Positions 1 to 64,000 of a stretch of 64,000 nt of DNA are shown in pieces. A model generated the notes under the pieces. That model saw nothing but the letters and a program-made list of their open reading frames with translations. It made no database searches and was not told the origin of the DNA. This DNA is from Polaribacter ponticola (GTDB lineage Bacteria > Bacteroidota > Bacteroidia > Flavobacteriales > Flavobacteriaceae): NCBI RefSeq assembly GCF_026191475.2, contig NZ_JAOSLC020000003.1, forward strand, positions 62,001 through 126,000. Direction: 5' to 3'. Position numbers and translations under genes: made by a program. Positions within the stretch are counted from its first letter, which is position 1; each line of letters opens with the position of its first letter.

Positions 1-593
1 TCTTTCAAATATCGAACACCACAAAATCTTCTCACTCCATATTTTTCATCCAACCACGATGAAGCATATATCAACAGCGGAATTTTTTTATTCAGTTCCC
101 ATTTTGTATCAATATATTTTCTCCAATTAAGTGAGTTTTCTTTTTCAGTATTTTTCATTTCGATACTGTACCCTGTCATTGTAAATCCATAAGTTTTAAT
201 TGATAATTGGCTTTTATTTTCTGAGGGAATATCTTTAGTTATTATTGTTATTTGGTTTATATAGTCATAAAATGGTTGTTCAGATTTAAAATAAGTATAG
301 GTATTATTAGTGTTTACTATTGTGTCGGAAGAAATCATTTGTCCATTTAAATATTCATCCATAACTATATAGAGTTTATATCTTTTGTCAAATTTTCCGA
401 GTTTGAACTTATTAATCCGTATTCCTTGAAATTCTAACATTTCAACTAAATCAATTAATTCTATATCGTCAATTTCTGATATTTGATGTTCTTTTTGAAT
501 TTGAGGTCGGTCATCTTGCTTGAATTTTTCTTGAGAAAAACTATTAATGGAAACTAAAAATAATAAGGTCAAGACAAATTTTAATAATTTCAT
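1..593 (-). CDS. Secreted protein of unknown function, 3' end cut by window edge
   Basis: Open from the ATG at 591-593 to the window edge, giving at least 197 codons. The first about 20 residues form a signal peptide (Lys-Leu-Leu-Lys, then a Leu/Val/Phe-rich core, ending near FSQ), so the product is exported. The mature part is hydrophilic with several aromatic residues and no motif I recognise. It is the cargo of the left-most, incomplete cassette; the first repeat starts 26 bp upstream of its start codon. Coding is supported by length and codon use. Function unknown. Confidence 0.7.
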   Translation of the reverse strand, partial: MKLLKFVLTLLFLVSINSFSQEKFKQDDRPQIQKEHQISEIDDIELIDLVEMLEFQGIRINKFKLGKFDKRYKLYIVMDEYLNGQMISSDTIVNTNNTYTYFKSEQPFYDYINQITIITKDIPSENKSQLSIKTYGFTMTGYSIEMKNTEKENSLNWRKYIDTKWELNKKIPLLIYASSWLDEKYGVRRFCGVRYLK

Positions 594-619
594 ATTTATT
601 TTGTATTTAAATGTTTTAC

Positions 620-745
620 AACGTTGTTGTATATGGTTTGTTGCGTGTTTCAAGCAACTAATTTAGTAAATAATTACGGACAAAGAAAGTCCGCGAGGAC
701 TTTCGCAAGTAGGTAAAAAGCCAGCAATAAATTATATACGGTGTT
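620..745. repeat. attC-like repeat 1 (126 bp, type A)
   Basis: Runs from AAC to GTT. The outer stem pairs GTATATGGTTTGTTGC with GCAATAAATTATATAC, with three G-T wobbles and no mismatch on the plus strand. The inner hairpin is GAAAGTCC-GCGA-GGACTTTC. It differs from repeat 3 at only three positions by eye. Confidence 0.85.
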
Positions 746-758
746 ATATGGCGTTTTT

Positions 759-1376
759 TTATTTCAAAAATGGAATTGCTAAAATATATTCGTTCCTCAA
801 TCCTCTTCGACTTTTTCTAACATTCAAAATTATAAACACTATATTAATTAAATATAATAAAAATAGCATAATCGTTGGTATTGAGAAATGATATATTAAC
901 GCATAAATAGAATTCTTTATGTTAAAACTAAATGGAAAAGATAAAAATTTTTCTCCGAACCACATATTTATAGGAATTAGTAAAACATATAATGTCAAAA
1001 CCCAAGTAATTTGAAAATTCACTATCTTTTTTCCACAATCATCTACATACTTTATTTTTCCCTTTTTCAAAATCCACATTATAAATGGAATTATTATTCC
1101 TAATATTGGATGAATAATAAAGAAAAGGGAACTCCAATTCAGTTGTTGTATGTATCCTTTGTCTTCGATAACTTCCCATTCTAAAAGTTCATCTGGTGTT
1201 ATATTTAGGGCTTGGGTTATTTTAATCAGAGTATCTCCTCTCGAAATTGTTCCAGTTTTTTCGATACGTTGGATTGTTCTTAAACTAAGTTTTGATTCTT
1301 CAGCCAATTGTTCTTGAGAAAATCCTTTTTGATTTCTTAGGTTTTTGATTTTAATTGCTAAGTTTTGATTATTCAT
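759..1376 (-). CDS. XRE-family helix-turn-helix protein with membrane domain
   Basis: 205 residues. Residues about 6-65 are an XRE/Cro-type helix-turn-helix (pattern KIKNLRNQKGFSQEQLAEES, then SLRTIQRIE), continuing to a DELLEWE stretch. From about residue 80 there are three to four hydrophobic segments typical of DUF4870-like small membrane domains, ending in a basic tail. It is probably a membrane-anchored transcription regulator. It is alone in its cassette (746-1490), with 114 bp of upstream DNA that holds a -7-like box and an inverted repeat, so it probably has its own promoter and may regulate itself. The target is unknown. Confidence 0.75.
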   Translation of the reverse strand: MNNQNLAIKIKNLRNQKGFSQEQLAEESKLSLRTIQRIEKTGTISRGDTLIKITQALNITPDELLEWEVIEDKGYIQQLNWSSLFFIIHPILGIIIPFIMWILKKGKIKYVDDCGKKIVNFQITWVLTLYVLLIPINMWFGEKFLSFPFSFNIKNSIYALIYHFSIPTIMLFLLYLINIVFIILNVRKSRRGLRNEYILAIPFLK

Positions 1377-1401
1377 TTTAGATGTTTTAAATATTACTTA
1401 G

Positions 1402-1459
1402 CAAAGATATTTTGAAACTTTATTAATTCTTGTGTCATTATTATGTCAATCTTATGACA
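1402..1459 (-). promoter_or_regulatory. Possible promoter and operator of the XRE cassette gene
   Basis: On the minus strand, TATCTTTG at 1402-1409 fits the Bacteroidetes -7 box TAnnTTTG, about 26 bp upstream of the start codon. Upstream, TGTCAT (1433-1438) and ATGACA (1454-1459) form an inverted repeat with a further TGTCA copy between them. The position is where an autoregulating XRE protein would bind. No clear -33 TTTG was found. Confidence 0.35.
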
Positions 1460-1490
1460 TTTCTGCCAATGTTTGGTTTTAATGCCATAT

Positions 1491-1613
1491 AACGGTTAGT
1501 ATAAGAATAGTAGCGGATTTTTACCCACTAACTTTTCGGTTAAACACTGACCTTTTTTACATTTACTTACTTTCACTTTAGCTATTAAACCGCTATTATT
1601 TTTATACAATGTT
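1491..1613. repeat. attC-like repeat 2 (123 bp, type B)
   Basis: AAC to GTT. The outer stem pairs GTATAAGAATAGTAGCGG with CCGCTATTATTTTTATAC: 18 pairs, two G-T wobbles and no mismatch on the plus strand. The interior differs completely from type A. Shared only with repeat 10. Holds the stop codon of the RelA/SpoT-like gene at 1602-1604. Confidence 0.85.
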
Positions 1614-2498
1614 GTGTGTAGTTTTTATTAATTCAGGTGTTTCTGATAAAAGCTTTTCATTCTTTATTTCTATTACATTTATCAGATACAGTAGATTATT
1701 AAAATTAACAGGTAGTGATAAATCTAATTCGGATATTTTCAATAAAAATGAAGTTCTATCCATTTTTAAAATATGCTTACCAATTGAACTGTCATTATTA
1801 AGAATTTCAATCAATTCAGTTTTCAAGTTTGACAATTGGAATTGAAGCCTAAATTTATTTCTCAATAAAGCTTCCCAATTCTTACTTTTAAAATGACGAT
1901 ACGATAATTCATTGAAAAGATTTTTTAAAGCAATATCATTAGTCTCTAAACTTGCATATATTCCATTTAGAAGTCTTTCACTTTCTTTATGTTCTTTCCA
2001 GTCATTCTTACATTTATATCTTAAACTGTGGTCTATTTCGTGCCATCCTTCTGACAGCATAGTACGCAATTGAAGTTCGAATGTATTATCAATTAAATTG
2101 AAATTTGATTTTTCTGTAGCTAAATTAACTTCTTTTAAAATTTGAATATGGTTTTCATCAAATTGACAGATAATATTAGTTCTTTTAGGTTTAAATACTG
2201 TTAATTCCAGCTCGTCAATTTCCTCGTCTATAAATTTAAATTTATTATTTAAAATCTCTTTAACAACATCGATGTCATCTTTAAAGTAGGTAACAATTCT
2301 AACACCAATTACGTCTTGAATTTTTTTCCCATTTTCTTTATAAGGACTACCTTCATCAATTTTTCTTTGAATTTTTTCAGTTATAGATTTTTCATTCTTT
2401 GTTCTGACAAATATTCTATATAATAAGCCAACTTTATTTAATTCGTTAACAATGTTTTGATGAATTTGTTTCTCGATAATTTGAAAACCTGCTATCAT
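1602..2498 (-). CDS. RelA/SpoT-domain nucleotide pyrophosphokinase-like protein
   Basis: 298 residues. The family core is visible: DVIGVRIV at residues 62-69 (first metal-binding Asp region), ELQLRT at 141-146 (the ExQxRT motif with the second acidic residue) and GWHEIDHSLRYK at 151-162. No HD hydrolase, TGS or ACT domain is present, so this is a small stand-alone synthetase-type protein. The usual G-loop motif with GYxSLH is not evident between residues 70 and 139, so the substrate may differ from GTP/GDP. Its ATG overlaps the stop of the upstream NACHT gene by 4 bp (ATGA), implying coupling. The last codons and stop lie in repeat 2. Likely the effector of a two-gene defence module; this is inference. 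Confidence 0.75.
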   Translation of the reverse strand: MIAGFQIIEKQIHQNIVNELNKVGLLYRIFVRTKNEKSITEKIQRKIDEGSPYKENGKKIQDVIGVRIVTYFKDDIDVVKEILNNKFKFIDEEIDELELTVFKPKRTNIICQFDENHIQILKEVNLATEKSNFNLIDNTFELQLRTMLSEGWHEIDHSLRYKCKNDWKEHKESERLLNGIYASLETNDIALKNLFNELSYRHFKSKNWEALLRNKFRLQFQLSNLKTELIEILNNDSSIGKHILKMDRTSFLLKISELDLSLPVNFNNLLYLINVIEIKNEKLLSETPELIKTTHNIV

Positions 2499-4663
2499 TT
2501 TTTGTCATTATGTTTTAAATGATGAATAGCTTCTCTTGTAATGAAACCAACGTCATCTTTGAAATGTAAATAATCCTTACTTTTTAATGAATCAATGACT
2601 TTATTTATCTCTTTGTCGTGATATTCATTAAGCGACTTCTTTATATAAGAAAATTTTCGAGCCCTTGGTTTTATACCATCAACTTGAAAAAAATGCTTTA
2701 GAACCATTTCTTCTGTGAGTATAGCTTTTTCTTTCTTCTCATTATTTGTTGGGCTATCAAATAGATTTAGAATGTTTTGGACAAAATCATTATTTGAATT
2801 ACAAGCGAATAATGCAAAATCACTATACGGTTTGCTAGTTTGATTATTTATTATTGAACAATCATAAAATGAGCAATTCTGAAATGATGTATCAAAAAAC
2901 AAATTAATATCGAATACACAATTATGAAATATAACGGAAGAGAAGGCAGATGATTCAAATCTACAATCTTCATTAAAATTTAAATTGAATAACTCTCTGT
3001 CTAGAACAAATAGGTTTTTATAAACCCGTTTTGGTTGTTTAGAAAAAGTATAATCCAAATCAAAATAAAAACCAATATCATAATTGAAATTTTCATCATT
3101 GAAAATCGACCACAAATTTTCCTTTTTATTTTTGCTTTGAATTTTGAATGATTCAATAGATTTTGTAGCAAAATCTTGTGGAATTATATTTTCGAAATTT
3201 TCATAATGTTCTTGATATTTTTCTAAAATCAGGTTTTCTCCAATTAGGTGACCAAAAATAAAGTCATTTATGATTCCGACATCTCCATTTGGTTTTCTGT
3301 CAAGGAATACGTGGTTTGAAAGGGTTTCAATTAAATCTTCTATAGATGGTTTTTCTTCAGCGATATAAAGTTTTAGGCTGTTTTGTAATAGCTTTTGGTT
3401 GTATTCTTTGATAAAATCTTTAATCGTTTCTTTAGATTCAGCTGTTATGTTATACTCTGTCATAAACCTAACCAACTTTCTAAAAATTCTTAACTGGTCA
3501 TCGTTATTTAATTTTAGATTTTGTCTTTGTTGTTCTCTTTTTAATAAATAGTCAAGATATTTATCAATTAAAGCACCATCATTGCTTTCGTGTACATAAC
3601 CTTTAAGAACATCTAAAGAAATATTTCTTAAATATGATAAAAGTACTGGGTTCGCTATTTGAGCAACTGGAAAGCTTGCATTATCAATAACTTCAATCCT
3701 GTCATTGTCTAACCAGTTTTCAATTTTTGGCTCTTTTATTTCAAATCTTGCAAGTGAAAATTCGTTGTTTGAATCGTAAATTGAATTTAGAAATTCATCG
3801 CTATTAAATATTGCAGTTTTTCTTGATGTAATGATGATTTTTGCGTCTCCCTTTAGAAGTTCTATAATAGTGGTTAACATACTTTCAACCTCTTCTTTAT
3901 TACTCTCTTTGGAAATTAACTCATCAAATCCATCAATAATGAGTGGAATCCTTCCTTTAGTTATTTGTTCGATAACTATATTTTGTTTTATCCCATTTGG
4001 AAACTGTTCATCAATTTCATTTAATAAAATATGTTTGAAAACTCTAGCTTCTCTGTTCCTTGAAAGTTCAGTAAAAAAAGGAAGTTGCTTACATTCGCTA
4101 GGTGAAAAAGTGTTAAGTATTTCGTTAGCAGTACAAGTTTTTCCAAATCCAGCAGGTGCTTCAATGATTATGAAAATGGCTCCATTAACTTTACTTAATA
4201 AACCGTTTATTTTATCAATTAGATTAATTTCAAAATTAGAATCGTAGGATTTATTCTCTACAATATTTTTCGATTCATCTTGAAGTAATAAGTCAAAAGA
4301 ACTATTAATATACTTGTATGTACTTCCTTCTGGTAAATTTTGGAGTTGTCTGTTTACAAAATGTTTGTATCTATTTTTTAATTCATTTCCAAGTGGTGTC
4401 TTTATAAAAAAACCTTCAAATAAATACTCTTCTATTTCATCAATATCATCTAGTACTCTCACATCAGTTGCGAAACCTAATTCAGAGTATTCATTTTTAA
4501 TTTTTGAAATGTCATAATCTTTATCAAATAGTATGAATTCAGCAGCGTGATACATACCATATCTTAAAGTATACACTCTAACCTTAAGGTTTGACTGATT
4601 TGCTAATTGATAATTGTAAGACAGAAAAAGCTTGTCTATATATTCTATTTTATCTGTTGTCAT
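2495..4663 (-). CDS. NACHT-family NTPase
   Basis: 722 residues. The P-loop APAGFGKT is at residues 169-176 and the Walker B motif LIIDGFDEL at 241-249, which is the NACHT/STAND pattern with acidic residues after the hydrophobic strand. A helical region follows. Residues about 560-620 resemble pentapeptide-type repeats (CRFESSAF, CVFDINLFFDTSF, CSFYDCS). The first about 130 residues form an N-terminal domain I do not recognise. First gene of a two-gene cassette, coupled by a 4-bp overlap to the RelA/SpoT-like gene. Bacterial NACHT proteins are known anti-phage sensors, so it probably detects a phage cue and releases the downstream enzyme. The cassette boundary (AAC 4685-4687) is 21 bp upstream of its start. 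Confidence 0.8.
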   Translation of the reverse strand: MTTDKIEYIDKLFLSYNYQLANQSNLKVRVYTLRYGMYHAAEFILFDKDYDISKIKNEYSELGFATDVRVLDDIDEIEEYLFEGFFIKTPLGNELKNRYKHFVNRQLQNLPEGSTYKYINSSFDLLLQDESKNIVENKSYDSNFEINLIDKINGLLSKVNGAIFIIIEAPAGFGKTCTANEILNTFSPSECKQLPFFTELSRNREARVFKHILLNEIDEQFPNGIKQNIVIEQITKGRIPLIIDGFDELISKESNKEEVESMLTTIIELLKGDAKIIITSRKTAIFNSDEFLNSIYDSNNEFSLARFEIKEPKIENWLDNDRIEVIDNASFPVAQIANPVLLSYLRNISLDVLKGYVHESNDGALIDKYLDYLLKREQQRQNLKLNNDDQLRIFRKLVRFMTEYNITAESKETIKDFIKEYNQKLLQNSLKLYIAEEKPSIEDLIETLSNHVFLDRKPNGDVGIINDFIFGHLIGENLILEKYQEHYENFENIIPQDFATKSIESFKIQSKNKKENLWSIFNDENFNYDIGFYFDLDYTFSKQPKRVYKNLFVLDRELFNLNFNEDCRFESSAFSSVIFHNCVFDINLFFDTSFQNCSFYDCSIINNQTSKPYSDFALFACNSNNDFVQNILNLFDSPTNNEKKEKAILTEEMVLKHFFQVDGIKPRARKFSYIKKSLNEYHDKEINKVIDSLKSKDYLHFKDDVGFITREAIHHLKHNDKK

Positions 4664-4684
4664 TCATTTTTTTAAATTACACAC

Positions 4685-4810
4685 AACGTTGTTGTATATG
4701 GTTTGTTGCGTGTTTCAAGCAACTAATTTAGTAAATAATTACGGACAAAGAAAGTTCGCGAGGACTTTCGCAAGTAGGCAAGAAGCCAGCAATAAATTAT
4801 ATACGGTGTT
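4685..4810. repeat. attC-like repeat 3 (126 bp, type A)
   Basis: AAC to GTT. Same stem as repeat 1, with three differences overall; the inner hairpin has GAAAGTTC pairing with GGACTTTC through one wobble, and a GCGA loop. Confidence 0.85.
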
Positions 4811-4821
4811 AGCACACGTTT

Positions 4822-5916
4822 TTATTCACAGTGTTCTTTATAAATCGATTTTATTTTGTCATTTCCTTCTTTAATCGCTTTTTTCAAATCAGCACAACCA
4901 TTTTGATTAATATTTAATTTTGCAATTCCACGATTTCCTAACGCCATATTCGTAAATTCTGTTTGGTAATTGTCATATTTGATTACAGAAGTGAAATCTT
5001 TAATTGCATTTTCGTAATTTTCTAACAAGAGATTTGCAAAACCTCTATTATTAAAAGCTTTATAATAGTGTGGTCGAAATTCTATTGCTTTTGTATAATC
5101 GGAAATTGCTCCTGTAAGATTGTCCATTTTTCTTTTATTATATCCACGATTATAATATGCTTCTGAAATTTGGTAACTGTCTTCTTGTGGGTATAAATCT
5201 ATTGCTAAAGTATAATAGTCAACTGCTTTTTTTCGATTTCCATTGTCTGAATATTTTAATCCTTCATTATAATATTTGGTGGCTTGGTCGTGATTTTTTA
5301 AATAATCAGACATTTTGGTTTGCATTCCATTGTCCTTAATTGAATTTATGATGTCTAAAAATTCTTCTTGGTCATACTTAAATTCGTCAGCGTATGTATA
5401 ACAAAGTATTTGTAATGTTGCACTTTTCCCTATGTAAAAAGCAATCATTCCAATAAGTTTTCCTTTTATATTTAGGTCTAAATTGTATGTGAAGATTAGT
5501 AATTGTTTTTTCTCGTTAAAATATGTCTTACCAATTTCGAGATTCATTTTTACTTTCTCTGTTTCTAAATTTTCTAAAACTTGATTTACTCCAAATTTAT
5601 CTGTGTAGTATTTTTTTAACTTTTCAATTTCTTCCTTTTTTGTAGTTGTGGAATAATAGTTTTTGAATAAAATATAAGGATAGTCCATATCAGCATTACC
5701 AGACTTTTGAAAACACGCATCATACTGAATATTACTTTTATATTCCATTAAATCTTTTATCATTACTGTTTTTTCATATAAAACCTCTTTTGGTAATCTT
5801 CGCCAAGTCTTATCAAACTCCATTGTAAAGCCTAATGGATTATTATAAGTGGTCTGACCAAATGCAGTAAATATTGAGTTAAGCCCAAAAAGAAAGAATA
5901 AAATTTTAATCTTCAT
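4822..5916 (-). CDS. Secreted tetratricopeptide-repeat protein
   Basis: 364 residues. A signal peptide covers about residues 1-20 (ends AFGQ). Residues about 25-200 form a PsbP/DUF-like globular part that I cannot name. From about residue 210 there are at least three TPR units (for example KYYNEGLKYSDNG, AYYNRGYNKRKM, AFNNRGFANLL), so the C-terminus is a protein-binding superhelix. The C-terminal CADLKKAIKEG pattern is common in Bacteroidetes TPR proteins. Third gene of a three-gene cassette; its start overlaps the upstream 170-residue gene by 11 bp. The cassette start (GTTAGCACA) lies about 5 bp beyond its stop. Function unknown. Confidence 0.75.
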   Translation of the reverse strand: MKIKILFFLFGLNSIFTAFGQTTYNNPLGFTMEFDKTWRRLPKEVLYEKTVMIKDLMEYKSNIQYDACFQKSGNADMDYPYILFKNYYSTTTKKEEIEKLKKYYTDKFGVNQVLENLETEKVKMNLEIGKTYFNEKKQLLIFTYNLDLNIKGKLIGMIAFYIGKSATLQILCYTYADEFKYDQEEFLDIINSIKDNGMQTKMSDYLKNHDQATKYYNEGLKYSDNGNRKKAVDYYTLAIDLYPQEDSYQISEAYYNRGYNKRKMDNLTGAISDYTKAIEFRPHYYKAFNNRGFANLLLENYENAIKDFTSVIKYDNYQTEFTNMALGNRGIAKLNINQNGCADLKKAIKEGNDKIKSIYKEHCE

Positions 5917-6418
5917 TGTTTATAAATATAGTTTTAATGTAAATACCTTTTGTGTCAAAAATGCGAAAATCTCCACGATGATTGACTACTAAAAATAATA
6001 TCAATTCATTTTTTAAATTGTAAATACCGAAAGTTCTTTTATCTACTACTTTTAGATAGAGAGACTTTTGACCAAATTCATTTTCTACATAAATACGGTC
6101 TTCAAATGTATTTTTATTATTCTCGGATTTATATGATGTTGTTTTTGGCGTGTAATAGGATGAATAAAGCGTGTTTATTTTATTGTCTGGTTCAATCCAA
6201 CCTGCTGTTCCAGTATATGGATTCGTGTTTCCTTTTGTAGAAAAATTATCTCTGTTTGTTGAGTTTGGTGCAGTTCTATAGTATGGTGCTACATAAGTGC
6301 CATTACTTTTAGTGTATCCTTTAACTTTGACGTGTTTTGAGCTGACCTGTGCAATAGACGAAAGACAAACAAAAAATGTCAGTAAAAAAAGAAAGATATA
6401 TTTCAAAGATATATTCAT
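5906..6418 (-). CDS. Secreted protein with GYTKSNGTYVAPYYRT motif
   Basis: 170 residues. Signal peptide at residues 1-23 (ends SIAQ). The mature N-terminus carries a short segment (VKVKGYTKSNGTYVAP, then RTAPNSTNRDN and NPYTGTAG) that recurs in many Bacteroidetes exported proteins; its role is unknown to me. The C-terminal half is a beta-rich domain. Middle gene of the cassette, overlapping the TPR gene by 11 bp and 4 bp from the upstream gene, so the three are co-transcribed. Confidence 0.65.
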   Translation of the reverse strand: MNISLKYIFLFLLTFFVCLSSIAQVSSKHVKVKGYTKSNGTYVAPYYRTAPNSTNRDNFSTKGNTNPYTGTAGWIEPDNKINTLYSSYYTPKTTSYKSENNKNTFEDRIYVENEFGQKSLYLKVVDKRTFGIYNLKNELILFLVVNHRGDFRIFDTKGIYIKTIFINNED

Positions 6419-6422
6419 CTAT

Positions 6423-6920
6423 TTATTTAAATAGAATTCTATTGGTTAAATCTCTAATTTCATTTTTCCTATTTAAATTATTGGTAGTTAAATTAACAAT
6501 AAAGCTTTTTTGTTTGTAAAGAAATACAATTGATGTATTTATAAACTTATGTACTGAATATGTTAGTTCGGACACTATACTTAAAGCTTTTTGTCCATTT
6601 TTAAGTTTGATTAATGTTGTTTTTTCTCCATTTGATTCTGAATTTTCTTTTGTTGTTAGAAAAAATTGGTCTTTGTATATTTTCAATGTTTTTTCATTCA
6701 TTCCTTTCATATCTTCAAACAAATTTTGGACGGTTACAGAATACTGCATAATTTTTTCATTACTATCTTGTGAAACACAAGCATAATTATTTTGGTTTCC
6801 AAGATTTCTTGTATATTCCAATTCGCAAATTGAGTTAATTGTTATTCCTTCAATTTTGGTATTGATTTGAGCTTTTATTGACCAAGATGTCAAAATTAAA
6901 ACTATAATTATTTTGTTCAT
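6423..6920 (-). CDS. Small secreted protein of unknown function
   Basis: 165 residues. A short signal peptide (residues 1-17, ends IKAQ) is followed by a soluble domain without motifs I recognise; two cysteines lie near residues 32 and 48. First gene of the 4811-6943 cassette, with its ATG 24 bp from the cassette end. The tight spacing to two more exported proteins suggests a shared periplasmic role. Confidence 0.6.
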   Translation of the reverse strand: MNKIIIVLILTSWSIKAQINTKIEGITINSICELEYTRNLGNQNNYACVSQDSNEKIMQYSVTVQNLFEDMKGMNEKTLKIYKDQFFLTTKENSESNGEKTTLIKLKNGQKALSIVSELTYSVHKFINTSIVFLYKQKSFIVNLTTNNLNRKNEIRDLTNRILFK

Positions 6921-6943
6921 ACGGATTTTTTTAAATGTGTGCT

Positions 6944-7068
6944 AACGTTGTTGTATAAGGTTTGTTGCGTGAATTTTGCACTAATTTAATAAATAATTAC
7001 TGACAAAGAAAATCCGCGAGGATTTTCGCAAGTAGGTAAGAAGCAAGCAATAAATTTTATACGGTGTT
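6944..7068. repeat. attC-like repeat 4 (125 bp, type A)
   Basis: AAC to GTT. Outer stem GTATAAGGTTTGTTGC with GCAATAAATTTTATAC. The inner hairpin is GAAAATCC-GCGA-GGATTTTC, a compensatory change against repeats 1 and 3. Confidence 0.85.
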
Positions 7069-7085
7069 GTAAATAGTTTTTTTCC

Positions 7086-7880
7086 TTAAATGTTTAAATA
7101 ACTTTCAGCACGTTCACCTTCTAATTCAGCTAATCTTAAGTGTGCATTTTTCAAAGTTTTAATTCTTTTACTTTCATTCGGAAATGTAAAAATTCCTTTA
7201 AGTAATAAATAGATTCTTGTTATTGGAAAAGTAAAAGTTATTAAATCTGCAATATTCGCAACTACCATATTTAAAATAGATTTTTCTCCACCTCTTGCAT
7301 ATTTACCCAACCAAACTAAGTGAAGACCTACGTAATTTAAAAAGCTTGGTTTTTCAATATTTTCAGCTTCTTTTCTATGTTCAGATTGTCTCTCTTTACA
7401 ACCATTAGCTGATACTTCAAGAGTTTTTTTGAAAAGTTCATTTGTTTTTTCAACTATTTTACTTAATTGATTAATTTCTTTTTCATTAGTTTTCTCGTCA
7501 ATTTCTAAAACATCACAAATATCTTCCACTTTGTCATTGAATCTATTCATCATTTCAAAAAGGCTCGAAGCTTCTGTAGTGTCTAAATAACCATCTGAAA
7601 TATATTCCTTTGCTTCATTTTTAATTACAGTGTAAGCTCCTGAAATTTTTGTAATTAAAGTATTTGGTCTAAAGCCTGTTTGAAAATCAATAGCTTTTTC
7701 AAATTCAGTTTTTGTATTCCTAATTCTTGAACTTGAACTTGAAGATGAACGCTTACTATTTGAACTGTTTTGGCTAACTCTTCTGTAAGGTGTGGAATGA
7801 CTATCCTTGAAAACTTGGTTACTCACCACTTTTCCCATATCTCTTCCAACTTGATTTATTGCACTTTTTAAAAAACTCAT
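7086..7880 (-). CDS. Hypothetical protein with Ser-rich linker and C-terminal membrane segment
   Basis: 264 residues, sole gene of cassette 7069-7920. It starts with a helical N-terminus, then a very Ser-rich, basic linker at about residues 33-55. A helical domain follows (about 60-180) with predicted coiled-coil character, then a hydrophobic stretch near residues 205-232, and a charged C-terminal helix. I do not recognise the family. The start codon is 40 bp inside the cassette boundary. Confidence 0.55.
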   Translation of the reverse strand: MSFLKSAINQVGRDMGKVVSNQVFKDSHSTPYRRVSQNSSNSKRSSSSSSSRIRNTKTEFEKAIDFQTGFRPNTLITKISGAYTVIKNEAKEYISDGYLDTTEASSLFEMMNRFNDKVEDICDVLEIDEKTNEKEINQLSKIVEKTNELFKKTLEVSANGCKERQSEHRKEAENIEKPSFLNYVGLHLVWLGKYARGGEKSILNMVVANIADLITFTFPITRIYLLLKGIFTFPNESKRIKTLKNAHLRLAELEGERAESYLNI

Positions 7881-7920
7881 ATTTTTCTCTTTTTATCTTA
7901 ATTTTTGTTAAATTATTTAC

Positions 7921-8048
7921 AACGTGTTATGTATAACATTAGTTGCTAATTAAGTAAATAATAAAATAATTAATTAGTTCAACATCTACACAATAAGCTA
8001 TGTCTATTTTAGATAAGCTATTAGTAGCAATTAATTTTATACGGTGTT
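7921..8048. repeat. attC-like repeat 5 (128 bp, variant type)
   Basis: AAC to GTT. Outer stem GTATAACATTAGTTGC with GCAATTAATTTTATAC has one C-T mismatch. The inner part does not carry the GAAAGTCC hairpin of type A. Flanks (TATTTAC before, GTAAATA in the preceding cassette start) fit the cassette rule. Confidence 0.8.
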
Positions 8049-8161
8049 GGCAACAGTATTTTTAATTTCTAATATTGTTTTGTCAGCCTTAACACATTAA
8101 TCTTTAAAATATTGTGTTATGTCAAAATTCCTCATTTCTTTAAATCGTTCTTTAGATAAAA

Positions 8162-8590
8162 TTAATACTTACACGACGTGGACTGTAGTATTCCTGACCA
8201 TTCTATTAGTTTTAGAATTAATAGACTTCCTGAAATTATTAAACCTAATATAGATATTATTTGAGTTCTCTTAAACTTTCCTAATGTTTTTTCAGCTAAT
8301 TCAAAATCAATGATTTCTTTTTCAGTTTTATATAATTCCTTTTTACCTTTAAATGTTATTTTACATAGGTATGGGTTTTTTGTAAAAAAATTTTTAAAAG
8401 GTTCTCCGTTATTATCAAATTTTGGTTTGTCTGAAACTAATTCATATTCTATTAAATTTAATTCTTTAAGTTCTACTATTTTCTCATTTAACAAAACTGA
8501 ATCCTTTTCAATTCCGACAATTTTCACAAATTCATTATTGTCGTTTTCAAATAAATATTTTAGTATTTTATACTCTAAAGTTTTTTTCAT
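8162..8590 (-). CDS. Hypothetical winged-helix-like protein with C-terminal membrane helix
   Basis: 142 residues. The first about 60 residues are predicted helical, with a pattern like a winged-helix domain (EYKILKYLFEND, then LKELNLIEYEL). A hydrophobic segment at residues about 111-130 is a likely membrane anchor. Last leftward gene of the multi-gene cassette 8049-9707. The 113 bp between its stop and the cassette end encode no full gene, though one frame there ends in a short coding-like tail. Function unknown. Confidence 0.5.
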   Translation of the reverse strand: MKKTLEYKILKYLFENDNNEFVKIVGIEKDSVLLNEKIVELKELNLIEYELVSDKPKFDNNGEPFKNFFTKNPYLCKITFKGKKELYKTEKEIIDFELAEKTLGKFKRTQIISILGLIISGSLLILKLIEWSGILQSTSCKY

Positions 8591-8612
8591 TTTTAAGTAA
8601 TTTTAATAATTT

Positions 8613-8774
8613 ATGTTAAACAACGTTCAAATTCAAGGATTTTATTCAGAACTTTCAATTATTGAAAAGCAGATTAATGATCTTAAAGAAAAATACCCTT
8701 TCAAGTTTTCTATATTTTTAAAAAAAGATGAAAAAGATAATTTTTTCTTTACTTCACAAATTGAAGTCGATTAA
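8613..8774 (+). CDS. Small opposite-strand ORF, 53 residues
   Basis: ATG at 8613 to TAA at 8772-8774. It is the only plus-strand coding candidate in the array. The product has a soluble, Lys/Phe-rich composition with a heptad-like stretch (ELSIIEKQINDLKEKY) at about residues 14-29. Its stop overlaps the stop of the leftward 94-residue gene by 4 bp (TTAA). It fills an otherwise empty gap between 8590 and 8771, which supports it being real. Its amino-acid usage resembles the neighbours. Could also be a fragment of a longer lost gene. Confidence 0.4.
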   Translation: MLNNVQIQGFYSELSIIEKQINDLKEKYPFKFSIFLKKDEKDNFFFTSQIEVD

Positions 8775-9055
8775 ATAATTAGATGCTTATAATGTATTTC
8801 TTTTCTACTTACTTTATACCAAGTACCTCCAAGGAAATGAATTGACACAATATCAAAATCTATGTTATTCGGAAAACTCTCAAAATACTTTCCATTATAT
8901 TTTAATATTTCGTGAATGTCGTATTCTATATTATTTTCTTTCAAATATTTTAATGGAATTATTTCAAATGCGTCAATTATATCTTTATACATTTTAACTT
9001 TACCTTCAAATTCTTTCAATTTTTCTAAAGTTTCTATTGCCTCTTTTAGTTTCAT
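8771..9055 (-). CDS. Hypothetical protein, 94 residues
   Basis: A small soluble protein with an N-terminal amphipathic helix (residues 3-30) and a C-terminal beta-rich end containing Gly-Gly-Thr-Trp. It sits 2 bp downstream of the 193-residue membrane gene, so the two are one transcription unit. Family not recognised. Confidence 0.5.
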   Translation of the reverse strand: MKLKEAIETLEKLKEFEGKVKMYKDIIDAFEIIPLKYLKENNIEYDIHEILKYNGKYFESFPNNIDFDIVSIHFLGGTWYKVSRKEIHYKHLII

Positions 9056-9057
9056 AT

Positions 9058-9639
9058 TTATTTAACTTTCAATTGTTTTATACTCCATTTTGTTCCATAA
9101 ATTAAATATCTTAAAATGAAAAATATAGAAAATACAGTCAAACATATTCCTAAAATTTCTTCATTATCAATACTTTTATTAAAGAATGAATTTCTTGTAT
9201 CATATAATTTTTTTTGAAATAAAACTGTTTCAGATAAGTGGTTTTCAGATTCATTATCTTTCAATATTCTACTATAAAAATCTTCTTTAGTTATTTTCAT
9301 AATTCCATTTTCTTTTATGAAGTCGTAAACGTGATTTGATTTTTCATTATTTTTAATTTTAGATAGGAATATTACATCTTTTTCTAATTTGTATTTAAAA
9401 TTATAATCATCGTATAATTCATTTTTTAAATAATAATATATTTTCAGTCTATAAGGTGAGTTTTCATATTTCTTTAATTTCAGAACTTTTCGGTGTAACT
9501 CATTTTCTTTATTTTGATTTATATTAATAAATAAAGACCATATTGAAAGTATTAATATAGACAAGATTACACTTCCGAGTAAAAACAAAAATTCTTTAGC
9601 AATTACTTTTTTTATTTTTTCGTTAATTTTCATTTTCAA
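9058..9639 (-). CDS. Hypothetical protein with two membrane segments
   Basis: 193 residues. Transmembrane segments lie at about residues 14-36 and 163-182, with a charged, Lys/Glu-rich domain of about 125 residues between them that would lie outside the membrane. First leftward gene of the cassette 8049-9707. Could be a bitopic inner-membrane sensor or immunity protein; no motif supports a choice. Confidence 0.5.
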   Translation of the reverse strand: MKMKINEKIKKVIAKEFLFLLGSVILSILILSIWSLFININQNKENELHRKVLKLKKYENSPYRLKIYYYLKNELYDDYNFKYKLEKDVIFLSKIKNNEKSNHVYDFIKENGIMKITKEDFYSRILKDNESENHLSETVLFQKKLYDTRNSFFNKSIDNEEILGICLTVFSIFFILRYLIYGTKWSIKQLKVK

Positions 9640-9707
9640 TTTCTTATTTTTCCATATTCCTTTTCATTCACTATCTATTCTTTTTATTATCTCTTTATAT
9701 TGTTGCC

Positions 9708-9833
9708 AACGTGTTTGTATATGATTTGTTGTGTGGTTTAAGCAACCAATTTAGTAAATAATTACCGTCCAAGAAAGTCCGCGAGGACTTTCGCAAGTAG
9801 GCAAGAAGCCAGCAATAAATTATATACGGTGTT
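9708..9833. repeat. attC-like repeat 6 (126 bp, type A)
   Basis: AAC to GTT. Outer stem GTATATGATTTGTTGT with GCAATAAATTATATAC; wobbles are again G on the left arm with T on the right. Inner hairpin GAAAGTCC-GCGA-GGACTTTC. Confidence 0.85.
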
Positions 9834-9845
9834 GGCAAACGTAAT

Positions 9846-10507
9846 TTATCTATAAAACATATTTATAAATATCAATCTTTTCGTAAAATAGTCATTTATG
9901 TCAATGTTATTTGTCAATATATATTCAGACATTCTAAAAGGATGAATTGGGTCAGCTGTCATTTTAATATTTTCTAAATAAAAATCTAAAAATTTTGATT
10001 TATTAGATATTTCTTCCAAGGCTTTTATATATGATCCTATCATATTAACTTGAACATCTTCTTTCGCTTTTTCAAAAAGATCAAGTGTTGTTGTTTTTTT
10101 ATTTATAGTATATGATTCAGATTTTGAGTGAATTAATTCATTATTCGATTTTAAACATTTATATTTTGTTTTTACAATTTCTCTTTTTTTCCAGACGAAA
10201 GACTTTTTTCTTCAATCCAAACAGAATCAGATACGCAATAAATATTCAGCTTTAATTTACTTTCAGGGAATATTCTATTTTCCATAAGAGAATAGTTATA
10301 CTTTAAAATATCTTTTAAAAATTCTTTGTAAGCATTTTCAGTTTTTAGATTTGGATATTTATTTTTCAATGTTTTTGTTTCAAAATCTGCAATCAGAGAA
10401 TTCAGAGTTTCAACATTTTCTTTTCCTATTGCTTTTTCAAATTCAATTTGTTGAGAGTAAATGGAAAGGGAAATAATTGTAAATAAGAGAAATATTGTTT
10501 TTTTCAT
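9846..10507 (-). pseudogene. Secreted protein of unknown function, frameshifted
   Basis: Two reading frames belong together. Residues 1-111 (10507 to 10172) start with a signal peptide (ends YSQ) and stop just after SSGKKEKL. Adding one A to the seven-A run (plus-strand T 10184-10190) continues the frame through KREIVKTKYKC into the 65-residue ORF ending at 9846, giving about 220 residues. The join restores one cassette-filling gene (cassette 9834-10590). The missing base is probably a sequencing error; real inactivation or slippage is possible. Function unknown. Confidence 0.65.
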
Positions 10508-10590
10508 TTTTCGTAGCTTTTATGTTAACTAATTATTAGTAGTTCAAAGTAGTACTTTGTTACATTCTTGATTTTTATTTTATGTTTGCC

Positions 10591-10716
10591 AACGTTGTTG
10601 TATAAGCTTTGGTGCGTTGGTTTAGCAGTAAAGTTACTAAATAATTACTAACCAAGAAAGTCCGAGAGGACTTTCGCAAGTAGGAAAGAAGCCAGCAATA
10701 AAGTTTATACGGTGTT
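10591..10716. repeat. attC-like repeat 7 (126 bp, type A)
   Basis: AAC to GTT. Outer stem GTATAAGCTTTGGTGC with GCAATAAAGTTTATAC, one mismatch. The inner hairpin loop is GAGA instead of GCGA, still GNRA. Supplies the last codons and stop (10705-10707) of the CPBP gene. Confidence 0.85.
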
Positions 10717-11562
10717 GTGGTTAGTTATTTTTCTACTGTAATAAATTCCAATTCCTATTATAGTTATTATTTCTGCAATAATAGATAAATATGAACCTTC
10801 AAATCCGAATGCTCCACCGTTAATTAAATTTCCTTCTTTTATTTTAAATTCAATAATTGAGTAAGTGTCTTTACCACTTACATTAAAACCAAAAAGTGTT
10901 TGAAATAAATTCCAACTTAAATGCATTGCAATTGGAAACCATAAATTTTTTGTATGTATGTAAGATAAGCCGAGAACTATTCCAGCTAAAAATAAGTTAA
11001 ATAAAGAGAATAAGTCAACATTCGGGTTGAAACTGTGCATTACAGAAAAAAGAATTGATGAAGTAATTAAAGCAGTATATTTATTAAATGAACTCATTAA
11101 ATTTCTTAAAACATAACCACGTAAAAGTGTTTCCTCAACAATTGCAACAATCGTAAAAAGCATTATCGATATTATCAATTCCTTAAAGTCAAAATTTACA
11201 TTTAAGAAAAATATTTCCTTCAAGTAAATTAATAATAAGTATCCAATTAACATTATTATAAGACCAAGTATAATTCCAAAAATAAATTCATTAAATCTAT
11301 TTTTAGTTTGAAATCCAAGTGAAATAAATTCCTTTTTTTCTACAAATTTCATAAAAAGCAAAATCACTAAAAAAGTCCCAAATAAATCAAAAAATCCAAC
11401 TATTAAAAGTTGTTTTGAAGTCTCTTCGTAATCTAAATTTGTGAAGTCAACTCCAGCAATTAAACTTCCAACATATTGAAATATTCCAACTATTATAAAA
11501 TAAGATATTATGAACAAGAATATTCTTCCTATTGTATTCATTTTTATTCCAATATTGTTCAT
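10705..11562 (-). CDS. CPBP family intramembrane metalloprotease (CAAX/Abi-like)
   Basis: 285 residues with about eight hydrophobic segments. The CPBP motifs are present: EETLLR at residues 143-148, a downstream FSVMH with His176, and MHLSWN near the end, which together form the metal/glutamate active site of Rce1-like proteases. In bacteria, members act in bacteriocin immunity or membrane protein processing. Sole gene of cassette 10717-11591. The annotated start MNNIGIKMN may be 7 residues early, as a second ATG is available. The stop codon lies inside repeat 7, so the C-terminal residues NTV are encoded by the recombination site. Confidence 0.85.
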   Translation of the reverse strand: MNNIGIKMNTIGRIFLFIISYFIIVGIFQYVGSLIAGVDFTNLDYEETSKQLLIVGFFDLFGTFLVILLFMKFVEKKEFISLGFQTKNRFNEFIFGIILGLIIMLIGYLLLIYLKEIFFLNVNFDFKELIISIMLFTIVAIVEETLLRGYVLRNLMSSFNKYTALITSSILFSVMHSFNPNVDLFSLFNLFLAGIVLGLSYIHTKNLWFPIAMHLSWNLFQTLFGFNVSGKDTYSIIEFKIKEGNLINGGAFGFEGSYLSIIAEIITIIGIGIYYSRKITNHNTV

Positions 11563-11591
11563 ATTTCTGATTTTCGTTTTTAATTAACCAC

Positions 11592-11715
11592 AACGTGTTT
11601 GTGTATGATTAGTTGCGTGGTTCAGCACGAAAGTTAGCAAATAAAAACCGAATAGAAAATCCGCGAGGATTTTCGTAAGTAGGCTATAACCAAGCAATTA
11701 ATTATACACGGTGTT
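11592..11715. repeat. attC-like repeat 8 (124 bp, type A)
   Basis: AAC to GTT. The stem boxes are changed in concert: GTGTATGATTAGTTGC pairs with GCAATTAATTATACAC (GTGTAT/ATACAC instead of GTATAT/ATATAC). Inner hairpin GAAAATCC-GCGA-GGATTTTC. Confidence 0.85.
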
Positions 11716-11729
11716 GCCCACAGTATTTT

Positions 11730-12618
11730 TTAATTCGTAAGGGTTAATTCAATTGCTGTTAACATATATTTTCCTTCATACTCTTTAGTTGTTCCCATAG
11801 TTTTTGAGGTTTTCTTCCATTTTCCTTGATTAAAAATCCAACTATTTTCAGGTGTTTCAGCAGGAATAGTTCCAATTGCAGGCTCATAAGATATTCCTTC
11901 TATTTTTTTCTTGAACCTTGCATAGTGTATTTATATTCGTATTTATTTTCTTCTATTATCAGCCATTCAATTGCAATAAAAAAACCTTTTTCAGGAAATT
12001 CAATATTTAATTTTGAAATATCAATTTCAGTTATTTTCTTTCCTTTTTTTGCAATTCCAACTATGTTTTTGTCATAAATATAATTTTTTGGTTCTCCATT
12101 TTCATTTAGTGCATAAAGGCGAATATTAAACTTTGAATTTTTAACATCACTTTTTGTTAAAAGTCTTATATTTTTCAAAAATGGCGTTTTATTATATTTT
12201 TCTTTATAGTCAAAAAATCGAGCAATTATCCAAGGCTTTATTCCATTTTGATAATAATGATTGATTTTAGATTTTTTAAATTTCCCGACTATTAATTTTT
12301 GAGTTAATTTTTTAGAATTTATAATTATTTCATCCAATTCAGTCGTTATTGGTCTTAATTCAAGAATATTTTTAATTGAATCTGACGAGATTTTTTTGTC
12401 TCAAATCCTATTGCTGAAAATAGAATATTTTTTGTGCTATCTATTTCTAATTCAAATTCTCCTTTTTCATTTGATGTTGTTCCAATGTTTTCGTTTTCTA
12501 TCCAAATATTCACATAAGGTATTTTTTCTTTCGTTTTACTATCAATTATTACTGATTTTAATTGGCTAAAACAAAGGTTAGATACTAATAAAATTATGAT
12601 GGCAAGCAGTTTTTTCAT
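11730..12618 (-). pseudogene. Secreted carboxypeptidase-regulatory-like protein, two frameshifts
   Basis: Three pieces join into one frame of about 296 residues. Piece one (12618-12355) has a signal peptide (ends CFSQ) and a CarboxypepD_reg-like/CNA-B fold start (SVIIDSKTKEKIPYVNIWI, then GTTSNEKGEFELEI and SAIGFETKK). Adding an A at the seven-A run 12391-12397 leads to ISSDSIKNILELRP and the 145-residue ORF 12337-11900. Adding an A at 11903-11909 leads to IEGISYEPAIG and a stop at 11730-11732. This is the typical layout of Bacteroidetes carboxypeptidase-like regulatory proteins. Both lesions are homopolymer undercalls, so the gene is probably intact in the organism. Confidence 0.7.
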
Positions 12619-12627
12619 ATTGTGGGC

Positions 12628-12753
12628 AACGTTGTTTTGTATGGTTTGTTGCGGTTTTAAGCAATAAAGTTAATAAATAAAACACTAACCAAGAAAATCC
12701 GCGAGGATTTTCGTAAGTAAGCAATTTGCAAGCAATAAATTATACAAGGTGTT
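12628..12753. repeat. attC-like repeat 9 (126 bp, type A)
   Basis: AAC to GTT. The stem is TTGTATGGTTTGTTGC with GCAATAAATTATACAA, a further concerted change of the terminal box. Inner hairpin GAAAATCC-GCGA-GGATTTTC. Confidence 0.85.
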
Positions 12754-12782
12754 GGCACCAGTATTTTTTCATTCGTATTGTT

Positions 12783-13244
12783 TCATTCTTTCCAATTTAT
12801 TACTTTTTGAATTTTTTTATTCACAAGTTTATATTCCACAAAAGCAAGTAAATAGAAAGTCAGATTAAGAAAAAGTATTAGTATAAAATCGCTTTCTAAT
12901 TTTCCAGATTTTATCGAATAAAATATATTCAGAATCATTACAGTTGTTAAAAGAATAATTAAAATCATTGAAATTAGCTTAAATCTCAATTTATAGTTTT
13001 TGAAATTATTCTTCTCAAAAGTCACAATCATTTTCGGAAGTAATTTCTCAAAAGGTGATGAAATTCTCAACAAGTCAATTCGGTTTTTATTTTCATAACC
13101 TAAAAAGAATTTATTCGGTTCATTTATATAAGTTGAAACATATTTGAAATCTAAAGATGTATGTCTCTTTAATGACAATAATCTAATGTTTCGTTCTATT
13201 TTTTCAGAACTCAATTCAGGTATATTTATTTTTTTAAAGTACAA
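12783..13244 (-). CDS. Hypothetical protein with two membrane helices
   Basis: 153 residues. A soluble N-terminal part of about 85 residues is followed by hydrophobic segments at about residues 90-110 and 118-138, then a basic tail (KKIQKVINWKE). Sole gene of the smallest complete cassette (12754-13272). Family not recognised. Confidence 0.5.
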   Translation of the reverse strand: MYFKKINIPELSSEKIERNIRLLSLKRHTSLDFKYVSTYINEPNKFFLGYENKNRIDLLRISSPFEKLLPKMIVTFEKNNFKNYKLRFKLISMILIILLTTVMILNIFYSIKSGKLESDFILILFLNLTFYLLAFVEYKLVNKKIQKVINWKE

Positions 13245-13272
13245 TTTTCGGTTTCAGTTTTTTATTGGTGCC

Positions 13273-13395
13273 AACGGTCTAGTATAAGAATAGTAGCGGA
13301 TTTTACACACTAACTTTTCGGTTTAGAACTGACCTTTATTTTATGTTTATACTTTCGTTTTATCACTTAAACCGCTATTATTTTTATACATTGTT
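13273..13395. repeat. attC-like repeat 10 (123 bp, type B)
   Basis: AAC to GTT. Same 18-bp stem as repeat 2 (GTATAAGAATAGTAGCGG with CCGCTATTATTTTTATAC), with the interior diverged. Lies downstream of the restriction-modification cassette. Confidence 0.85.
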
Positions 13396-13428
13396 GTACA
13401 CTGGCTTTTTTTCATTCAGTTTGTCAAT

Positions 13429-13502
13429 CAGCGTTGGCGTGAAAGCTCTTTTAAATTTGTGAGGCACGAACAAACTTTAAATGTGCTTGAACTTGCGTTG
13501 GC
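13429..13502. repeat. Structured direct repeat, left copy, flanking the RM operon
   Basis: About 74 bp beginning CAGCGTTGG. Arms AAGC...TTTAAATTTGT and ACAAACTTTAAA...GCTT enclose a conserved loop GAGGCACGAA. The partner copy is at 17655-17730. It ends next to the HsdS stop codon and could act as its terminator. Confidence 0.6.
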
Positions 13503-13503
13503 T

Positions 13504-14694
13504 TTATTCCAAATATTTTTTCAATATGGCTTCTTTCTGTTTTGGAATTTCAGCTATTTGTTTTTCAAATTCCGTAATTTCATTCTCTAAATTTTCTATT
13601 TCAACATCCACTTTTTCCTGTTCTGCCATTGTGGGAAGTGGGATTTTAATTCCTTCGATTCTATCTATTGAAGCTCTTTTTGTTCTTGAAAACCCAATTT
13701 GCTTTCCTTCTTTGTCTAAACAATATGCAATATATCTAGCTTTTGCTATTGGTTGTTTAATTCTCAAATAACCACAATGATCGGTTGGATAAAATGGTAT
13801 GTTTGCAGGAATTACATTTACCATCCAATCACCGTCTATTCCCCAAACTACCGAAGAAGTTGAAAAATCGGTTAAAAGTTCTTTATTTATAAACCCAAAA
13901 GGTTCAAAAACATTGGCACTGTACACAGGATATTTCCCTTGATTGCTTATTTCACTTTTTAAAACTCTTTTTCCAATTTTAGTTTCAAAAATATCTGTGT
14001 CGCTTAATCGTACAGATTTAGTTGCTTTATTAAACAAGGTTTCTAAAGAAGTATTAATGTGTTCTTTATGCGTTAGTATTATATTTTGTAAATCTTGCTC
14101 TTGCTTTTCTAAAACCTCAATTTCATCAACTATCTTTTGTTGAATATCTAACGTTGGAAGAGGTATTTTAAAATTTAATAAATCTGTTTTAGATAAATTA
14201 AATTGAACACTCCCAAAACCTAAGTTTCTAAGTTGAGTTCTACTAATTTCAGATTTTAAAATACTATTTAGATAACTAGGGATAATTTTATCAAGTTTAA
14301 AGTTTATAAACTTTCCAACCCTTTGGTTCAAAAGAAAAGTAGTTCTACTTGTATTTTTAAAAATGGTGGGAATTGCAAGTAGATTTAAATCACTATTCAT
14401 ATCAGTCATTGCAATAACAATATCTCCGTCTTTTAAAACAAAATCTTTATACTTTTCTGAAAAGTTATCAGGTAGAAAAGTTTTTTTATAATCTAAATCT
14501 AATACTCCTTTCAGTCTAATATTTGCTTGTCTAAAATTCAAAACGTTTGAACTTTCAACATAATCAGCACTTTTGAAAGCAAAACCATTTTGAAGATTAA
14601 CAAATTCTTTGAGTGGGAATACATTCCACTTAGTCTGAATTTTTACTTTTTTTAACTGAAAGCGATATGTTTTGCTCAAAATCTGCTCGGTCAA
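13504..14694 (-). CDS. hsdS: Type I-like restriction-modification specificity subunit (HsdS)
   Basis: 396 residues with the duplicated architecture of S subunits. The first target-recognition domain is about residues 22-185 (WNVFPLKEFVNLQNGFAFKS) and its spacer coiled coil about 186-205 (KIVDEIEVLEKQEQDLQN). The second recognition domain is about 225-360 and its coiled coil runs from IPLPTMAEQEKVDVEIENLE to the end. It overlaps the end of the methyltransferase gene by 65 bp in another frame. The start used is the only ATG upstream of the first domain. A seven-A run in the overlap (14647-14653) leaves the true junction uncertain. It gives the DNA sequence specificity of the system. Confidence 0.85.
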   Translation of the reverse strand: MTEQILSKTYRFQLKKVKIQTKWNVFPLKEFVNLQNGFAFKSADYVESSNVLNFRQANIRLKGVLDLDYKKTFLPDNFSEKYKDFVLKDGDIVIAMTDMNSDLNLLAIPTIFKNTSRTTFLLNQRVGKFINFKLDKIIPSYLNSILKSEISRTQLRNLGFGSVQFNLSKTDLLNFKIPLPTLDIQQKIVDEIEVLEKQEQDLQNIILTHKEHINTSLETLFNKATKSVRLSDTDIFETKIGKRVLKSEISNQGKYPVYSANVFEPFGFINKELLTDFSTSSVVWGIDGDWMVNVIPANIPFYPTDHCGYLRIKQPIAKARYIAYCLDKEGKQIGFSRTKRASIDRIEGIKIPLPTMAEQEKVDVEIENLENEITEFEKQIAEIPKQKEAILKKYLE

Positions 14695-17215
14695 ATGTTA
14701 GCATATCAATTAAATTTTGATAGCTTACGTTTTTTTGAAGCGTTTCAGGAATGTCTAAATCGAACTTGTTTTCAGTAAACGCTCTGTATATATAAGTGCT
14801 AGCTTTATTTTCGTTAGTGAAACTTTTCATATCATAAAGCTGTGTGCATTCGTCAATGGTTTTGCTACGTTTTATAGGGTGCATTCCTTCATTCCCTCTA
14901 CGATTACTAAAATCGTAACCTAAAAACTGTTTTTCTTTTGCCTTTTGACCTGTTTTTACTAAAACAACTTTTTGATTATATGTTAGAATAAAATAAAGTA
15001 ATTTGTCTTTTTCTATTTCTAGTATTTTACTCCATTTTTCATCTTCCTTTTTAGCTTTTATCTTTTTGTCGTATTCATTAAATATTTCGTGTTGCTTTAT
15101 AGCTTCGTTCGGTTTTTTCTGCAATAAGGTTTTATAATCTTGAAAAGAAATGTTTTCCCAAACGTGAGATATATATTTCTCTATTGGTTTTTCAATACCG
15201 TTTATAGTAATGTCTTTAAGATTTGTAAAGAATGTAGCTAGAGATTTTTCTACTTGTTCGGCAATAGTATCTTCTCTACGTTTTAAAAATAAAGTAACCG
15301 TATTTGTTCCTGTAGCCATAAAAGTGCCAGAGCCTAGTTCTGTAATTGCTATTATGTCAAAAGCTTTTAAAATAATCTCTCTTGCTTGTGAATATAAACC
15401 CGAATTACTTAAAATAGAACTTGGTAATATTATGGCTGCAATACCGTCTGTTTTTAGTAATTGTTTAGTACGTTCAATAAACAAACATTCTATTTCAGAA
15501 CTTCTATCGCTTAGACTGTCAAACAATTTAAAATCCTCATTAGCGGAAGCATTTTTCAAATCACCTTTAAAAGAACTTACAGAATATGGCGGATTAGAAA
15601 CAATAAACGAAAATTGAGGTTTTTCAGCATTTTTCTTTAATAGTCCTCTGTAACTTTTGGAATGTTTGAAACTATCTAATCCATCTCCGTGAATAACTTG
15701 TGCTAAACCATCTCCATAAAAATAACAGCCAACTTTTGCGACTTTTACTAAACGATAATCTTTTTCTATACCATAAACATATTTACTTGCCCAATCGTAT
15801 TTCTTTTTTCTCCAAACTTCCACAAAATCTTCAGCTTCTTGTGTTTCTAATTTAGAGGTATCAATATCATTCTCAATAGTACGTTGGTACTCTTCCATTA
15901 CTTCGGTTAAGAAGTGACCACTACCAACACTATAGTCAATCACAGCAGGAAGTTCTGGAATTGATTGGTTTAATTGTTTCTTTATGTATTGTGAAATAGG
16001 TAATGAGCGAACTATGAAACGTGTAATTGGTGGTGGTGTGAAAAACTGACCAGCTTCTTGTTTCAACCCAGTTGTTAAAAGACGTTCAAAGAAATCGCTT
16101 AAATGTTGTTGTTTTCTAGGATAACGAATTCTAAATTTTTGAAGTAATTGAACTACTTCTTTTAATACTTTTTGATTGTCCTCAAAAGTTTCTTCATCAA
16201 ATACATCCTTTATATCGTAAACCTTATTGAATAGTAAAATATGTTTCTTTTTTTCTTCTAATTCTTTTTGAGTTTTATAGCTAAACATATCATCTGAAAT
16301 TCCTCTAACTTCTTTTTTTAAGAAGTCATACATTCCAGATTTGTATAGGTTTATAAGTCTGATTTGAAAATCAACTGCATTGTCTTTGTGTTCTTTCCAT
16401 TGAAAATCAAGTTCCTTATCATCTCTCTTTTTTTCATCAAATATTTTAGCGAGAAAAAGATTAAAAATCTTATTAAATGCGTTGGGTTTGTCTGAGACAG
16501 AATGCTTTCTAAGTATAGATAAAAATTCGTGAAATATTTTTTTACTATCTTCTTCGTTCAGTGTTTTTAAATCATCTTTGGTTAGTTTCTTGCTTTCAAA
16601 CAAATAAGGTTTTACCCAATCGTCAAATATTCCGTTGGTATTGGTTACTTTATTCCATCTATCATAAACATCTTCTACATTTCCAGCTTGTCTGTAATGC
16701 TCCTCAATTTTTATTATTTCATTTTTAAACTGGATTTTGTTTTTGTCTAATTTAGAAGCATATAACATCAAAATATCAGCAGACTTGTCTTGTTGAAAAT
16801 AGGTCATTAACTGACCGCCATTTGTTTCGGTTTTTTTAAACTCTTTTTCAAATTCTTTTCCCCAAGTCTTACATTCTATCATTAAATAAGCAGAGCCATC
16901 TTTACGAGTAACTAGAATATCGAGCCAACCACCACTTGCTCCGTGTCCGACTGTGTATTTTTTTTCTAAAACTATATGTTCTGGTTTGTACCCTTTTTCT
17001 AGTAATCTGTCTATACACTCTAAAACAACCCAATTTTCAGCTTGTGAGAAATTTTGAGTAGTTGTTCTTCCTCCAATTATTTTGCTTCCGAAATCAAATT
17101 GTTGTTTTTCAAAATCAATTTCAATTGAATATCCATTATAGTTTTTATGAAAAATTCCAGAAGTGTTTTCTTTAGGTATAAATCCTAATACTTGTATGAG
17201 TTTCTTTGTATCCAT
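14630..17215 (-). CDS. hsdM: Fused nuclease/N6-adenine methyltransferase of a type I/IIG-like RM system
   Basis: 861 residues. The N-terminal about 130 residues resemble the HsdR_N nuclease: LDILV (D99) and IECK (E114, K116) form a PD-(D/E)XK pattern. After a helical linker the HsdM-like methyltransferase begins: GQFFTP at 389-394, SAM-binding DYSVGSGHF at 427-435, and the catalytic NPPY at 541-544. Cutting and methylation are thus on one chain with a separate S subunit, and no separate HsdR gene is seen. Last of three in order after a small XRE regulator (4 bp gap), before hsdS (overlap). Likely a type IIG/IIB-like or hybrid type I system; no helicase motor is present. Confidence 0.85.
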   Translation of the reverse strand: MDTKKLIQVLGFIPKENTSGIFHKNYNGYSIEIDFEKQQFDFGSKIIGGRTTTQNFSQAENWVVLECIDRLLEKGYKPEHIVLEKKYTVGHGASGGWLDILVTRKDGSAYLMIECKTWGKEFEKEFKKTETNGGQLMTYFQQDKSADILMLYASKLDKNKIQFKNEIIKIEEHYRQAGNVEDVYDRWNKVTNTNGIFDDWVKPYLFESKKLTKDDLKTLNEEDSKKIFHEFLSILRKHSVSDKPNAFNKIFNLFLAKIFDEKKRDDKELDFQWKEHKDNAVDFQIRLINLYKSGMYDFLKKEVRGISDDMFSYKTQKELEEKKKHILLFNKVYDIKDVFDEETFEDNQKVLKEVVQLLQKFRIRYPRKQQHLSDFFERLLTTGLKQEAGQFFTPPPITRFIVRSLPISQYIKKQLNQSIPELPAVIDYSVGSGHFLTEVMEEYQRTIENDIDTSKLETQEAEDFVEVWRKKKYDWASKYVYGIEKDYRLVKVAKVGCYFYGDGLAQVIHGDGLDSFKHSKSYRGLLKKNAEKPQFSFIVSNPPYSVSSFKGDLKNASANEDFKLFDSLSDRSSEIECLFIERTKQLLKTDGIAAIILPSSILSNSGLYSQAREIILKAFDIIAITELGSGTFMATGTNTVTLFLKRREDTIAEQVEKSLATFFTNLKDITINGIEKPIEKYISHVWENISFQDYKTLLQKKPNEAIKQHEIFNEYDKKIKAKKEDEKWSKILEIEKDKLLYFILTYNQKVVLVKTGQKAKEKQFLGYDFSNRRGNEGMHPIKRSKTIDECTQLYDMKSFTNENKASTYIYRAFTENKFDLDIPETLQKNVSYQNLIDMLTFDRADFEQNISLSVKKSKNSD

Positions 17216-17220
17216 CTCGA

Positions 17221-17544
17221 TTAGAATTTTAATTTTCCTTGTTTTGCGTTTATTGCTTTGATATATGTTGATTGGTCTTCTGCAACTTTAAAAATTTTAT
17301 CAGAACATTTATATTCAAAAGCTTCTTTTGCAAATTTGTCTGCAAAATACAAGTCTTTAACTTGGTTGTAATCTAGTTCAAATAATTGGGCAAGTAATTT
17401 CAATTTGCCAACTGGAAATTTTTTATGGTCATTCTCAATTTTACTAACAGCAGGTGTATTAATTTTGACTTTCGCTCCGAATTCAGTCTGACTCCAGCCT
17501 TTTTCTTCTCGGTGAGTTTTTATGTAGTTTCCGAAACTTGCCAT
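17221..17544 (-). CDS. XRE-family regulator of the RM operon (controller-like)
   Basis: 107 residues. Residues about 5-60 form a helix-turn-helix of the XRE class (KTHREEKGWSQTEFGAKV, then PAVSKIENDHKKFP). It is the first gene of the RM operon, directly upstream of the methyltransferase, where controller (C) proteins sit to delay nuclease expression. The promoter at 17583-17614 lies just upstream of it and is the likely site of autoregulation. Confidence 0.8.
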   Translation of the reverse strand: MASFGNYIKTHREEKGWSQTEFGAKVKINTPAVSKIENDHKKFPVGKLKLLAQLFELDYNQVKDLYFADKFAKEAFEYKCSDKIFKVAEDQSTYIKAINAKQGKLKF

Positions 17545-17582
17545 TAGTTTATTATACTTTTTATTGTTTTACCCAATTTTGG

Positions 17583-17614
17583 CAAAGTTATATATTTCTC
17601 AGTCCATAAACAAT
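17583..17614 (-). promoter_or_regulatory. Bacteroidetes-type promoter of the RM operon
   Basis: On the minus strand, ATTG (17611-17614) is followed after 20 bp by TAACTTTG (17583-17590), matching the -33 TTTG / -7 TAnnTTTG consensus with a one-base change. It shows that this cassette carries its own promoter. Confidence 0.6.
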
Positions 17615-17654
17615 TTTTTTGACATATAAAAATCATCTTCATAAAACTTATTTT

Positions 17655-17730
17655 CAGCGTTGGGAAAAGGCAAGCTCTTTTTATTTTTTGAGGCACGAAA
17701 AAAATGAAATGTGCTTGACTGTGCGGCTGG
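17655..17730. repeat. Structured direct repeat, right copy, flanking the RM operon
   Basis: About 76 bp starting CAGCGTTGG, with loop GAGGCACGAA and arms that keep pairing despite changed sequence (TTTATTTTTT against AAAAAAATGAAA). Same orientation as the 13429-13502 copy. Confidence 0.6.
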
Positions 17731-17745
17731 ATTCAGCTTGTGTAC

Positions 17746-17869
17746 AACGGGTTTGTATAAGATTAGTTGCGTGTTTTAAGCACTAAAGTTAGCAAATAAA
17801 TCACAGATAGAAAGTCCGCGAGGACTTTCGTAAGTAGGCTAGAACCAGCAATTAATTTTATACGGTGTT
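17746..17869. repeat. attC-like repeat 11 (124 bp, type A)
   Basis: AAC to GTT. Outer stem GTATAAGATTAGTTGC with GCAATTAATTTTATAC, two G-T wobbles and no mismatch. Inner hairpin GAAAGTCC-GCGA-GGACTTTC. Confidence 0.85.
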
Positions 17870-17896
17870 GTATGCCGTTTTTTTTCATTCCGATTA

Positions 17897-19363
17897 TTAA
17901 ACTTTAGAAGCTGATGCTTTTCTTGTTGCGTCTATTACTACTATGTTTTCGTGATTCTCTTTTTTAATTTCTTTTAAAACTTTATTGACCTTTCGGATAT
18001 CTGATGATGTATAACATAAAACTACTGAAATATCACTAGCAGATTTTGATGCAGATTTATAGACGTCTGTTTGGTTTTCTAAGTTTCTCTTTAACGAAGT
18101 TGATTTAGCTAACTTAAATTCAACAATAGTTGAATCTCCACTTCCAAAAGAAACTTTATAATCTGCTGGACCACGACCATTATTTACTTCCGCATTAACA
18201 TCATATGGTGAAGCATACCAAGTCAATCTAAATATTCTTTGTATAGTGTCTTCCTTCGCAATAGGTCTATGACCATCGTAGAAAATACGATAACCATCAT
18301 TATTTTCGATTACGTCTTTTAGATACAAAGCTCTTTTAAGAGATTCATCATAACTATTTGACTGTAATTTGTAAAAATCACTATTCTTATTTAGTAACTC
18401 GCATAGTGGTGTTAGAGCATCAACTAATTTTTCTTTTAGTTCATTAATTTGCGACATAGAAGCAGAAGTAACTTCATACTTTTTGTCTTCTTTTAGTTTT
18501 ATATAAAAGTCTACTAAATCAGGGAATTTCCTGATTGTTTTTAAGAATGCATATTCTTTATCTTTCTTTTTTGGTTTTCTTGGTAAATGAGACCTAAAAA
18601 AATCATTAATAGCTGAACGTAAAGATGAATTTTCTAAAGACCTTGTTACATTGTTAAAGCTTGAATAAAAATCAGAATTGTTGATTACAGCATCATCTAC
18701 TGTTAAAATATCTAAAGGTGTTAGAATAATGAAATCTCCACCGTTTTCTCTAAAAAAGTATGGCAGTTTAAAAGTTCTAGGTTGCCATATTTTTGTTTTT
18801 TTATCGAATCGACACCTTATTGAAAAGTCTTTAGTTTGATTTTCTTTTAAATGCTTTTTTGCGAAATTTTCGGTAAACTCAAGTAGATATTCTTGTATTA
18901 AGTTTGTCGTAAAATCACTAATAAAATCTTTTCCAACTCCAGAATTTAAAAGAGTCAATTTTTCTATATGAGTTTCGGCAGTTATTTCTTCTTCTCCAAA
19001 AGTGCTATAAAAACCATTAAAAGCTGTAATAGCTCCATTTGCAAATTTCTTTCCTAATCCTTTTCCTCCATTTCCATATTTTGCCAATCCTAACCAATTT
19101 TGTTTGATTTCGGGAAATTTGAATAGATTTAAATTGACATCTATTCCGTTATTTTCTGTCGCAAATTCTTTTAAAATTAGTAAATGTTCAACTACTTTTT
19201 TATGAAGTTCTTTATATTCTGGTTTTTCAGATGCAAATAATAAAAATGGGTCAATAAACATTGGTAAGTCAGAACTCAAACAAATATTTAATGCTCCAAA
19301 TTTTTCTAAAGTTGAATTGTCAATTTCAAAATAGTCGGAAAAAAGTAATTTAAAATTAGACAT
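17897..19363 (-). CDS. PD-(D/E)XK nuclease-like protein of unknown family
   Basis: 488 residues, sole gene of cassette 17870-19410. The C-terminal about 120 residues carry a PD-(D/E)XK-like core: ADYKVSF (Asp), a turn, then IVEFKLAKS (Glu-x-Lys), preceded by a helix and followed by a strand (DISVVLCYTSSD). The long N-terminal part (residues 1-370) has no motif I know but a Gly/Lys-rich segment near residue 97. Its position beside an RM cassette and the nuclease signature suggest a defence or restriction role. The exact function is unknown. Confidence 0.65.
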   Translation of the reverse strand: MSNFKLLFSDYFEIDNSTLEKFGALNICLSSDLPMFIDPFLLFASEKPEYKELHKKVVEHLLILKEFATENNGIDVNLNLFKFPEIKQNWLGLAKYGNGGKGLGKKFANGAITAFNGFYSTFGEEEITAETHIEKLTLLNSGVGKDFISDFTTNLIQEYLLEFTENFAKKHLKENQTKDFSIRCRFDKKTKIWQPRTFKLPYFFRENGGDFIILTPLDILTVDDAVINNSDFYSSFNNVTRSLENSSLRSAINDFFRSHLPRKPKKKDKEYAFLKTIRKFPDLVDFYIKLKEDKKYEVTSASMSQINELKEKLVDALTPLCELLNKNSDFYKLQSNSYDESLKRALYLKDVIENNDGYRIFYDGHRPIAKEDTIQRIFRLTWYASPYDVNAEVNNGRGPADYKVSFGSGDSTIVEFKLAKSTSLKRNLENQTDVYKSASKSASDISVVLCYTSSDIRKVNKVLKEIKKENHENIVVIDATRKASASKV

Positions 19364-19410
19364 ATTTCATTTTTTTGATGGATTGTTCTTGGTTTGGTCA
19401 AATGGCATAC

Positions 19411-19536
19411 AACGTTGTTGTATAAGCTTTGTTGCGTGTTTCAAGCAACTAATTTAGTAAATAATTACTAACCAAGAAAGTCCGCGAGGACTTTCGTAAG
19501 TGGGCAAGAAGCCAGCAATAAAGTTTATACGGTGTT
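19411..19536. repeat. attC-like repeat 12 (126 bp, type A)
   Basis: AAC to GTT. Outer stem GTATAAGCTTTGTTGC with GCAATAAAGTTTATAC, two G-T wobbles and no mismatch. Inner hairpin GAAAGTCC-GCGA-GGACTTTC. The repeat closest to the recombinase. Confidence 0.85.
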
Positions 19537-19550
19537 GTACACAGTAATTT

Positions 19551-20099
19551 TTATTTCATTATAAATGTCAATCCAATTCCTATAGCAATGAGTGGAAAAA
19601 GAAAAATTATTTGACTTGTAATTATCCAAAATAGAAATTTAGTCCACTGTAGAAAATTCATTTCTGTCGTATTTTCTTTTTTAGTAATTCTAATTAGTTC
19701 AGAATATTCCATTTTCATAAAGTTGGATTTACTAATTTTTAAATCGATTATTCCTATTTCATTTATTCCTTTCTTAAAACCTTTAAAAACTGATTTTGGA
19801 TAAATCCATAAACTGTAACCCATTGCCCATAAACTCAAAAAACCTAATTGAAAATGTTTCCATATTCCAGTTGAAATTTCCCAACCAGCAATAAACCCTT
19901 CTCCTTTCCAAGAAGTGTCACAATTATTTAAAATATGTTGAATGTCGTGAATATGTAATGCTTCTCTTCTGAATTCCGGATTAGGTAAATTTAATTTAAG
20001 TCCAAACACTTTAAATTCAAAAGTATCGTCGTCAATTCCACCATCTTTTGGAATTCCGTTTTTTGCATAAAATTCAGTTAATAATTTATCTAATGTCAT
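19551..20099 (-). CDS. Membrane-anchored protein with Coq4-like HDxxH motif
   Basis: 182 residues, in the cassette next to the recombinase (19537-20119), which in an integron is the most recently gained position. Residues about 47-75 contain HIHDIQHIL followed by GEGFIAGWE, which resembles the HDxxH...E metal motif of Coq4-type proteins. A hydrophobic helix lies near residues 85-100 and another at the C-terminus (about 150-180). The resemblance is by eye only; the function could be unrelated. Confidence 0.5.
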   Translation of the reverse strand: MTLDKLLTEFYAKNGIPKDGGIDDDTFEFKVFGLKLNLPNPEFRREALHIHDIQHILNNCDTSWKGEGFIAGWEISTGIWKHFQLGFLSLWAMGYSLWIYPKSVFKGFKKGINEIGIIDLKISKSNFMKMEYSELIRITKKENTTEMNFLQWTKFLFWIITSQIIFLFPLIAIGIGLTFIMK

Positions 20100-20119
20100 T
20101 TTCGTGGTTTATTGTGTAC

Positions 20120-20222
20120 AACTTATTTATATACGGAGCTTTTATCCGTTTTTTAGTCTAATTGAGAATGATATGCAGAAGTTTAGTTACTTTATATCTT
20201 TCTTTGTTATAAAAATAATAGA
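20120..20222. other. Array-recombinase junction, possible attI-like site
   Basis: The last cassette ends TGTGTACAAC at 20113-20122, complementary to its own start, but no full repeat follows. Instead there is a short sequence with TATATACGG and an inverted ACGGA/TCCGT pair, then the recombinase stop codon. This is where an attI-equivalent would lie. On the minus strand the junction reads CCGTATATAAATAAGTT before the first cassette. Confidence 0.5.
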
Positions 20223-21347
20223 TTAAAATAGATCATCAAATGGATTTTTAATTTTTTTTAAACTAGTATCTGTTACATGGGTATAAATCATTGTAGTTTT
20301 TGGGCTACTATGACCTAATAATTCTTGAATATATCTAATATCGGTGCCTTTTTCTAATAAATGTGTTGCAAAACTATGTCTTAAAGAATGAAGAGTTATC
20401 TTCTTCTTTATTCCGGCCTTAAAAAGTGCATTTTTTAATACTTTTTGCGCACTTGTATTGCTATATTTCCCTCCTTTTTGACCTTCAAATAAATATTTTT
20501 CTGGTTTATATGCAATATAATATTCTCTTAAAATTTTCACAAATGCTGGAGACAAAAGTGTATATCTATCTTTTTTTCCTTTAGCTTGCTTTATATGAAT
20601 TAGCATTCTTTCACTATCTATATCAGTAATCTCTAAATTTATTGCTTCTCCAATTCTTAATCCTCCAGAATATAATAAACTTAAAAGCACCTTATGTTTA
20701 AGGTTAGTAATAGTGTTAAAAATTGCTTTTATTTCATTTCCACTAAGTACAATTGGTAATCTTTTTTCTTTTCTAGGTCTTTCGAGATGAACTTCTTCAT
20801 AAGAGAAACCTTTATACTCAAAAAACTTTTTTATACCACTTATAAATTGATTTTGATATGAAATAGATTTATTAGGAATATAAATATAATCATAACTAAA
20901 AGCTTCCACTATTTTTGTAGAATAAATATCAGCTTTTTTTAAAAGTGCATACTTAATATATGTAGTGGTAACGTCTACATAAGTGTTAATAGTGTTTTTA
21001 CTCAATCGTTTTTGATATAACCATTTTTTATATTTATTCAAATCATTTTTTATTGATTCAGGAATTTTATCAATTAAATGAGATTTTTGTTTTTCTGTTA
21101 TTTTACTTTTATTAATAAATTGTTGGAGTGTTGCATAATCAATATGCCAATTAGGATTTTTTAAATGTGTAAAAACTATCCTTAAGTTTTCTAAGGATAA
21201 TTCTACATAATAAGATCTTAAAGTTTGACTCCAATTGATAATATCGAGACTTTTAAGACGTTTTTTTATTTCAAGATCAAAAATAAATTCAATTGTTAAA
21301 ACATTTTTATTTCTAAGCTTAGCAGTACTTAAAGTTATTTTTTTCAT
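20223..21347 (-). CDS. Tyrosine recombinase next to the cassette array
   Basis: 374 residues. An N-terminal extension of about 100 residues (arm-binding-like) precedes a SAM-like core-binding domain (about 103-180) and the catalytic domain. The catalytic set is complete: R231 (in GGLRIGE), a Lys in the KGKKDR hairpin (256-259), H320 and R323 (HSLRH), H346 (LLGHSS) and Y355 (MIYTH). The 30-40 residue insertion between the Lys hairpin and HxxR that marks integron IntI integrases is absent, so it looks like a XerC/D-related enzyme. It is transcribed toward the array and ends about 100 bp from the first cassette. Likely the integrase of the cassette system; this is inferred from position. Confidence 0.85.
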   Translation of the reverse strand: MKKITLSTAKLRNKNVLTIEFIFDLEIKKRLKSLDIINWSQTLRSYYVELSLENLRIVFTHLKNPNWHIDYATLQQFINKSKITEKQKSHLIDKIPESIKNDLNKYKKWLYQKRLSKNTINTYVDVTTTYIKYALLKKADIYSTKIVEAFSYDYIYIPNKSISYQNQFISGIKKFFEYKGFSYEEVHLERPRKEKRLPIVLSGNEIKAIFNTITNLKHKVLLSLLYSGGLRIGEAINLEITDIDSERMLIHIKQAKGKKDRYTLLSPAFVKILREYYIAYKPEKYLFEGQKGGKYSNTSAQKVLKNALFKAGIKKKITLHSLRHSFATHLLEKGTDIRYIQELLGHSSPKTTMIYTHVTDTSLKKIKNPFDDLF

Positions 21348-21473
21348 AGCATATAAACGTAAATCTAAGACTTTTTTTATTTTTTGCTATTAAATAAATT
21401 CAGTAAATTATTTTTTTGTGAAAAATGATTAATTCCAGCTTATTAATATTTTATATAAGGATAAATAAAAAAA

Positions 21474-22256
21474 TTAAGAAGAAATAGCACCTAAAGTATA
21501 AAGTTGTTCTAAAGTAGGAGAGGAGCTACCACCTGCAGGTTCAAGAGTAATACCAAATGCTTCTGACTCATTTGCATTATTTATAGTGAAAATCTTGTTT
21601 GCATCAGCAGTAAAAGAATCTAAAGTACCTAAACTAGTAGGAGTTAATGGGCTTAGTTTTAAAGACCAAACTTGGTATACTTTTCCTTTTGGAGGTTCTG
21701 GTAAACCTTTAGCATCTAGGTAAATAGAATTTTCTTTTTTGTCCCAATAAACTTTAGCATAAGATGTAGGTGATACTTTTTGACCTGCCAAAGGGATGGA
21801 AATAATGTCTTTATCTCTAAAAACTTCAATTAGCTTTTCTGCTGCTGCTAAATTAGTAGATGCACTATCTATTTGCGCTTCTAGTAATTGCTTTTCAGAA
21901 GCAACTTGTTCTTTTAATTGATTGTTTTTGGAAAGTGTAAAAATTAAAATACTACCAATTAATAAAGAAGTTGCCCAACCAGAATATTGTAACCAATTAG
22001 TTTTTGGTTTCGAAATTGGTATCACTTTTGGGGCATCAACTTTTAATTGATTTTTTATATTGTTAAATGAATATGAAGCATCTTTTTTAGTTGCAGCAGT
22101 AAATTGCAGAATCGCTTTTTCTATCGATTCTACTTCTGCTAATAATTCAGAATTTTCCATAATTGTATTGTATACTTCTTCATTTTCCTTTTCAGAAAGT
22201 GAGCCAGCAACATACAGTTCTAAAATTCCAGATGCTATGTAATCTTTAATATTCAT
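21474..22256 (-). CDS. Anti-sigma factor, RskA-like
   Basis: 260 residues. A cytoplasmic N-terminal zinc-less anti-sigma domain (LELYVAGSLSEKENEEVYN) is followed by one membrane helix at about residues 90-110 and a periplasmic coiled coil (about 110-145). The C-terminal domain has the RskA signature PPKGKVYQVW. It lies 3 bp downstream of the ECF sigma gene, which it should sequester and release on an envelope signal. The upstream secreted peptidases are candidate outputs or inputs. Confidence 0.85.
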   Translation of the reverse strand: MNIKDYIASGILELYVAGSLSEKENEEVYNTIMENSELLAEVESIEKAILQFTAATKKDASYSFNNIKNQLKVDAPKVIPISKPKTNWLQYSGWATSLLIGSILIFTLSKNNQLKEQVASEKQLLEAQIDSASTNLAAAEKLIEVFRDKDIISIPLAGQKVSPTSYAKVYWDKKENSIYLDAKGLPEPPKGKVYQVWSLKLSPLTPTSLGTLDSFTADANKIFTINNANESEAFGITLEPAGGSSSPTLEQLYTLGAISS

Positions 22257-22259
22257 TTT

Positions 22260-22802
22260 TTATACGTCTAACATTGTTCTTAATTCGCCAATGCAAGATC
22301 TATTTCTTGTTTTTATGGTGCCTAAAGGCATTTTTAATTCTTCTGATGCTTCTTTTTGTGTAAATCCTTTAAAATATAATAATTCTATAACAGCTTTACA
22401 TTTATCTCCTAACTTAGTCACAAACTTTTTTAAGCCAATTGCATTTGTAGAGTTATCTAAACTAGAACTGCTTTCTAATATATCTACGAAAAAATCTGAA
22501 TTAAGGTTTTGTTTAGACTGTTTAAATTTTTTAGAACGTGTATAATCTATAGCAGCATTTCTTGCTATATTTAGTAACCACGTAAAAAATCGTCCTTTTT
22601 TTGCTGAGTAAGAATCTGCTTTATTCCATGCTTTTATAAAAACATCTTGGGTTATTTCTTGAGTAACATCATCATTTTTAACAATGTTATTTACAACACC
22701 AGAAATACTATTACAATAAAGATTGTATAGTTTTTCATACGCTTTCACGTCTTTTTGTTGAAACTGTAAAATTAAAAGCTCTTGATTCATAAATTGTATC
22801 AA
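22260..22802 (-). CDS. ECF (sigma-70 family) RNA polymerase sigma factor
   Basis: 180 residues. Region 2 (EKLYNLYCNSISGVVNNI, then DVTQEITQDVFIKAWNKADSY) and region 4 (CKAVIELLYFKGFTQKEASEEL, then PLGTIKTR) are both present. A second ATG (22790) fits the family start MNQELL better than the first. The gene begins 31 bp after the caspase-like gene and is followed by its anti-sigma factor. It is probably co-transcribed with the two peptidases. Confidence 0.9.
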   Translation of the reverse strand: MIQFMNQELLILQFQQKDVKAYEKLYNLYCNSISGVVNNIVKNDDVTQEITQDVFIKAWNKADSYSAKKGRFFTWLLNIARNAAIDYTRSKKFKQSKQNLNSDFFVDILESSSSLDNSTNAIGLKKFVTKLGDKCKAVIELLYFKGFTQKEASEELKMPLGTIKTRNRSCIGELRTMLDV

Positions 22803-22833
22803 GAGCTAAAATAGATAATTAAAATTAATTGAG

Positions 22834-25800
22834 TTAGTTTCTTCTAATTAAAATAAAATCGCCACCTTCATTTCCAGTTCCACTAATTGGTGCATAAATA
22901 GGTCTTTGTGTTTTATCTCCTCTAGGGTTGTCTATAATAGGGTCTTCAATCATATTAAATAATTGTCCGGCAGAAAGATATTCTCTAGAATTGTCTTTGA
23001 GTTTTTTTATTAAATACTCCATAAACACACTTTTATTAGGTACGGTTTCTAGTGCACCGCTTGTTATGGCTTTTCTACTTGTTAATGCATATTTTGCTTT
23101 AACAGCATTAGAGGCATTAGATAAACTTCTTGTTCTTGTTAAAATACTACCACTAAAACACGCATCTGATATTAATAAGGTGTGTTTAGAAGGTATTGCC
23201 TTTATATAAGTAACTATACTTGTGTTTAAAATAATGTTTTCTTCAAAATCTCTGTTCGAATTTGATGGCATCCAATATCCTTTTTCGGTTTTTTTATCAT
23301 AATTACCATGTCCGGCATAGAAAATTACTAAATTATCATTCTTATTTATTTTTCTACTTAATTTTATAAACTCTCTATTAATTTGATTTTCAGTTGGGTT
23401 TTTTAAAACAGTTACATTTTCTTTATTAAAAGTATAATTACTTATTAAAACATTTGCTAAGTTTTGTGCATCTTTAGTAGGTTCTCCATTTAAATCGGGT
23501 ATAGTTTTATCATCATACTCACTAACACCAATAATTAACGCGTAATATTTACCAAACCCAATATCTAGCTTTTCATGAACAATTGGAGTAGGGTTGGAGT
23601 TGGATGAAGCTCGTTTTATAATAAATGTTTTTGATGAAGATGCTTGTTTTAAATCGGTAGCTTTTACAATTAACTCGTTTTTTCCGTATTTTAAAGGCAC
23701 ATTTGCAGAAAAAGTACCATCTTCTGCAACATTTGCTTCAGTTCCGTTTACTGTTATTTCATAAATTCCATCAACATCTGTAGCAACACCTTTTACTAAA
23801 ATTCTTTTTGATTTTACTATTTTAAAACCTCTTTCTACTTCTACCGATGGTTCAATTATTTTAACTATTGGAGGATTATTATAACTTGTGGTTTGATATT
23901 TTATATCTAAATAATCTACAGCAATTTCTCTTTCAAAATAAACTGTATAACCAAATTTATTACCAAAAAAAGGTTGAAAAGGAGTTTCATTTATATATAT
24001 ATCATTGATGTAAAACCGTAATAGTTGACCAGATTTTACAATTTTTAATTTATTAATTTCATTGGAACCTGTTTTAATTGCAGAAGAATAAGTATAAGGA
24101 ATAATGTCATTATTTACGTTATTTAAAAACTTTCTAAATTTATAATTACCATTACTAGAAATTAGAAATGAAAATTCATTAGAAGAGTTTTTTCTACCAA
24201 AAGTAATACCGAACATACCATCTTGTGAAGCATTTTTTTGATTAATAGCCGTTTCAATTATAAAATCTTTATAAGAATTAATATCAATTGTTCTACTGAT
24301 AAAACTACCTCCACTTTTTTTCTTTTTAAATTTAATTTACCATTGTTTATTGCTACAGAATAATCGCTTGCATTATCTAAATTCCAATTATTAGTATTCG
24401 AATTAAAACTATCATAAAGAGGAACAGTAAGAGTTTTATCCTTCTTTGTAGGTTTTATAATATTGGTTTTATCTTGATTAATTTTTAAATAATCTATGGC
24501 AATTTTTTGTTTGTAATAAATTCCATATCCTATTTCAGAACCAAAAAAAGCTTCGAAATCTATTTTTGTTAAGTATGTACTATTTATAAACAATTTATAA
24601 TATTCACCTTCTTTTTTAACTTTTAATATATTCGATTTTCCGCTACCAATATTAATTGCAGAAGATTTAACCCATTTTATAATCTCTTCATTTTTATTAT
24701 TGATAACTCTTTTAACCTTGTAATATCCGGTAGCTGTTAAAAGAATTTGTAAATAATTTTCGTCTTTTTTACCCCAAAGTAATCCATAAGGAGAATTTGT
24801 GTCTCCAGAAACATGTTTAAACTTTGTTTCAATCTCAAAATCTTTAGAGCTATCAAAGTTCTTGTTTATATAAGCTAAATAGCCAGTTTCATCTTTTTTA
24901 TGGTCTAAATAATAGTTTCCATCAGAAAAATAAAAATTAACAGATTCGTTATTTAACTCGTTCCAGTTATTACTATTATTATTAAATTCGTCTAAAAATA
25001 CAATGTCTTTTTCTAATGAAATTTTTGATTTTACTTTTTTATTTATATAATTAACACTTAAATAACCAACAGAAATTTTTTGCCTATTATAAACTATAAA
25101 GCCTAATCTATCTCCATACATTTTTGCAGCATAATTTGTATATACTAATTTGTTGTTTATATAATATTCGAAAGTATTATTAATATGCTTAACTTCTAAG
25201 TAGTTGTAAGAATTTCCTTTTTTAATATGTTCAGAAACAGTCCATTCTTTTATTGTTTTGCTTTTCCCATTTTCAAAGTTTTTAATCATATATGAACCAC
25301 CAGAAGTAATAAAAAATTCATTTTGGTTGTTGTTGTCTTGCCTTCCAAATATTAAACCAAAACCATTGTTATTTATACCGCTTACTTTTTTTATTTGTGC
25401 TTTAATGTTAAAATCTCTTTCAGAATTTATCTTTTTTAAAATTGTAGAACTCCATCCACCATTTTCTCTTTTATGATCAAAAATATAATTTCCATCTTTT
25501 ACACCTAATTCAATTTCATCGTTTTTTGTAATTGGCCAACTATTCTTATTATCGTTAAAGCCTTCGAAAAGTAAAGATTTTGTTACCTTTTTTTAGAGTT
25601 TGTAATAGATTTTGATAGATATTTAGTTTTAATATAATCTATAGATATTTTTTGATTTTTATAAATAATAATAGAAATTTTATTTCCTACAAAGCCCTTG
25701 TAAGTTATGGTATGAAGACTCTTATTATTAATTATAAAACTAATTGAGTTACCAGTTTTTTTAATTTTAAGTTCGTTTACTCCATAATTACCAGTCTTTA

Positions 25801-26229
25801 CGTTGTCAGATTTTGTCCATTTTTTTCATTTTTATAAGTACCGTTTACAGATTCAGCAATTCTAAAGTAACCGTTAGTTGTAAATCCAAATTCTTTATAG
25901 TTTTTAATATCTTTATAATCATATAAAAATGAAATTCCAGAATTATCTGTTCCTGATATTTTTTGAATAGAAGTAGTAATTTCAAAATCTCTTGTAGTAT
26001 CTAAATTATAAGCAGATGTAGAAATTTGCCAGTTATTTACTTTCTCTTTGTGTTCAAAATAATAACGTCCATTATAAGTTTTTAAAGCTCTTTTTTTATT
26101 TTCTCCTTGAGGCCATGAATTTTTAGTGTCAAAATTTTCTTCATAAGCATAATTAGAATATTGGGTTTGACAAATGGCCGAAAACTGAGTGCATAAAAAA
26201 AGAAATAATATGTTTTTTAAGATTCTCAT
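22834..26229 (-). pseudogene. Secreted caspase-like (C14) protein with four sandwich modules, three frameshifts
   Basis: Three ORFs (26229-25798, 25289-24258, 24216-22834) plus the DNA between them form one frame of about 1132 residues if one A is added at each of the seven-A runs 25820-25826, 25588-25594 and 24315-24321. Order: signal peptide; four modules of about 160-180 residues resembling LamG/DUF1080-type jelly rolls, each with a W-x-[IL]-Y/F core and a closing IxIDYLxI; an Ig-like domain; then the caspase domain with catalytic His in FYAGHG (codon 23308-23310) and Cys in DACFSG (codon 23158-23160). It starts 10 bp after the papain-like gene. Its catalytic residues are intact, so it is probably functional and only mis-sequenced. 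Confidence 0.8.
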
Positions 26230-26238
26230 TTCTGTTTT

Positions 26239-27702
26239 TTATTGATGGTTCATTTCTATGAAAACGGGAACAACTTTTGAAGACAAATTTTTCGAAGATG
26301 CATTAAATGCAATTTTATCCTTACTAAAAGTAATATCAGACCCTTTAAACATTTTATAAGATAAAGCTTTCTTTATTCTAGATACAAAATCTCCAGAACT
26401 ATATTTAGCTTTACTAACTATATTATTTATGTTTAATTTTTCTTTGCTATATAACACACAAAGTATATCTCTACCAGGTTTATTGTCAAACTCTATAAAA
26501 TAGTCTTCATTTGGTAATGCTATTTCGCTATTGGTGTAATTAAAGAAATCGCTATAACTACCAAAAGGATATAATTTATTAACAGATTTGTCTGAAGATC
26601 CGTAACCAATTAAGTATACATAGCCCCGCTGCTTACTTTTTAAATAAATTCTAAACTGAGTGCCAGAAGTATATGCTTTATTTACTTTATAAGTAGTTTT
26701 TGTAGCTTTTACAATATTAAAATTTCTTGTGGCTCCTTCTGCTAAACTTATTGGCATATTAGAGCCAGAGCTTAATTTTAATGTCATTTCTCCTCCTAAT
26801 TTATTTCCTGTAACATAATTGGTGTTTGGAGAAGGATTTGGGTTATTTAATTGATCTACTATTACATAATTTTCTTTTGCTTGTTCTTTGTAGTCTTCAT
26901 ATTTTATCCAAAAGAAACCTTTATTTCCCCACCAAGAACCCCAAGAGTTCATAATTTCAAAAGCACCTCCATATTTATTATCATCATACCCAACAACAAC
27001 TAATGCATGCCCTTTTGCTCCATAATTTTTTTTATACACATATGTATTTGGATGAAACGAAATGTTATTATAACCAAGTAAACCAAAAAGAACAGGGTGA
27101 TTTTTAGATAATGCTTTTTTAACATTATTTACTAAGTTTGCGTTATATCCTTTATCATTTAACTTTTCAAAATGACTTATTTTATGTTTAGAAGCTTTGG
27201 TAAAAAGGTAATTTGTTGGTTTTGTTGTACAATTATTTACATTATATGGGAAATCTGTATTTTTAACTACTCCATATTTTTTTAAAACTAAAGCTGCATT
27301 TGTTAAACTAGATCCTCTTTCGCATTTAGTATCTAAAGTATTGTCGGTTTTTCTAGGGCTTTTAATCGAATTGTAAATAAAAGCAGGAGAAAAAGTATTT
27401 GCATTTATTTTAGTAATATTATTTTTCCACCCATTTTTTACTGCATTAGATATTGTTCTTGCTCCATGTGCACTTGCCCAACCTACACAAGAAGATTGAT
27501 TTCCTTGACTTTTTGGAGTAGGGCAATAGGCTTTTAAACTATATGAGCTTGGTAGTGTGTTAAAACTTCTACTAACTAGTGGTACAATGGTTGGAATACT
27601 ATTATATTCTTCATCGCTAGAGGCTTCTAATCCTGTAGGAAATTGGGAATACGCTATTGTTGATGTAAAAACAATAAAACATAAAATTAGCAGTTTTTTC
27701 AT
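26239..27702 (-). CDS. Papain-like C1 cysteine peptidase with DUF4384-like domain, secreted
   Basis: About 487 residues from the ATG at 27702; a longer start at 27729 is less likely because the signal peptide begins MKKLLILCF. Catalytic residues in this numbering: Cys72 (in NQSSCVGWA), His232 (GHALVVVGYDD) and Asn252 (NSWGSWWG), the C1A triad. Residues about 300-485 fit a DUF4384-like domain (FRIYLKSKQRGYVYLIGYG). DUF4384 often pairs with caspase-like proteins in Bacteroidetes. First gene of the operon with the caspase-like protein, sigma and anti-sigma genes. Confidence 0.85.
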   Translation of the reverse strand: MKKLLILCFIVFTSTIAYSQFPTGLEASSDEEYNSIPTIVPLVSRSFNTLPSSYSLKAYCPTPKSQGNQSSCVGWASAHGARTISNAVKNGWKNNITKINANTFSPAFIYNSIKSPRKTDNTLDTKCERGSSLTNAALVLKKYGVVKNTDFPYNVNNCTTKPTNYLFTKASKHKISHFEKLNDKGYNANLVNNVKKALSKNHPVLFGLLGYNNISFHPNTYVYKKNYGAKGHALVVVGYDDNKYGGAFEIMNSWGSWWGNKGFFWIKYEDYKEQAKENYVIVDQLNNPNPSPNTNYVTGNKLGGEMTLKLSSGSNMPISLAEGATRNFNIVKATKTTYKVNKAYTSGTQFRIYLKSKQRGYVYLIGYGSSDKSVNKLYPFGSYSDFFNYTNSEIALPNEDYFIEFDNKPGRDILCVLYSKEKLNINNIVSKAKYSSGDFVSRIKKALSYKMFKGSDITFSKDKIAFNASSKNLSSKVVPVFIEMNHQ

Positions 27703-27747
27703 TTTGAGTTTTTTAATGTTACAAAACAAAATTCTAAATTTTACCTC

Positions 27748-27777
27748 AAAAAAAAATACGTCATTTGACGTATTTTT
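27748..27777 (-). terminator. Rho-independent terminator
   Basis: Perfect stem AAAAATACGTCA / TGACGTATTTTT with a 2-nt loop, followed on the minus strand by a run of nine T. It separates the module remnant (27802) from the peptidase operon. Confidence 0.7.
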
Positions 27778-27801
27778 AAGCTTTTAAAATTGTAATTGGT
27801 T

Positions 27802-28190
27802 TTAATCTAGGTATTTAATTCTTAAATAATCGATTGCAATTTCTTGATCATTAAAAATTGAAAAGCCAATTTCATTACCGTAAAAAGGTAAAAAATCCAT
27901 TTTATAAACAAAAGAACCATTAATATAAAACTTAAAAAAGCCATCTTGTTTTTTAACTTTTATAATGTTAGATTTCATGCTACCTTTTTTTATTAAATGA
28001 GATTCTGTCCATTTTTTTACGAGTTGTTCTTTACTATTAATTGTTTTCGCAATTTTATAACTACCACTAGCAGATAGATAAAAGCGAAAGCTATTGTTAT
28101 CGCTTTGGCCAAATATTAAGCCATACCCATAATTTAAAACTCCAGAAATTTTAAGAATTTTATATAATATTCGTTTTTTGGAAAATAAAT
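27802..28190 (-). pseudogene. Remnant of a jelly-roll module like those in the caspase protein
   Basis: In one frame up to the stop at 27802-27804 the translation matches the caspase-protein modules: GYGLIFGQSDNNSF, then KKWTES, FKFYINGSF, and IAIDYLRIKYLD. There is no start codon and the frame is closed upstream near 28190. It is therefore the 3' relic of a related gene or of a longer ancestor, probably left by a duplication or deletion. Confidence 0.7.
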
Positions 28191-28271
28191 ATTATTTCTT
28201 TGTATTTTGTTAGAAACAAGTATTTTAGATGTTTTTTAAAATAGTTTAAAAAGAGGAAAGAGGTTTTATAA

Positions 28272-29351
28272 TTACAACCTAATTATTTTTTGAACATTAT
28301 TTTTAACTAAATAATTTTTAATTATGTTTTTAGAAGCATCTTTATTCTCGATAGGAGTTAAAACAGTTTTTAGAACATTTATATTGTTCTCTTGCAATGC
28401 TAAATTAGTGTAACCGTAACCGAAAACTACATTGTTTTCAATTAATATAACAGCATTTTCTTCAATTTCTCTTCCTTTATTAACTATAATAAAATTATCA
28501 TTATTAAAATTATCTTCTAATATTTTAAATTTCTTTTTAAAGTTATATTTAGGAGCTAAATGTTCTAATTCTAAATAATATTTTAATCTTGTAAAAAGCT
28601 CATTACCTGTTTTATCAAAAGAAACTGAATCTGCTCTATCTTGAACTTTTACAGCTCTTTTAGTTATTTTTAAAAATAATCTATTAATCTCAGATTTAAT
28701 ATTATTTCCTTTCCCTATATAAATAACTTTTCCATCAGCATTATGAATATAGAAAACACCTAAAGTAGCAGGTATATTATCAATTAAAGATTTCAATTTT
28801 TCTTTTTTTAATCTTTTATCAAAATATTTTACAGCATTTTGAACGATCGTTTTTTCAATATCTTTTTCTAATAATAATTTAAATAATTGTACAGTTGCTA
28901 ATGCATCGCCATTTGCTCTATGTCTATCTGTAATTGGAATTCCTAAAGATTTAGTAAGTTTACCTAAACTATATGAAGGTTGATCTAATATGAGTTGTTT
29001 ACTTAACTCTACTGTACAAAGTGTATTTCTGCAATAATCGAAACCTAAACGATCAAATTCTGTTCTTAAAATTCGATAATCGAAACTAGAATTATGAGCT
29101 ACTATAATACAGTCTTTAGTAATTTCTACTATTCGTTTGGCTACTTCATAAAACTTAGGAGCATTTCTAAGCATTTTATTGTTAATGCCCGTAAGTCTTA
29201 CAACAAATTCTTGAATAGGTTTTTCTGGATTTACTAAAGAAATAAATTGGTCTACAACTTCATGTCCATTAAATTTATAAATGGCAATTTCGGTAATTCC
29301 TTCTTCGTTAAACTTTCCTCCTGTAGTTTCTATGTCTAAAATAGCGTACAA
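28272..29351 (-). CDS. DEDDh exonuclease with GIY-YIG-like domain
   Basis: 359 residues. The DnaQ-type exonuclease covers about residues 1-165: DIET at 6-9, the AHNSSFD block, and the HRANGDA block with the catalytic His and Asp. A GIY-YIG nuclease-like segment follows at about 197-275 (LGVFYIHNADGKVIYIGKG). This combination occurs in Bacteroidetes proteins related to DNA polymerase III epsilon and UvrC/Cho. Likely acts in DNA repair. Confidence 0.85.
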   Translation of the reverse strand: MYAILDIETTGGKFNEEGITEIAIYKFNGHEVVDQFISLVNPEKPIQEFVVRLTGINNKMLRNAPKFYEVAKRIVEITKDCIIVAHNSSFDYRILRTEFDRLGFDYCRNTLCTVELSKQLILDQPSYSLGKLTKSLGIPITDRHRANGDALATVQLFKLLLEKDIEKTIVQNAVKYFDKRLKKEKLKSLIDNIPATLGVFYIHNADGKVIYIGKGNNIKSEINRLFLKITKRAVKVQDRADSVSFDKTGNELFTRLKYYLELEHLAPKYNFKKKFKILEDNFNNDNFIIVNKGREIEENAVILIENNVVFGYGYTNLALQENNINVLKTVLTPIENKDASKNIIKNYLVKNNVQKIIRL

Positions 29352-29375
29352 TTCCCTTTTTCTTTTTTGATAAAA

Positions 29376-30020
29376 TTACTGATTATAATTACGGTGACCA
29401 AATATAGAGCTACCAACTCTAATCATAGTGCTCCCATTTTCAATAGCTAATTTATAATCTCCACTCATTCCCATTGATAAAGTTTGCAGTTTATGCAAAT
29501 CAAAAAAAGTTTTAAGTGATAAAAATTCATCTTTTAATTGCTCCTCATTATCTGTAAAAGTAGCCATTCCCATTAATCCAATAATATTAATGTTTTGTAA
29601 TTCAGCTGTTTCTTTTGATGTTAAAATGTTTTCAATCTCATTAAAAGTAAAACCAAACTTAGTTTCTTCTTTAGCAATTTTTGCTTGCAATAAACAATTT
29701 ATAACTCTATTGTGTTTTTTAGCTTGCTTATTAATTTCTTTTAACGTTTTAAACTTATCTACTCCATGAATTAAATTAACAAAATGAGCCATATACTTAA
29801 CTTTATTGCTTTGTAAATGCCCAATCATATGCCATTCGATGTCTTTTGGTAAAGCATCATATTTATCAACCATTTCTTGAATTTTATTTTCCCCAAAAAT
29901 ACGCTGACCAGCACTATAAGCTTCTTTAATATCTGAAATAGGTTTCGTTTTAGAAACAGCAACCAAAGTTACATGCTCTGGTAAAGTAGATTTAATATGT
30001 TGTAAGTTTTTAGAAATCAT
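29376..30020 (-). CDS. YggS family pyridoxal-phosphate homeostasis protein
   Basis: 214 residues, a normal length for YggS/PLPBP. VAVSKTKP near residue 20 carries the PLP lysine, and GENKIQEM, WHMIGHLQSNK and LSMGMSGDYKLAI follow. It binds PLP without known catalysis and balances vitamin B6 and amino-acid pools. First gene downstream of the DUF1015 gene (24 bp apart) in the serC cluster. Confidence 0.95.
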   Translation of the reverse strand: MISKNLQHIKSTLPEHVTLVAVSKTKPISDIKEAYSAGQRIFGENKIQEMVDKYDALPKDIEWHMIGHLQSNKVKYMAHFVNLIHGVDKFKTLKEINKQAKKHNRVINCLLQAKIAKEETKFGFTFNEIENILTSKETAELQNINIIGLMGMATFTDNEEQLKDEFLSLKTFFDLHKLQTLSMGMSGDYKLAIENGSTMIRVGSSIFGHRNYNQ

Positions 30021-30044
30021 AATGTTTGTGAGTACTAGATTTAA

Positions 30045-31283
30045 TTAGAATTCATAAATTGTTAAAGCACTTCTTAATTTTGGTTCTATATAAGTTGTTT
30101 TTGGAGGCATCATTAAGCCTGCATCAACAATACCTTTTAGTTCTTTAATGGTAGTTGGTAGCATACCAAAAGAAACTTTATAATCACCAGTATCAACCTT
30201 CGTTTTTAACTCTAAACTATCCGTTTTATTCTGTGAATACAATATTTTAGAAGCATTTCTAATATCTTCTATTCCTAAAATAGGTTTTAATACAGTTTGA
30301 TATAGGATTTCTGCATCTAATTTACTTAAAGAATCTGTAAATTTATATATAGATTTTCGTAAATACAATGCATAAAAATCACCATTTAAATACATACAAA
30401 AATGATGTTTTTCTTTAGGTTTATAAAGCTCTTGGCCTCTTTTTTCTATTCTAAAAAATGTATCTAATTCAATAAGAAATTCATCTGCAGTAAAACCGTT
30501 TAAATCTTTTATAAATCTATTAAACTCATAAATACTTAATTGACTCTCTGGTAATAAATAGCTCATAAAAAAATTATAGTCTTCATTTCCCGTATGATTT
30601 TCGTTTTCTTTTGCTAAGTTTTGAGCTAACAAACAAGATGAAGTAGATCTATGATGGCCGTCTGCAATATATAATGTGTCTATTTTCTTAAAAGCCTCTA
30701 TAATTTGTTCAATATCTTCTTTTTGATCTACAACCCAAAGTAAATGTAAATCTTTGTCTGTAGTAGAAAATTCGTATTCTGGTCTTTGCTTTTTATATTT
30801 TTCTATAATGGTTTTAATTACATCATTATCTGGATACGTTAGTAAAACAGGTTCTGCATTAAAACCAGTATTTTTAAGATAATTTTCAAATAATAGTTCT
30901 CTTTCCTTAAGTGTTCCTTCATGCTTTTTTATTACGTTTTTATGATAGTCTTCTACAGAAGTAGCAGTTATAATTCCGCAAAAAGAATTTGTTGCTGTAG
31001 TTTTCTTATAAATATAAAAAGCAGGAGATTTATCTTGTTTAAAAATTTTATCTTCTTTAAATTCTAAATAACGATTATGAACCAATTTAAACCTTAAATC
31101 GCCACTAACATCTTGCTTATGGTATTTATAGCCAGGATTAATAACATGTAAAAATGTAAATGGATTAAATGCTAATTTAGAATGTAGCATTTCTGGAGTA
31201 TAAATTTCGTAAGATTTAGAAGAAACCAAAGCAGCTTTGTCTCTACTAGGTCTTACAGCTTTAAAAGGTTTTACAATGGCCAT
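30045..31283 (-). CDS. DUF1015 domain protein
   Basis: 412 residues, full length. The DUF1015 hallmark YIADGHHRSTSS is at about residues 198-209, and the N-terminal KPFKAVRPS motif is present. The family is a HPr-Ser-like/kinase-related group of uncertain reaction, consistently beside serA and serC in Bacteroidetes, which suggests a serine-related role. Confidence 0.9.
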   Translation of the reverse strand: MAIVKPFKAVRPSRDKAALVSSKSYEIYTPEMLHSKLAFNPFTFLHVINPGYKYHKQDVSGDLRFKLVHNRYLEFKEDKIFKQDKSPAFYIYKKTTATNSFCGIITATSVEDYHKNVIKKHEGTLKERELLFENYLKNTGFNAEPVLLTYPDNDVIKTIIEKYKKQRPEYEFSTTDKDLHLLWVVDQKEDIEQIIEAFKKIDTLYIADGHHRSTSSCLLAQNLAKENENHTGNEDYNFFMSYLLPESQLSIYEFNRFIKDLNGFTADEFLIELDTFFRIEKRGQELYKPKEKHHFCMYLNGDFYALYLRKSIYKFTDSLSKLDAEILYQTVLKPILGIEDIRNASKILYSQNKTDSLELKTKVDTGDYKVSFGMLPTTIKELKGIVDAGLMMPPKTTYIEPKLRSALTIYEF

Positions 31284-31323
31284 ATATAAATTTGAATAAT
31301 TCTTAGTTTTTCACTAAAAATTG

Positions 31324-32274
31324 TTATCCTAATAAGTTAATTATTTGTGTTGCTAGTTCCGTACCAATTCTATCTTTCGATTCTTGTGTTTCTCCACCAA
31401 TATGAGGAGTTAAAGAAATTTCTGGATTCATTAAAAGTTGAACAGCAGGTGCAGGTTCTGTTTCATAAACATCTAACCCAGCATATTGTATTTTACCACT
31501 TTCTATACCTTTTACTAAATCTACTTCGTGTAAAACACCACCTTTAGAAGCATTAACAATTCCTACACCATCTTTCATTTTTTCTATTTCTGTTGATGAT
31601 ATAAGGTAATCATCTTGTTCAGAAACGTTTAAAGAAATAAAGTCAGCTTCTTTTAATAATTCGTCTTGAGAAACTGTATCTATATGAATTGTTACTTTTT
31701 GACCATTAAAAAACTCTAAAACAATAGGAGCAGACTCAATAATAGAATCTGTTGCAACAACTTTCATCCCTAATCCTAAACCTATTTTAGCTACTTGTTG
31801 GCCTACTTTTCCAAAACCAATAATACCTAATGTTTTACCTCGTAACTCTACACCTTGAGCGTAGGCTTTATTTAAATCTTTAAAACGCGTATCGCCCTCT
31901 AAAGGCATTTCTCTGTTAGAAGAATGTAAAAAACGAACCATACCAAATAAGTGTGCAAAAACTAATTCTGCAACAGAACTAGAAGAAGCATTAGGTGCGT
32001 TAATTACGTGTAAGCCATTATCTTCAGCATAGTCAACATCTATATTTTCTAAATCTTTACCTCCAGATGCAATAAGTTTTAAACTTGGGCAAGCTTCAAT
32101 TAATTCTTGTCTTACTTGTGTAGAGTTCATAACTAAAATTGCATCAATATTATTTTCATTGATGTAATTTTCTAACTGACTTTGAGCAACTTTTACATTT
32201 ATTACTTCAAAGTCTCCTTTTTCTAAAGCATCTATTCCGCTTTGAGAAAGTCCGTCATTTGCTAATATTTTCAT
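31324..32274 (-). CDS. serA: D-3-phosphoglycerate dehydrogenase
   Basis: 316 residues, the short SerA form without an ACT domain. The NAD-binding Rossmann motif GIIGFGKVGQQVA is at about residues 150-162. The catalytic Arg region lies near NASKGGVL, the Glu near DVYETEP, and the His in LTPHIGG. It oxidises 3-phosphoglycerate in the first step of serine synthesis, next to serC. Confidence 0.9.
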   Translation of the reverse strand: MKILANDGLSQSGIDALEKGDFEVINVKVAQSQLENYINENNIDAILVMNSTQVRQELIEACPSLKLIASGGKDLENIDVDYAEDNGLHVINAPNASSSSVAELVFAHLFGMVRFLHSSNREMPLEGDTRFKDLNKAYAQGVELRGKTLGIIGFGKVGQQVAKIGLGLGMKVVATDSIIESAPIVLEFFNGQKVTIHIDTVSQDELLKEADFISLNVSEQDDYLISSTEIEKMKDGVGIVNASKGGVLHEVDLVKGIESGKIQYAGLDVYETEPAPAVQLLMNPEISLTPHIGGETQESKDRIGTELATQIINLLG

Positions 32275-32284
32275 TATTCTATTT

Positions 32285-32354
32285 TAAGTCATTGCGAGAA
32301 TTGAAATGACGAGGCAATCTTATTGTTAAGATTCCTTCATTTCATTCGGAATGA
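32285..32354. repeat. Palindromic intergenic repeat between serC and serA
   Basis: About 70 bp containing AGTCATTGCGAG near the left and CGGAATGACG at the right, with an inner AATGACGAGG copy. This is the interspersed TCATTGCGAG/GAATGAC-type element common between Bacteroidetes genes. It can form a hairpin in the serC-serA transcript. Confidence 0.55.
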
Positions 32355-32364
32355 CGATTTGTAT

Positions 32365-33432
32365 TTATTTTTGAATTCTTTCTAATTCTTGCATTACATC
32401 AACCAATACTTGTACGCTATGTAAAGGCAATGCATTGTACATACTTGCTCTATATCCGCCAACACTTCTATGCCCATTTAAACCATTTATGCCAGCTTCT
32501 TGCCACAAATTATCAAAAGTTTCTTTCAATGTATCGTCTATCAAATTAAAAGTAACATTCATATTACTTCTATCTTCTTTTGCTGCAAATCCTTTAAAAA
32601 GTGGATTTCTATCAATTTCTGAATATAATAAAGCTGCTTTCTTGTTATTTACTTTTTCGATAAACGGAATTCCGCCTAAATTTTTTAACCATTCCAAAGT
32701 TAACATAGAAGTATAAACTGCAAAAACAGAAGGTGTATTAAACATGCTATCTTTATCTAAATGAACTTGGTAATTTAACATAGACGGAATCTGTCTTTCT
32801 ACCTTACCTAATATATCTTCTTTAATAATAACCAATGTTGTTCCTGCTGGCCCCATGTTTTTTTGAGCTCCGGCATAAATTAAATCGAATTTTGAAAAGT
32901 CTAATTGACGCGAAAAAATATCTGAACTCATATCACAAACGTTAACTCCTTTAAATTCAGGAAAGTCTTTTATTTGTGTTCCGTAAATAGTATTATTACT
33001 TGTTGTGTGAAAGTAATCTACATCCTTTGAAATTGAAAATTCTTTAGGAATGTAAGAGAAGTTTTTGTCTTTAGACGTTGCAACTTCTACAACTTCTCCA
33101 AACATTTTTGCTTCTTTAATTGCTTTGTCAGACCAAGTTCCTGTATTTAAATATGCAGCTTTTTTATTTAATAAGTTATAAGTAACCATTAAAAACTGCA
33201 TACTCGCGCCACCTTGTAAAAACAAAGCTTTATATCCTTTATTCTCTAATTCTAAAAGTTCTAAAGCTAAAGAACGTGCTTTTTCAATAACATTTACAAA
33301 AGATTCACTTCTGTGAGATATTTCTATCAATGATAAATTATCATCATTAAAATTTAAAATGGCTTCAGATGCTTTTTTAAGTACTTCTTGTGGTAAAATA
33401 CAAGGGCCTGCACTAAAATTATGTTTTTTCAT
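32365..33432 (-). CDS. serC: Phosphoserine aminotransferase
   Basis: 355 residues, full length. The PLP-lysine block is IYAGAQKNMGPAG, and the N-terminal HNFSAGPCILPQEVL and C-terminal GLNGHRSVGGYRASMYNA are typical. It converts 3-phosphohydroxypyruvate to phosphoserine and also serves in pyridoxine synthesis. Upstream of serA in one leftward unit. Confidence 0.95.
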   Translation of the reverse strand: MKKHNFSAGPCILPQEVLKKASEAILNFNDDNLSLIEISHRSESFVNVIEKARSLALELLELENKGYKALFLQGGASMQFLMVTYNLLNKKAAYLNTGTWSDKAIKEAKMFGEVVEVATSKDKNFSYIPKEFSISKDVDYFHTTSNNTIYGTQIKDFPEFKGVNVCDMSSDIFSRQLDFSKFDLIYAGAQKNMGPAGTTLVIIKEDILGKVERQIPSMLNYQVHLDKDSMFNTPSVFAVYTSMLTLEWLKNLGGIPFIEKVNNKKAALLYSEIDRNPLFKGFAAKEDRSNMNVTFNLIDDTLKETFDNLWQEAGINGLNGHRSVGGYRASMYNALPLHSVQVLVDVMQELERIQK

Positions 33433-33506
33433 TTTTTTGTTTTCTTTTGAACTTCAAAGTTTCAGGTTTTTACCATCAACTAAAAACTATCAACCAATAA
33501 CCATAT

Positions 33507-34568
33507 TTATATATTTGATAAAAATTCTAACGTATTTACGCCATCTGCGTAATCTGTTAACTGCGGATTTTGTGTTTGTCCAAATGCAACTTCAGTTTCT
33601 AAAAAATCTTTAGCTACTATACATTGAATTTTTTCTTTATCTTGATGTAATTTTATTTTTAAATCGGCTTCATTATCGTAATACTCATAAAAAATCGTTG
33701 CAATAGGCGAGGAGTAGCTTTCGTCTTCCTTTATCATAAGAAATCCATTTTCTAATAAATCGAACTCACTCATTAAGTACACAGCCTTATTATAGTCGTA
33801 ATTATTAGCGTACTTAGCATTATTTATAAAATCTTTTTTGCTATACATTCCATTAAAAAAAGCATCAAAATTAAACCCTTTTGGTACATATAACTTAGAA
33901 ACACTTCTACAGCCTAAACCAAAATACTGAAAAACATCATCAGATAATTTTGCAAAGTCTTCATCTGTTTCTTTACCAGTAATTACAGCAACAGAATTTC
34001 TACTTTTTCTAATAATATTAGGTTTATTTTTAAAGTAATATTCAAAATAACGAGCAGTATTAGAGCTTCCTGTAGCAATGACTGCGTCGAAATTATCTAA
34101 TTTTTCTTCTGTAAAAAGAATTTTACCTTTAAAACCTTCTTCTACATACTCTAAATATTTAGTTAAAAATGGTAATAAATGTTTATCATTAGAAGATTGC
34201 TTTACTAATACAGAATGGCCAGAGATTAACACAGATAAAAAATCATGAAAACCTACTAAAGGTATGTTTCCTGCCATAATTATGGCTACATTTTTAGGTG
34301 ATTCGTTTTTTAAAGTAATGCTTTCTGTAAAGTTTGTTAAGTTCTTTTTGTTTAGGGATTTACTCCAATTATTTAATGTAAATAATATATTGTCTTTTGT
34401 AAACCAAGAATTGTTTTCTTGAGCTACTTTAATTTGATGAACGAAACCGTCAAAAAAGATTTCATTATGCTCAATATTATCTTTTTTTGTTACATTATCT
34501 ACAGAAAACTGACTTAAAAAGTCCCCTAATTTTGCGAATGCAGTAATTCTATTTTGAATACTAATCAT
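33507..34568 (-). CDS. Acyl-CoA reductase (LuxC-like)
   Basis: 353 residues. The sequence fits the Bacteroidetes LuxC-like acyl-CoA reductase family of the aldehyde dehydrogenase fold: a substrate/cofactor segment (IIMAGNIPLVGFHDFLSVL), VIATGSSNTARYFEYYF, and the catalytic Cys in YFGLGCRSVSKL. Divergent from the ferredoxin gene, with a 70-bp shared promoter region. The natural substrate is unknown. Confidence 0.85.
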   Translation of the reverse strand: MISIQNRITAFAKLGDFLSQFSVDNVTKKDNIEHNEIFFDGFVHQIKVAQENNSWFTKDNILFTLNNWSKSLNKKNLTNFTESITLKNESPKNVAIIMAGNIPLVGFHDFLSVLISGHSVLVKQSSNDKHLLPFLTKYLEYVEEGFKGKILFTEEKLDNFDAVIATGSSNTARYFEYYFKNKPNIIRKSRNSVAVITGKETDEDFAKLSDDVFQYFGLGCRSVSKLYVPKGFNFDAFFNGMYSKKDFINNAKYANNYDYNKAVYLMSEFDLLENGFLMIKEDESYSSPIATIFYEYYDNEADLKIKLHQDKEKIQCIVAKDFLETEVAFGQTQNPQLTDYADGVNTLEFLSNI

Positions 34569-34572
34569 TTAT

Positions 34573-34604
34573 TTTGGTTGTCTATGATTTTGGCTTTATT
34601 TTTG
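34573..34604 (+). promoter_or_regulatory. Bacteroidetes promoter of the ferredoxin gene
   Basis: TTTG (34573-34576), 20 bp, then TATTTTTG (34597-34604): an exact match to the -33/-7 consensus, about 34 bp before the ATG. Confidence 0.75.
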
Positions 34605-34638
34605 CAACTACAAAGGTACAAAAACAGAAGAGAAAATT

Positions 34639-34989
34639 ATGGCAATTATTATAACAGATGAATGTATAAATTGTGGGGCATGCGAACCAGAATGTCCTAA
34701 CACTGCAATTTATGAAGGAGCAGATGATTGGAAGTATGCTGATGGTACAGATTTAAATGGTGATGTAGTTTTACCAGGAGGAAAAGCTGTAAATGCAGAT
34801 GAAGATCAAGAACCTGTTTCCGATGAGATATATTACATCGTACCAGATAAATGTACAGAATGTAAAGGTTTTCATGATGAGCCACAATGTGCTGCAGTTT
34901 GCCCTGTAGATTGTTGTGTGCCAGATGAAGATGTTGTAGAAACTGATGAGTTTTTATTAGAAAAACAAAGTTTTATGCATAACGAATAG
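34639..34989 (+). CDS. 4Fe-4S dicluster ferredoxin
   Basis: 116 residues. Two clusters are shown by [12 protein letters not shown] (residues 9-20), a later CTEC, and [10 protein letters not shown], with the insertion (about 30-60) seen in Bacteroidetes ferredoxins of the Azotobacter FdI-like group. Electron carrier; the partner is unknown. Ends in a strong terminator. Confidence 0.95.
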
Positions 34990-35041
34990 TTTAAAGACTT
35001 TTTTTGAAACAAGAAACATGATTTTTTTGAATCATGTGCAT

Positions 35042-35072
35042 AAAAAATTCCGAAGTAAATTCGGAATTTTTT
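35042..35072 (+). terminator. Rho-independent terminator of the ferredoxin gene
   Basis: Stem AAAAAATTCCGAA / TTCGGAATTTTTT with loop GTAAA, ending in a T run, 50 bp after the stop codon. Confidence 0.8.
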
Positions 35073-35152
35073 ATGTTTAAAACATCTATATTTGCAACGC
35101 AAAAATCAAGTTTTGGTTTTTGTATCTATTTTATCAAAACATCTAAAGAATA

Positions 35153-36244
35153 ATGAAAGCTGGAATTGTAGGATTACCAAACGTAGGAAAATCAACTTTA
35201 TTTAATTGTTTATCTAATGCAAAAGCACAAAGTGCAAACTTTCCTTTTTGTACCATTGAACCTAATTTAGGTGTTGTAAACGTACCAGATACACGTTTAG
35301 AAAAATTAGAAGAATTGGTAAACCCAGAAAGAGTTTTACCAGCTACAGTAGAAATAGTAGATATAGCTGGTTTGGTTAAAGGAGCAAGTAAAGGAGAAGG
35401 TTTAGGAAATCAGTTTTTAGCAAATATTAGAGAAACAGATGCCCTTTTACATGTTGTACGTTGTTTTGATAACGATAATATTATTCATGTTGATAGTTCT
35501 GTAGATCCTGTTAGAGATAAAGAAACTATTGACATTGAATTACAATTAAAAGATTTAGAAGCAGTAGAAAAACGTTTAGAGCGTGTAAAAAGAACTGCAA
35601 AAACGGGTAATAAAGAAGCGCAAGCAGAATTAATAGTTTTGTTAAAAATAGAAGAAACTTTATTAAAAGGAATTTCTGTAAGAGCAATATCGTTTTCTGA
35701 AAAAGAAATGGAATTTGTGCAACCTTTACAGTTTATAACTTTAAAACCTGTATTATACGTTTGTAATGTAGATGAAGGTTCTGCAGTTTCTGGAAATGCT
35801 TATGTAGAAAAAGTTAGAGAAGCTGTAAAAGACGAAAATGCTGAAGTAATTATTTTAGCTGTTGGTACAGAAGCAGATATTACAGAATTAGATGATTATG
35901 AAGAAAGACAAATGTTTTTAGCAGATATTGGCTTAGAAGAAGCAGGTGTGTCTAGATTAGTGCGTTCTGCGTATAAATTATTAAACTTACAAACTTATTT
36001 TACAGCAGGTGTAAAAGAAGTAAGAGCTTGGACTATTCCTATTGGTTCTACAGCGCCGCAAGCTGCAGGTGTTATTCATACAGATTTTGAAAAAGGTTTT
36101 ATTAGAGCAGAAACGATAGCATATGAAGATTATGTAACTTTTGGTTCTGAGGCTAAGGTAAAAGAAGCTGGTAAAATGAGAGTAGAAGGTAAAGAATACG
36201 TTGTTAAAGATGGCGATGTAATGCACTTTCGTTTTAACGTGTAA
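35153..36244 (+). CDS. ychF: Redox-regulated ATPase YchF (Obg-like)
   Basis: 363 residues, full length. G1 motif GLPNVGKST at residues 6-14, G3 [16 protein letters not shown], and a G4 that is non-canonical as usual for this ATP-preferring family. A C-terminal TGS domain covers about 280-363 ([13 protein letters not shown]). A TATATTTG -7 box at 35087-35094 is a candidate promoter. Binds ribosomes and affects translation and stress response. Confidence 0.95.
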
Positions 36245-36266
36245 TTTTTTAGACGATATATAAGTA

Positions 36267-36297
36267 AATCCCAATGAGAAATCATTGGGATTTTTTT
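36267..36297 (+). terminator. Rho-independent terminator of ychF
   Basis: Stem AATCCCAATGA / TCATTGGGATT with loop GAAA and a run of seven T. Confidence 0.85.
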
Positions 36298-36390
36298 GAT
36301 TTAAAACTTATCGGTTTAATTATTAATAAAATTTTTTAAAATGATATTTTTGGCACACCTATTGAAATAACCAAACAAAACCTAACTATT

Positions 36391-37578
36391 ATGAAAAAAC
36401 AACTACTTGTTATTTTATCGTTTTTATTCTTTATTTCTTGTAGCAGTATAAAAAATACCCAAGAAGCTATAAGTAATGGTAATTATGATAGCGCAATGAA
36501 TATTGCCATAGAAAATTTAAAAAAGAACAAAACAAAAAAAGGAAATCAGCCTTATATCTTAATGTTAGAAGACGCTTTTGCTAAAGCAGTGTCTAAAGAC
36601 GAAGCAAAAATAGCTTTTCTTAAAAAAGAAAATAATCCAGAGAGTTTAGAAACAATTTTTGGTTTATATACAAGCTTAAAAAACAGACAAGAATGGTTGA
36701 AGCCATTGTTGCCATTGCCAATTTTAAAAGAAAATAGAAATGCTATTTTTAAGTTAAATAATTATGATGATGAAATTATAGCTTCTAAAAATGAATTGTC
36801 AAATCATCTATATAACAATGCAAAACAGCTTATTGAAGCAGATAACAAATTAGATTATAGAAATGCATACGCCGATTTAGACTACATAGAAAAAATAAAT
36901 CCTAATTATAAAGAAGTTCGTAATTTAATGGATGTTGCTCATAGTAGAGGTATTGATTTTGTATTTGTTTCTATGAAAAATCAAACTGAAAAAGTGATTC
37001 CGAAACGATTAGAAGAAGATTTATTAAATTTTGACACCTATGGATTAAATGATTTATGGACCGTTTATCATGGTGTTAAAGACTCAAAAATAAGTTATGA
37101 TTTTGGTTTAGAATTAAACTTAAGAGATATTCAAGTATCACCAGAACAAATAAGGGAAAGAGAAATTATTAAAGAAAAGCAGGTTAAAGATGGTTTTAAG
37201 TATCTTTTAGATGATAAAGGAAATCAAGTTTTAGATAAAGATGGTGAGAAAATTAAGGTTGATAAGTTTGTAAAAGTTAGATGTCAGTTATATGAATTTA
37301 CACAACTTAAAACAGCAAAAGTAATTGGACAAGTTAAATATGTAGATTTTAATACCAAACAAACAATTGAAACGTATCCTATTGAAAGTGAATTTGCTTT
37401 TCAGCATGTTTATGCAAGTTTTAAAGGTGATAAAAGAGCTTTAGAGCAGTCATATTTAGACTTAACAAGGTTGCGTGTGGCTTCTTTTCCTTCAAACGAA
37501 CAAATGATTTACGATGCTGGTCAGGATTTAAAACAACATTTAAAACATATTATTAATAGAAATAAGTTTAGAAATTAA
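36391..37578 (+). CDS. Putative lipoprotein with TPR-like helices
   Basis: 395 residues. Lipobox-like signal (LFFISCSS, Cys17), so a membrane-anchored lipoprotein. The mature N-terminus has repeated helical pairs (EAISNGNYDSAMNIAIENL, then a YADLDYIEKINPNYKEVRNLM unit) resembling TPRs. The C-terminal half is beta-rich and unknown. A TATTTTTG -7 box at 36345-36352 lies upstream. Single-gene unit convergent with the aminotransferase gene. Confidence 0.75.
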   Translation: MKKQLLVILSFLFFISCSSIKNTQEAISNGNYDSAMNIAIENLKKNKTKKGNQPYILMLEDAFAKAVSKDEAKIAFLKKENNPESLETIFGLYTSLKNRQEWLKPLLPLPILKENRNAIFKLNNYDDEIIASKNELSNHLYNNAKQLIEADNKLDYRNAYADLDYIEKINPNYKEVRNLMDVAHSRGIDFVFVSMKNQTEKVIPKRLEEDLLNFDTYGLNDLWTVYHGVKDSKISYDFGLELNLRDIQVSPEQIREREIIKEKQVKDGFKYLLDDKGNQVLDKDGEKIKVDKFVKVRCQLYEFTQLKTAKVIGQVKYVDFNTKQTIETYPIESEFAFQHVYASFKGDKRALEQSYLDLTRLRVASFPSNEQMIYDAGQDLKQHLKHIINRNKFRN

Positions 37579-37618
37579 TATTTAATAGTTTTTTAAAAGA
37601 TTATTGTGTCTTGAAAAA

Positions 37619-38803
37619 CTAATTATTAATACTTTCATTAATAACATCAAGAATAATAGTACAGCCTTTTATAAGTTCGTCATCTGAGATTGTTAACGGT
37701 GGTGTAATTCGCATTGCTTTACCTTCAAATAATAAGAAAAAGAGAATTAAACCACGATCTAAGCAAGTAAGAATAATTTTTGCAGCTAATTCTGGCGATT
37801 CAACAATTGCAGCTAACATTAATCCTTTTCCTCTAATTTCTTTTATGGCAGAATGTTGTAAATGTTTTCTAATAATTTGTTCTTTTCTTAAACTCTCTGA
37901 GAGTAAATTTTTTTCTAATATTTCTTTAACAGTTGCGTTTGCAGCAGCAGCAATTATAGGATGACCTGCAAATGTAGAAATATGACCTAATTTAGGATTG
38001 TCTTTTAGCAAACCCATATGCTCGTTAGAAGCAATAAAAGCGCCAATTGGCATTCCGCCACCTAAACCTTTACCTGTAATAATAATATCTGGTATAACAT
38101 TATAGTTTTCAAATCCCCAGAAAGTACCAGTTCTACCAATTCCTGTTTGTATTTCATCAAGAATTAATAAAGCACCAACTTCTTCACAACGTTTTTTTAT
38201 TTTTGATAAATAATCATTTTTTGGTTCTATAAAACCAGCTCCACCTTGTATGGTTTCTAAAATTACAGCAGCGGTTTTGTTTGTTATTTTTGATAAATCA
38301 TCAACATTATTAAACTCAATAAAACGAATACCAGGAATTAAAGGCCTAAAAGCAGCATTTTGTCTTTCTACACCAGAAACACTCATTGCGCCTTGTGTAT
38401 TACCATGATATGAGTTTTTTGCAGCAATAATTTCTGCTCTTCCTGTAACTCTTTTTGCAAGTTTTAAAGCGCCTTCTGTAGCTTCTGTACCAGAATTTGT
38501 AATATAAACGGATGATAAGTTTTCTGGTAAAGTAGAAGCTAATATTTTACAAAGTTCTACTTGTGGTTGTTGTATAAACTCGCCATAAACCATTACATGC
38601 GCAAATTTATCAACCTGATTTTTAATAGCTTCAGATACTCTGGGATGATTATGTCCTAAACTATTAGCAGAAACTCCTGCAACAAAGTCTAAATACTCTT
38701 TTCCATTAACATCATAAATATAACTTCCATTAGCATGAGAAATTTCTATGGCAAGTGGGTGAGAAGAGGTTTGTGCTTGGTATTTAAAAAAATCTGATTT
38801 CAA
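37619..38803 (-). CDS. Class III aminotransferase (acetylornithine/aspartate aminotransferase family)
   Basis: 394 residues. PLP-binding signatures: LILDEIQTGIGRTGTFWGFE and the catalytic Lys in IITGKGLGGGMPIGAF; NSGTEATEGALKLAKR contacts the phosphate. The family is clear, but the substrate (acetylornithine, 4-aminobutyrate or other) cannot be read from sequence. 2 bp from the stop codon of the OstA-like gene, so co-transcribed. Confidence 0.85.
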   Translation of the reverse strand: MKSDFFKYQAQTSSHPLAIEISHANGSYIYDVNGKEYLDFVAGVSANSLGHNHPRVSEAIKNQVDKFAHVMVYGEFIQQPQVELCKILASTLPENLSSVYITNSGTEATEGALKLAKRVTGRAEIIAAKNSYHGNTQGAMSVSGVERQNAAFRPLIPGIRFIEFNNVDDLSKITNKTAAVILETIQGGAGFIEPKNDYLSKIKKRCEEVGALLILDEIQTGIGRTGTFWGFENYNVIPDIIITGKGLGGGMPIGAFIASNEHMGLLKDNPKLGHISTFAGHPIIAAAANATVKEILEKNLLSESLRKEQIIRKHLQHSAIKEIRGKGLMLAAIVESPELAAKIILTCLDRGLILFFLLFEGKAMRITPPLTISDDELIKGCTIILDVINESINN

Positions 38804-38805
38804 AA

Positions 38806-40429
38806 TTATTGTTTATTTAAAGCTTTTACTTTATTGTTTTTAAAAGCTGATTTATCATCGAGCACAGCATTTTTATTTTTTCTATTGTTCTTTTTTACAG
38901 GAGTTTCCTGTTTTTTGTTATTTCCTTTAATAAAAATGTCTTCCATTTTTTTTGGTTGCTCTTTTTCTCGCCAAATAAAACCTTTTAATTTTTTTATATC
39001 TTCTGGTAGTTTAGAAGGTGGATATGTTTTACCATCAGAAGCTTTTAAGTATTTTATGGTTTGAATAATCCCTTTGTCTAAAGTGAATTCTATATTACTA
39101 GAAATTTCTTTTGTAATTGTTTCTATAATATTAGTTTGCTCATTTCTATTGTAATAAATAGATTCAGCATTACCTTTTACTAAAAGAGTTCTTAGTTTGT
39201 TTTGCTCAAACTTACCAAACATATTTCGTCCTTTTATTTGGTTATAATCGTTTTCAGATAAAGAATCTTTAGATACTATAAAAGAGTTGTTAAATACTTT
39301 TAAAGAGTCTAATTTTTCGGTTTCAACATTAGATTTTAAATAGATTGTATCTCCAGTAATTTGATTTTGATCAGACCAAATAACAGGATTTCTATACATT
39401 CTAGTTAATCCGGTTTGTTGATCTGTGTGAATAGAATCGCACTTTCCTTGTAAATCTGATTTAAATATTTTTACATTATGATAGTTTCTAATAATGCGTT
39501 TTTTGGGCTTACCTGTTACTAATAAAGTATCACCATGTATAAACATAGAGTCTTTTTCTATTATAGAAATTGCCACTGCTTTTTTAATAATAAAAAGTGA
39601 GTCTTTTAATTCAAAAATTTCTGCATAATTTCCTCTAGTAATAAAATTTTGAACTGTATCTATAATTTGAATATTGTTTGTTGCAGAAGCAAATCCTTTT
39701 CTTTTATCATAATATAAACTATCGCCTTCAACAGTTCTTTCTTTTAAATATAGTTTTGCATTTTTTACAAAATGAGAAATATCTGTTTTTGTATTGTAAA
39801 AACCTCTTTCGCAATAAATTTTATTTTCGTTTTCGGTATTTGTTATTGTAGATGGACCATATAAATAAGTGTAACCCGTATTTGTATAATAATCTAAATG
39901 ATTAGATTCTAAATTATGTTCTGGGTTTACTACGGTTACTTTAGTTGTAGCAGTAAACTTTTTATTTTCTAAATAATAATTACCATTTTTACTTTTTAGT
40001 GTATTTGTTGCGTCTTTTATGGTAGCGTAACTTCTATAATATAATTTCTGATTTAATCTATCAAACTGTAAAGTGTCTGTAGTTAAGGTCATTGTAGGGT
40101 CATTTAAAACCACGTCTCCCCAAGAAAGTGCTTGTTTAGAGTTTACGTCATAATCTGCATAATCACTAGTTTGGGTAATGGTATCTCCTTGTTTTATTAA
40201 AACATTACCAATTGCTTTAAAAAAGTTTTGTTTTTTATAGTATAACGCTTGTTGGCAAGTTAAATTTATGCCTTCATGATTCATTTTAACATTACCAATA
40301 AGAATTGTGGCTCCTGGATATTTGTCTTCATCAGCTTCTTGCTGTTCGGCATAATATTCAATTTTTCTTTTTCTTGCGAAAATGAAATTGTAGTAAAAGT
40401 TATCAGAAATAAAAAAATACTTTAGTCAA
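38806..40429 (-). CDS. OstA-like protein (LptA/LptD N-terminal type), probably with 5' indels
   Basis: The uninterrupted frame runs 40284-38806 (492 residues) and begins in mid-domain at MNHEGINLTCQQALYYKK. DNA upstream encodes the missing N-terminus (a hydrophobic signal, then IEYYAEQQEADEDKYPGAT, ILIGNVKM) if one base is added at 40411-40417 (seven A) and one at 40362-40366. Translation would then start at the TTG 40427-40429. The beta-jelly-roll repeats (for example ALYYKKQNFFKAIGNV, KQGDTI, LYYRSYA) match OstA-like proteins that carry lipopolysaccharide to the outer membrane. A Lys-rich tail follows. Confidence 0.8.
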
Positions 40430-40579
40430 TATTACTTGTTTTTAGCAAAAATAATGAAAAGAATATTGCTGATTACTAAAGAAAAGTGAAAGTTAGTTTT
40501 ATTATTAAAATTATTGGTTTTAATATGATAAATATCAGTAATAAGACAATAACATCTTGTAATTTTGCAGAAAAAAATA

Positions 40580-42016
40580 ATGAAGCCTTTTTTTGATTTA
40601 TCTGTAGAAGAAATGAAATCGTATGGTTACAAAATTGTTGATTTAATTGTAGCACATTATGATGAAGTTGATAATAAAAAGCCAGTTTCTAGCGCTACAA
40701 GAGTAGAAATGGACGATATTTTCTTGCAAGAAGCTCCAGAGGAAGGAATGGAAGCAGACAAAGTATTAGATTTTGTAATGGAAAATGTTATGCCAAATAG
40801 TAATATTTCTAGTCATCCAAAAGCATTTTCTTTTGTGCCAGGACCTAGTAATTTTATTAGTACAATGGCAGATTCTTTAGCAACCGGATTTAATATTTTT
40901 TCTGGCGGATGGATTGTTTCTCCTGCAGCAGCAGAATTGGAAATTGTTACTTTAAACTGGTTGTTAAAAATGTTTAATTTTCCGGTAACAAAAGGAGGAG
41001 GGATTTTTACAAGCGGAGGTTCTATGGCTAATTTAACAGGTTTAGCTACTGCAAGAAGAGTAAAATGTGGCGATGATTTTTCTGATGCAGTTATTTATTT
41101 ATCAGATCAGGCGCACTCATCAAATATTAAAGCAATTCGTGTTTTAGGTTTTAAAAAGGAACAAGTAAAAATAATACCAACAGACATAGAGTTTAAGTTT
41201 AGTATTAATAAACTTAAAAATGAAATTGCAAAAGATAAATTAGAAGGAAAAAAACCTTTCTGTATTATAGCTTCTGCAGGTACAACAAATACAGGTACTG
41301 TTGATCCTTTAGATACATTAGCAGATATTTGCGAAAAAGAAAACCTTTGGTTTCATATTGATGGCGCTTATGGTGGTGCTGCAATTTTATCGAAAAAAGG
41401 AAGTAAAATATTACAAGGTATAGAACGAGCAGATTCTTTAACGGTAGATCCTCATAAATGGTTTTTTCAGCCTTATGAAATTGGTTGTTTATTAGTAAAG
41501 GATGCTTCTTGGTTAAGTAATACTTTTAGTGAAAAACCTGAGTATTTAAGAGATATTGAAGGTAACGAATCTGAAATTAATTTTTACGACTACGGAATTC
41601 AATTAACAAGAAGGTTTAGAGCTTTAAAATTTTATATGTCTATAAAAACGTATGGTTTAGAAACTTTTAAAGAAGCTATTTCTTATAATATTGATTTAGC
41701 TGATAAAACAGAAGATATTTTAAGAAAAAGTAAAAACTGGGAAATTGTTTCACCAGCAACATTGGCAATTATAAATTTTAGATACAATCCTTTAGGTTTA
41801 AATTTAATAGAAAAGGAGTTAGATACTTTAAACCAAGAAATTTCTGCTAGAGTAGTTGCTTCTAAAGAAGCACTTTTAGTAACAACGGTTTTACAAAATC
41901 AGATTGTAATTAGAATGTGCTTAATAAATCCTAAAACAACATTAAAGCATATTAAAGATACATTAGAACAATGTAATACGTTTGCTATGGAAGTGTTGGC
42001 TGAGTGGAAAAAATAG
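40580..42016 (+). CDS. PLP-dependent group II decarboxylase
   Basis: About 478 residues from the ATG at 40580; an upstream TTG at 40565 is less likely because it lies inside the -7 box TAATTTTG (40560-40567). Signatures: FTSGGSMANLTGLATAR, FHIDGAYGG and the PLP Lys in TVDPHKWFF. Related to aromatic-L-amino-acid, glutamate and diaminobutyrate decarboxylases; substrate not assignable. Its 3' end overlaps the convergent membrane gene by 32 bp. Confidence 0.85.
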   Translation: MKPFFDLSVEEMKSYGYKIVDLIVAHYDEVDNKKPVSSATRVEMDDIFLQEAPEEGMEADKVLDFVMENVMPNSNISSHPKAFSFVPGPSNFISTMADSLATGFNIFSGGWIVSPAAAELEIVTLNWLLKMFNFPVTKGGGIFTSGGSMANLTGLATARRVKCGDDFSDAVIYLSDQAHSSNIKAIRVLGFKKEQVKIIPTDIEFKFSINKLKNEIAKDKLEGKKPFCIIASAGTTNTGTVDPLDTLADICEKENLWFHIDGAYGGAAILSKKGSKILQGIERADSLTVDPHKWFFQPYEIGCLLVKDASWLSNTFSEKPEYLRDIEGNESEINFYDYGIQLTRRFRALKFYMSIKTYGLETFKEAISYNIDLADKTEDILRKSKNWEIVSPATLAIINFRYNPLGLNLIEKELDTLNQEISARVVASKEALLVTTVLQNQIVIRMCLINPKTTLKHIKDTLEQCNTFAMEVLAEWKK

Positions 42017-43203
42017 GTTTTAAGTTCTGAATAAAAATTCCTAAAACGGCAATTGGTATTAAACTACTAACTAGCATTAAAATTAGATAATAATTGTTGA
42101 TGATGGATAACTGTTGCCAATTGCAAAAACCTTTGTAAAAAATAAGTATTTCTGACAAACTAAAACCTAAAAGATACACTCTAACCCAAATCTTAGAGAG
42201 TTTTAATAAACCAAATTCTTTCAAAAAAACAAACAAAGTTAAGCTTACAATTCCTATAAAATTTAAGTGTAAATAACCAATTACAAAATCTATAATTTGA
42301 GATGTTAATTCAGCAAAATAAGGAATAGATGTTAGTAATTGTAGCACAATTTTAAAGACAAAAAGAGCATAAATAAATGTTAATAATCGAATTGTAAAGG
42401 GAGTTAATTTTTTATGTAAATCTTTAATAATTGTATTTATTATTTGCCAAAACTTAAATAAAGCAATTAATTGTATTATGGCGCCTATAAACCCAATGAT
42501 ATAAATTTCTAAAGGCGGTTTTATCCAAAGAAAGGATAAGCATACCGTAAGTACGCAGCTTACAATCATCAATTTATAAAAAGAAGAAACAAAAGCTTTT
42601 TCTGCATAAATTTTATGCTTTTCTAAAAAGAAAAAAACAGTCCTAAAAGGCAAAAAATAAACCAGCCATTATATTGAAAATGTAAGTAGAAATAAATTGC
42701 ATTTTTATACCAATGAGAAGTGCTACCTAAGGTATTCATGATTATTCCTATTGCCCAAGGACCAATACTAGAAATAATTAAAAATAGGAGAGAAGCATTT
42801 ATAAATTTATATGAATATCTATCTTTTTTACAATTGTTGTGCTTTTTAAAAAAGGAATAAAACCAATATGTACAAATTAAAAATAAGGTAGAAAAAATAA
42901 TTGAATAAAGAGCATAACCAGTTATAGGAAAACTTAAAAGCATTCCTAAAATTGTAATTTGAGTGCACCAAAACAGTAAGTTGTATTTTTTTTGACATCA
43001 TTTTTAATAAATAAATGAAAAATTAAAGATGTTAATGCCACATAAACCCAGCCTAATAAAGCAATGTGAGAATGGGTATGCACTAAAAACTTATAAGTTG
43101 CGCTTACATTTGTAACTGGAAATAAGCGAAGTATAATGCCTAAAGAAGCAGCTATTAAAAAGTATAATAAGGCTATAAATGCTTGTGTTTTTGACTTTAT
43201 CAT
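41985..43203 (-). pseudogene. Polytopic membrane protein, heme-copper oxidase subunit I-like, two frameshifts
   Basis: Three ORFs (43203-42946, 42943-42623, 42653-41985) read as one protein of about 406 residues if one base is added at 42986-42993 (eight T on the plus strand) and at 42631-42637 (seven A). It has about 12 hydrophobic segments with His-rich helices (FLVHTHSHIALLGW; YLHFQYNGWF; YLHLNFIG), reminiscent of heme-copper oxidase/NO-reductase subunit I or NnrS-like proteins. The closeness to an Rrf2 gene and nirK suggests a role in nitric oxide or respiration. Family call is tentative. Confidence 0.6.
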
Positions 43204-43212
43204 TCTAAAAAA

Positions 43213-43648
43213 TTATAATAATTGTTTTAAATTGTTATTATTTGCATATTCATCTGCCATTTCTAGAATTGTTTTGGTTTGTAGTTTTTTTATTAACTCG
43301 TTTTTAAAAGGATAATATAAATGATGAACAACACAAGGTTTTTCTTCACTACATTCCTGTTTACCTAGATAACACTTGTTAAATTTTTTCTATATCATCT
43401 ACACAATCTATAATATTAAAAAGTGTTTTATTTTCACTTTCTTTTGATAAATAAAAACCTCCATGTGGGCCTTTTACTGAAGATATTATATTGCTTTTTG
43501 TTAATTCTTGCAAGGTTTTAGCTAAAAAAGGAGCAGGTATATTTAATTCAGTCGCTAATTTTTTAGAACCAACTTTATTGTTTTTGCAAGCTGAATTAGC
43601 AATAAGTAATACAGCTCTAATGGCATATTTACTTGCTTTGGATAACAT
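43213..43648 (-). pseudogene. Rrf2 family transcription regulator (NsrR-like), frameshifted near C-terminus
   Basis: About 145 residues when joined. Residues 1-89 are the winged helix (SKASKYAIRAVLLIAN, then ELNIPAPFLAKTLQEL and VKGPHGGFYLSK). The frame stops after CVDDIEKI at 43379 because of a length error in the run at 43384-43389. The adjoining frame then gives KCYLGKQECSEEKPCVVHH, with three cysteines that in NsrR/IscR bind an Fe-S cluster, and stops at 43213-43215. Divergent from nirK with two inverted-repeat operators between them, so it probably senses NO or redox state. Confidence 0.75.
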
Positions 43649-43670
43649 AATTTATTTTTTGTAAAATAAA

Positions 43671-43686
43671 AAGATAAAAATATCTT
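43671..43686. promoter_or_regulatory. Operator 1: AAGATAAAAATATCTT
   Basis: Perfect inverted repeat AAGATA-N4-TATCTT, 22 bp upstream of the Rrf2 start. Half-sites resemble the NsrR half-site AAGATG. Likely an Rrf2 autoregulatory site. Confidence 0.6.
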
Positions 43687-43727
43687 TTTATATGATATAA
43701 ATCATAAAATAAATTTAAAAACATCTA

Positions 43728-43760
43728 TAAATTTGTTCATATAAAAGACAAAAATATCTT
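43728..43760 (+). promoter_or_regulatory. nirK promoter and operator 2
   Basis: The -7 box TAAATTTG (43728-43735) is followed by AAGACAAAAATATCTT (43745-43760), a near copy of operator 1 with one mismatch. It lies about at the expected transcription start, where a bound repressor would block initiation. Confidence 0.6.
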
Positions 43761-43793
43761 TTATATAAAAACTATTAACTTAAAACTAAAAGA

Positions 43794-45248
43794 ATGAAAC
43801 TTTTAAAAACAGTGTGTTTATTATTTATTGCAAGCTTACTGCTAACAAGTTGTAAAAGCGAAGAGAAAAAAGAATTAGCAATTGTAGATAATGCAAATAT
43901 CTATATAAAAGGGACTATGGATGCAGAATTAACTTCACCACCTTTTGTGCCAGCTCCAGTTGGAAATAGACCAGCAAAAAAACTGTTAGTAAATATGGAA
44001 ATTCTTGAAAAAGAAGGTACTATGACAGATGGGGTACAATATGTATATTGGACTTTTGGAGGTTCTGTTCCAGGAAGTTTTATTAGAACTAGAGTAGGAG
44101 ATTTAGTAGAGTTTACATTATCGAATCATCCGGACAACAAATTACCACATAATATAGATTTACATGCAGTTACAGGTCCTGGAGGTGGAGCAGAATCTTC
44201 TTTTGTGGCACCTGGTCATAAAAAAACGTTTTCTTTTAAAACTTTAAACCCAGGTTTATATGTATATCACTGCGCTACAGCTCCAGTTGGAATGCATATT
44301 GCAAACGGAATGTATGGTTTAATTTTAGTTGAACCAGAAGGAGGTTTGCCAAAGGTAGACAAAGAATATTACATAATGCAAGGAGATTTTTATACAAAAG
44401 GAGCAACAGGAGAAAGAGGTCTACAACCTTTTGATATGACTAAAGCTGTAAAAGAAGATGCAGATTATGTAGTTTTTAATGGTAAAGTTGGTGCTTTAAC
44501 TGGCGATAATGCTATAACTGCAAATGTAGGAGAAACTGTACGTTTATACGTTGGTAACGGTGGGCCAAATTTAACTTCTTCTTTTCATGTTATTGGTGAA
44601 ATTTTCGACAATGTACATGTAGAAGGTGGAGATTTAATAAATAAAAATGTACAAACTACTTCTATTCCTGCGGGTGGCGCAGCAATTGTAGATTTTAAAG
44701 TAGATGTTCCTGGAACTTTTATTTTAGTAGATCATGCAATTTTTAGAGCCTTTAATAAAGGTGCTTTAGGAATGTTAAAAGTTACAGGAGAAGAAAATAA
44801 GAAATTATATTCTGGTATAAAACAAGAAGGAATTTATCATCCAGAAGGAAGTACAATTCAAACCATGCCAGAAGAGAAGAAGAAAAAAGTGGTTGCTAAA
44901 GTTGTAGAAAAAACGTTGGCACAAAAACTAAAAGATGGTAAACAAGTATATATGAAAACGTGTTTCGCTTGTCATCAAGCAGAAGGACAAGGAATACCAA
45001 ATGCGTTTCCTCCTTTAGCGAAATCAGATTATCTAAATGCTGATGTGAAAAGAGCAATTGATATTGTTTTAAATGGTAAAACTGGTGAAATTAAAGTGAA
45101 TGGTAAGAAATATAATAGCGTAATGACAAGACAGTCTTTAACAGATGAAGAAGTTGCAGATGTTATGACTTATGTTTATAATTCTTGGGGAAATAATAAA
45201 ACCAACGTTAGTATAAAAACCGTAAAAGCAGTAAAAAGTAGTCATTAA
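43794..45248 (+). CDS. nirK: Copper-containing nitrite reductase with fused cytochrome c
   Basis: 484 residues. Lipoprotein-type signal (LLLTSCKS, Cys20). Two cupredoxin domains: copper ligands His119, His124, His159, Cys160, His168 and Met173 ([22 protein letters not shown]), with His265 and His314 completing the type 2 site. From about residue 373 a class I cytochrome c follows with CFACH at 390-394 and a later Met. It reduces nitrite to nitric oxide in the periplasm; the fused heme domain is the likely electron donor. First gene of a rightward operon regulated by the Rrf2 protein. Confidence 0.95.
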
Positions 45249-45270
45249 TAACTTTTAAAAACTAAAAATC

Positions 45271-45495
45271 ATGTCATTTTTAACAAGTTTAGAAAATAGA
45301 ATAAAACAAAACTTTAATATTTGGGATTTAGCAATGATAAAGTGGGTTGGTATTTTATTCGGCTTATTAGTAGGGGCGTATTATGCTGATTTTATAAAAA
45401 ATAACACTACCATTCTTGTAGCTATTTTGTTATTAATAGGTTTCTGGCTTGCTTTTAAAATGTTAAAAAAAATCAAAATAATTAATTCAAATTAA
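45271..45495 (+). CDS. Small membrane protein
   Basis: 74 residues with two hydrophobic stretches (about 22-40 and 48-63) after an amphipathic N-terminus, and a Lys-rich C-terminus. 22 bp after nirK and immediately (0 bp) before the SUMF1-like gene. Small proteins of this kind occur in Bacteroidetes nirK operons; role unknown. Confidence 0.6.
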   Translation: MSFLTSLENRIKQNFNIWDLAMIKWVGILFGLLVGAYYADFIKNNTTILVAILLLIGFWLAFKMLKKIKIINSN

Positions 45496-46269
45496 ATGAA
45501 AACTATTTTAAGACTGGTAATATGTATAATTTTAGCGAATTCCCCCAATATAAATTGCCAGTCTAAGATGGTTAAAATTAAAGGAGGAGAATATATTCCT
45601 TTATATGGTAGAGACTCTATGAAGGTTTCTATTAATAATTTCCTAATGGATGTATATCCTGTTACCAATAAAGAATATTTAGATTTTGTGAAAAAATATC
45701 CAAAATGGCAAAGAAAAAATGCCATTAAATTATTTGTTGATGAAAGCTATTTACGAGATTGGAAAGCGGATACGATTTTAAATACAAATCAAAAATTAAA
45801 TTCGCCAATAACAAATATTTCATGGTTTGCTGCAAAAAATTATTGTGAATGTCTTGGGAAAAGGTTGCCAACTGTTGATGAATGGGAGTATGTAGCAATG
45901 GCAAATAAAACAATGCCAGATGCTAGAACATTAAAAACCTATAATGAGTTCATTTTAAGCTGGTACGAAAAACCAAAAACATTTAATAAAACAATTGGCT
46001 CAACATTTAAGAATTATTGGAAAGTATATGATTTACATGGTTTAGTATGGGAATGGACTTCTGATTTTAATTCTGTTTTAATTACTGGAGAATCTAGAAA
46101 AGATGTAGATAAAGATAGTAATTTATTCTGTGGTAGTGCAGCAGTAAATGCAACAGATTTAATGAATTATGCCGCATTTATGCGTTATGCAATAAGAGGA
46201 AGTTTAAAGGCAAGATATACCATGAAAAATCTTGGTTTTAGATGTGTAAAAGATGATAAAATAAATTAA
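45496..46269 (+). CDS. SUMF1/formylglycine-generating-enzyme-like protein, exported
   Basis: 257 residues. A signal peptide (ends NINCQ) is followed by the FGE-sulfatase fold: YPVTNKEYLDFVKKYP, NISWFAAKNYCECLGKRLPTVDEWEYVA, WEWTSDF and RGSLKARY...LGFRCVK. The catalytic Cys pair of true formylglycine enzymes is not clear. In nirK operons such proteins are thought to help the nitrite or NO step, but their reaction is unknown. Confidence 0.85.
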   Translation: MKTILRLVICIILANSPNINCQSKMVKIKGGEYIPLYGRDSMKVSINNFLMDVYPVTNKEYLDFVKKYPKWQRKNAIKLFVDESYLRDWKADTILNTNQKLNSPITNISWFAAKNYCECLGKRLPTVDEWEYVAMANKTMPDARTLKTYNEFILSWYEKPKTFNKTIGSTFKNYWKVYDLHGLVWEWTSDFNSVLITGESRKDVDKDSNLFCGSAAVNATDLMNYAAFMRYAIRGSLKARYTMKNLGFRCVKDDKIN

Positions 46270-46270
46270 A

Positions 46271-46984
46271 ATGAAGAAAATAGGTTATATATTATTTATT
46301 GTAACAGCTGTGTTGTTAGTTTCTTGTGATAAAAAAAACACAAAAGAAATTGCTGAAGTTGGTTATCGATGTCCAATGAAATGTGAAGCTGAAAAAGTGT
46401 ATAATAAAAAAGGTTCTTGTCCTGTTTGTAAAATGGATTTAAGATCAATATCAAAAATATCAAAAAAAATGTTAAGTGATAAAACCTCTGATGAATCAAT
46501 TTTTAATTTAACATCAAATTGGAATACAGAGGAGGGAAAAACGATCACCTTAAAAGAATTAAAAGGGAAAACGTTGGTGATGGTGATGATTTACACTACC
46601 TGTAAAGCAGCTTGCCCTAGATTAACTGGTGATATGAGAAATATTGAAGGTAAAATACCTTCTGAATATAAAGATGATGTTCAGTTTATTTTTGTAAGTA
46701 TTGACCCAGAAAATGATACCCCAAAAAGATTAAAAGAGTTTGCTTTAGAAAATTATATTGATGGGGAACAATGGACTTTTTTACAAGGAACAGAGAACAG
46801 TGTTAGAGAGTTTGCCAATGTTTTAGCTGTAAAATATAAGCAAATTACTCCATTAGATTTTTCACATTCAAATATAATTAGTGTCTTTAATCCAGAAGGT
46901 GAATTAGTGCATCAACAAGAAGGCTTAGGAGTGGATAATAAGGAAACAGTTATAAGTATTATTGAAACAGTAAAAAAATATTAA
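46271..46984 (+). CDS. SCO1/SenC family protein with N-terminal heavy-metal-binding domain
   Basis: 237 residues. Lipobox-like signal (LLVSCDKK). Residues about 32-60 form a heavy-metal-binding domain (YRCPMKCEAEKVY, then GSCPVCKMDL) fused to a thioredoxin-fold SCO domain with the CxxxC metal motif TTCKAACPRL and a later His (LDFSHSN). SCO proteins load copper into cytochrome oxidase; here it most likely matures the copper centre of NirK. One base after the previous stop. Confidence 0.9.
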   Translation: MKKIGYILFIVTAVLLVSCDKKNTKEIAEVGYRCPMKCEAEKVYNKKGSCPVCKMDLRSISKISKKMLSDKTSDESIFNLTSNWNTEEGKTITLKELKGKTLVMVMIYTTCKAACPRLTGDMRNIEGKIPSEYKDDVQFIFVSIDPENDTPKRLKEFALENYIDGEQWTFLQGTENSVREFANVLAVKYKQITPLDFSHSNIISVFNPEGELVHQQEGLGVDNKETVISIIETVKKY

Positions 46985-46986
46985 TC

Positions 46987-47709
46987 ATGAATATTACAGA
47001 AAATAACACCGTAGCAGAAATTGTAACAAGCAATATAAAAACCGCAGATATATTTAAAAAAAATGGAATAGACTTTTGTTGTGGAGGAGGAATAACTTTA
47101 AAAAAAGCTTGTGAGAAGAATAATATCTTATATGCTTATTTAGAAAAAGAGTTACTAAATAGTACCAATTCAGTTTCTAAAGCTCATAATTATGATAGCT
47201 GGAAATTAGATTTTTTAGTAGATCACATAGAAAATATACATCATAGCTATGTTGCAGAAAGTACACCCTTAATTTTACAATATGCAGAAAGAGTAGCTAA
47301 GGTTCATGGTCATCATTATGCAGAAGTCATTAAAATTAACACTTTATTTAAAGCTGTAGCTCAAGAATTAGCCGCACACATGAAAAAAGAAGAATTAATT
47401 TTATTTCCTTTTATCAAGCAATTAGTAAAAGCGGATAGAGAAGATTTAAAAGTAAAAATACCACATTTTGGTACTGTTATTAATCCAATAACAATGATGG
47501 AAGAAGAGCATGAAAATGCAGGTGATATTTTAAAAGAAATAAAAAAACTTTCTAATAATTATACACCTCCAGAAGGAGCTTGTAATACGTTTAAGGCTTT
47601 GTATGCTAAATTAGATGAATTTGAGCAAGATTTACATCAACATATTCATTTAGAAAATAATATTTTATTTCCAAAAGCGATTCTTTTAGAGCGAAACAAT
47701 AAACAATAA
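46987..47709 (+). CDS. ric: Di-iron iron-sulfur cluster repair protein (Ric/ScdA/YtfE)
   Basis: 240 residues. The N-terminal ScdA_N domain carries the FCCGGG motif at about residues 30-36. The hemerythrin-like four-helix domain has the iron ligands HHSYVAE, KVHGHHYAE, HMKKEELILFPF, EEHENAG and HIHLENNILFP. It repairs Fe-S clusters damaged by nitric oxide, fitting its place behind nirK. 2 bp after the SCO gene. Confidence 0.95.
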   Translation: MNITENNTVAEIVTSNIKTADIFKKNGIDFCCGGGITLKKACEKNNILYAYLEKELLNSTNSVSKAHNYDSWKLDFLVDHIENIHHSYVAESTPLILQYAERVAKVHGHHYAEVIKINTLFKAVAQELAAHMKKEELILFPFIKQLVKADREDLKVKIPHFGTVINPITMMEEEHENAGDILKEIKKLSNNYTPPEGACNTFKALYAKLDEFEQDLHQHIHLENNILFPKAILLERNNKQ

Positions 47710-47725
47710 TTTTAAGTTTAGAATT

Positions 47726-48978
47726 ATGAAAAAAGTATTCTATTTTACAGTAATAGCACTATTTTTTACAGTTTTAATTTCTGCTCAAACATTTAAATTG
47801 ACGTCAGAGATTAGACCTCGTTTTGAAAACAGACATGGTTATAAAACATTGATGAAATCTGGAGAAGAAGGAGCTAATTTTATATCGCAAAGAACTCGTT
47901 TAAATTTTAATTTTAAACAAGAAAAACTAACACTTGGTGTTTCTTTACAAAATATTAGAGTTTGGGGAGATGTAAGCACATTAGCTTCTATTGATTTCGC
48001 AAATTCATTTCATCAAGCTTGGGCACAATATCAATTTAATGATAATATTTCTGTAAAATTTGGTCGTCAAGAAATTATTTATGATGATAGTAGAATTTTT
48101 GGAAATGTGGGTTGGGCGCAACAAGCAAGAAGTTTTGATGCGGTTGTTGCAAAAATAAAAACATCAAAAAACGGAAAATTAGACATTGGTTATTCTTTAA
48201 ATAACGATTCTGAACAACTAACTAATTCTTTGTATACAAATGTTGCAGGTTATAAAACATTTCAATATGCCTGGTATCACACTAATATTAATAATTTAGG
48301 ATTGAGTTTTTTAGCTTTAAATAATGGTGTTGAGTTTTTAAACTCAAATACAAAAGAAATACTAAATTACTCCCAAACTTTAGGTTCTAGAGTAACTTAC
48401 AAAAGAGGAAATTTATTTTTTGATGGTTCAATTTATTTTCAAACTGGAAAATTTTTTGGCAATTCTGTGAGTGCAAATTATTTTGGAGGAAACGTAAAAT
48501 ACAAAGCTTCAAAAAAGTTTTTTTGGGGTTAGGAGCAGAGTATTTATCAGGAAAAGATATGGATGATACAAGTGCTAAAGTAAAATCATTTAATCCAGTA
48601 TTTGGAACCAATCATAAATTTAATGGTTATATGGATTATTTTTATGTTGGTAACCACGTAAATTCAGTTGGCTTACTTGATATAAATGCAACTTTGGGAT
48701 ATTCTAAAGATAAATTTTCTACAAAAGTAGTTCCTCATTTTTTTTCATCAACAGCAGATATTTACAATAAAGGTTCTAAACTAAGTAAAAATTTAGGAAC
48801 AGAAATAGATGTAGTTTTAGGGTATAAAATTGCTGAAAATGTGATGTTAAATGGAGGTTTTTCTAAAATGTTAGGTACAGAATCTTTAGGAGTTTTAAAG
48901 AATGGAGATAATGATGTAAATAATTCTTGGACTTGGTTAATGATAACTTTTAAACCAACATTATTTACTACAAAATAG
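47726..48978 (+). pseudogene. Outer-membrane porin (alginate-export/phosphate-porin-like), one frameshift
   Basis: Two ORFs (47726-48532 and 48523-48978) join into about 417 residues. The break is at T 48518-48524 / G 48525-48528: one extra base restores GLGAEYLSG. A signal peptide (ends LISAQ) leads into amphipathic beta strands with aromatic girdles (KLTSEIRPRFENR, then QRTRLNFNF, VKFGRQEIIYDD). Resembles the alginate_exp/porin family in Bacteroidetes nitrite-respiration operons. Last gene of the operon. Confidence 0.75.
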
Positions 48979-49002
48979 TTTTCAATTAGTTTTTTTAATA
49001 GA

Positions 49003-49036
49003 AAAAGCATCTTTTAAAATTTTAAAAGATGCTTTT
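49003..49036. terminator. Bidirectional terminator between porin and purA
   Basis: A perfect 17-bp inverted repeat without loop: AAAAGCATCTTTTAAAA pairs with its complement, with T runs on both sides. It serves the convergent porin (plus) and purA (minus) genes. Confidence 0.8.
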
Positions 49037-49058
49037 AAGTTTATTAATAAAAAGATTA

Positions 49059-50330
49059 TTATCTATTAATTGTTTGTTTTCTATCTGGTCCAACAGAAAC
49101 AATACTTACAGGAACACCTGTTTCTTTTTCAATAAAAGCAACATAGTCCAATAAATTTTGTGGTAATTGATCTGCTGATGTCATTTTTGTTAAATCATCT
49201 TCCCAACCTTTAAATTCGGTATAGTTTACAGAAACATTTTCTGGTTCTATATTATAAGGTAAATGAGTAATTTTTGTTCCTTTATAATTATATGAAGTAC
49301 ACACTTTTAAGGTATCAAAACCAGAAAGGACATCACCTTTCATCATCATTAATTGTGTAACACCATTTACATCTACAGCATATTTTAAAGCAACTAAATC
49401 TAGCCAACCACATCTTCTTGGTCTTCCAGTTGTAGCTCCAAATTCATGACCAATTCTTGCCATATCTTCACCATCTTTGTCAAATAACTCAGTAGGGAAA
49501 GGTCCAGAACCAACTCTAGTAGTGTATGCTTTAAAAATACCAAAAACATCTCCAATTCTGTTTGGAGCTACACCTAAACCAGTACAAGCACCTGCTGCAG
49601 TAGTGTTAGATGAAGTTACAAAAGGATATGTTCCAAAATCGATATCTAATAAAGAACCTTGTGCACCTTCTGCTAAAATTGTTTTTTTATCTTTAATAGC
49701 TTGATTTAGAAACTCTTCACTATCAATAAACTGTAACGTTTTTAATTTATCGATTCCTCTACAAAATTCAGCTTCTAATTCTTTTAAATTATACTCAACC
49801 TGAACATCAAAAAACTCTAACATTTTTATGTGTTTTGCTGTTAAAGCATCGTATTTTTCTTTCCAGTTATCTAGTTCTAAATCTCCAACTCTCATTCCGT
49901 TTCTACCGGTTTTGTCCATATAAGTTGGGCCAATTCCTTTTAAAGTAGAACCAATTTTTGCTTTTCCTTTAGATGTTTCAGATGCAGCATCTAATAATCT
50001 ATGTGTTGGTAAAATTAAATGAGCTTTTCTAGAAATTAATAATTTTGAAGTATAATCAATTTTATGTTTATCTAAGTTTTCTAGTTCTTTTTTAAAGATT
50101 ACAGGATCTATAACAACACCATTTCCAACAACATTTAAAGCTGTTTTATGAAAAATTCCAGATGGAATAGTATGTAATACGTGTTTAAATCCGTCAAATA
50201 TTAAAGTATGTCCTGCATTTGGACCACCCTGGAAACGAGCTATAATATCATAGTTAGATGTTAAAACATCTACTATTTTTCCTTTTCCTTCATCTCCCCA
50301 TTGTAATCCTAGTAATAAATCTACAGCCAT
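49059..50330 (-). CDS. purA: Adenylosuccinate synthetase
   Basis: 423 residues, full length. GTP-binding GLQWGDEGKGKIVD at residues 8-21 with the catalytic Asp, GGPNAGHTL with the catalytic His, and LEGAQGSLLDIDFGTYPFVTSS-type motifs (here EGAQGSLLDIDFGT). It makes adenylosuccinate from IMP and aspartate in the purine pathway. 38 bp downstream of the fur gene, probably co-transcribed. Confidence 0.97.
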   Translation of the reverse strand: MAVDLLLGLQWGDEGKGKIVDVLTSNYDIIARFQGGPNAGHTLIFDGFKHVLHTIPSGIFHKTALNVVGNGVVIDPVIFKKELENLDKHKIDYTSKLLISRKAHLILPTHRLLDAASETSKGKAKIGSTLKGIGPTYMDKTGRNGMRVGDLELDNWKEKYDALTAKHIKMLEFFDVQVEYNLKELEAEFCRGIDKLKTLQFIDSEEFLNQAIKDKKTILAEGAQGSLLDIDFGTYPFVTSSNTTAAGACTGLGVAPNRIGDVFGIFKAYTTRVGSGPFPTELFDKDGEDMARIGHEFGATTGRPRRCGWLDLVALKYAVDVNGVTQLMMMKGDVLSGFDTLKVCTSYNYKGTKITHLPYNIEPENVSVNYTEFKGWEDDLTKMTSADQLPQNLLDYVAFIEKETGVPVSIVSVGPDRKQTINR

Positions 50331-50368
50331 TAGTTGTGTTAATTAGTTGTTTTTGTGTATGTTGTTTG

Positions 50369-50818
50369 TTAAGATTTTTTCTTTTTTGTTCCGTAAAAAT
50401 AAAGAGAATGATTATGAATGTCGATATCAAAAATATCTTCAATCGTTTTTTTGATAATTTGAATTCTTGGGTCACAAAACTCTTTTACTTCACCAGAATC
50501 TGTAAATATTACATGGTCATGGTTTTTATCAAAATAACTTTTTTCATAACGAGCCATAGATTGCCCGTCAAATTGGTGTTTTCTTACCAAATTGCAATCT
50601 AATAATAAATCTATGGTATTATATAGGGTAGCTCTACTAACTCTATAATTCTTATTTTTCATTTTAATATACAGAGATTCTATATCAAAATGCTCATCAG
50701 CATCGTAAATTTCTTGAAGTATAGCATAGCGTTCAGGTGTTTTTCTGTGCTTATGCTCTTGTAAATATGCGGTAAAAACTTTTTTAACTACTTCTTGATT
50801 TTCAAGAGAATTACTCAT
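50369..50818 (-). CDS. fur: Fur family transcription regulator
   Basis: 149 residues. Winged helix ([28 protein letters not shown]) then the dimerisation domain with metal ligands HDHVIF and [13 protein letters not shown]. The usual CxxC structural zinc pair is replaced by TDSG, as in other Flavobacteria members. Controls iron or peroxide genes. Confidence 0.9.
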
Positions 50819-50890
50819 GGATTTAATTTTTACGAAAAGACAAATTTACAGTTATTTCTTAATAAAAATAAACTTTTCTAAAAATGATAT

Positions 50891-53114
50891 TTACATTCTA
50901 TTAACACGCTCTACATTTTTAACGCCTTCTACTTTTCTAATACTTTTTATTAACTTGTTTAATTGCGAACTATTTTTAACACTAAGAGATATTTTACCAT
51001 CAAAAATACCTTCATTTCCAGATATATTTATTCCATGAATTAGAACTCCTATATTGTTAGAAATAATGCGTGTTACATTATTTATTATTCCTTTACTATC
51101 AACTCCACTTATGTGTAATATTACCTTAAAGTCTTGCTTTGTAGAGTCTATCCACTTAGCTTGCATAATTCTATATGCGTAATTCGATTGCATAGAAATT
51201 GCATTCGGACAGTTTTTTTTATGAATTTTTATTCCGTCTTTTATGGTTAAAAAAGCAAAAACTTTATCTCCAGCTATTGGGTTACAACATTTAGAGAGTT
51301 TATAATCTAAAATTTCTTCATCTTTTCCAAAAACTAAAGCATCGATTTTGTTAGTAACTTCTTCTTTATTTTCTATTTGAACTTTATTAGTTGTAGTTCT
51401 TCTTAATTTAGTTTTAAAGAAATTTATAAAAGTACTGTTTCTTTGAGATAGAAAAGCTTTTAATTGCGTGTTATCAATAGCGCCGTTTCCTACTCTAAAA
51501 AATAAGTCGAAACTTGTTCTTAATTTAAAATAGGTTACTAATTCATTTATTGTTTTTTCATTAAAAGCAATTTTTAAATGTCTCAGTTTTCTTGTTAAAA
51601 TTGCTTTTCCTTCTTCTGCAATTAACTTTTCTTCTTCTTTTAAAGCTGCTCTAATTTTAGTTTTTGCCCTAGCAGTAATCACAAAATCTAACCATCTAAC
51701 ATTGGGTTTGTTATTAGAAGTGGTTATAACTTCAATTTGATCTCCACTTTTTAGCGTGTAACTTAAAGGAACTAATTTTCCGTTTACTTTAGCACCTCTA
51801 CATTTTAAACCTACATCTGTATGTATAGAGAATGCAAAATCTAAAGCCGAAGCATCTTTTGGTAATGATTTTAAATCACCTTTTGGTGTAAATACATAAA
51901 TTTCTTTGGAATATAAATTCAATTTAAAATCCTCAACAAAATCTACTGCATTTAAACTATTAGTTTCTAAAGTTTCTTTTAATTTATTTAACCAACTTTC
52001 TAAACCACTTTCATTTTCGTTTCCTTGTTTATATTTAAAATGAGCAGCATACCCTTTTTCTGCAATTTCGTTCATTCTTTCAGAACGAATTTGAACTTCT
52101 ACCCATTGTGCTTCAGGACCAACAACCGTTATGTGTAATGCTTCATAACCCGTAGATTTAGGTTGAGAAATCCAATCTCTTAAACGAGAAGGGTTTGGTC
52201 TAAAGTTATCTGTAACTATAGAATAAATTTTCCAAGCATCATGCTTTTCATCACTAGAAATAGGTTTAAAAATTATTCGAATGGCATATTTATCAAAAAC
52301 TTCATCAAAAGTTACATTTTGTTTACGCATTTTTCTCCTGATAGAGAAAATAGATTTAAACCTTCCTTTTATTTCATAAGAAAAATCTTCTTTATCTATA
52401 CCTTCTTTTAGTGTATTTGTAAATTGATCTAAATACTTTTTTTGATCTTCTTTACTTTCTTTTATTTTTGTTACAATACTGTTGTAAACTTCTGGTTCTG
52501 TATATTTTAAGCCTAAATCTTCAAGTTCTGTTTTAATATTGTATAAACCGAGTCTCATGTGCTAAAGGTGCATATATATATAAGGTTTCTGATGCTATTT
52601 TTACTTGCTTATAAGCAGGCATAGCATCCATAGTTTGCATATTATGAAGTCTATCTGCAATTTTTATTAAAATAACTCTAACATCGTCATGTAAAGTTAG
52701 TAGCATTTTTCTAAAATTTTCTGCTTGTATAGAAGAATCTTGTTCTTTATTTAAACGAGAAATTTTAGTTAATCCGTTTACTATTCTTGCAATTGTTTCG
52801 CCAAACATTTGCTCCATATCATCTACAGTATAATCTGTATCTTCGACTACATCATGTAATAAGGCAGCAGCAATAGAGGTTGCTCCAAGACCAATTTCTT
52901 TAGCTACAATTTTTGCAACTGCAATTGGATGATATATATATGGTTCTCCAGTTTTTCTTCTTTGTTTAGAGTGTGCCTCTACAGCAACTTCAAAAGCTTT
53001 TCTTATTAATTCTTTATCTTCTTTAGATAATATTTCATAAGTACCTTTTAGCAAATCTTTGTAACGATTTGCTATCTCCTTATTTTCCTCTTCTATGGTT
53101 GCGTTGTATTCCAT
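50891..53114 (-). pseudogene. spoT: RelA/SpoT bifunctional (p)ppGpp synthetase/hydrolase, split by one-base insertion
   Basis: Part one (53114-52533, 193 residues) is the HD hydrolase domain (AALLHDVVEDTDYT, ADRLHNMQTM). Part two (52558-50891, 555 residues) is the synthetase (EVQIRSERM...GYAAHFKYK), TGS (VFTPKGDLKSLPKDASALDF) and C-terminal ACT domains. Together 748 residues match a normal Rel. The conserved junction APLAH-RLGLYNIKTE is broken by one extra base (plus-strand C at 52556), not in a homopolymer. The insertion creates an ATG overlapping the first part's frame by 26 bp, so part two could be made by re-initiation. This could be an error or a real split of the two activities. Confidence 0.85.
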
Positions 53115-53203
53115 AAATTACACTTATGATTTTTGTTAGAAACTAAAGTGAATTTAGGAATAAGAATTTGAACAAGCAAAAAAATGATATTCTAAATTAA
53201 TGT

Positions 53204-54439
53204 TTATACTCTTTCTAAATTAAGAATTCTCTGTAATAAAGTAGGATGTGAATAATGCATAAAAACATAAGTTTTATGAGGAGTTAAGTTGCTTAAACTG
53301 TTTTTAGATAGTTTTTTAAGCGATGTAATTAAAGGTTTAGCAGCAAAAGTTTCTTTAGCATAATCGTCTGCTTCATATTCGAATTTACGAGACATGTAAT
53401 TCATTCCTAAGCCAGTAATTTCAGAAATTGGAGAATATAAAATTCCAAAAGCTATTAAACCAATATGAAAACTTGATGTAGAAACACCTAAAGCTTCAGA
53501 TAAAATAGAAGAATTTATAAATAGTGATAAAATAAATAATGTTAAACCTGTAAGTAAAATAGAAGAAACTAAGTTGAAAATAATATGTTTTCTTTTATAA
53601 TGACCAACTTCATGAGCTAAAACTGCTACAATTTCATCAGTATTTAAATCATTTATAAGTGTATCAAAAAGAGTAATTCTTTTTTGTGATCCAAAACCTG
53701 AGAAATATGCGTTTGCTTTTGTAGATCTTTTAGATCCATCAATTATATGAATATTGTTAATTGTAAAACCAACTTTTTCTGCATATTCTTGAATTGCAGT
53801 TTTTAATTCGCCTTCTTCTAAAGGTTTTTGCTTATTAAATAACGGTACAATTAATTTTGCATAAAACATATTCATAAACAAAGAGAATACAGCTACTAAA
53901 GCCCAAGCATAGATCCAGAAATTTTCTCCAGAATATTCATAAAATAAGATTATTAATGATAAAATTCCACCACCTAATACAACACTCATAAGTCCTCCTT
54001 TTAACTTATCTAACCAAAATATTTTTTTGGAAGATTTATTAAATCCAAATTTTTCTTCAATTACAAATGTGCTATAATATGAGAAAGGAGTTGTTAAAAT
54101 ATCTGAGCATAACATTATAACTCCAAAGAAAATTAAGGCTATTAGAATTGGATTCTCTGTAAAACTTCTAGCAAAATTATCTACATATTTAAACCCATCA
54201 ACAAAAAAGAAAGTTAAGGTTAAAATAATTGAAAAGGTAGAAGTTATATTAGAAAATTTAGAAACAGCTTTTTTATACTCTTGCGATTTTTTATATTCTT
54301 CTTTATTGTAAACATCAGCTATTTCATCTGGAATTTTATCATCAAAATGTTTAGAGTTTAAGATATTTAGTATTTTATCTATTATAAAACTAAAACAAAT
54401 AATAGCTATTAAAATATAGAATAGGGTAGTAGGTTGCAT
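53204..54439 (-). CDS. M48 family metallopeptidase (Ste24/CAAX prenyl protease-like)
   Basis: 411 residues. About seven membrane helices. The zinc motif HEVGH is at about residues 276-280 (VLAHEVGHYKRKH), with the third ligand Glu in YMSRKFEYEADDYA. The N-terminal part fits the peptidase M48_N domain. Probable membrane-protein quality control. Start as given; the first helix follows directly. Confidence 0.9.
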   Translation of the reverse strand: MQPTTLFYILIAIICFSFIIDKILNILNSKHFDDKIPDEIADVYNKEEYKKSQEYKKAVSKFSNITSTFSIILTLTFFFVDGFKYVDNFARSFTENPILIALIFFGVIMLCSDILTTPFSYYSTFVIEEKFGFNKSSKKIFWLDKLKGGLMSVVLGGGILSLIILFYEYSGENFWIYAWALVAVFSLFMNMFYAKLIVPLFNKQKPLEEGELKTAIQEYAEKVGFTINNIHIIDGSKRSTKANAYFSGFGSQKRITLFDTLINDLNTDEIVAVLAHEVGHYKRKHIIFNLVSSILLTGLTLFILSLFINSSILSEALGVSTSSFHIGLIAFGILYSPISEITGLGMNYMSRKFEYEADDYAKETFAAKPLITSLKKLSKNSLSNLTPHKTYVFMHYSHPTLLQRILNLERV

Positions 54440-54480
54440 TTTATTTTTGGTTTAAAAGCTTCATCTTAAAAAAGTAAAGT

Positions 54481-55227
54481 TTATTTGCTCTCTTTACTTG
54501 CAAACATTGCAGCTCCAATTATTCCTGCATTATTTTTAAATTTAGCTACTTTAATTGGTACATCTACAGTTAAATGATCTTTAAATTTCTCATATTTTTT
54601 ACTTATTCCACCCCCTAGAATATACATTGAAGGAGTATGTAATATTTTAACATGATTTAAAAAAACATCTAATCTTTTTGCCCACTCTTCTAAGGATAGA
54701 TTTTCTCTTTTTCGGGCAGAATCAGCAGCAAATTTTTCTATGATTTTTCCGTCTGTATGATAAATATGACCTAATTCTACATTTGGAATTAATTTACCAT
54801 TATAGAAAAGACCAGATCCAATACCGGTTCCTAAAGTAATCACAAAAACTTTTCCTTTTACATCTTTTCCAGCACCTAAGTTTACTTCTGCAACTCCAGC
54901 TAAATCTGCATCATTACTTACATAAAAAGGTAAGCCATCACATTCTTTTTTAAAAAGTTTATCAACTTTAACTTCTAGCCATTCTTTACTTAAATTTCCA
55001 TGATGTTTACATTGCCCATTAACAATTATTGTAGGGAAACAGCAGCCAACAACTTTTTTCCACTTAAAATGTTTTACCATATCATTTATAACCTTAGCAA
55101 CAGCTTTTGGTGTAGCAGGTTTTGGTGTATCTATTCTGTGCCTTTCAGTAAGTAATTCACCAGTTTTAGTATCTACTATTGCAGCTTTAATTCCTGTTCC
55201 ACCTATATCTATTCCTAGTACTTTCAT
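54481..55227 (-). CDS. ppgK: Polyphosphate glucokinase (ROK family)
   Basis: 248 residues. Phosphate-binding [10 protein letters not shown] at residues 6-15, [11 protein letters not shown] with the catalytic Asp, and [13 protein letters not shown]. The size and spacing match PpgK, which phosphorylates glucose using polyphosphate or ATP, rather than larger ROK sugar kinases. It ends 3 bp before the rRNA/tRNA methyltransferase in the opposite sense of order (both leftward). Confidence 0.85.
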
Positions 55228-55230
55228 TCT

Positions 55231-56028
55231 TTATATTTTAAAATCTCGTTGTCTTTTCGCTTCAAAAATTACTATTGCAGCAGCTACAGATACATTCATA
55301 GAATCTATTTTACCTTGCATAGGGATGTTAATATTTTGAGTTGCTTTTGTTCTCCAAATTTCCGATAAACCCGTAGCTTCTGTGCCAACAACTATTGCGG
55401 TTGCATTTGTATAATTTTCTTTATGGTATTCATTTGAATTTTGCAATGTAGTAGCATATATATTAATATTATTTTTCTGAAGGAAAGAAATTATTTCCTC
55501 AGAATTAGCAACTGCAATTTGGTTTGTAAATATACAGCCAACACTAGATCGAATTATATTAGAATTGTATAAATCGCTTTTAGCATCTGCTATAAAAACA
55601 GCATCTACATTTGCTGCATCTGCAGTTCTTAAAATTGCGCCAACATTACCCGGTTTTTCAATACTTTCTGCAATTAAAATTAAAGGTTCTTTATTTTTAA
55701 ATTTAATGTTTTCTAAAGAAAAATCTTTAACTTTTGTAACTGCTATTACACCTTCTGTAGAGTCTCTATAGGCTAATTTTTGATAAACTTCTTTAGAAAC
55801 TTCAATTCTATTTACATTGGCATTAAAAAGATGTAGTATTTCTTGTTCAGAAATTAAGTCTGGATAATATAAAATTGTATCAAACTGATACCTTGCTGAT
55901 ATAGCTAACGAAATTTCTCGTTTACCTTCTATAATAAAAAGCCCTTGTTTCTTACGCTCACGAGATTTTTCTTGAAGCTTTATTAGGTTTTTAATATATG
56001 TATTTTGTATGCTAGTAATTTCTTTCAT
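55231..56028 (-). CDS. TrmH/SpoU family RNA 2'-O-methyltransferase
   Basis: About 265 residues from the ATG at 56028 (MKEITSIQN), a better start than the ATG at 56070, which adds a non-family leader. The substrate-binding N-domain (LQEKSRERKKQGLFIIEGK) is followed by the SPOUT knot with motifs IAESIEKPGNVGAILRTADAA, IVVGTEATGLSEIW and IPMQGKIDSMNVSVAAAI. Methylates rRNA or tRNA; target unknown. Confidence 0.9.
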   Translation of the reverse strand: MKEITSIQNTYIKNLIKLQEKSRERKKQGLFIIEGKREISLAISARYQFDTILYYPDLISEQEILHLFNANVNRIEVSKEVYQKLAYRDSTEGVIAVTKVKDFSLENIKFKNKEPLILIAESIEKPGNVGAILRTADAANVDAVFIADAKSDLYNSNIIRSSVGCIFTNQIAVANSEEIISFLQKNNINIYATTLQNSNEYHKENYTNATAIVVGTEATGLSEIWRTKATQNINIPMQGKIDSMNVSVAAAIVIFEAKRQRDFKI

Positions 56029-56196
56029 TAATACAAATATACCTAACATTAGGTATTGTTTTGTATTCATTTAATGAGAATATTTGCATAACAATAATTT
56101 GTAAGTTTAATTTTTGATTAAAATATTTTTGAAAAAGAATAAGTAGCTATGAAAGAGAAATTCTAAATTACAGGTTATTGTTAACTGTTTTTGATT

Positions 56197-56224
56197 AAAA
56201 AAGGCTCGCATTTGCGAGCCTTTT
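56197..56224. terminator. Rho-independent terminator
   Basis: Stem AAAAGGCTCGCA / TGCGAGCCTTTT with a 2-nt loop, GC-rich core with A/T tails. Follows the amidohydrolase gene (stop at 56244) on the minus strand. Confidence 0.85.
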
Positions 56225-56243
56225 GTTGTAAAATATAAATATT

Positions 56244-57539
56244 TTATTTTGATTTAAGTTTATTTGAATATCTCTTCCAAAGTTTAGTTTGGTGAGTTTC
56301 TAAACTTATTTTTCTACCTTGTATAAATGCATTTGTTAGTATGTTAGTTCTCATATCTAATGCATCACCTTCCGAAACAAATAGTGTTGCATCTTTACCA
56401 ACTTCTAGTGTGCCTACAAAACTGTCAATTCCTAAAATTTTTGCGGTGTTAGAAGTTAATAACTGTAAAGCAACCTCTTTATCTAAACCATGTGCAGCAA
56501 AAGTTCCTGCGTAAAAAGGTAGGTTTCTGGTATTCATTCTTTCCATTTGCCCTTCCATACCAAGACTAACTAAAACACCTTTATCTGTTAATGTTTTTGC
56601 AATTGTATATGTATAATCATATCCATCATCTTCTGAGTTAGGGTTTCTATGTGGTCTATCTAAAATAACCGGAACCTTATTTTTTACTAATAAATCTGCA
56701 ATTTCTTCAGCTTCTTCTCCATGAACTAAAACGATATTATTAATACCTAATTCTTTAGCTATTGTTACAGCATCTGTAATTTCTCTTTGACCATTAGCAT
56801 GAATAAATAATTTCTGAGTTCCGTTAAATAAACCTTTTGTAGATTCATATGGAAGATGTTTTTTAAGATTACTACTTGCTAGATAATTTTTTGCTGTTGA
56901 AAAATAAGATTTAATACCATTAATTTTATCTGCATATTTTACATCTGGTTTTAAAGCAGGATCTTCTCCTAACCACCATCTTCCGCGCGTAAAGCTACTT
57001 GGCCAGTTGATATGAATTGCATCATCTGTTTTTATAGATGCATCTTCCCAGTTCCATGCATCTAACTGTACAATAGAAGAAGTACCAGAAATAGTGCCAC
57101 CTCTTGGTGTAATTTGTGCCATTAAAACTCCATTTGGGCGCATAGACTCAACTATTTTGCTTTCTGCATTATATGCTATTAAACTTCTAATATGTGGGTT
57201 GTTAGTTCCAATTTCATCTTCATCAACACTTGCTTTTACAGCATCTATTTCTACTAAACCTAATGTTGAGTTTGCAGCAATAAAACCTGGGTAAACATGT
57301 TTACCTTTTGCATTTATTACAGTTCCTCTTCTTGCAATTTTAGCATTTGCATTTCCAGCAAAAACAATTTTACCTTCGCTAAACATAATTAAAGAATTCT
57401 CAATAACCTGTCCGTTTCCTAAATGTGCAGTTGCTCCTTCAATAGAGTAGTCTGTAGTTTGTTTATCTGCTGGAGTTTGTTGTGCAATAATGTTTCCTAC
57501 TAAAAAGAAACAAAGCAAACTATATATTATTTTTTTCAT
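56244..57539 (-). CDS. Exported amidohydrolase
   Basis: 431 residues with a signal peptide (ends IIAQQ). Amidohydrolase superfamily: composite domain start (GNGQVIENSLIMFSEGKIVFAG), GKHVYPGFIAANSTLGL in place of the usual HxH, and a C-terminal LEVGKDATLFVSEGD. The HxH metal motif is degenerate, so activity is doubtful; the substrate may be shared with the paralogue directly upstream (6 bp apart). Confidence 0.8.
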   Translation of the reverse strand: MKKIIYSLLCFFLVGNIIAQQTPADKQTTDYSIEGATAHLGNGQVIENSLIMFSEGKIVFAGNANAKIARRGTVINAKGKHVYPGFIAANSTLGLVEIDAVKASVDEDEIGTNNPHIRSLIAYNAESKIVESMRPNGVLMAQITPRGGTISGTSSIVQLDAWNWEDASIKTDDAIHINWPSSFTRGRWWLGEDPALKPDVKYADKINGIKSYFSTAKNYLASSNLKKHLPYESTKGLFNGTQKLFIHANGQREITDAVTIAKELGINNIVLVHGEEAEEIADLLVKNKVPVILDRPHRNPNSEDDGYDYTYTIAKTLTDKGVLVSLGMEGQMERMNTRNLPFYAGTFAAHGLDKEVALQLLTSNTAKILGIDSFVGTLEVGKDATLFVSEGDALDMRTNILTNAFIQGRKISLETHQTKLWKRYSNKLKSK

Positions 57540-57545
57540 CTTTTA

Positions 57546-60512
57546 TTAGTTTTTAAGTTCTTCATTAGTATCACAGTGAAAGTTTCTATCTTTTCTTTTC
57601 ATAGGTGTTTGAGTTTTACCTCCACCCATTTTCTCTTTCAACATCATATTAATTAATTTACTTTTTTCTTGTTTTATGGCTATACGTTTTTTCAAATCTT
57701 CATCTCTATCAAAAAATATCTTACCTTCAATTATTGTCTTTTCAACTTTAGCATAAATAGACATTGGGTGATTAGTCCATAATACAACATCTGCATCTTT
57801 ACCTACTTTTATACTACCAACTCTATCATCTATATGTAATAATTTTGCAGGATTAATAGTTACCATTTTCCAAGCTTCTAATTCAGAAACACCACCATAT
57901 TTAACAGTTTTTGCAGCTTCTTGATTTAATCTTCTAGACATTTCTCTATCATCAGAATTAATAGCTACGGTTACACCAGCATTATGCATAATTGCTGCAT
58001 TAAATGGTATTGCGTCATTAACTTCGTATTTATAAGCCCACCAATCTGAAAAAGTTGAACCTCCAACTCCATGTTCTACCATTTTATCTGCAACTTTATA
58101 TCCTTCTAAAATATGAGTAAAAGTATTAATGTTAAATCCAAATTTCTCTGCAACTTTCATTAGCATGTTAATTTCAGATTGTACATAAGAATGACAAGAA
58201 ATAAATCGTTCTTTATTCATTATTTCAACCAAAGTTTCCATTTCAGCATCTTTTCTATATGGTTTTCCGCTTTTCTTTAAAGCTTCATATTCTTGCGCTC
58301 TTGTAAAATAGTCTGTAAACATTTGTTCTACACCCATTCTTGTTTGTGGAAAACGAACACCATTGGTATAACGAGATTGTTTAACATTTTCACCTAGGGC
58401 AAATTTGATAAACTTAGGAGAATTACTGTAAATCATTTCTTCTGCATTTTCACCCCATTTAAGTTTAATAATTGCAGAACGACCTCCAATTGGGTTAGCA
58501 GAACCATGTAATATTTGAGCTGATGTTGTTCCTCCAGAAATATTTCTATAAATGTTGATGTCATTAGGATCTACAACATCTTCAATAGTAACTTCTGCTG
58601 ATGAATTTTGAGCTCCCTCATTTATAGCTGATGCTGCTATATGAGAATGTTCGTCTACAATACCAGCAGTTAAATGTTTACCAGTACCATCAATTACAAT
58701 TGCTCTTCTAGATTTTAAGTTTTTACCAATTTTTTCGATCTTACCATCTTTTAAAAGAACATCTGTATTTTCTAATATACCTGCATCTTCACTTGTCCAA
58801 ACAGTTACATTTTTAATTAAAATAGTTTCTGTTTTTGGTTGAATGAAATTTCCAAAACCTATATTAGGATAACTTACAGGTAGAAGAGTAATATCTTTCT
58901 GATCTTCTTTTTTCTTTTTAGATTTATCTTTTTTCTTTTCTTTTTTAACTTGTTTACTTGCAGACCAAGAAGTTTTATTTCCTTCAGTATCAAATGCATC
59001 ACCTTGCATTACATTTGCAGCATTAATAGTTTTACCTAACATTCTAGTATAACCACTATCTTCGTTTAAAGTAATAGAAATCCAATCATTTTTAAAAGAG
59101 AATTTTGCTTTTACTTTTTTATCATCAATTTTAATAACACCAGCTTGTTTAGCTCCTTTACCAGATATAGTTAAATCGTAATTTTTCTTATTAACATATA
59201 ACATATAAGTACCAGTAATATCTCTAATATTCATGTCATTTACTACATTTTTATCACCTTGAATCCAATTTTCATGAATTGTAGTTTTAGCATCAAAAAC
59301 ATCGCCAGAAGTAATAATAAAGTTAGCTAAACTTCCTGTTTTTAAATTCCCTATAGCATTGTTTCCTAAAATATTTGCAGGTATTGTAGTTAAAGCAGCT
59401 AAAGCTTTTTCTTTACTAAATCCATATTTAATAGCTTTCTGTAAATTTTTGTGAAAAGATTTTACAGATTTTAATTTATGAGTAGTAATAGCAAAATTAA
59501 TTCCGTTGTTTGAAAGTACATTTAAATTAGAAGGTTCTTGATTCCATTTACGCATATCACGCAAAGAAATATGTTGAGCTAATAAAGGGTCAGACACATC
59601 ATAAGCATTGCTAAAGTTAATAGGAATAATGAAATTTGCGTTTGTAGATTTAATATCATTTATTCTCTCAAATTCTTCGCCACTACCAACAATAGTATAT
59701 TGTATTCCATATTCGTCACCAACTTTATCTGCTCTAATAGCGTCTAAAACATTACCAGTTTCAAATATTTGAAGTAAATTTTTATTACCATTTAAAGCTT
59801 CTAATGATAAATCTTTATTTTTCATGTTTCCTTTTGCATACCAATCTGCATCATTATATACCTGACGCAATAAAGCCATAGCACCCATTCTAGAGCTAGG
59901 ATATGCTTGTCTAGATTTTACACTTTTAGAAAATGATAAGTATTGTGCAGATTTTGTATCTAAAATTCTATATGCGTTTGAAGCATTAGGGTTCAATGCA
60001 ATAAGTAACCCATTACCACGCATAATTCCATCGTTTAAATGTGTGTTTACTACACCAAAACCAGCATTTATTAAACTTTTAGCTTTTTTAGAATCAAATT
60101 TAAAGTTTTCTATTGGGTTCGTTTCGGGTCTAATATGATCGTTCCAATAATATCCTTCCCTGTTAGAAGCATATTGAGTTGTTCTAGAATTACTTCTTAT
60201 TCTTTTAGGCTTTGTAAGACCAAAATCTGAGTAAATATCAATAAAAGAAGGGTAAATTGTTTTCCCTTTTAAATCTTTAATTTTTGTTCCTTTAGGTATT
60301 TTTACAGACTTACCAACATTAACAACTTTGCCCTCCTTTATAAGTAAAGTACCATTTTTAATAACTTCATTTGGAGTAACATAAATTGTTGCATTTGTAA
60401 ATGCAAATGTTGTGTTTTCGGTTGTTTTCACCCCTTTGTCTGTAGGGAAATAATCTTGTGCTTTTGAAGTAGTTAGCGACAAGAAAAAGAGTAAGAAAAA
60501 TAGTTTTTTCAT
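57546..60512 (-). CDS. Large exported amidohydrolase, two tandem domains
   Basis: About 988 residues from the ATG at 60512 (MKKLFFLLFFLSL, signal ending SKAQ); the upstream ATG at 60626 adds an unlikely leader overlapping the DUF3810 gene. The first half is a degenerate amidohydrolase (GKTIYPSFIDIYSDFGL). A Lys-rich linker lies near residue 530. The second half has the metal motif ITAGIVDEHSHIA-like (LTAGIVDEHSHIA), CHSYVQSE and AINSDD, so it is the probable catalytic unit. Ends before its paralogue in one operon. Substrate (peptides, imides or similar) unknown. Confidence 0.8.
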   Translation of the reverse strand: MKKLFFLLFFLSLTTSKAQDYFPTDKGVKTTENTTFAFTNATIYVTPNEVIKNGTLLIKEGKVVNVGKSVKIPKGTKIKDLKGKTIYPSFIDIYSDFGLTKPKRIRSNSRTTQYASNREGYYWNDHIRPETNPIENFKFDSKKAKSLINAGFGVVNTHLNDGIMRGNGLLIALNPNASNAYRILDTKSAQYLSFSKSVKSRQAYPSSRMGAMALLRQVYNDADWYAKGNMKNKDLSLEALNGNKNLLQIFETGNVLDAIRADKVGDEYGIQYTIVGSGEEFERINDIKSTNANFIIPINFSNAYDVSDPLLAQHISLRDMRKWNQEPSNLNVLSNNGINFAITTHKLKSVKSFHKNLQKAIKYGFSKEKALAALTTIPANILGNNAIGNLKTGSLANFIITSGDVFDAKTTIHENWIQGDKNVVNDMNIRDITGTYMLYVNKKNYDLTISGKGAKQAGVIKIDDKKVKAKFSFKNDWISITLNEDSGYTRMLGKTINAANVMQGDAFDTEGNKTSWSASKQVKKEKKKDKSKKKKEDQKDITLLPVSYPNIGFGNFIQPKTETILIKNVTVWTSEDAGILENTDVLLKDGKIEKIGKNLKSRRAIVIDGTGKHLTAGIVDEHSHIAASAINEGAQNSSAEVTIEDVVDPNDINIYRNISGGTTSAQILHGSANPIGGRSAIIKLKWGENAEEMIYSNSPKFIKFALGENVKQSRYTNGVRFPQTRMGVEQMFTDYFTRAQEYEALKKSGKPYRKDAEMETLVEIMNKERFISCHSYVQSEINMLMKVAEKFGFNINTFTHILEGYKVADKMVEHGVGGSTFSDWWAYKYEVNDAIPFNAAIMHNAGVTVAINSDDREMSRRLNQEAAKTVKYGGVSELEAWKMVTINPAKLLHIDDRVGSIKVGKDADVVLWTNHPMSIYAKVEKTIIEGKIFFDRDEDLKKRIAIKQEKSKLINMMLKEKMGGGKTQTPMKRKDRNFHCDTNEELKN

Positions 60513-60603
60513 GTAGTTTGAATTATTTGAATTAGCTATAAATTTATAGATACCCTTTTTGATAAAAGAGCATTTACCTTGTTTTAACAAAATTTTAAGA
60601 ATT

Positions 60604-61679
60604 TTAGTTGCTCTTAGAAGCTTCAAAATAGGAAATAAGTAAGTTTACTACATAGTTATAAGAGTCTACTCCTTTACGTTGTTTATTGGCTTTTAGGTAA
60701 GCGTTATATCCTTTTTTTACAAGTGGTTCAAACGGATTTTTATATTCTTGCCAAAAACGATAACTAGCATTAAAGTCTTTAGAGATACCTTTGTGTACAG
60801 TTTTCCATAGTTTTGTAGATAAATTACGATCTCGTTTTCTAATTTCTGATATACAATACCCAAAAGCCATTCTATAACTAGCATATTTAAAATAAATATC
60901 ATCATTATAGTTTGCTGCTAAAAAGCCTACAAAATTAGCTTCATTTTCTGCTGCAAAACCTATTTGATGTGCCATTTCATGACAAGTAGTTGTTGGATAA
61001 CTAGTTTTTGGAACTCTATCATTTACTTGTGCTTCTCCTGTTAACGGGTTTAAATATCCAGCTGTACCATTATAAGATTGTAATAAACTCATTAAAGAAC
61101 TTTTTACAGAGGAATGTTGGTATTTTAATTGCGGAAAATCTTTAGATAAATTATCGTAACCAGAAACTGCCATTACATACATTTCTTTTTGACTATATGG
61201 GTTTTTAACTTTTATAGTATCATTTTTAGTAATTTCTAATTGATAATAATTTAGGTTTTCAATAATATGTTCAGTTACATTTTGAAGTTGTTCTGTTGTG
61301 TATTTTTTTTGATTATAATTTAAGTTTTTAGCCAAAGGTTCTCTGTAATAATTTAATCCCCAAAAAAGATAAAAACAAAAATAGATTACAGATAAAATAG
61401 CTGTAAATTGGATGATTTTTGGTATAAAATCTTTAAATCTATTTTTTATCAATCTATATAAAAACCGAAAGAGAATAAATACACCAAAAGCAATTAATAA
61501 ATCGCCAAAAGAAAATGGAATCCAACCTAATATAATTCTAAAAAAGAAGAAATTATAGGGTAAATTCCGTTGGAATAATAACGCTCAATAAATGCAGGAT
61601 TTTTTGCAACAATTTGCATTAATAGCATTTGAATTGGCAATAATATTGCTAAAATAATATGTGTTTTATTCCACTTCAT
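60604..61679 (-). CDS. DUF3810 membrane protein (zinc-peptidase-like), one frameshift
   Basis: About 358 residues. The uninterrupted frame (61452-60604, 282 residues) lacks the N-terminus. Upstream DNA to the ATG 61677-61679 encodes MKWNKTHIILAILLPIQ and two more membrane segments if one base is added at the run of six A at 61540-61545. The conserved TTTCHEMAHQIGFAAENEANF segment (HExxH-like with a downstream Glu) suggests a metallopeptidase. Function unknown. Confidence 0.8.
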
Positions 61680-61817
61680 AGATGTAAAATTAATGAATCA
61701 TTTTGGAAGTTGACTGGTTATTAACAAGATAATAACATTTTTATTTACAATAAATGTTTACAAATTAAAGTTTAGTTTTAGAAAGCATTTTCAACCTAAA
61801 AAAGTACATTTGTAAAG

Positions 61818-63329
61818 ATGGAAAAAACGACTCCTAAAGCAGGAAAAAAGATAGATAAATCGAGATTAATTAATCTTGAAAAAGGGAAAATTCCCCCACA
61901 GGCAGTAGAATTAGAAGAAGCTGTTTTGGGCGCAATGATGATTGATAAAAAGGGAATTGATGATGTAATTGATGTTTTAAGTTCTGATGCTTTTTACGAT
62001 CAAAAACATCAAGAAATTTATGCTGCAATTTATGAGTTGTTCCAGAATTCTGAACCTATAGATCTTTTAACAGTATCTAATTTGTTAAAAAAGAATGGTA
62101 AACTAGAGTTTGTTGGTGGCGATTTTGCGTTAATTCGATTAACACAAAAAGTTGCCTCTTCTGCACATATTGAGTTCCATGCCAGAATTATTTTACAGAA
62201 ATATATTCAGCGTAAGTTAATTTCAATTTCAGCAGAAATTATAGAAAATGCGTATGATGAAAGCACAGATGTTTTCGATTTATTAGATGATGCAGAAGCC
62301 AAACTTTTTGAAGTTACACAAGGTAACTTAAAGAAAAGTTCTGAAGCTGCAGGTTCTCTTGTAAAACAAGCTTTAAAGAAAATTCAAGAAATAGGAAATC
62401 AAGAAGGAATGTCTGGTTTAGCAACTGGGTTTACAAAACTAGATGCTTTAACATCTGGTTGGCAACCTTCCGATTTAGTTATTATTGCTGCACGTCCTGG
62501 TATGGGAAAAACGGCATTTGTAATTTCTATGGCTAAGAATATGGCAATCGATTTTAATCATGGTGTTGCTGTGTTTTCATTAGAGATGTCTTCTGTTCAG
62601 TTAATTACTCGTATGATTTCTTCGGAAACGGGTTTAACTTCAGAAAAATTAAGAAAAGGAAATTTAGAACCTCATGAATGGGAGCAACTAAACGTAAAAG
62701 TGAAACGTTTATCTGATGCACCTATTTTTATAGATGATACTCCATCACTTTCTGTATTCGATTTACGTGCAAAAGCCCGAAGATTAGTGTCGCAACACAA
62801 TGTACGAATTATAGTAATTGATTATTTACAATTAATGACTGCTGGAGGAAAAGCAGGAGGAAATCGAGAACAAGAGATTTCTATGATTTCGAGAAACTTA
62901 AAAGCGTTAGCAAAAGAATTAGAAGTACCAGTAATTGCACTTTCTCAGTTATCTCGTGCGGTAGAAACTCGTGGAGGATCTAAAAGACCTTTATTATCAG
63001 ATTTACGTGAATCTGGTGCTATTGAGCAGGATGCAGATATTGTTTCGTTTATTTTTAGACCCGAGTATTACGGAATGACAGAATGGGATGATGATGAACA
63101 TACACCCTGTGAAGGACAAGGAGAATTTATAGTTGCAAAACACAGAAATGGTGGATTGGATAATATTCGTTTAAAATTTACAGGTCATTTAGCAAAATTC
63201 TCAGATTTAGAAGAGGGTTTTAGTTCAGAATTCCAATCTTCTATGAATGCAGATTTCCCAGAAGATGTTTTCCCAGATCAAAGGATTGAACCTAAAGATG
63301 CTTTTGGAGGTGATGATGTACCTTTTTAG
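61818..63329 (+). CDS. dnaB: Replicative DNA helicase DnaB
   Basis: 503 residues, full length. N-terminal DnaB_N (AVLGAMMIDKKGIDDVIDVL), then the RecA-like domain with Walker A ARPGMGKTAF, Walker B IVIDYLQLM and the arginine finger region LSQLSRAVETR. Unwinds DNA ahead of the replication fork. A TACATTTG -7 box lies at 61805-61812, only 6 bp before the ATG, so the promoter may be elsewhere or the transcript nearly leaderless. Confidence 0.97.
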   Translation: MEKTTPKAGKKIDKSRLINLEKGKIPPQAVELEEAVLGAMMIDKKGIDDVIDVLSSDAFYDQKHQEIYAAIYELFQNSEPIDLLTVSNLLKKNGKLEFVGGDFALIRLTQKVASSAHIEFHARIILQKYIQRKLISISAEIIENAYDESTDVFDLLDDAEAKLFEVTQGNLKKSSEAAGSLVKQALKKIQEIGNQEGMSGLATGFTKLDALTSGWQPSDLVIIAARPGMGKTAFVISMAKNMAIDFNHGVAVFSLEMSSVQLITRMISSETGLTSEKLRKGNLEPHEWEQLNVKVKRLSDAPIFIDDTPSLSVFDLRAKARRLVSQHNVRIIVIDYLQLMTAGGKAGGNREQEISMISRNLKALAKELEVPVIALSQLSRAVETRGGSKRPLLSDLRESGAIEQDADIVSFIFRPEYYGMTEWDDDEHTPCEGQGEFIVAKHRNGGLDNIRLKFTGHLAKFSDLEEGFSSEFQSSMNADFPEDVFPDQRIEPKDAFGGDDVPF

Positions 63330-63379
63330 ATTTTAATTACCTTTTTTATTTCGTAACTTTGAAAAACAAATAATTGTTT

Positions 63380-63607
63380 ATGAGTTTACAAGCTAGAAAA
63401 TTAAGTTTAATAGAATATCTAATATCTCTTAAAGATGAAACACTTTTTAAGAAAATAGAAACTTCTGTTTTAGAATTAAAAGATTCAAAACTATCCGTTT
63501 TTACAGAAGATGAACTTATTTTAAGAGCAGAAGAATCTAATGCAGATTACTTAAATGGAAACTATTCAATTCAAGAAGATTTAGAAAAAGAAAGTAAAAA
63601 TTGGTAG
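63380..63607 (+). CDS. Putative antitoxin of a ParE/RelE-type pair
   Basis: About 75 residues from the ATG at 63380; a TTG at 63374 gives two more. It is small, acidic and helical (SLIEYLISLKDETLFKKIETSVLE), followed by a Glu-rich C-terminal segment with SNADYLNGNYSIQEDLE, typical of antitoxins that wrap a ParE toxin. 1 bp ahead of the toxin gene. Confidence 0.7.
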   Translation: MSLQARKLSLIEYLISLKDETLFKKIETSVLELKDSKLSVFTEDELILRAEESNADYLNGNYSIQEDLEKESKNW

Positions 63608-63608
63608 A

Positions 63609-63908
63609 ATGAAGATTATTTGGTCTGATTTTGCAAAATCGATGTTGAAAGATATTCATTATTATTACAAAAAGAAAGTAAATAAAGTAATTGCAGAAAG
63701 AATAATTAACAACATTTTTACCGCCACAAATCAGTTAAAGGAATTTCCGAACTCTGGTACAGAAGAAGAAACTTTAAAAAGATTGAAACAGAATCATAAA
63801 TACCTTGTAAATGGTAATTATAAAATTATTTATAAAGAAATAAAAGAAGGTGTTTTAATTACTGATGTTTTTGATACACGACAAAATCCTACAAAAATTA
63901 ATAGATAA
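63609..63908 (+). CDS. RelE/ParE superfamily toxin
   Basis: 99 residues, standard length. Signature WSDFAKSMLKDIHYYYKKK near the N-terminus, then FPNSGTEEETLK and the C-terminal strand YKIIYKEIKEGVLITDVFDTRQNP. ParE-like toxins inhibit gyrase and RelE-like ones cut mRNA; which applies is not determinable. Partner of the gene just upstream. Confidence 0.85.
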   Translation: MKIIWSDFAKSMLKDIHYYYKKKVNKVIAERIINNIFTATNQLKEFPNSGTEEETLKRLKQNHKYLVNGNYKIIYKEIKEGVLITDVFDTRQNPTKINR

Positions 63909-63914
63909 TTTACT

Positions 63915-64000
63915 TTGAAAAAACTCATAACAGTCTTAACATTTCTATTAATATCAAACTCAATTTGGGCATCATTTATTTATGTACCAATGAATGATGA
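63915..64000 (+). CDS. 5' end of an exported protein, possibly asparagine synthetase B-like (partial)
   Basis: TTG start at 63915 followed by KKLITVLTFLLISNSIWA (signal-like), then SFIYVPMNDE at the window edge. The last stretch resembles the IPMDDxQKxHLKAYG start of Bacteroidetes asparagine synthetase B-like proteins. Only about 28 codons are visible, so this is tentative. Confidence 0.4.
   Translation, partial: MKKLITVLTFLLISNSIWASFIYVPMND

What the first reader, a model, noticed from the sequence alone, without database searches (positions are those of the whole stretch)
1..21347. Integron-like cassette system in a Flavobacteriaceae genome run by a non-IntI tyrosine recombinase
Twelve 123-128 bp structured repeats separate twelve cassettes with unrelated cargo, next to a tyrosine recombinase. 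Repeat size, boundary boxes and layout match integron attC arrays (compare Vibrio VCRs). However, the enzyme lacks the insertion between the Lys hairpin and HxxR that defines IntI, and is oriented toward the array. It may be an independently evolved or highly diverged integron system in Bacteroidota.
Basis: partly seen in the sequence, partly recalled or inferred. Interest (0 to 1): 0.95.

Follow-up and report, generated by a model that had tools for sequence, protein, structure and literature searches.

The report
Bacteroidota integrons without an IntI integrase
This Polaribacter-like genome carries an array of 43 gene-cassette sites running away from a tyrosine recombinase that is not the classical integron integrase; the same pairing recurs in many related genera, where it likely captures and shuffles genes the way integrons do, although no recombination has been tested.

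Summary
Twelve 123-128 bp sites (AACACCGTATAA...CAACGTT, minus strand) delimit twelve cassettes next to a 374-aa tyrosine recombinase; 43 sites fill the first 82 kb of the contig. Each window cassette carries its own 7-nt tag at both ends as an inverted repeat beside GTT/AAC (12 of 12); in 34 arrays 246 of 283 neighbouring site pairs do, against 145 of 3,654 non-neighbours. Folded in silico, the bottom strand wins at 304 of 317 sites, the strand bias of attC. Sites occur in 217 of 249 genomes of the family, this recombinase in 158, canonical IntI in none. In 32 of 35 recombinase loci (16 preselected), 285 sites lie downstream on the recombinase's strand. Whole cassettes, 87-93% identical, recur in different genera beside unrelated neighbours. 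The enzyme lacks IntI's 42-residue insertion (0 of 62 relatives have it, 11 of 11 IntI do), falls outside the IntI clade, and carries an N-terminal domain weakly resembling HARP/XPB fork-DNA modules. Best reading: an integron-type cassette system with its own integrase family, termini (GTT-N7-A, not GTTRRRY) and attI. Not shown: activity, and whether it arose independently of IntI.

The parts
20223..21347 (-). tyrosine recombinase (374 aa), proposed integrase of the array
   Evidence: R231 K256 H320 R323 H346 Y355 invariant in the 51-row alignment; no IntI insertion
21108..21347 (-). N-terminal domain of the recombinase (about residues 1-80), HARP/XPB-DRD-like in the predicted model (weak match)
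   Evidence: PF07443 at E 7.7e-4 in 1 of 51 members, not the window's own
20110..20162 (-). proposed attI: GTT at 20122-20120 followed by tag GTACACA; weak imperfect inverted repeat at 20133-20149 just upstream
19411..19536 (-). attC-like site 1 (126 bp), end of cassette 1
17746..17869 (-). attC-like site 2 (124 bp), end of cassette 2
13273..13395 (-). attC-like site 3 (123 bp), end of cassette 3
12628..12753 (-). attC-like site 4 (126 bp), end of cassette 4
11592..11715 (-). attC-like site 5 (124 bp), end of cassette 5
10591..10716 (-). attC-like site 6 (126 bp), end of cassette 6
9708..9833 (-). attC-like site 7 (126 bp), end of cassette 7
7921..8048 (-). attC-like site 8 (128 bp), end of cassette 8
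6944..7068 (-). attC-like site 9 (125 bp), end of cassette 9
4685..4810 (-). attC-like site 10 (126 bp), end of cassette 10
1491..1613 (-). attC-like site 11 (123 bp), end of cassette 11
620..745 (-). attC-like site 12 (126 bp), end of cassette 12; the array goes on to the left of the window
17870..19410 (-). body of cassette 2: 488-aa protein, match to candidate defence family PDC-M36A (E 9.5e-22 over half of its length)
13396..17745 (-). body of cassette 3: HTH protein, adenine methyltransferase and specificity-like subunit (split type IIG-like restriction-modification)
1614..4684 (-). body of cassette 11: NACHT protein with NA-iREase2 domain, and RelA/SpoT-domain protein
746..1490 (-). body of cassette 12: HTH plus DUF4870 protein; a 99.9% copy of the cassette (body and site) lies at G000:C3 40-60 kb
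   Evidence: named window-_11 in the scripts

Best explanation
This is an integron-type gene-cassette array whose adjacent non-IntI tyrosine recombinase is predicted to cut and join the cassettes at the folded bottom strand of their attC-like sites. Inferred working: each cassette is excised as a circle between two sites. In the circle its two 10-nt ends (GTT-N7 and N7-AAC) pair and close the outer stem of the hairpin, and a top-strand A.C mismatch just outside (G.T on the bottom strand) would mark the strand to be used. The recombinase (R-K-H-R-H-Y residues in place) would recognise the hairpin with its core domains and perhaps with the N-terminal HARP-like domain, instead of the insertion that IntI uses, and insert the cassette at GTT in the attI-like site, usually 29-131 bp behind its own stop codon, so that new cassettes join next to the integrase. 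Shown: array anatomy, tag pairing, predicted strand bias, linkage of enzyme and array, recurrence of whole cassettes. Inferred: chemistry, hairpin recognition, role of the N-terminal domain, attI use.
For: Cassette tags pair in 12 of 12 window cassettes and in 246 of 283 neighbouring pairs in 34 arrays against 145 of 3,654 non-neighbouring pairs; in named loci 26 of 33. Predicted folding: bottom strand better at 304 of 317 sites; cassette interiors lean the other way (79 bottom, 197 top of 283). Stem covariation 0.380 against 0.103 shuffled and at most 0.067 slid. Linkage: 32 of 35 recombinase loci have sites downstream on the same strand, 285 sites, 0 downstream on the other strand; 42 of 42 matches in 17 of 80 further named loci likewise. 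Sites in 217 of 249 family genomes, recombinase in 158 of 249; by my comparison of the two lists 155 of the 217 and 3 of the 32 others have it (Fisher test). No IntI match at E 1e-45 in those 249; the same search finds IntI over its cut-off in 57 of 198 phylum genomes. attI tag match of at least 6 of 7 in 25 of 33 loci against 42 of 1,052 swapped tags. Whole cassettes shared between genera with unrelated neighbours.
Confidence: 0.88

Rival explanations
1. It is a highly diverged ordinary integron: the recombinase descends from an IntI that lost the insertion, and the sites are ordinary attC.
For: Best integron-model score in the genome (189 bits, two pieces around the missing insertion); array recombinases plus IntI form one side of a branch, though with support 50/37; site design and strand bias are those of attC.
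Against: Below the TIGR02249 cut-off of 265; IntI is a separate 100/100 clade and the array recombinases a 99/96 clade, neither inside the other; 0 of 62 have the insertion; GTTRRRY in 15 of 272 cassettes.
Confidence: 0.3
2. The sites are substrates of a canonical IntI elsewhere, and the neighbouring recombinase is a passenger.
For: A site lies next to a canonical IntI in one genome (L216). A published assay (PMC9892861, passages read) found that an attC from a Polaribacter phage is used by IntI1; the phage holds sites that our model recognises.
Against: No IntI match at E 1e-45 in 249 genomes of the family, with 57 of 198 positives in the phylum as control; the recombinase sits at the array end in 32 of 35 loci; two other canonical IntI regions, L224 and L225, hold no such site.
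Confidence: 0.04
3. The repeats are a dispersed hairpin element (REP- or MITE-like) or terminators that happen to lie between genes.
For: Single copies are scattered over the genome, and the repeats fold.
Against: Tags beyond the repeat pair across whole cassettes, which dispersal does not predict; 285 of 289 sites lie on one strand and one side of the recombinase.
Confidence: 0.02
4. The array is a relic: cassettes were once mobile, but the system is inactive today.
For: No activity data; the same sigma/anti-sigma genes lie beside the recombinase in another genus (L031, 1 of 17 loci searched).
Against: Intact catalytic residues; 99.8-100% cassette duplicates at separate places of the own array (L082 and window), which need recent movement unless they are assembly errors.
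Confidence: 0.08

Closest known systems
Sedentary chromosomal integrons (IntI, attI, attC; for example the Vibrio superintegron; general features recalled)
   Same: Cassettes of one or a few genes ending in a palindromic site; GTT/AAC boundary; cassette ends complementary; bottom strand folds better; insertion point beside the integrase; dozens of cassettes; genes mostly in one direction (227 of the 246 cassettes with an ORF of 50 aa).
   Different: Integrase outside the IntI clade and without its insertion; tags of 7 rather free bases followed by A (271 of 272) instead of RRRY (15 of 272); about 14-bp imperfect terminal repeat with a conserved A.C; integrase gene reads towards the array in the main subtype; extra N-terminal domain in many members.
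Inverted-integrase integrons such as Treponema denticola (recalled, not from a call)
   Same: Integrase and cassettes in the same direction.
   Different: There the integrase is a canonical IntI (recalled).
XerA / NCBIfam NF040815 'site-specific tyrosine recombinase/integron integrase'
   Different: XerA resolves chromosomes at dif (recalled); this family sits at cassette arrays and mostly has an added N-terminal domain.
CALINs in phages (PMC9892861, passages read)
   Same: Polaribacter phage P12002L has sites recognised by our model (59.3 bits at best) with partly matching tags (5-6 of 7 in 4 of 6 neighbouring pairs).
   Different: A lone cassette cluster in a phage; the paper treats the sites as ordinary attC.

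Membership tests
Integron (classical) | IntI integrase with its additional domain | tested here: not met
   19-25 residues where IntI has 60-61; 0 of 62 array recombinases, 11 of 11 IntI
Integron (classical) | Integrase scores over the IntI model cut-off (TIGR02249, 265 bits) | tested here: not met
   189 bits in two pieces; 0 of 249 family genomes over the cut-off among matches at E 1e-45
Integron (classical) | Integrase inside the IntI clade | tested here: not met
   IntI 100/100 and array recombinases 99/96 are separate sides
Integron (classical) | attC with GTTRRRY/RYYYAAC core boxes | tested here: not met
   GTT and AAC are there (sites without them were dropped before the count), RRRY in only 15 of 272 cassettes
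Integron (classical) | Cassette ends complementary, so that a circle re-forms the outer attC stem | tested here: met
   12 of 12; 246 of 283 against 145 of 3,654; weaker (32 of 56)
Integron (classical) | attC folds preferentially on the bottom strand | tested here: met
   304 of 317 sites by predicted DNA energies
Integron (classical) | attI next to the integrase | tested here: met
   tagged GTT within 600 bp of the stop in 25 of 33 loci, control 42 of 1,052; sequence evidence only, function untested
Integron (classical) | Integrase-catalysed cassette excision and insertion | not testable with these tools
   no experiment possible
XerA/XerCD chromosome-dimer resolution | Acts at a single dif site of the chromosome | not tested
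   dif was not searched for; the enzyme lies beside an array of 43 other sites
HARP domain (PF07443) | Profile match over the gathering score and the same fold | tested here: inconclusive

The most novel reading that the evidence does not exclude
Bacteroidota hold a second, phylum-wide class of integron that arose from XerA-like recombinases independently of IntI: it evolved the same trick (single-strand hairpin sites, bottom-strand choice, attI beside the integrase) with a fork-DNA-binding HARP-like domain in place of IntI's insertion, and it is the main cassette-shuffling system of the Flavobacteriaceae.
Probability: 0.4. Interest if true: 0.97.

Novelty: new variant of a known kind. Interest (0 to 1): 0.9.

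Why it matters
A survey with the standard tool reports few integrons in Bacteroidetes proper (only integrases without cassettes in the earlier study, then one complete integron in Salinibacter; PMC9024848, passages read). Here 217 of 249 genomes of the window's family carry the sites. If the enzyme acts on them, a large gene-capture system has been overlooked because searches require IntI. It would also show that IntI's additional domain, described as necessary for integron recombination (PMC9668308, passage read), is not needed for cassette arrays, and would give a comparison enzyme to work out how folded single-strand DNA is recognised. The window's cargo includes restriction-modification-like and NACHT genes.

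Tried and rejected
Dispersed repeats, terminators and a passenger recombinase were considered and rejected (see rivals). The C-terminal SPLD/NPFD motif first looked like an IntI signature but is shared by archaeal and candidate-phylum relatives, so it was not used. A cross-phylum negative control for the site model could not be run and is replaced only by the absence of matches in the roughly 24 non-Bacteroidota loci among the 80. Blastn with one window site found no phage and two Tenacibaculum plasmids. The two plasmids share flanks at 98.7-99.9% identity and differ in the array between them, but a 2.5-kb recombinase/IS91 element ends at the sites and the tags do not pair in the two pairs that could be tested, so this strain comparison is only suggestive. 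The attI inverted repeat exceeds the 95th percentile of shuffles in 13 of 25 loci, but the window's own is weak; its role is unknown. The sigma/anti-sigma neighbours recur in only 1 of 17 loci searched, several with short flanks. Literature: ten searches of the held library listed no paper whose title or abstract start describes this system; preprints are not held and most listed papers were not opened, so prior description is not excluded. Eight papers were searched for terms and seen in passages only (PMC8618304, PMC9668308, PMC9024848, PMC2426708, PMC9892861, PMC8352920) or gave no passage for the terms (PMC11551772, PMC7370490). Rows dropped: of 346 matches entered; left out were a stretch overlapping the window (L083), opposite-strand duplicates, sites without AAC and GTT near their ends or close to the end of a stretch, and loci with a single site.
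Full report
Observation. Twelve structured repeats of 123-128 bp lie at 620-19536 on the minus strand, read 5'-N7-AACACCGTATAA ... TTATACAACAACGTT-N7-3'. They end twelve cassettes with unrelated cargo: HTH/DUF4870, NACHT plus RelA/SpoT, TPR, Rce1-like protease, a split type IIG-like restriction-modification set, and many proteins without a family match. A 374-aa tyrosine recombinase (20223-21347, minus) reads into the array. In the genome the array goes on to the start of contig C3: 43 minus-strand matches at C3:1106-81536 and 74 matches in all, with 150 of 7,067 candidates scored. The nearest named relatives of the recombinase are Polaribacter (77% identity); on that ground I take the unnamed family f1 of the genome searches to be the Flavobacteriaceae (inferred).

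Tag pairing. The bases outside each repeat vary, yet the seven after GTT at a cassette's start are the reverse complement of the seven before AAC at its end: 7 of 7 in eleven window cassettes, 6 of 7 in one; the first cassette starts at a GTT 103 bp behind the recombinase stop. In 34 arrays with 317 sites, 246 of 283 neighbouring pairs reach at least 6 of 7, against 145 of 3,654 non-neighbouring pairs in the same loci. In named loci 26 of 33 do, in the 20 regions 32 of 56. This is what a circular cassette with a re-formed outer stem predicts. The tag is followed by A in 271 of 272 cassettes, faced by C at the other end in 214 of 246, then about three more paired bases. RRRY is met in only 15 of 272, so the end design differs from classical attC.

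Strand bias and covariation. With DNA energies the bottom strand folds better at 304 of 317 sites (top at 9, equal at 4), by a median of 3 kcal/mol; cassette interiors lean the other way, 79 bottom and 197 top of 283. On 148 distinct sites 21 of 24 stem pairs show changes on both sides, 91.6% of cells are paired against 75.6% shuffled, and the covariation score is 0.380 against 0.103 shuffled and at most 0.067 when slid. That alignment was fitted to the model, which favours it; the twelve-site alignment made without structure gave 13 of 24 predicted pairs with two-sided changes.

Linkage of enzyme and array. A model from the twelve sites (R1) finds matches in 217 of 249 genomes of the family and the recombinase is found in 158 of 249 at E 1e-45. 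Comparing the two lists by hand, 155 of the 217 site-bearing and 3 of the 32 site-free genomes have it (Fisher test; genome size and kinship are not controlled). In 35 recombinase loci, 32 have sites downstream, 285 sites in all on the recombinase's strand, none downstream on the other strand, none upstream on the same strand, 4 upstream on the other (L099). Sixteen of these loci (L060-L075) had been picked because sites were seen nearby; of the other 19, sixteen have downstream sites. In the window's own genome 13 places match PF00589; by the coordinates only two of them have three or more sites within 20 kb: this recombinase and a shorter relative at C1:27595-28419, whose array is divergent. 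Further site clusters without such a gene lie near the ends of contigs C2 and C4. Eight loci chosen because sites were near show the divergent layout (L206-L213); their tags pair less often (20 of 36).

attI. The first cassette's tag recurs after a GTT within 600 bp of the recombinase stop in 25 of 33 loci (24 of them at 29-131 bp), against 42 of 1,052 tests with other loci's tags. In 13 of 25 the 40 bases before it hold an inverted repeat above the 95th percentile of shuffles, the clearest 22-27 bp long and ending 4-7 bp before GTT.

Cassettes move as units. Of 272 delimited cassettes (median body 693 bp) 227 have their longest ORF in the sense of the site, 19 antisense, 26 none of 50 aa. Cassettes were cut at the GTT points and compared: some bodies align end to end between different genera at 87-93% identity (others at 74-85%, some only in part), while the neighbouring bodies do not align wherever both could be compared (L061/L072/L077/own genome; L062/L077; L067/L075; L068/L097; L089/L097). 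In the window's genome the cassette at 620-1490 has a 99.9% copy at C3 40-60 kb, with an unrelated neighbour on the side that could be compared.

Spread. With a broader model (R2) sites are found in 58 of 198 phylum genomes, the recombinase in 70 of 198. Sites occur on plasmids of Chryseobacterium (L180, two weak matches behind the recombinase) and Tenacibaculum and on the lytic Polaribacter phage P12002L. A published assay (PMC9892861, passages only) reports that one of two attC tested from that phage was used by IntI1 on its bottom strand and not on its top strand; which of our matches that is could not be checked. One match lies beside a canonical IntI in the usual divergent layout (L216), so the site classes overlap.

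Verdict. It works like an integron on the anatomical tests that could be run, except for the RRRY box, and fails the tests that define IntI. I file it as a new variant of integron-type cassette systems with its own integrase family. Activity, hairpin recognition, the role of the N-terminal domain, and an origin independent of IntI remain inferred or open.

Noticed in passing
G000:C1:27595-28419 and about 29,980-33,410 (L212): A second array in the same genome: a shorter relative of the recombinase with six sites in divergent layout; three of its sites have equal-scoring matches at the end of contig C2 (902695-904174). Tags pair in only 1 of 5 neighbours.
   Followed up: partly
L228 16242-18758; L229 11612-14128 and 14809-17348: On Tenacibaculum plasmids a stretch of about 2.5 kb with a tyrosine recombinase gene (and IS91-type transposase gene where annotated) ends at attC-like sites in three copies: possibly a mobile element that targets these sites.
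   Followed up: partly
L227 (Polaribacter phage P12002L) 31,100-39,700: A lytic phage carries several short and long matches to the site model around DNA methyltransferase genes; phages may carry cassettes between hosts.
   Followed up: partly
L160 (Clostridium sp. CS001): A recombinase matching residues 4-373 of the window protein falls inside the Bacteroidota clade in the trees; no site was found near it.
   Followed up: no
G000: C2 and C3, scattered; C2 and C4 ends: Isolated sites far from the array (for example C2:538901, C3:2375355, C3:1252756), some with high scores, and clusters without a recombinase near contig ends.
   Followed up: no
window 21474-22802; L031 1570-2752: A similar anti-sigma/sigma gene pair flanks the recombinase in another genus (1 of 17 loci searched), which hints at an old, sedentary chromosomal place.
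   Followed up: partly
window 22834-24216: A long ORF next to the sigma/anti-sigma pair looks caspase-like by eye; no family search was made.
   Followed up: no
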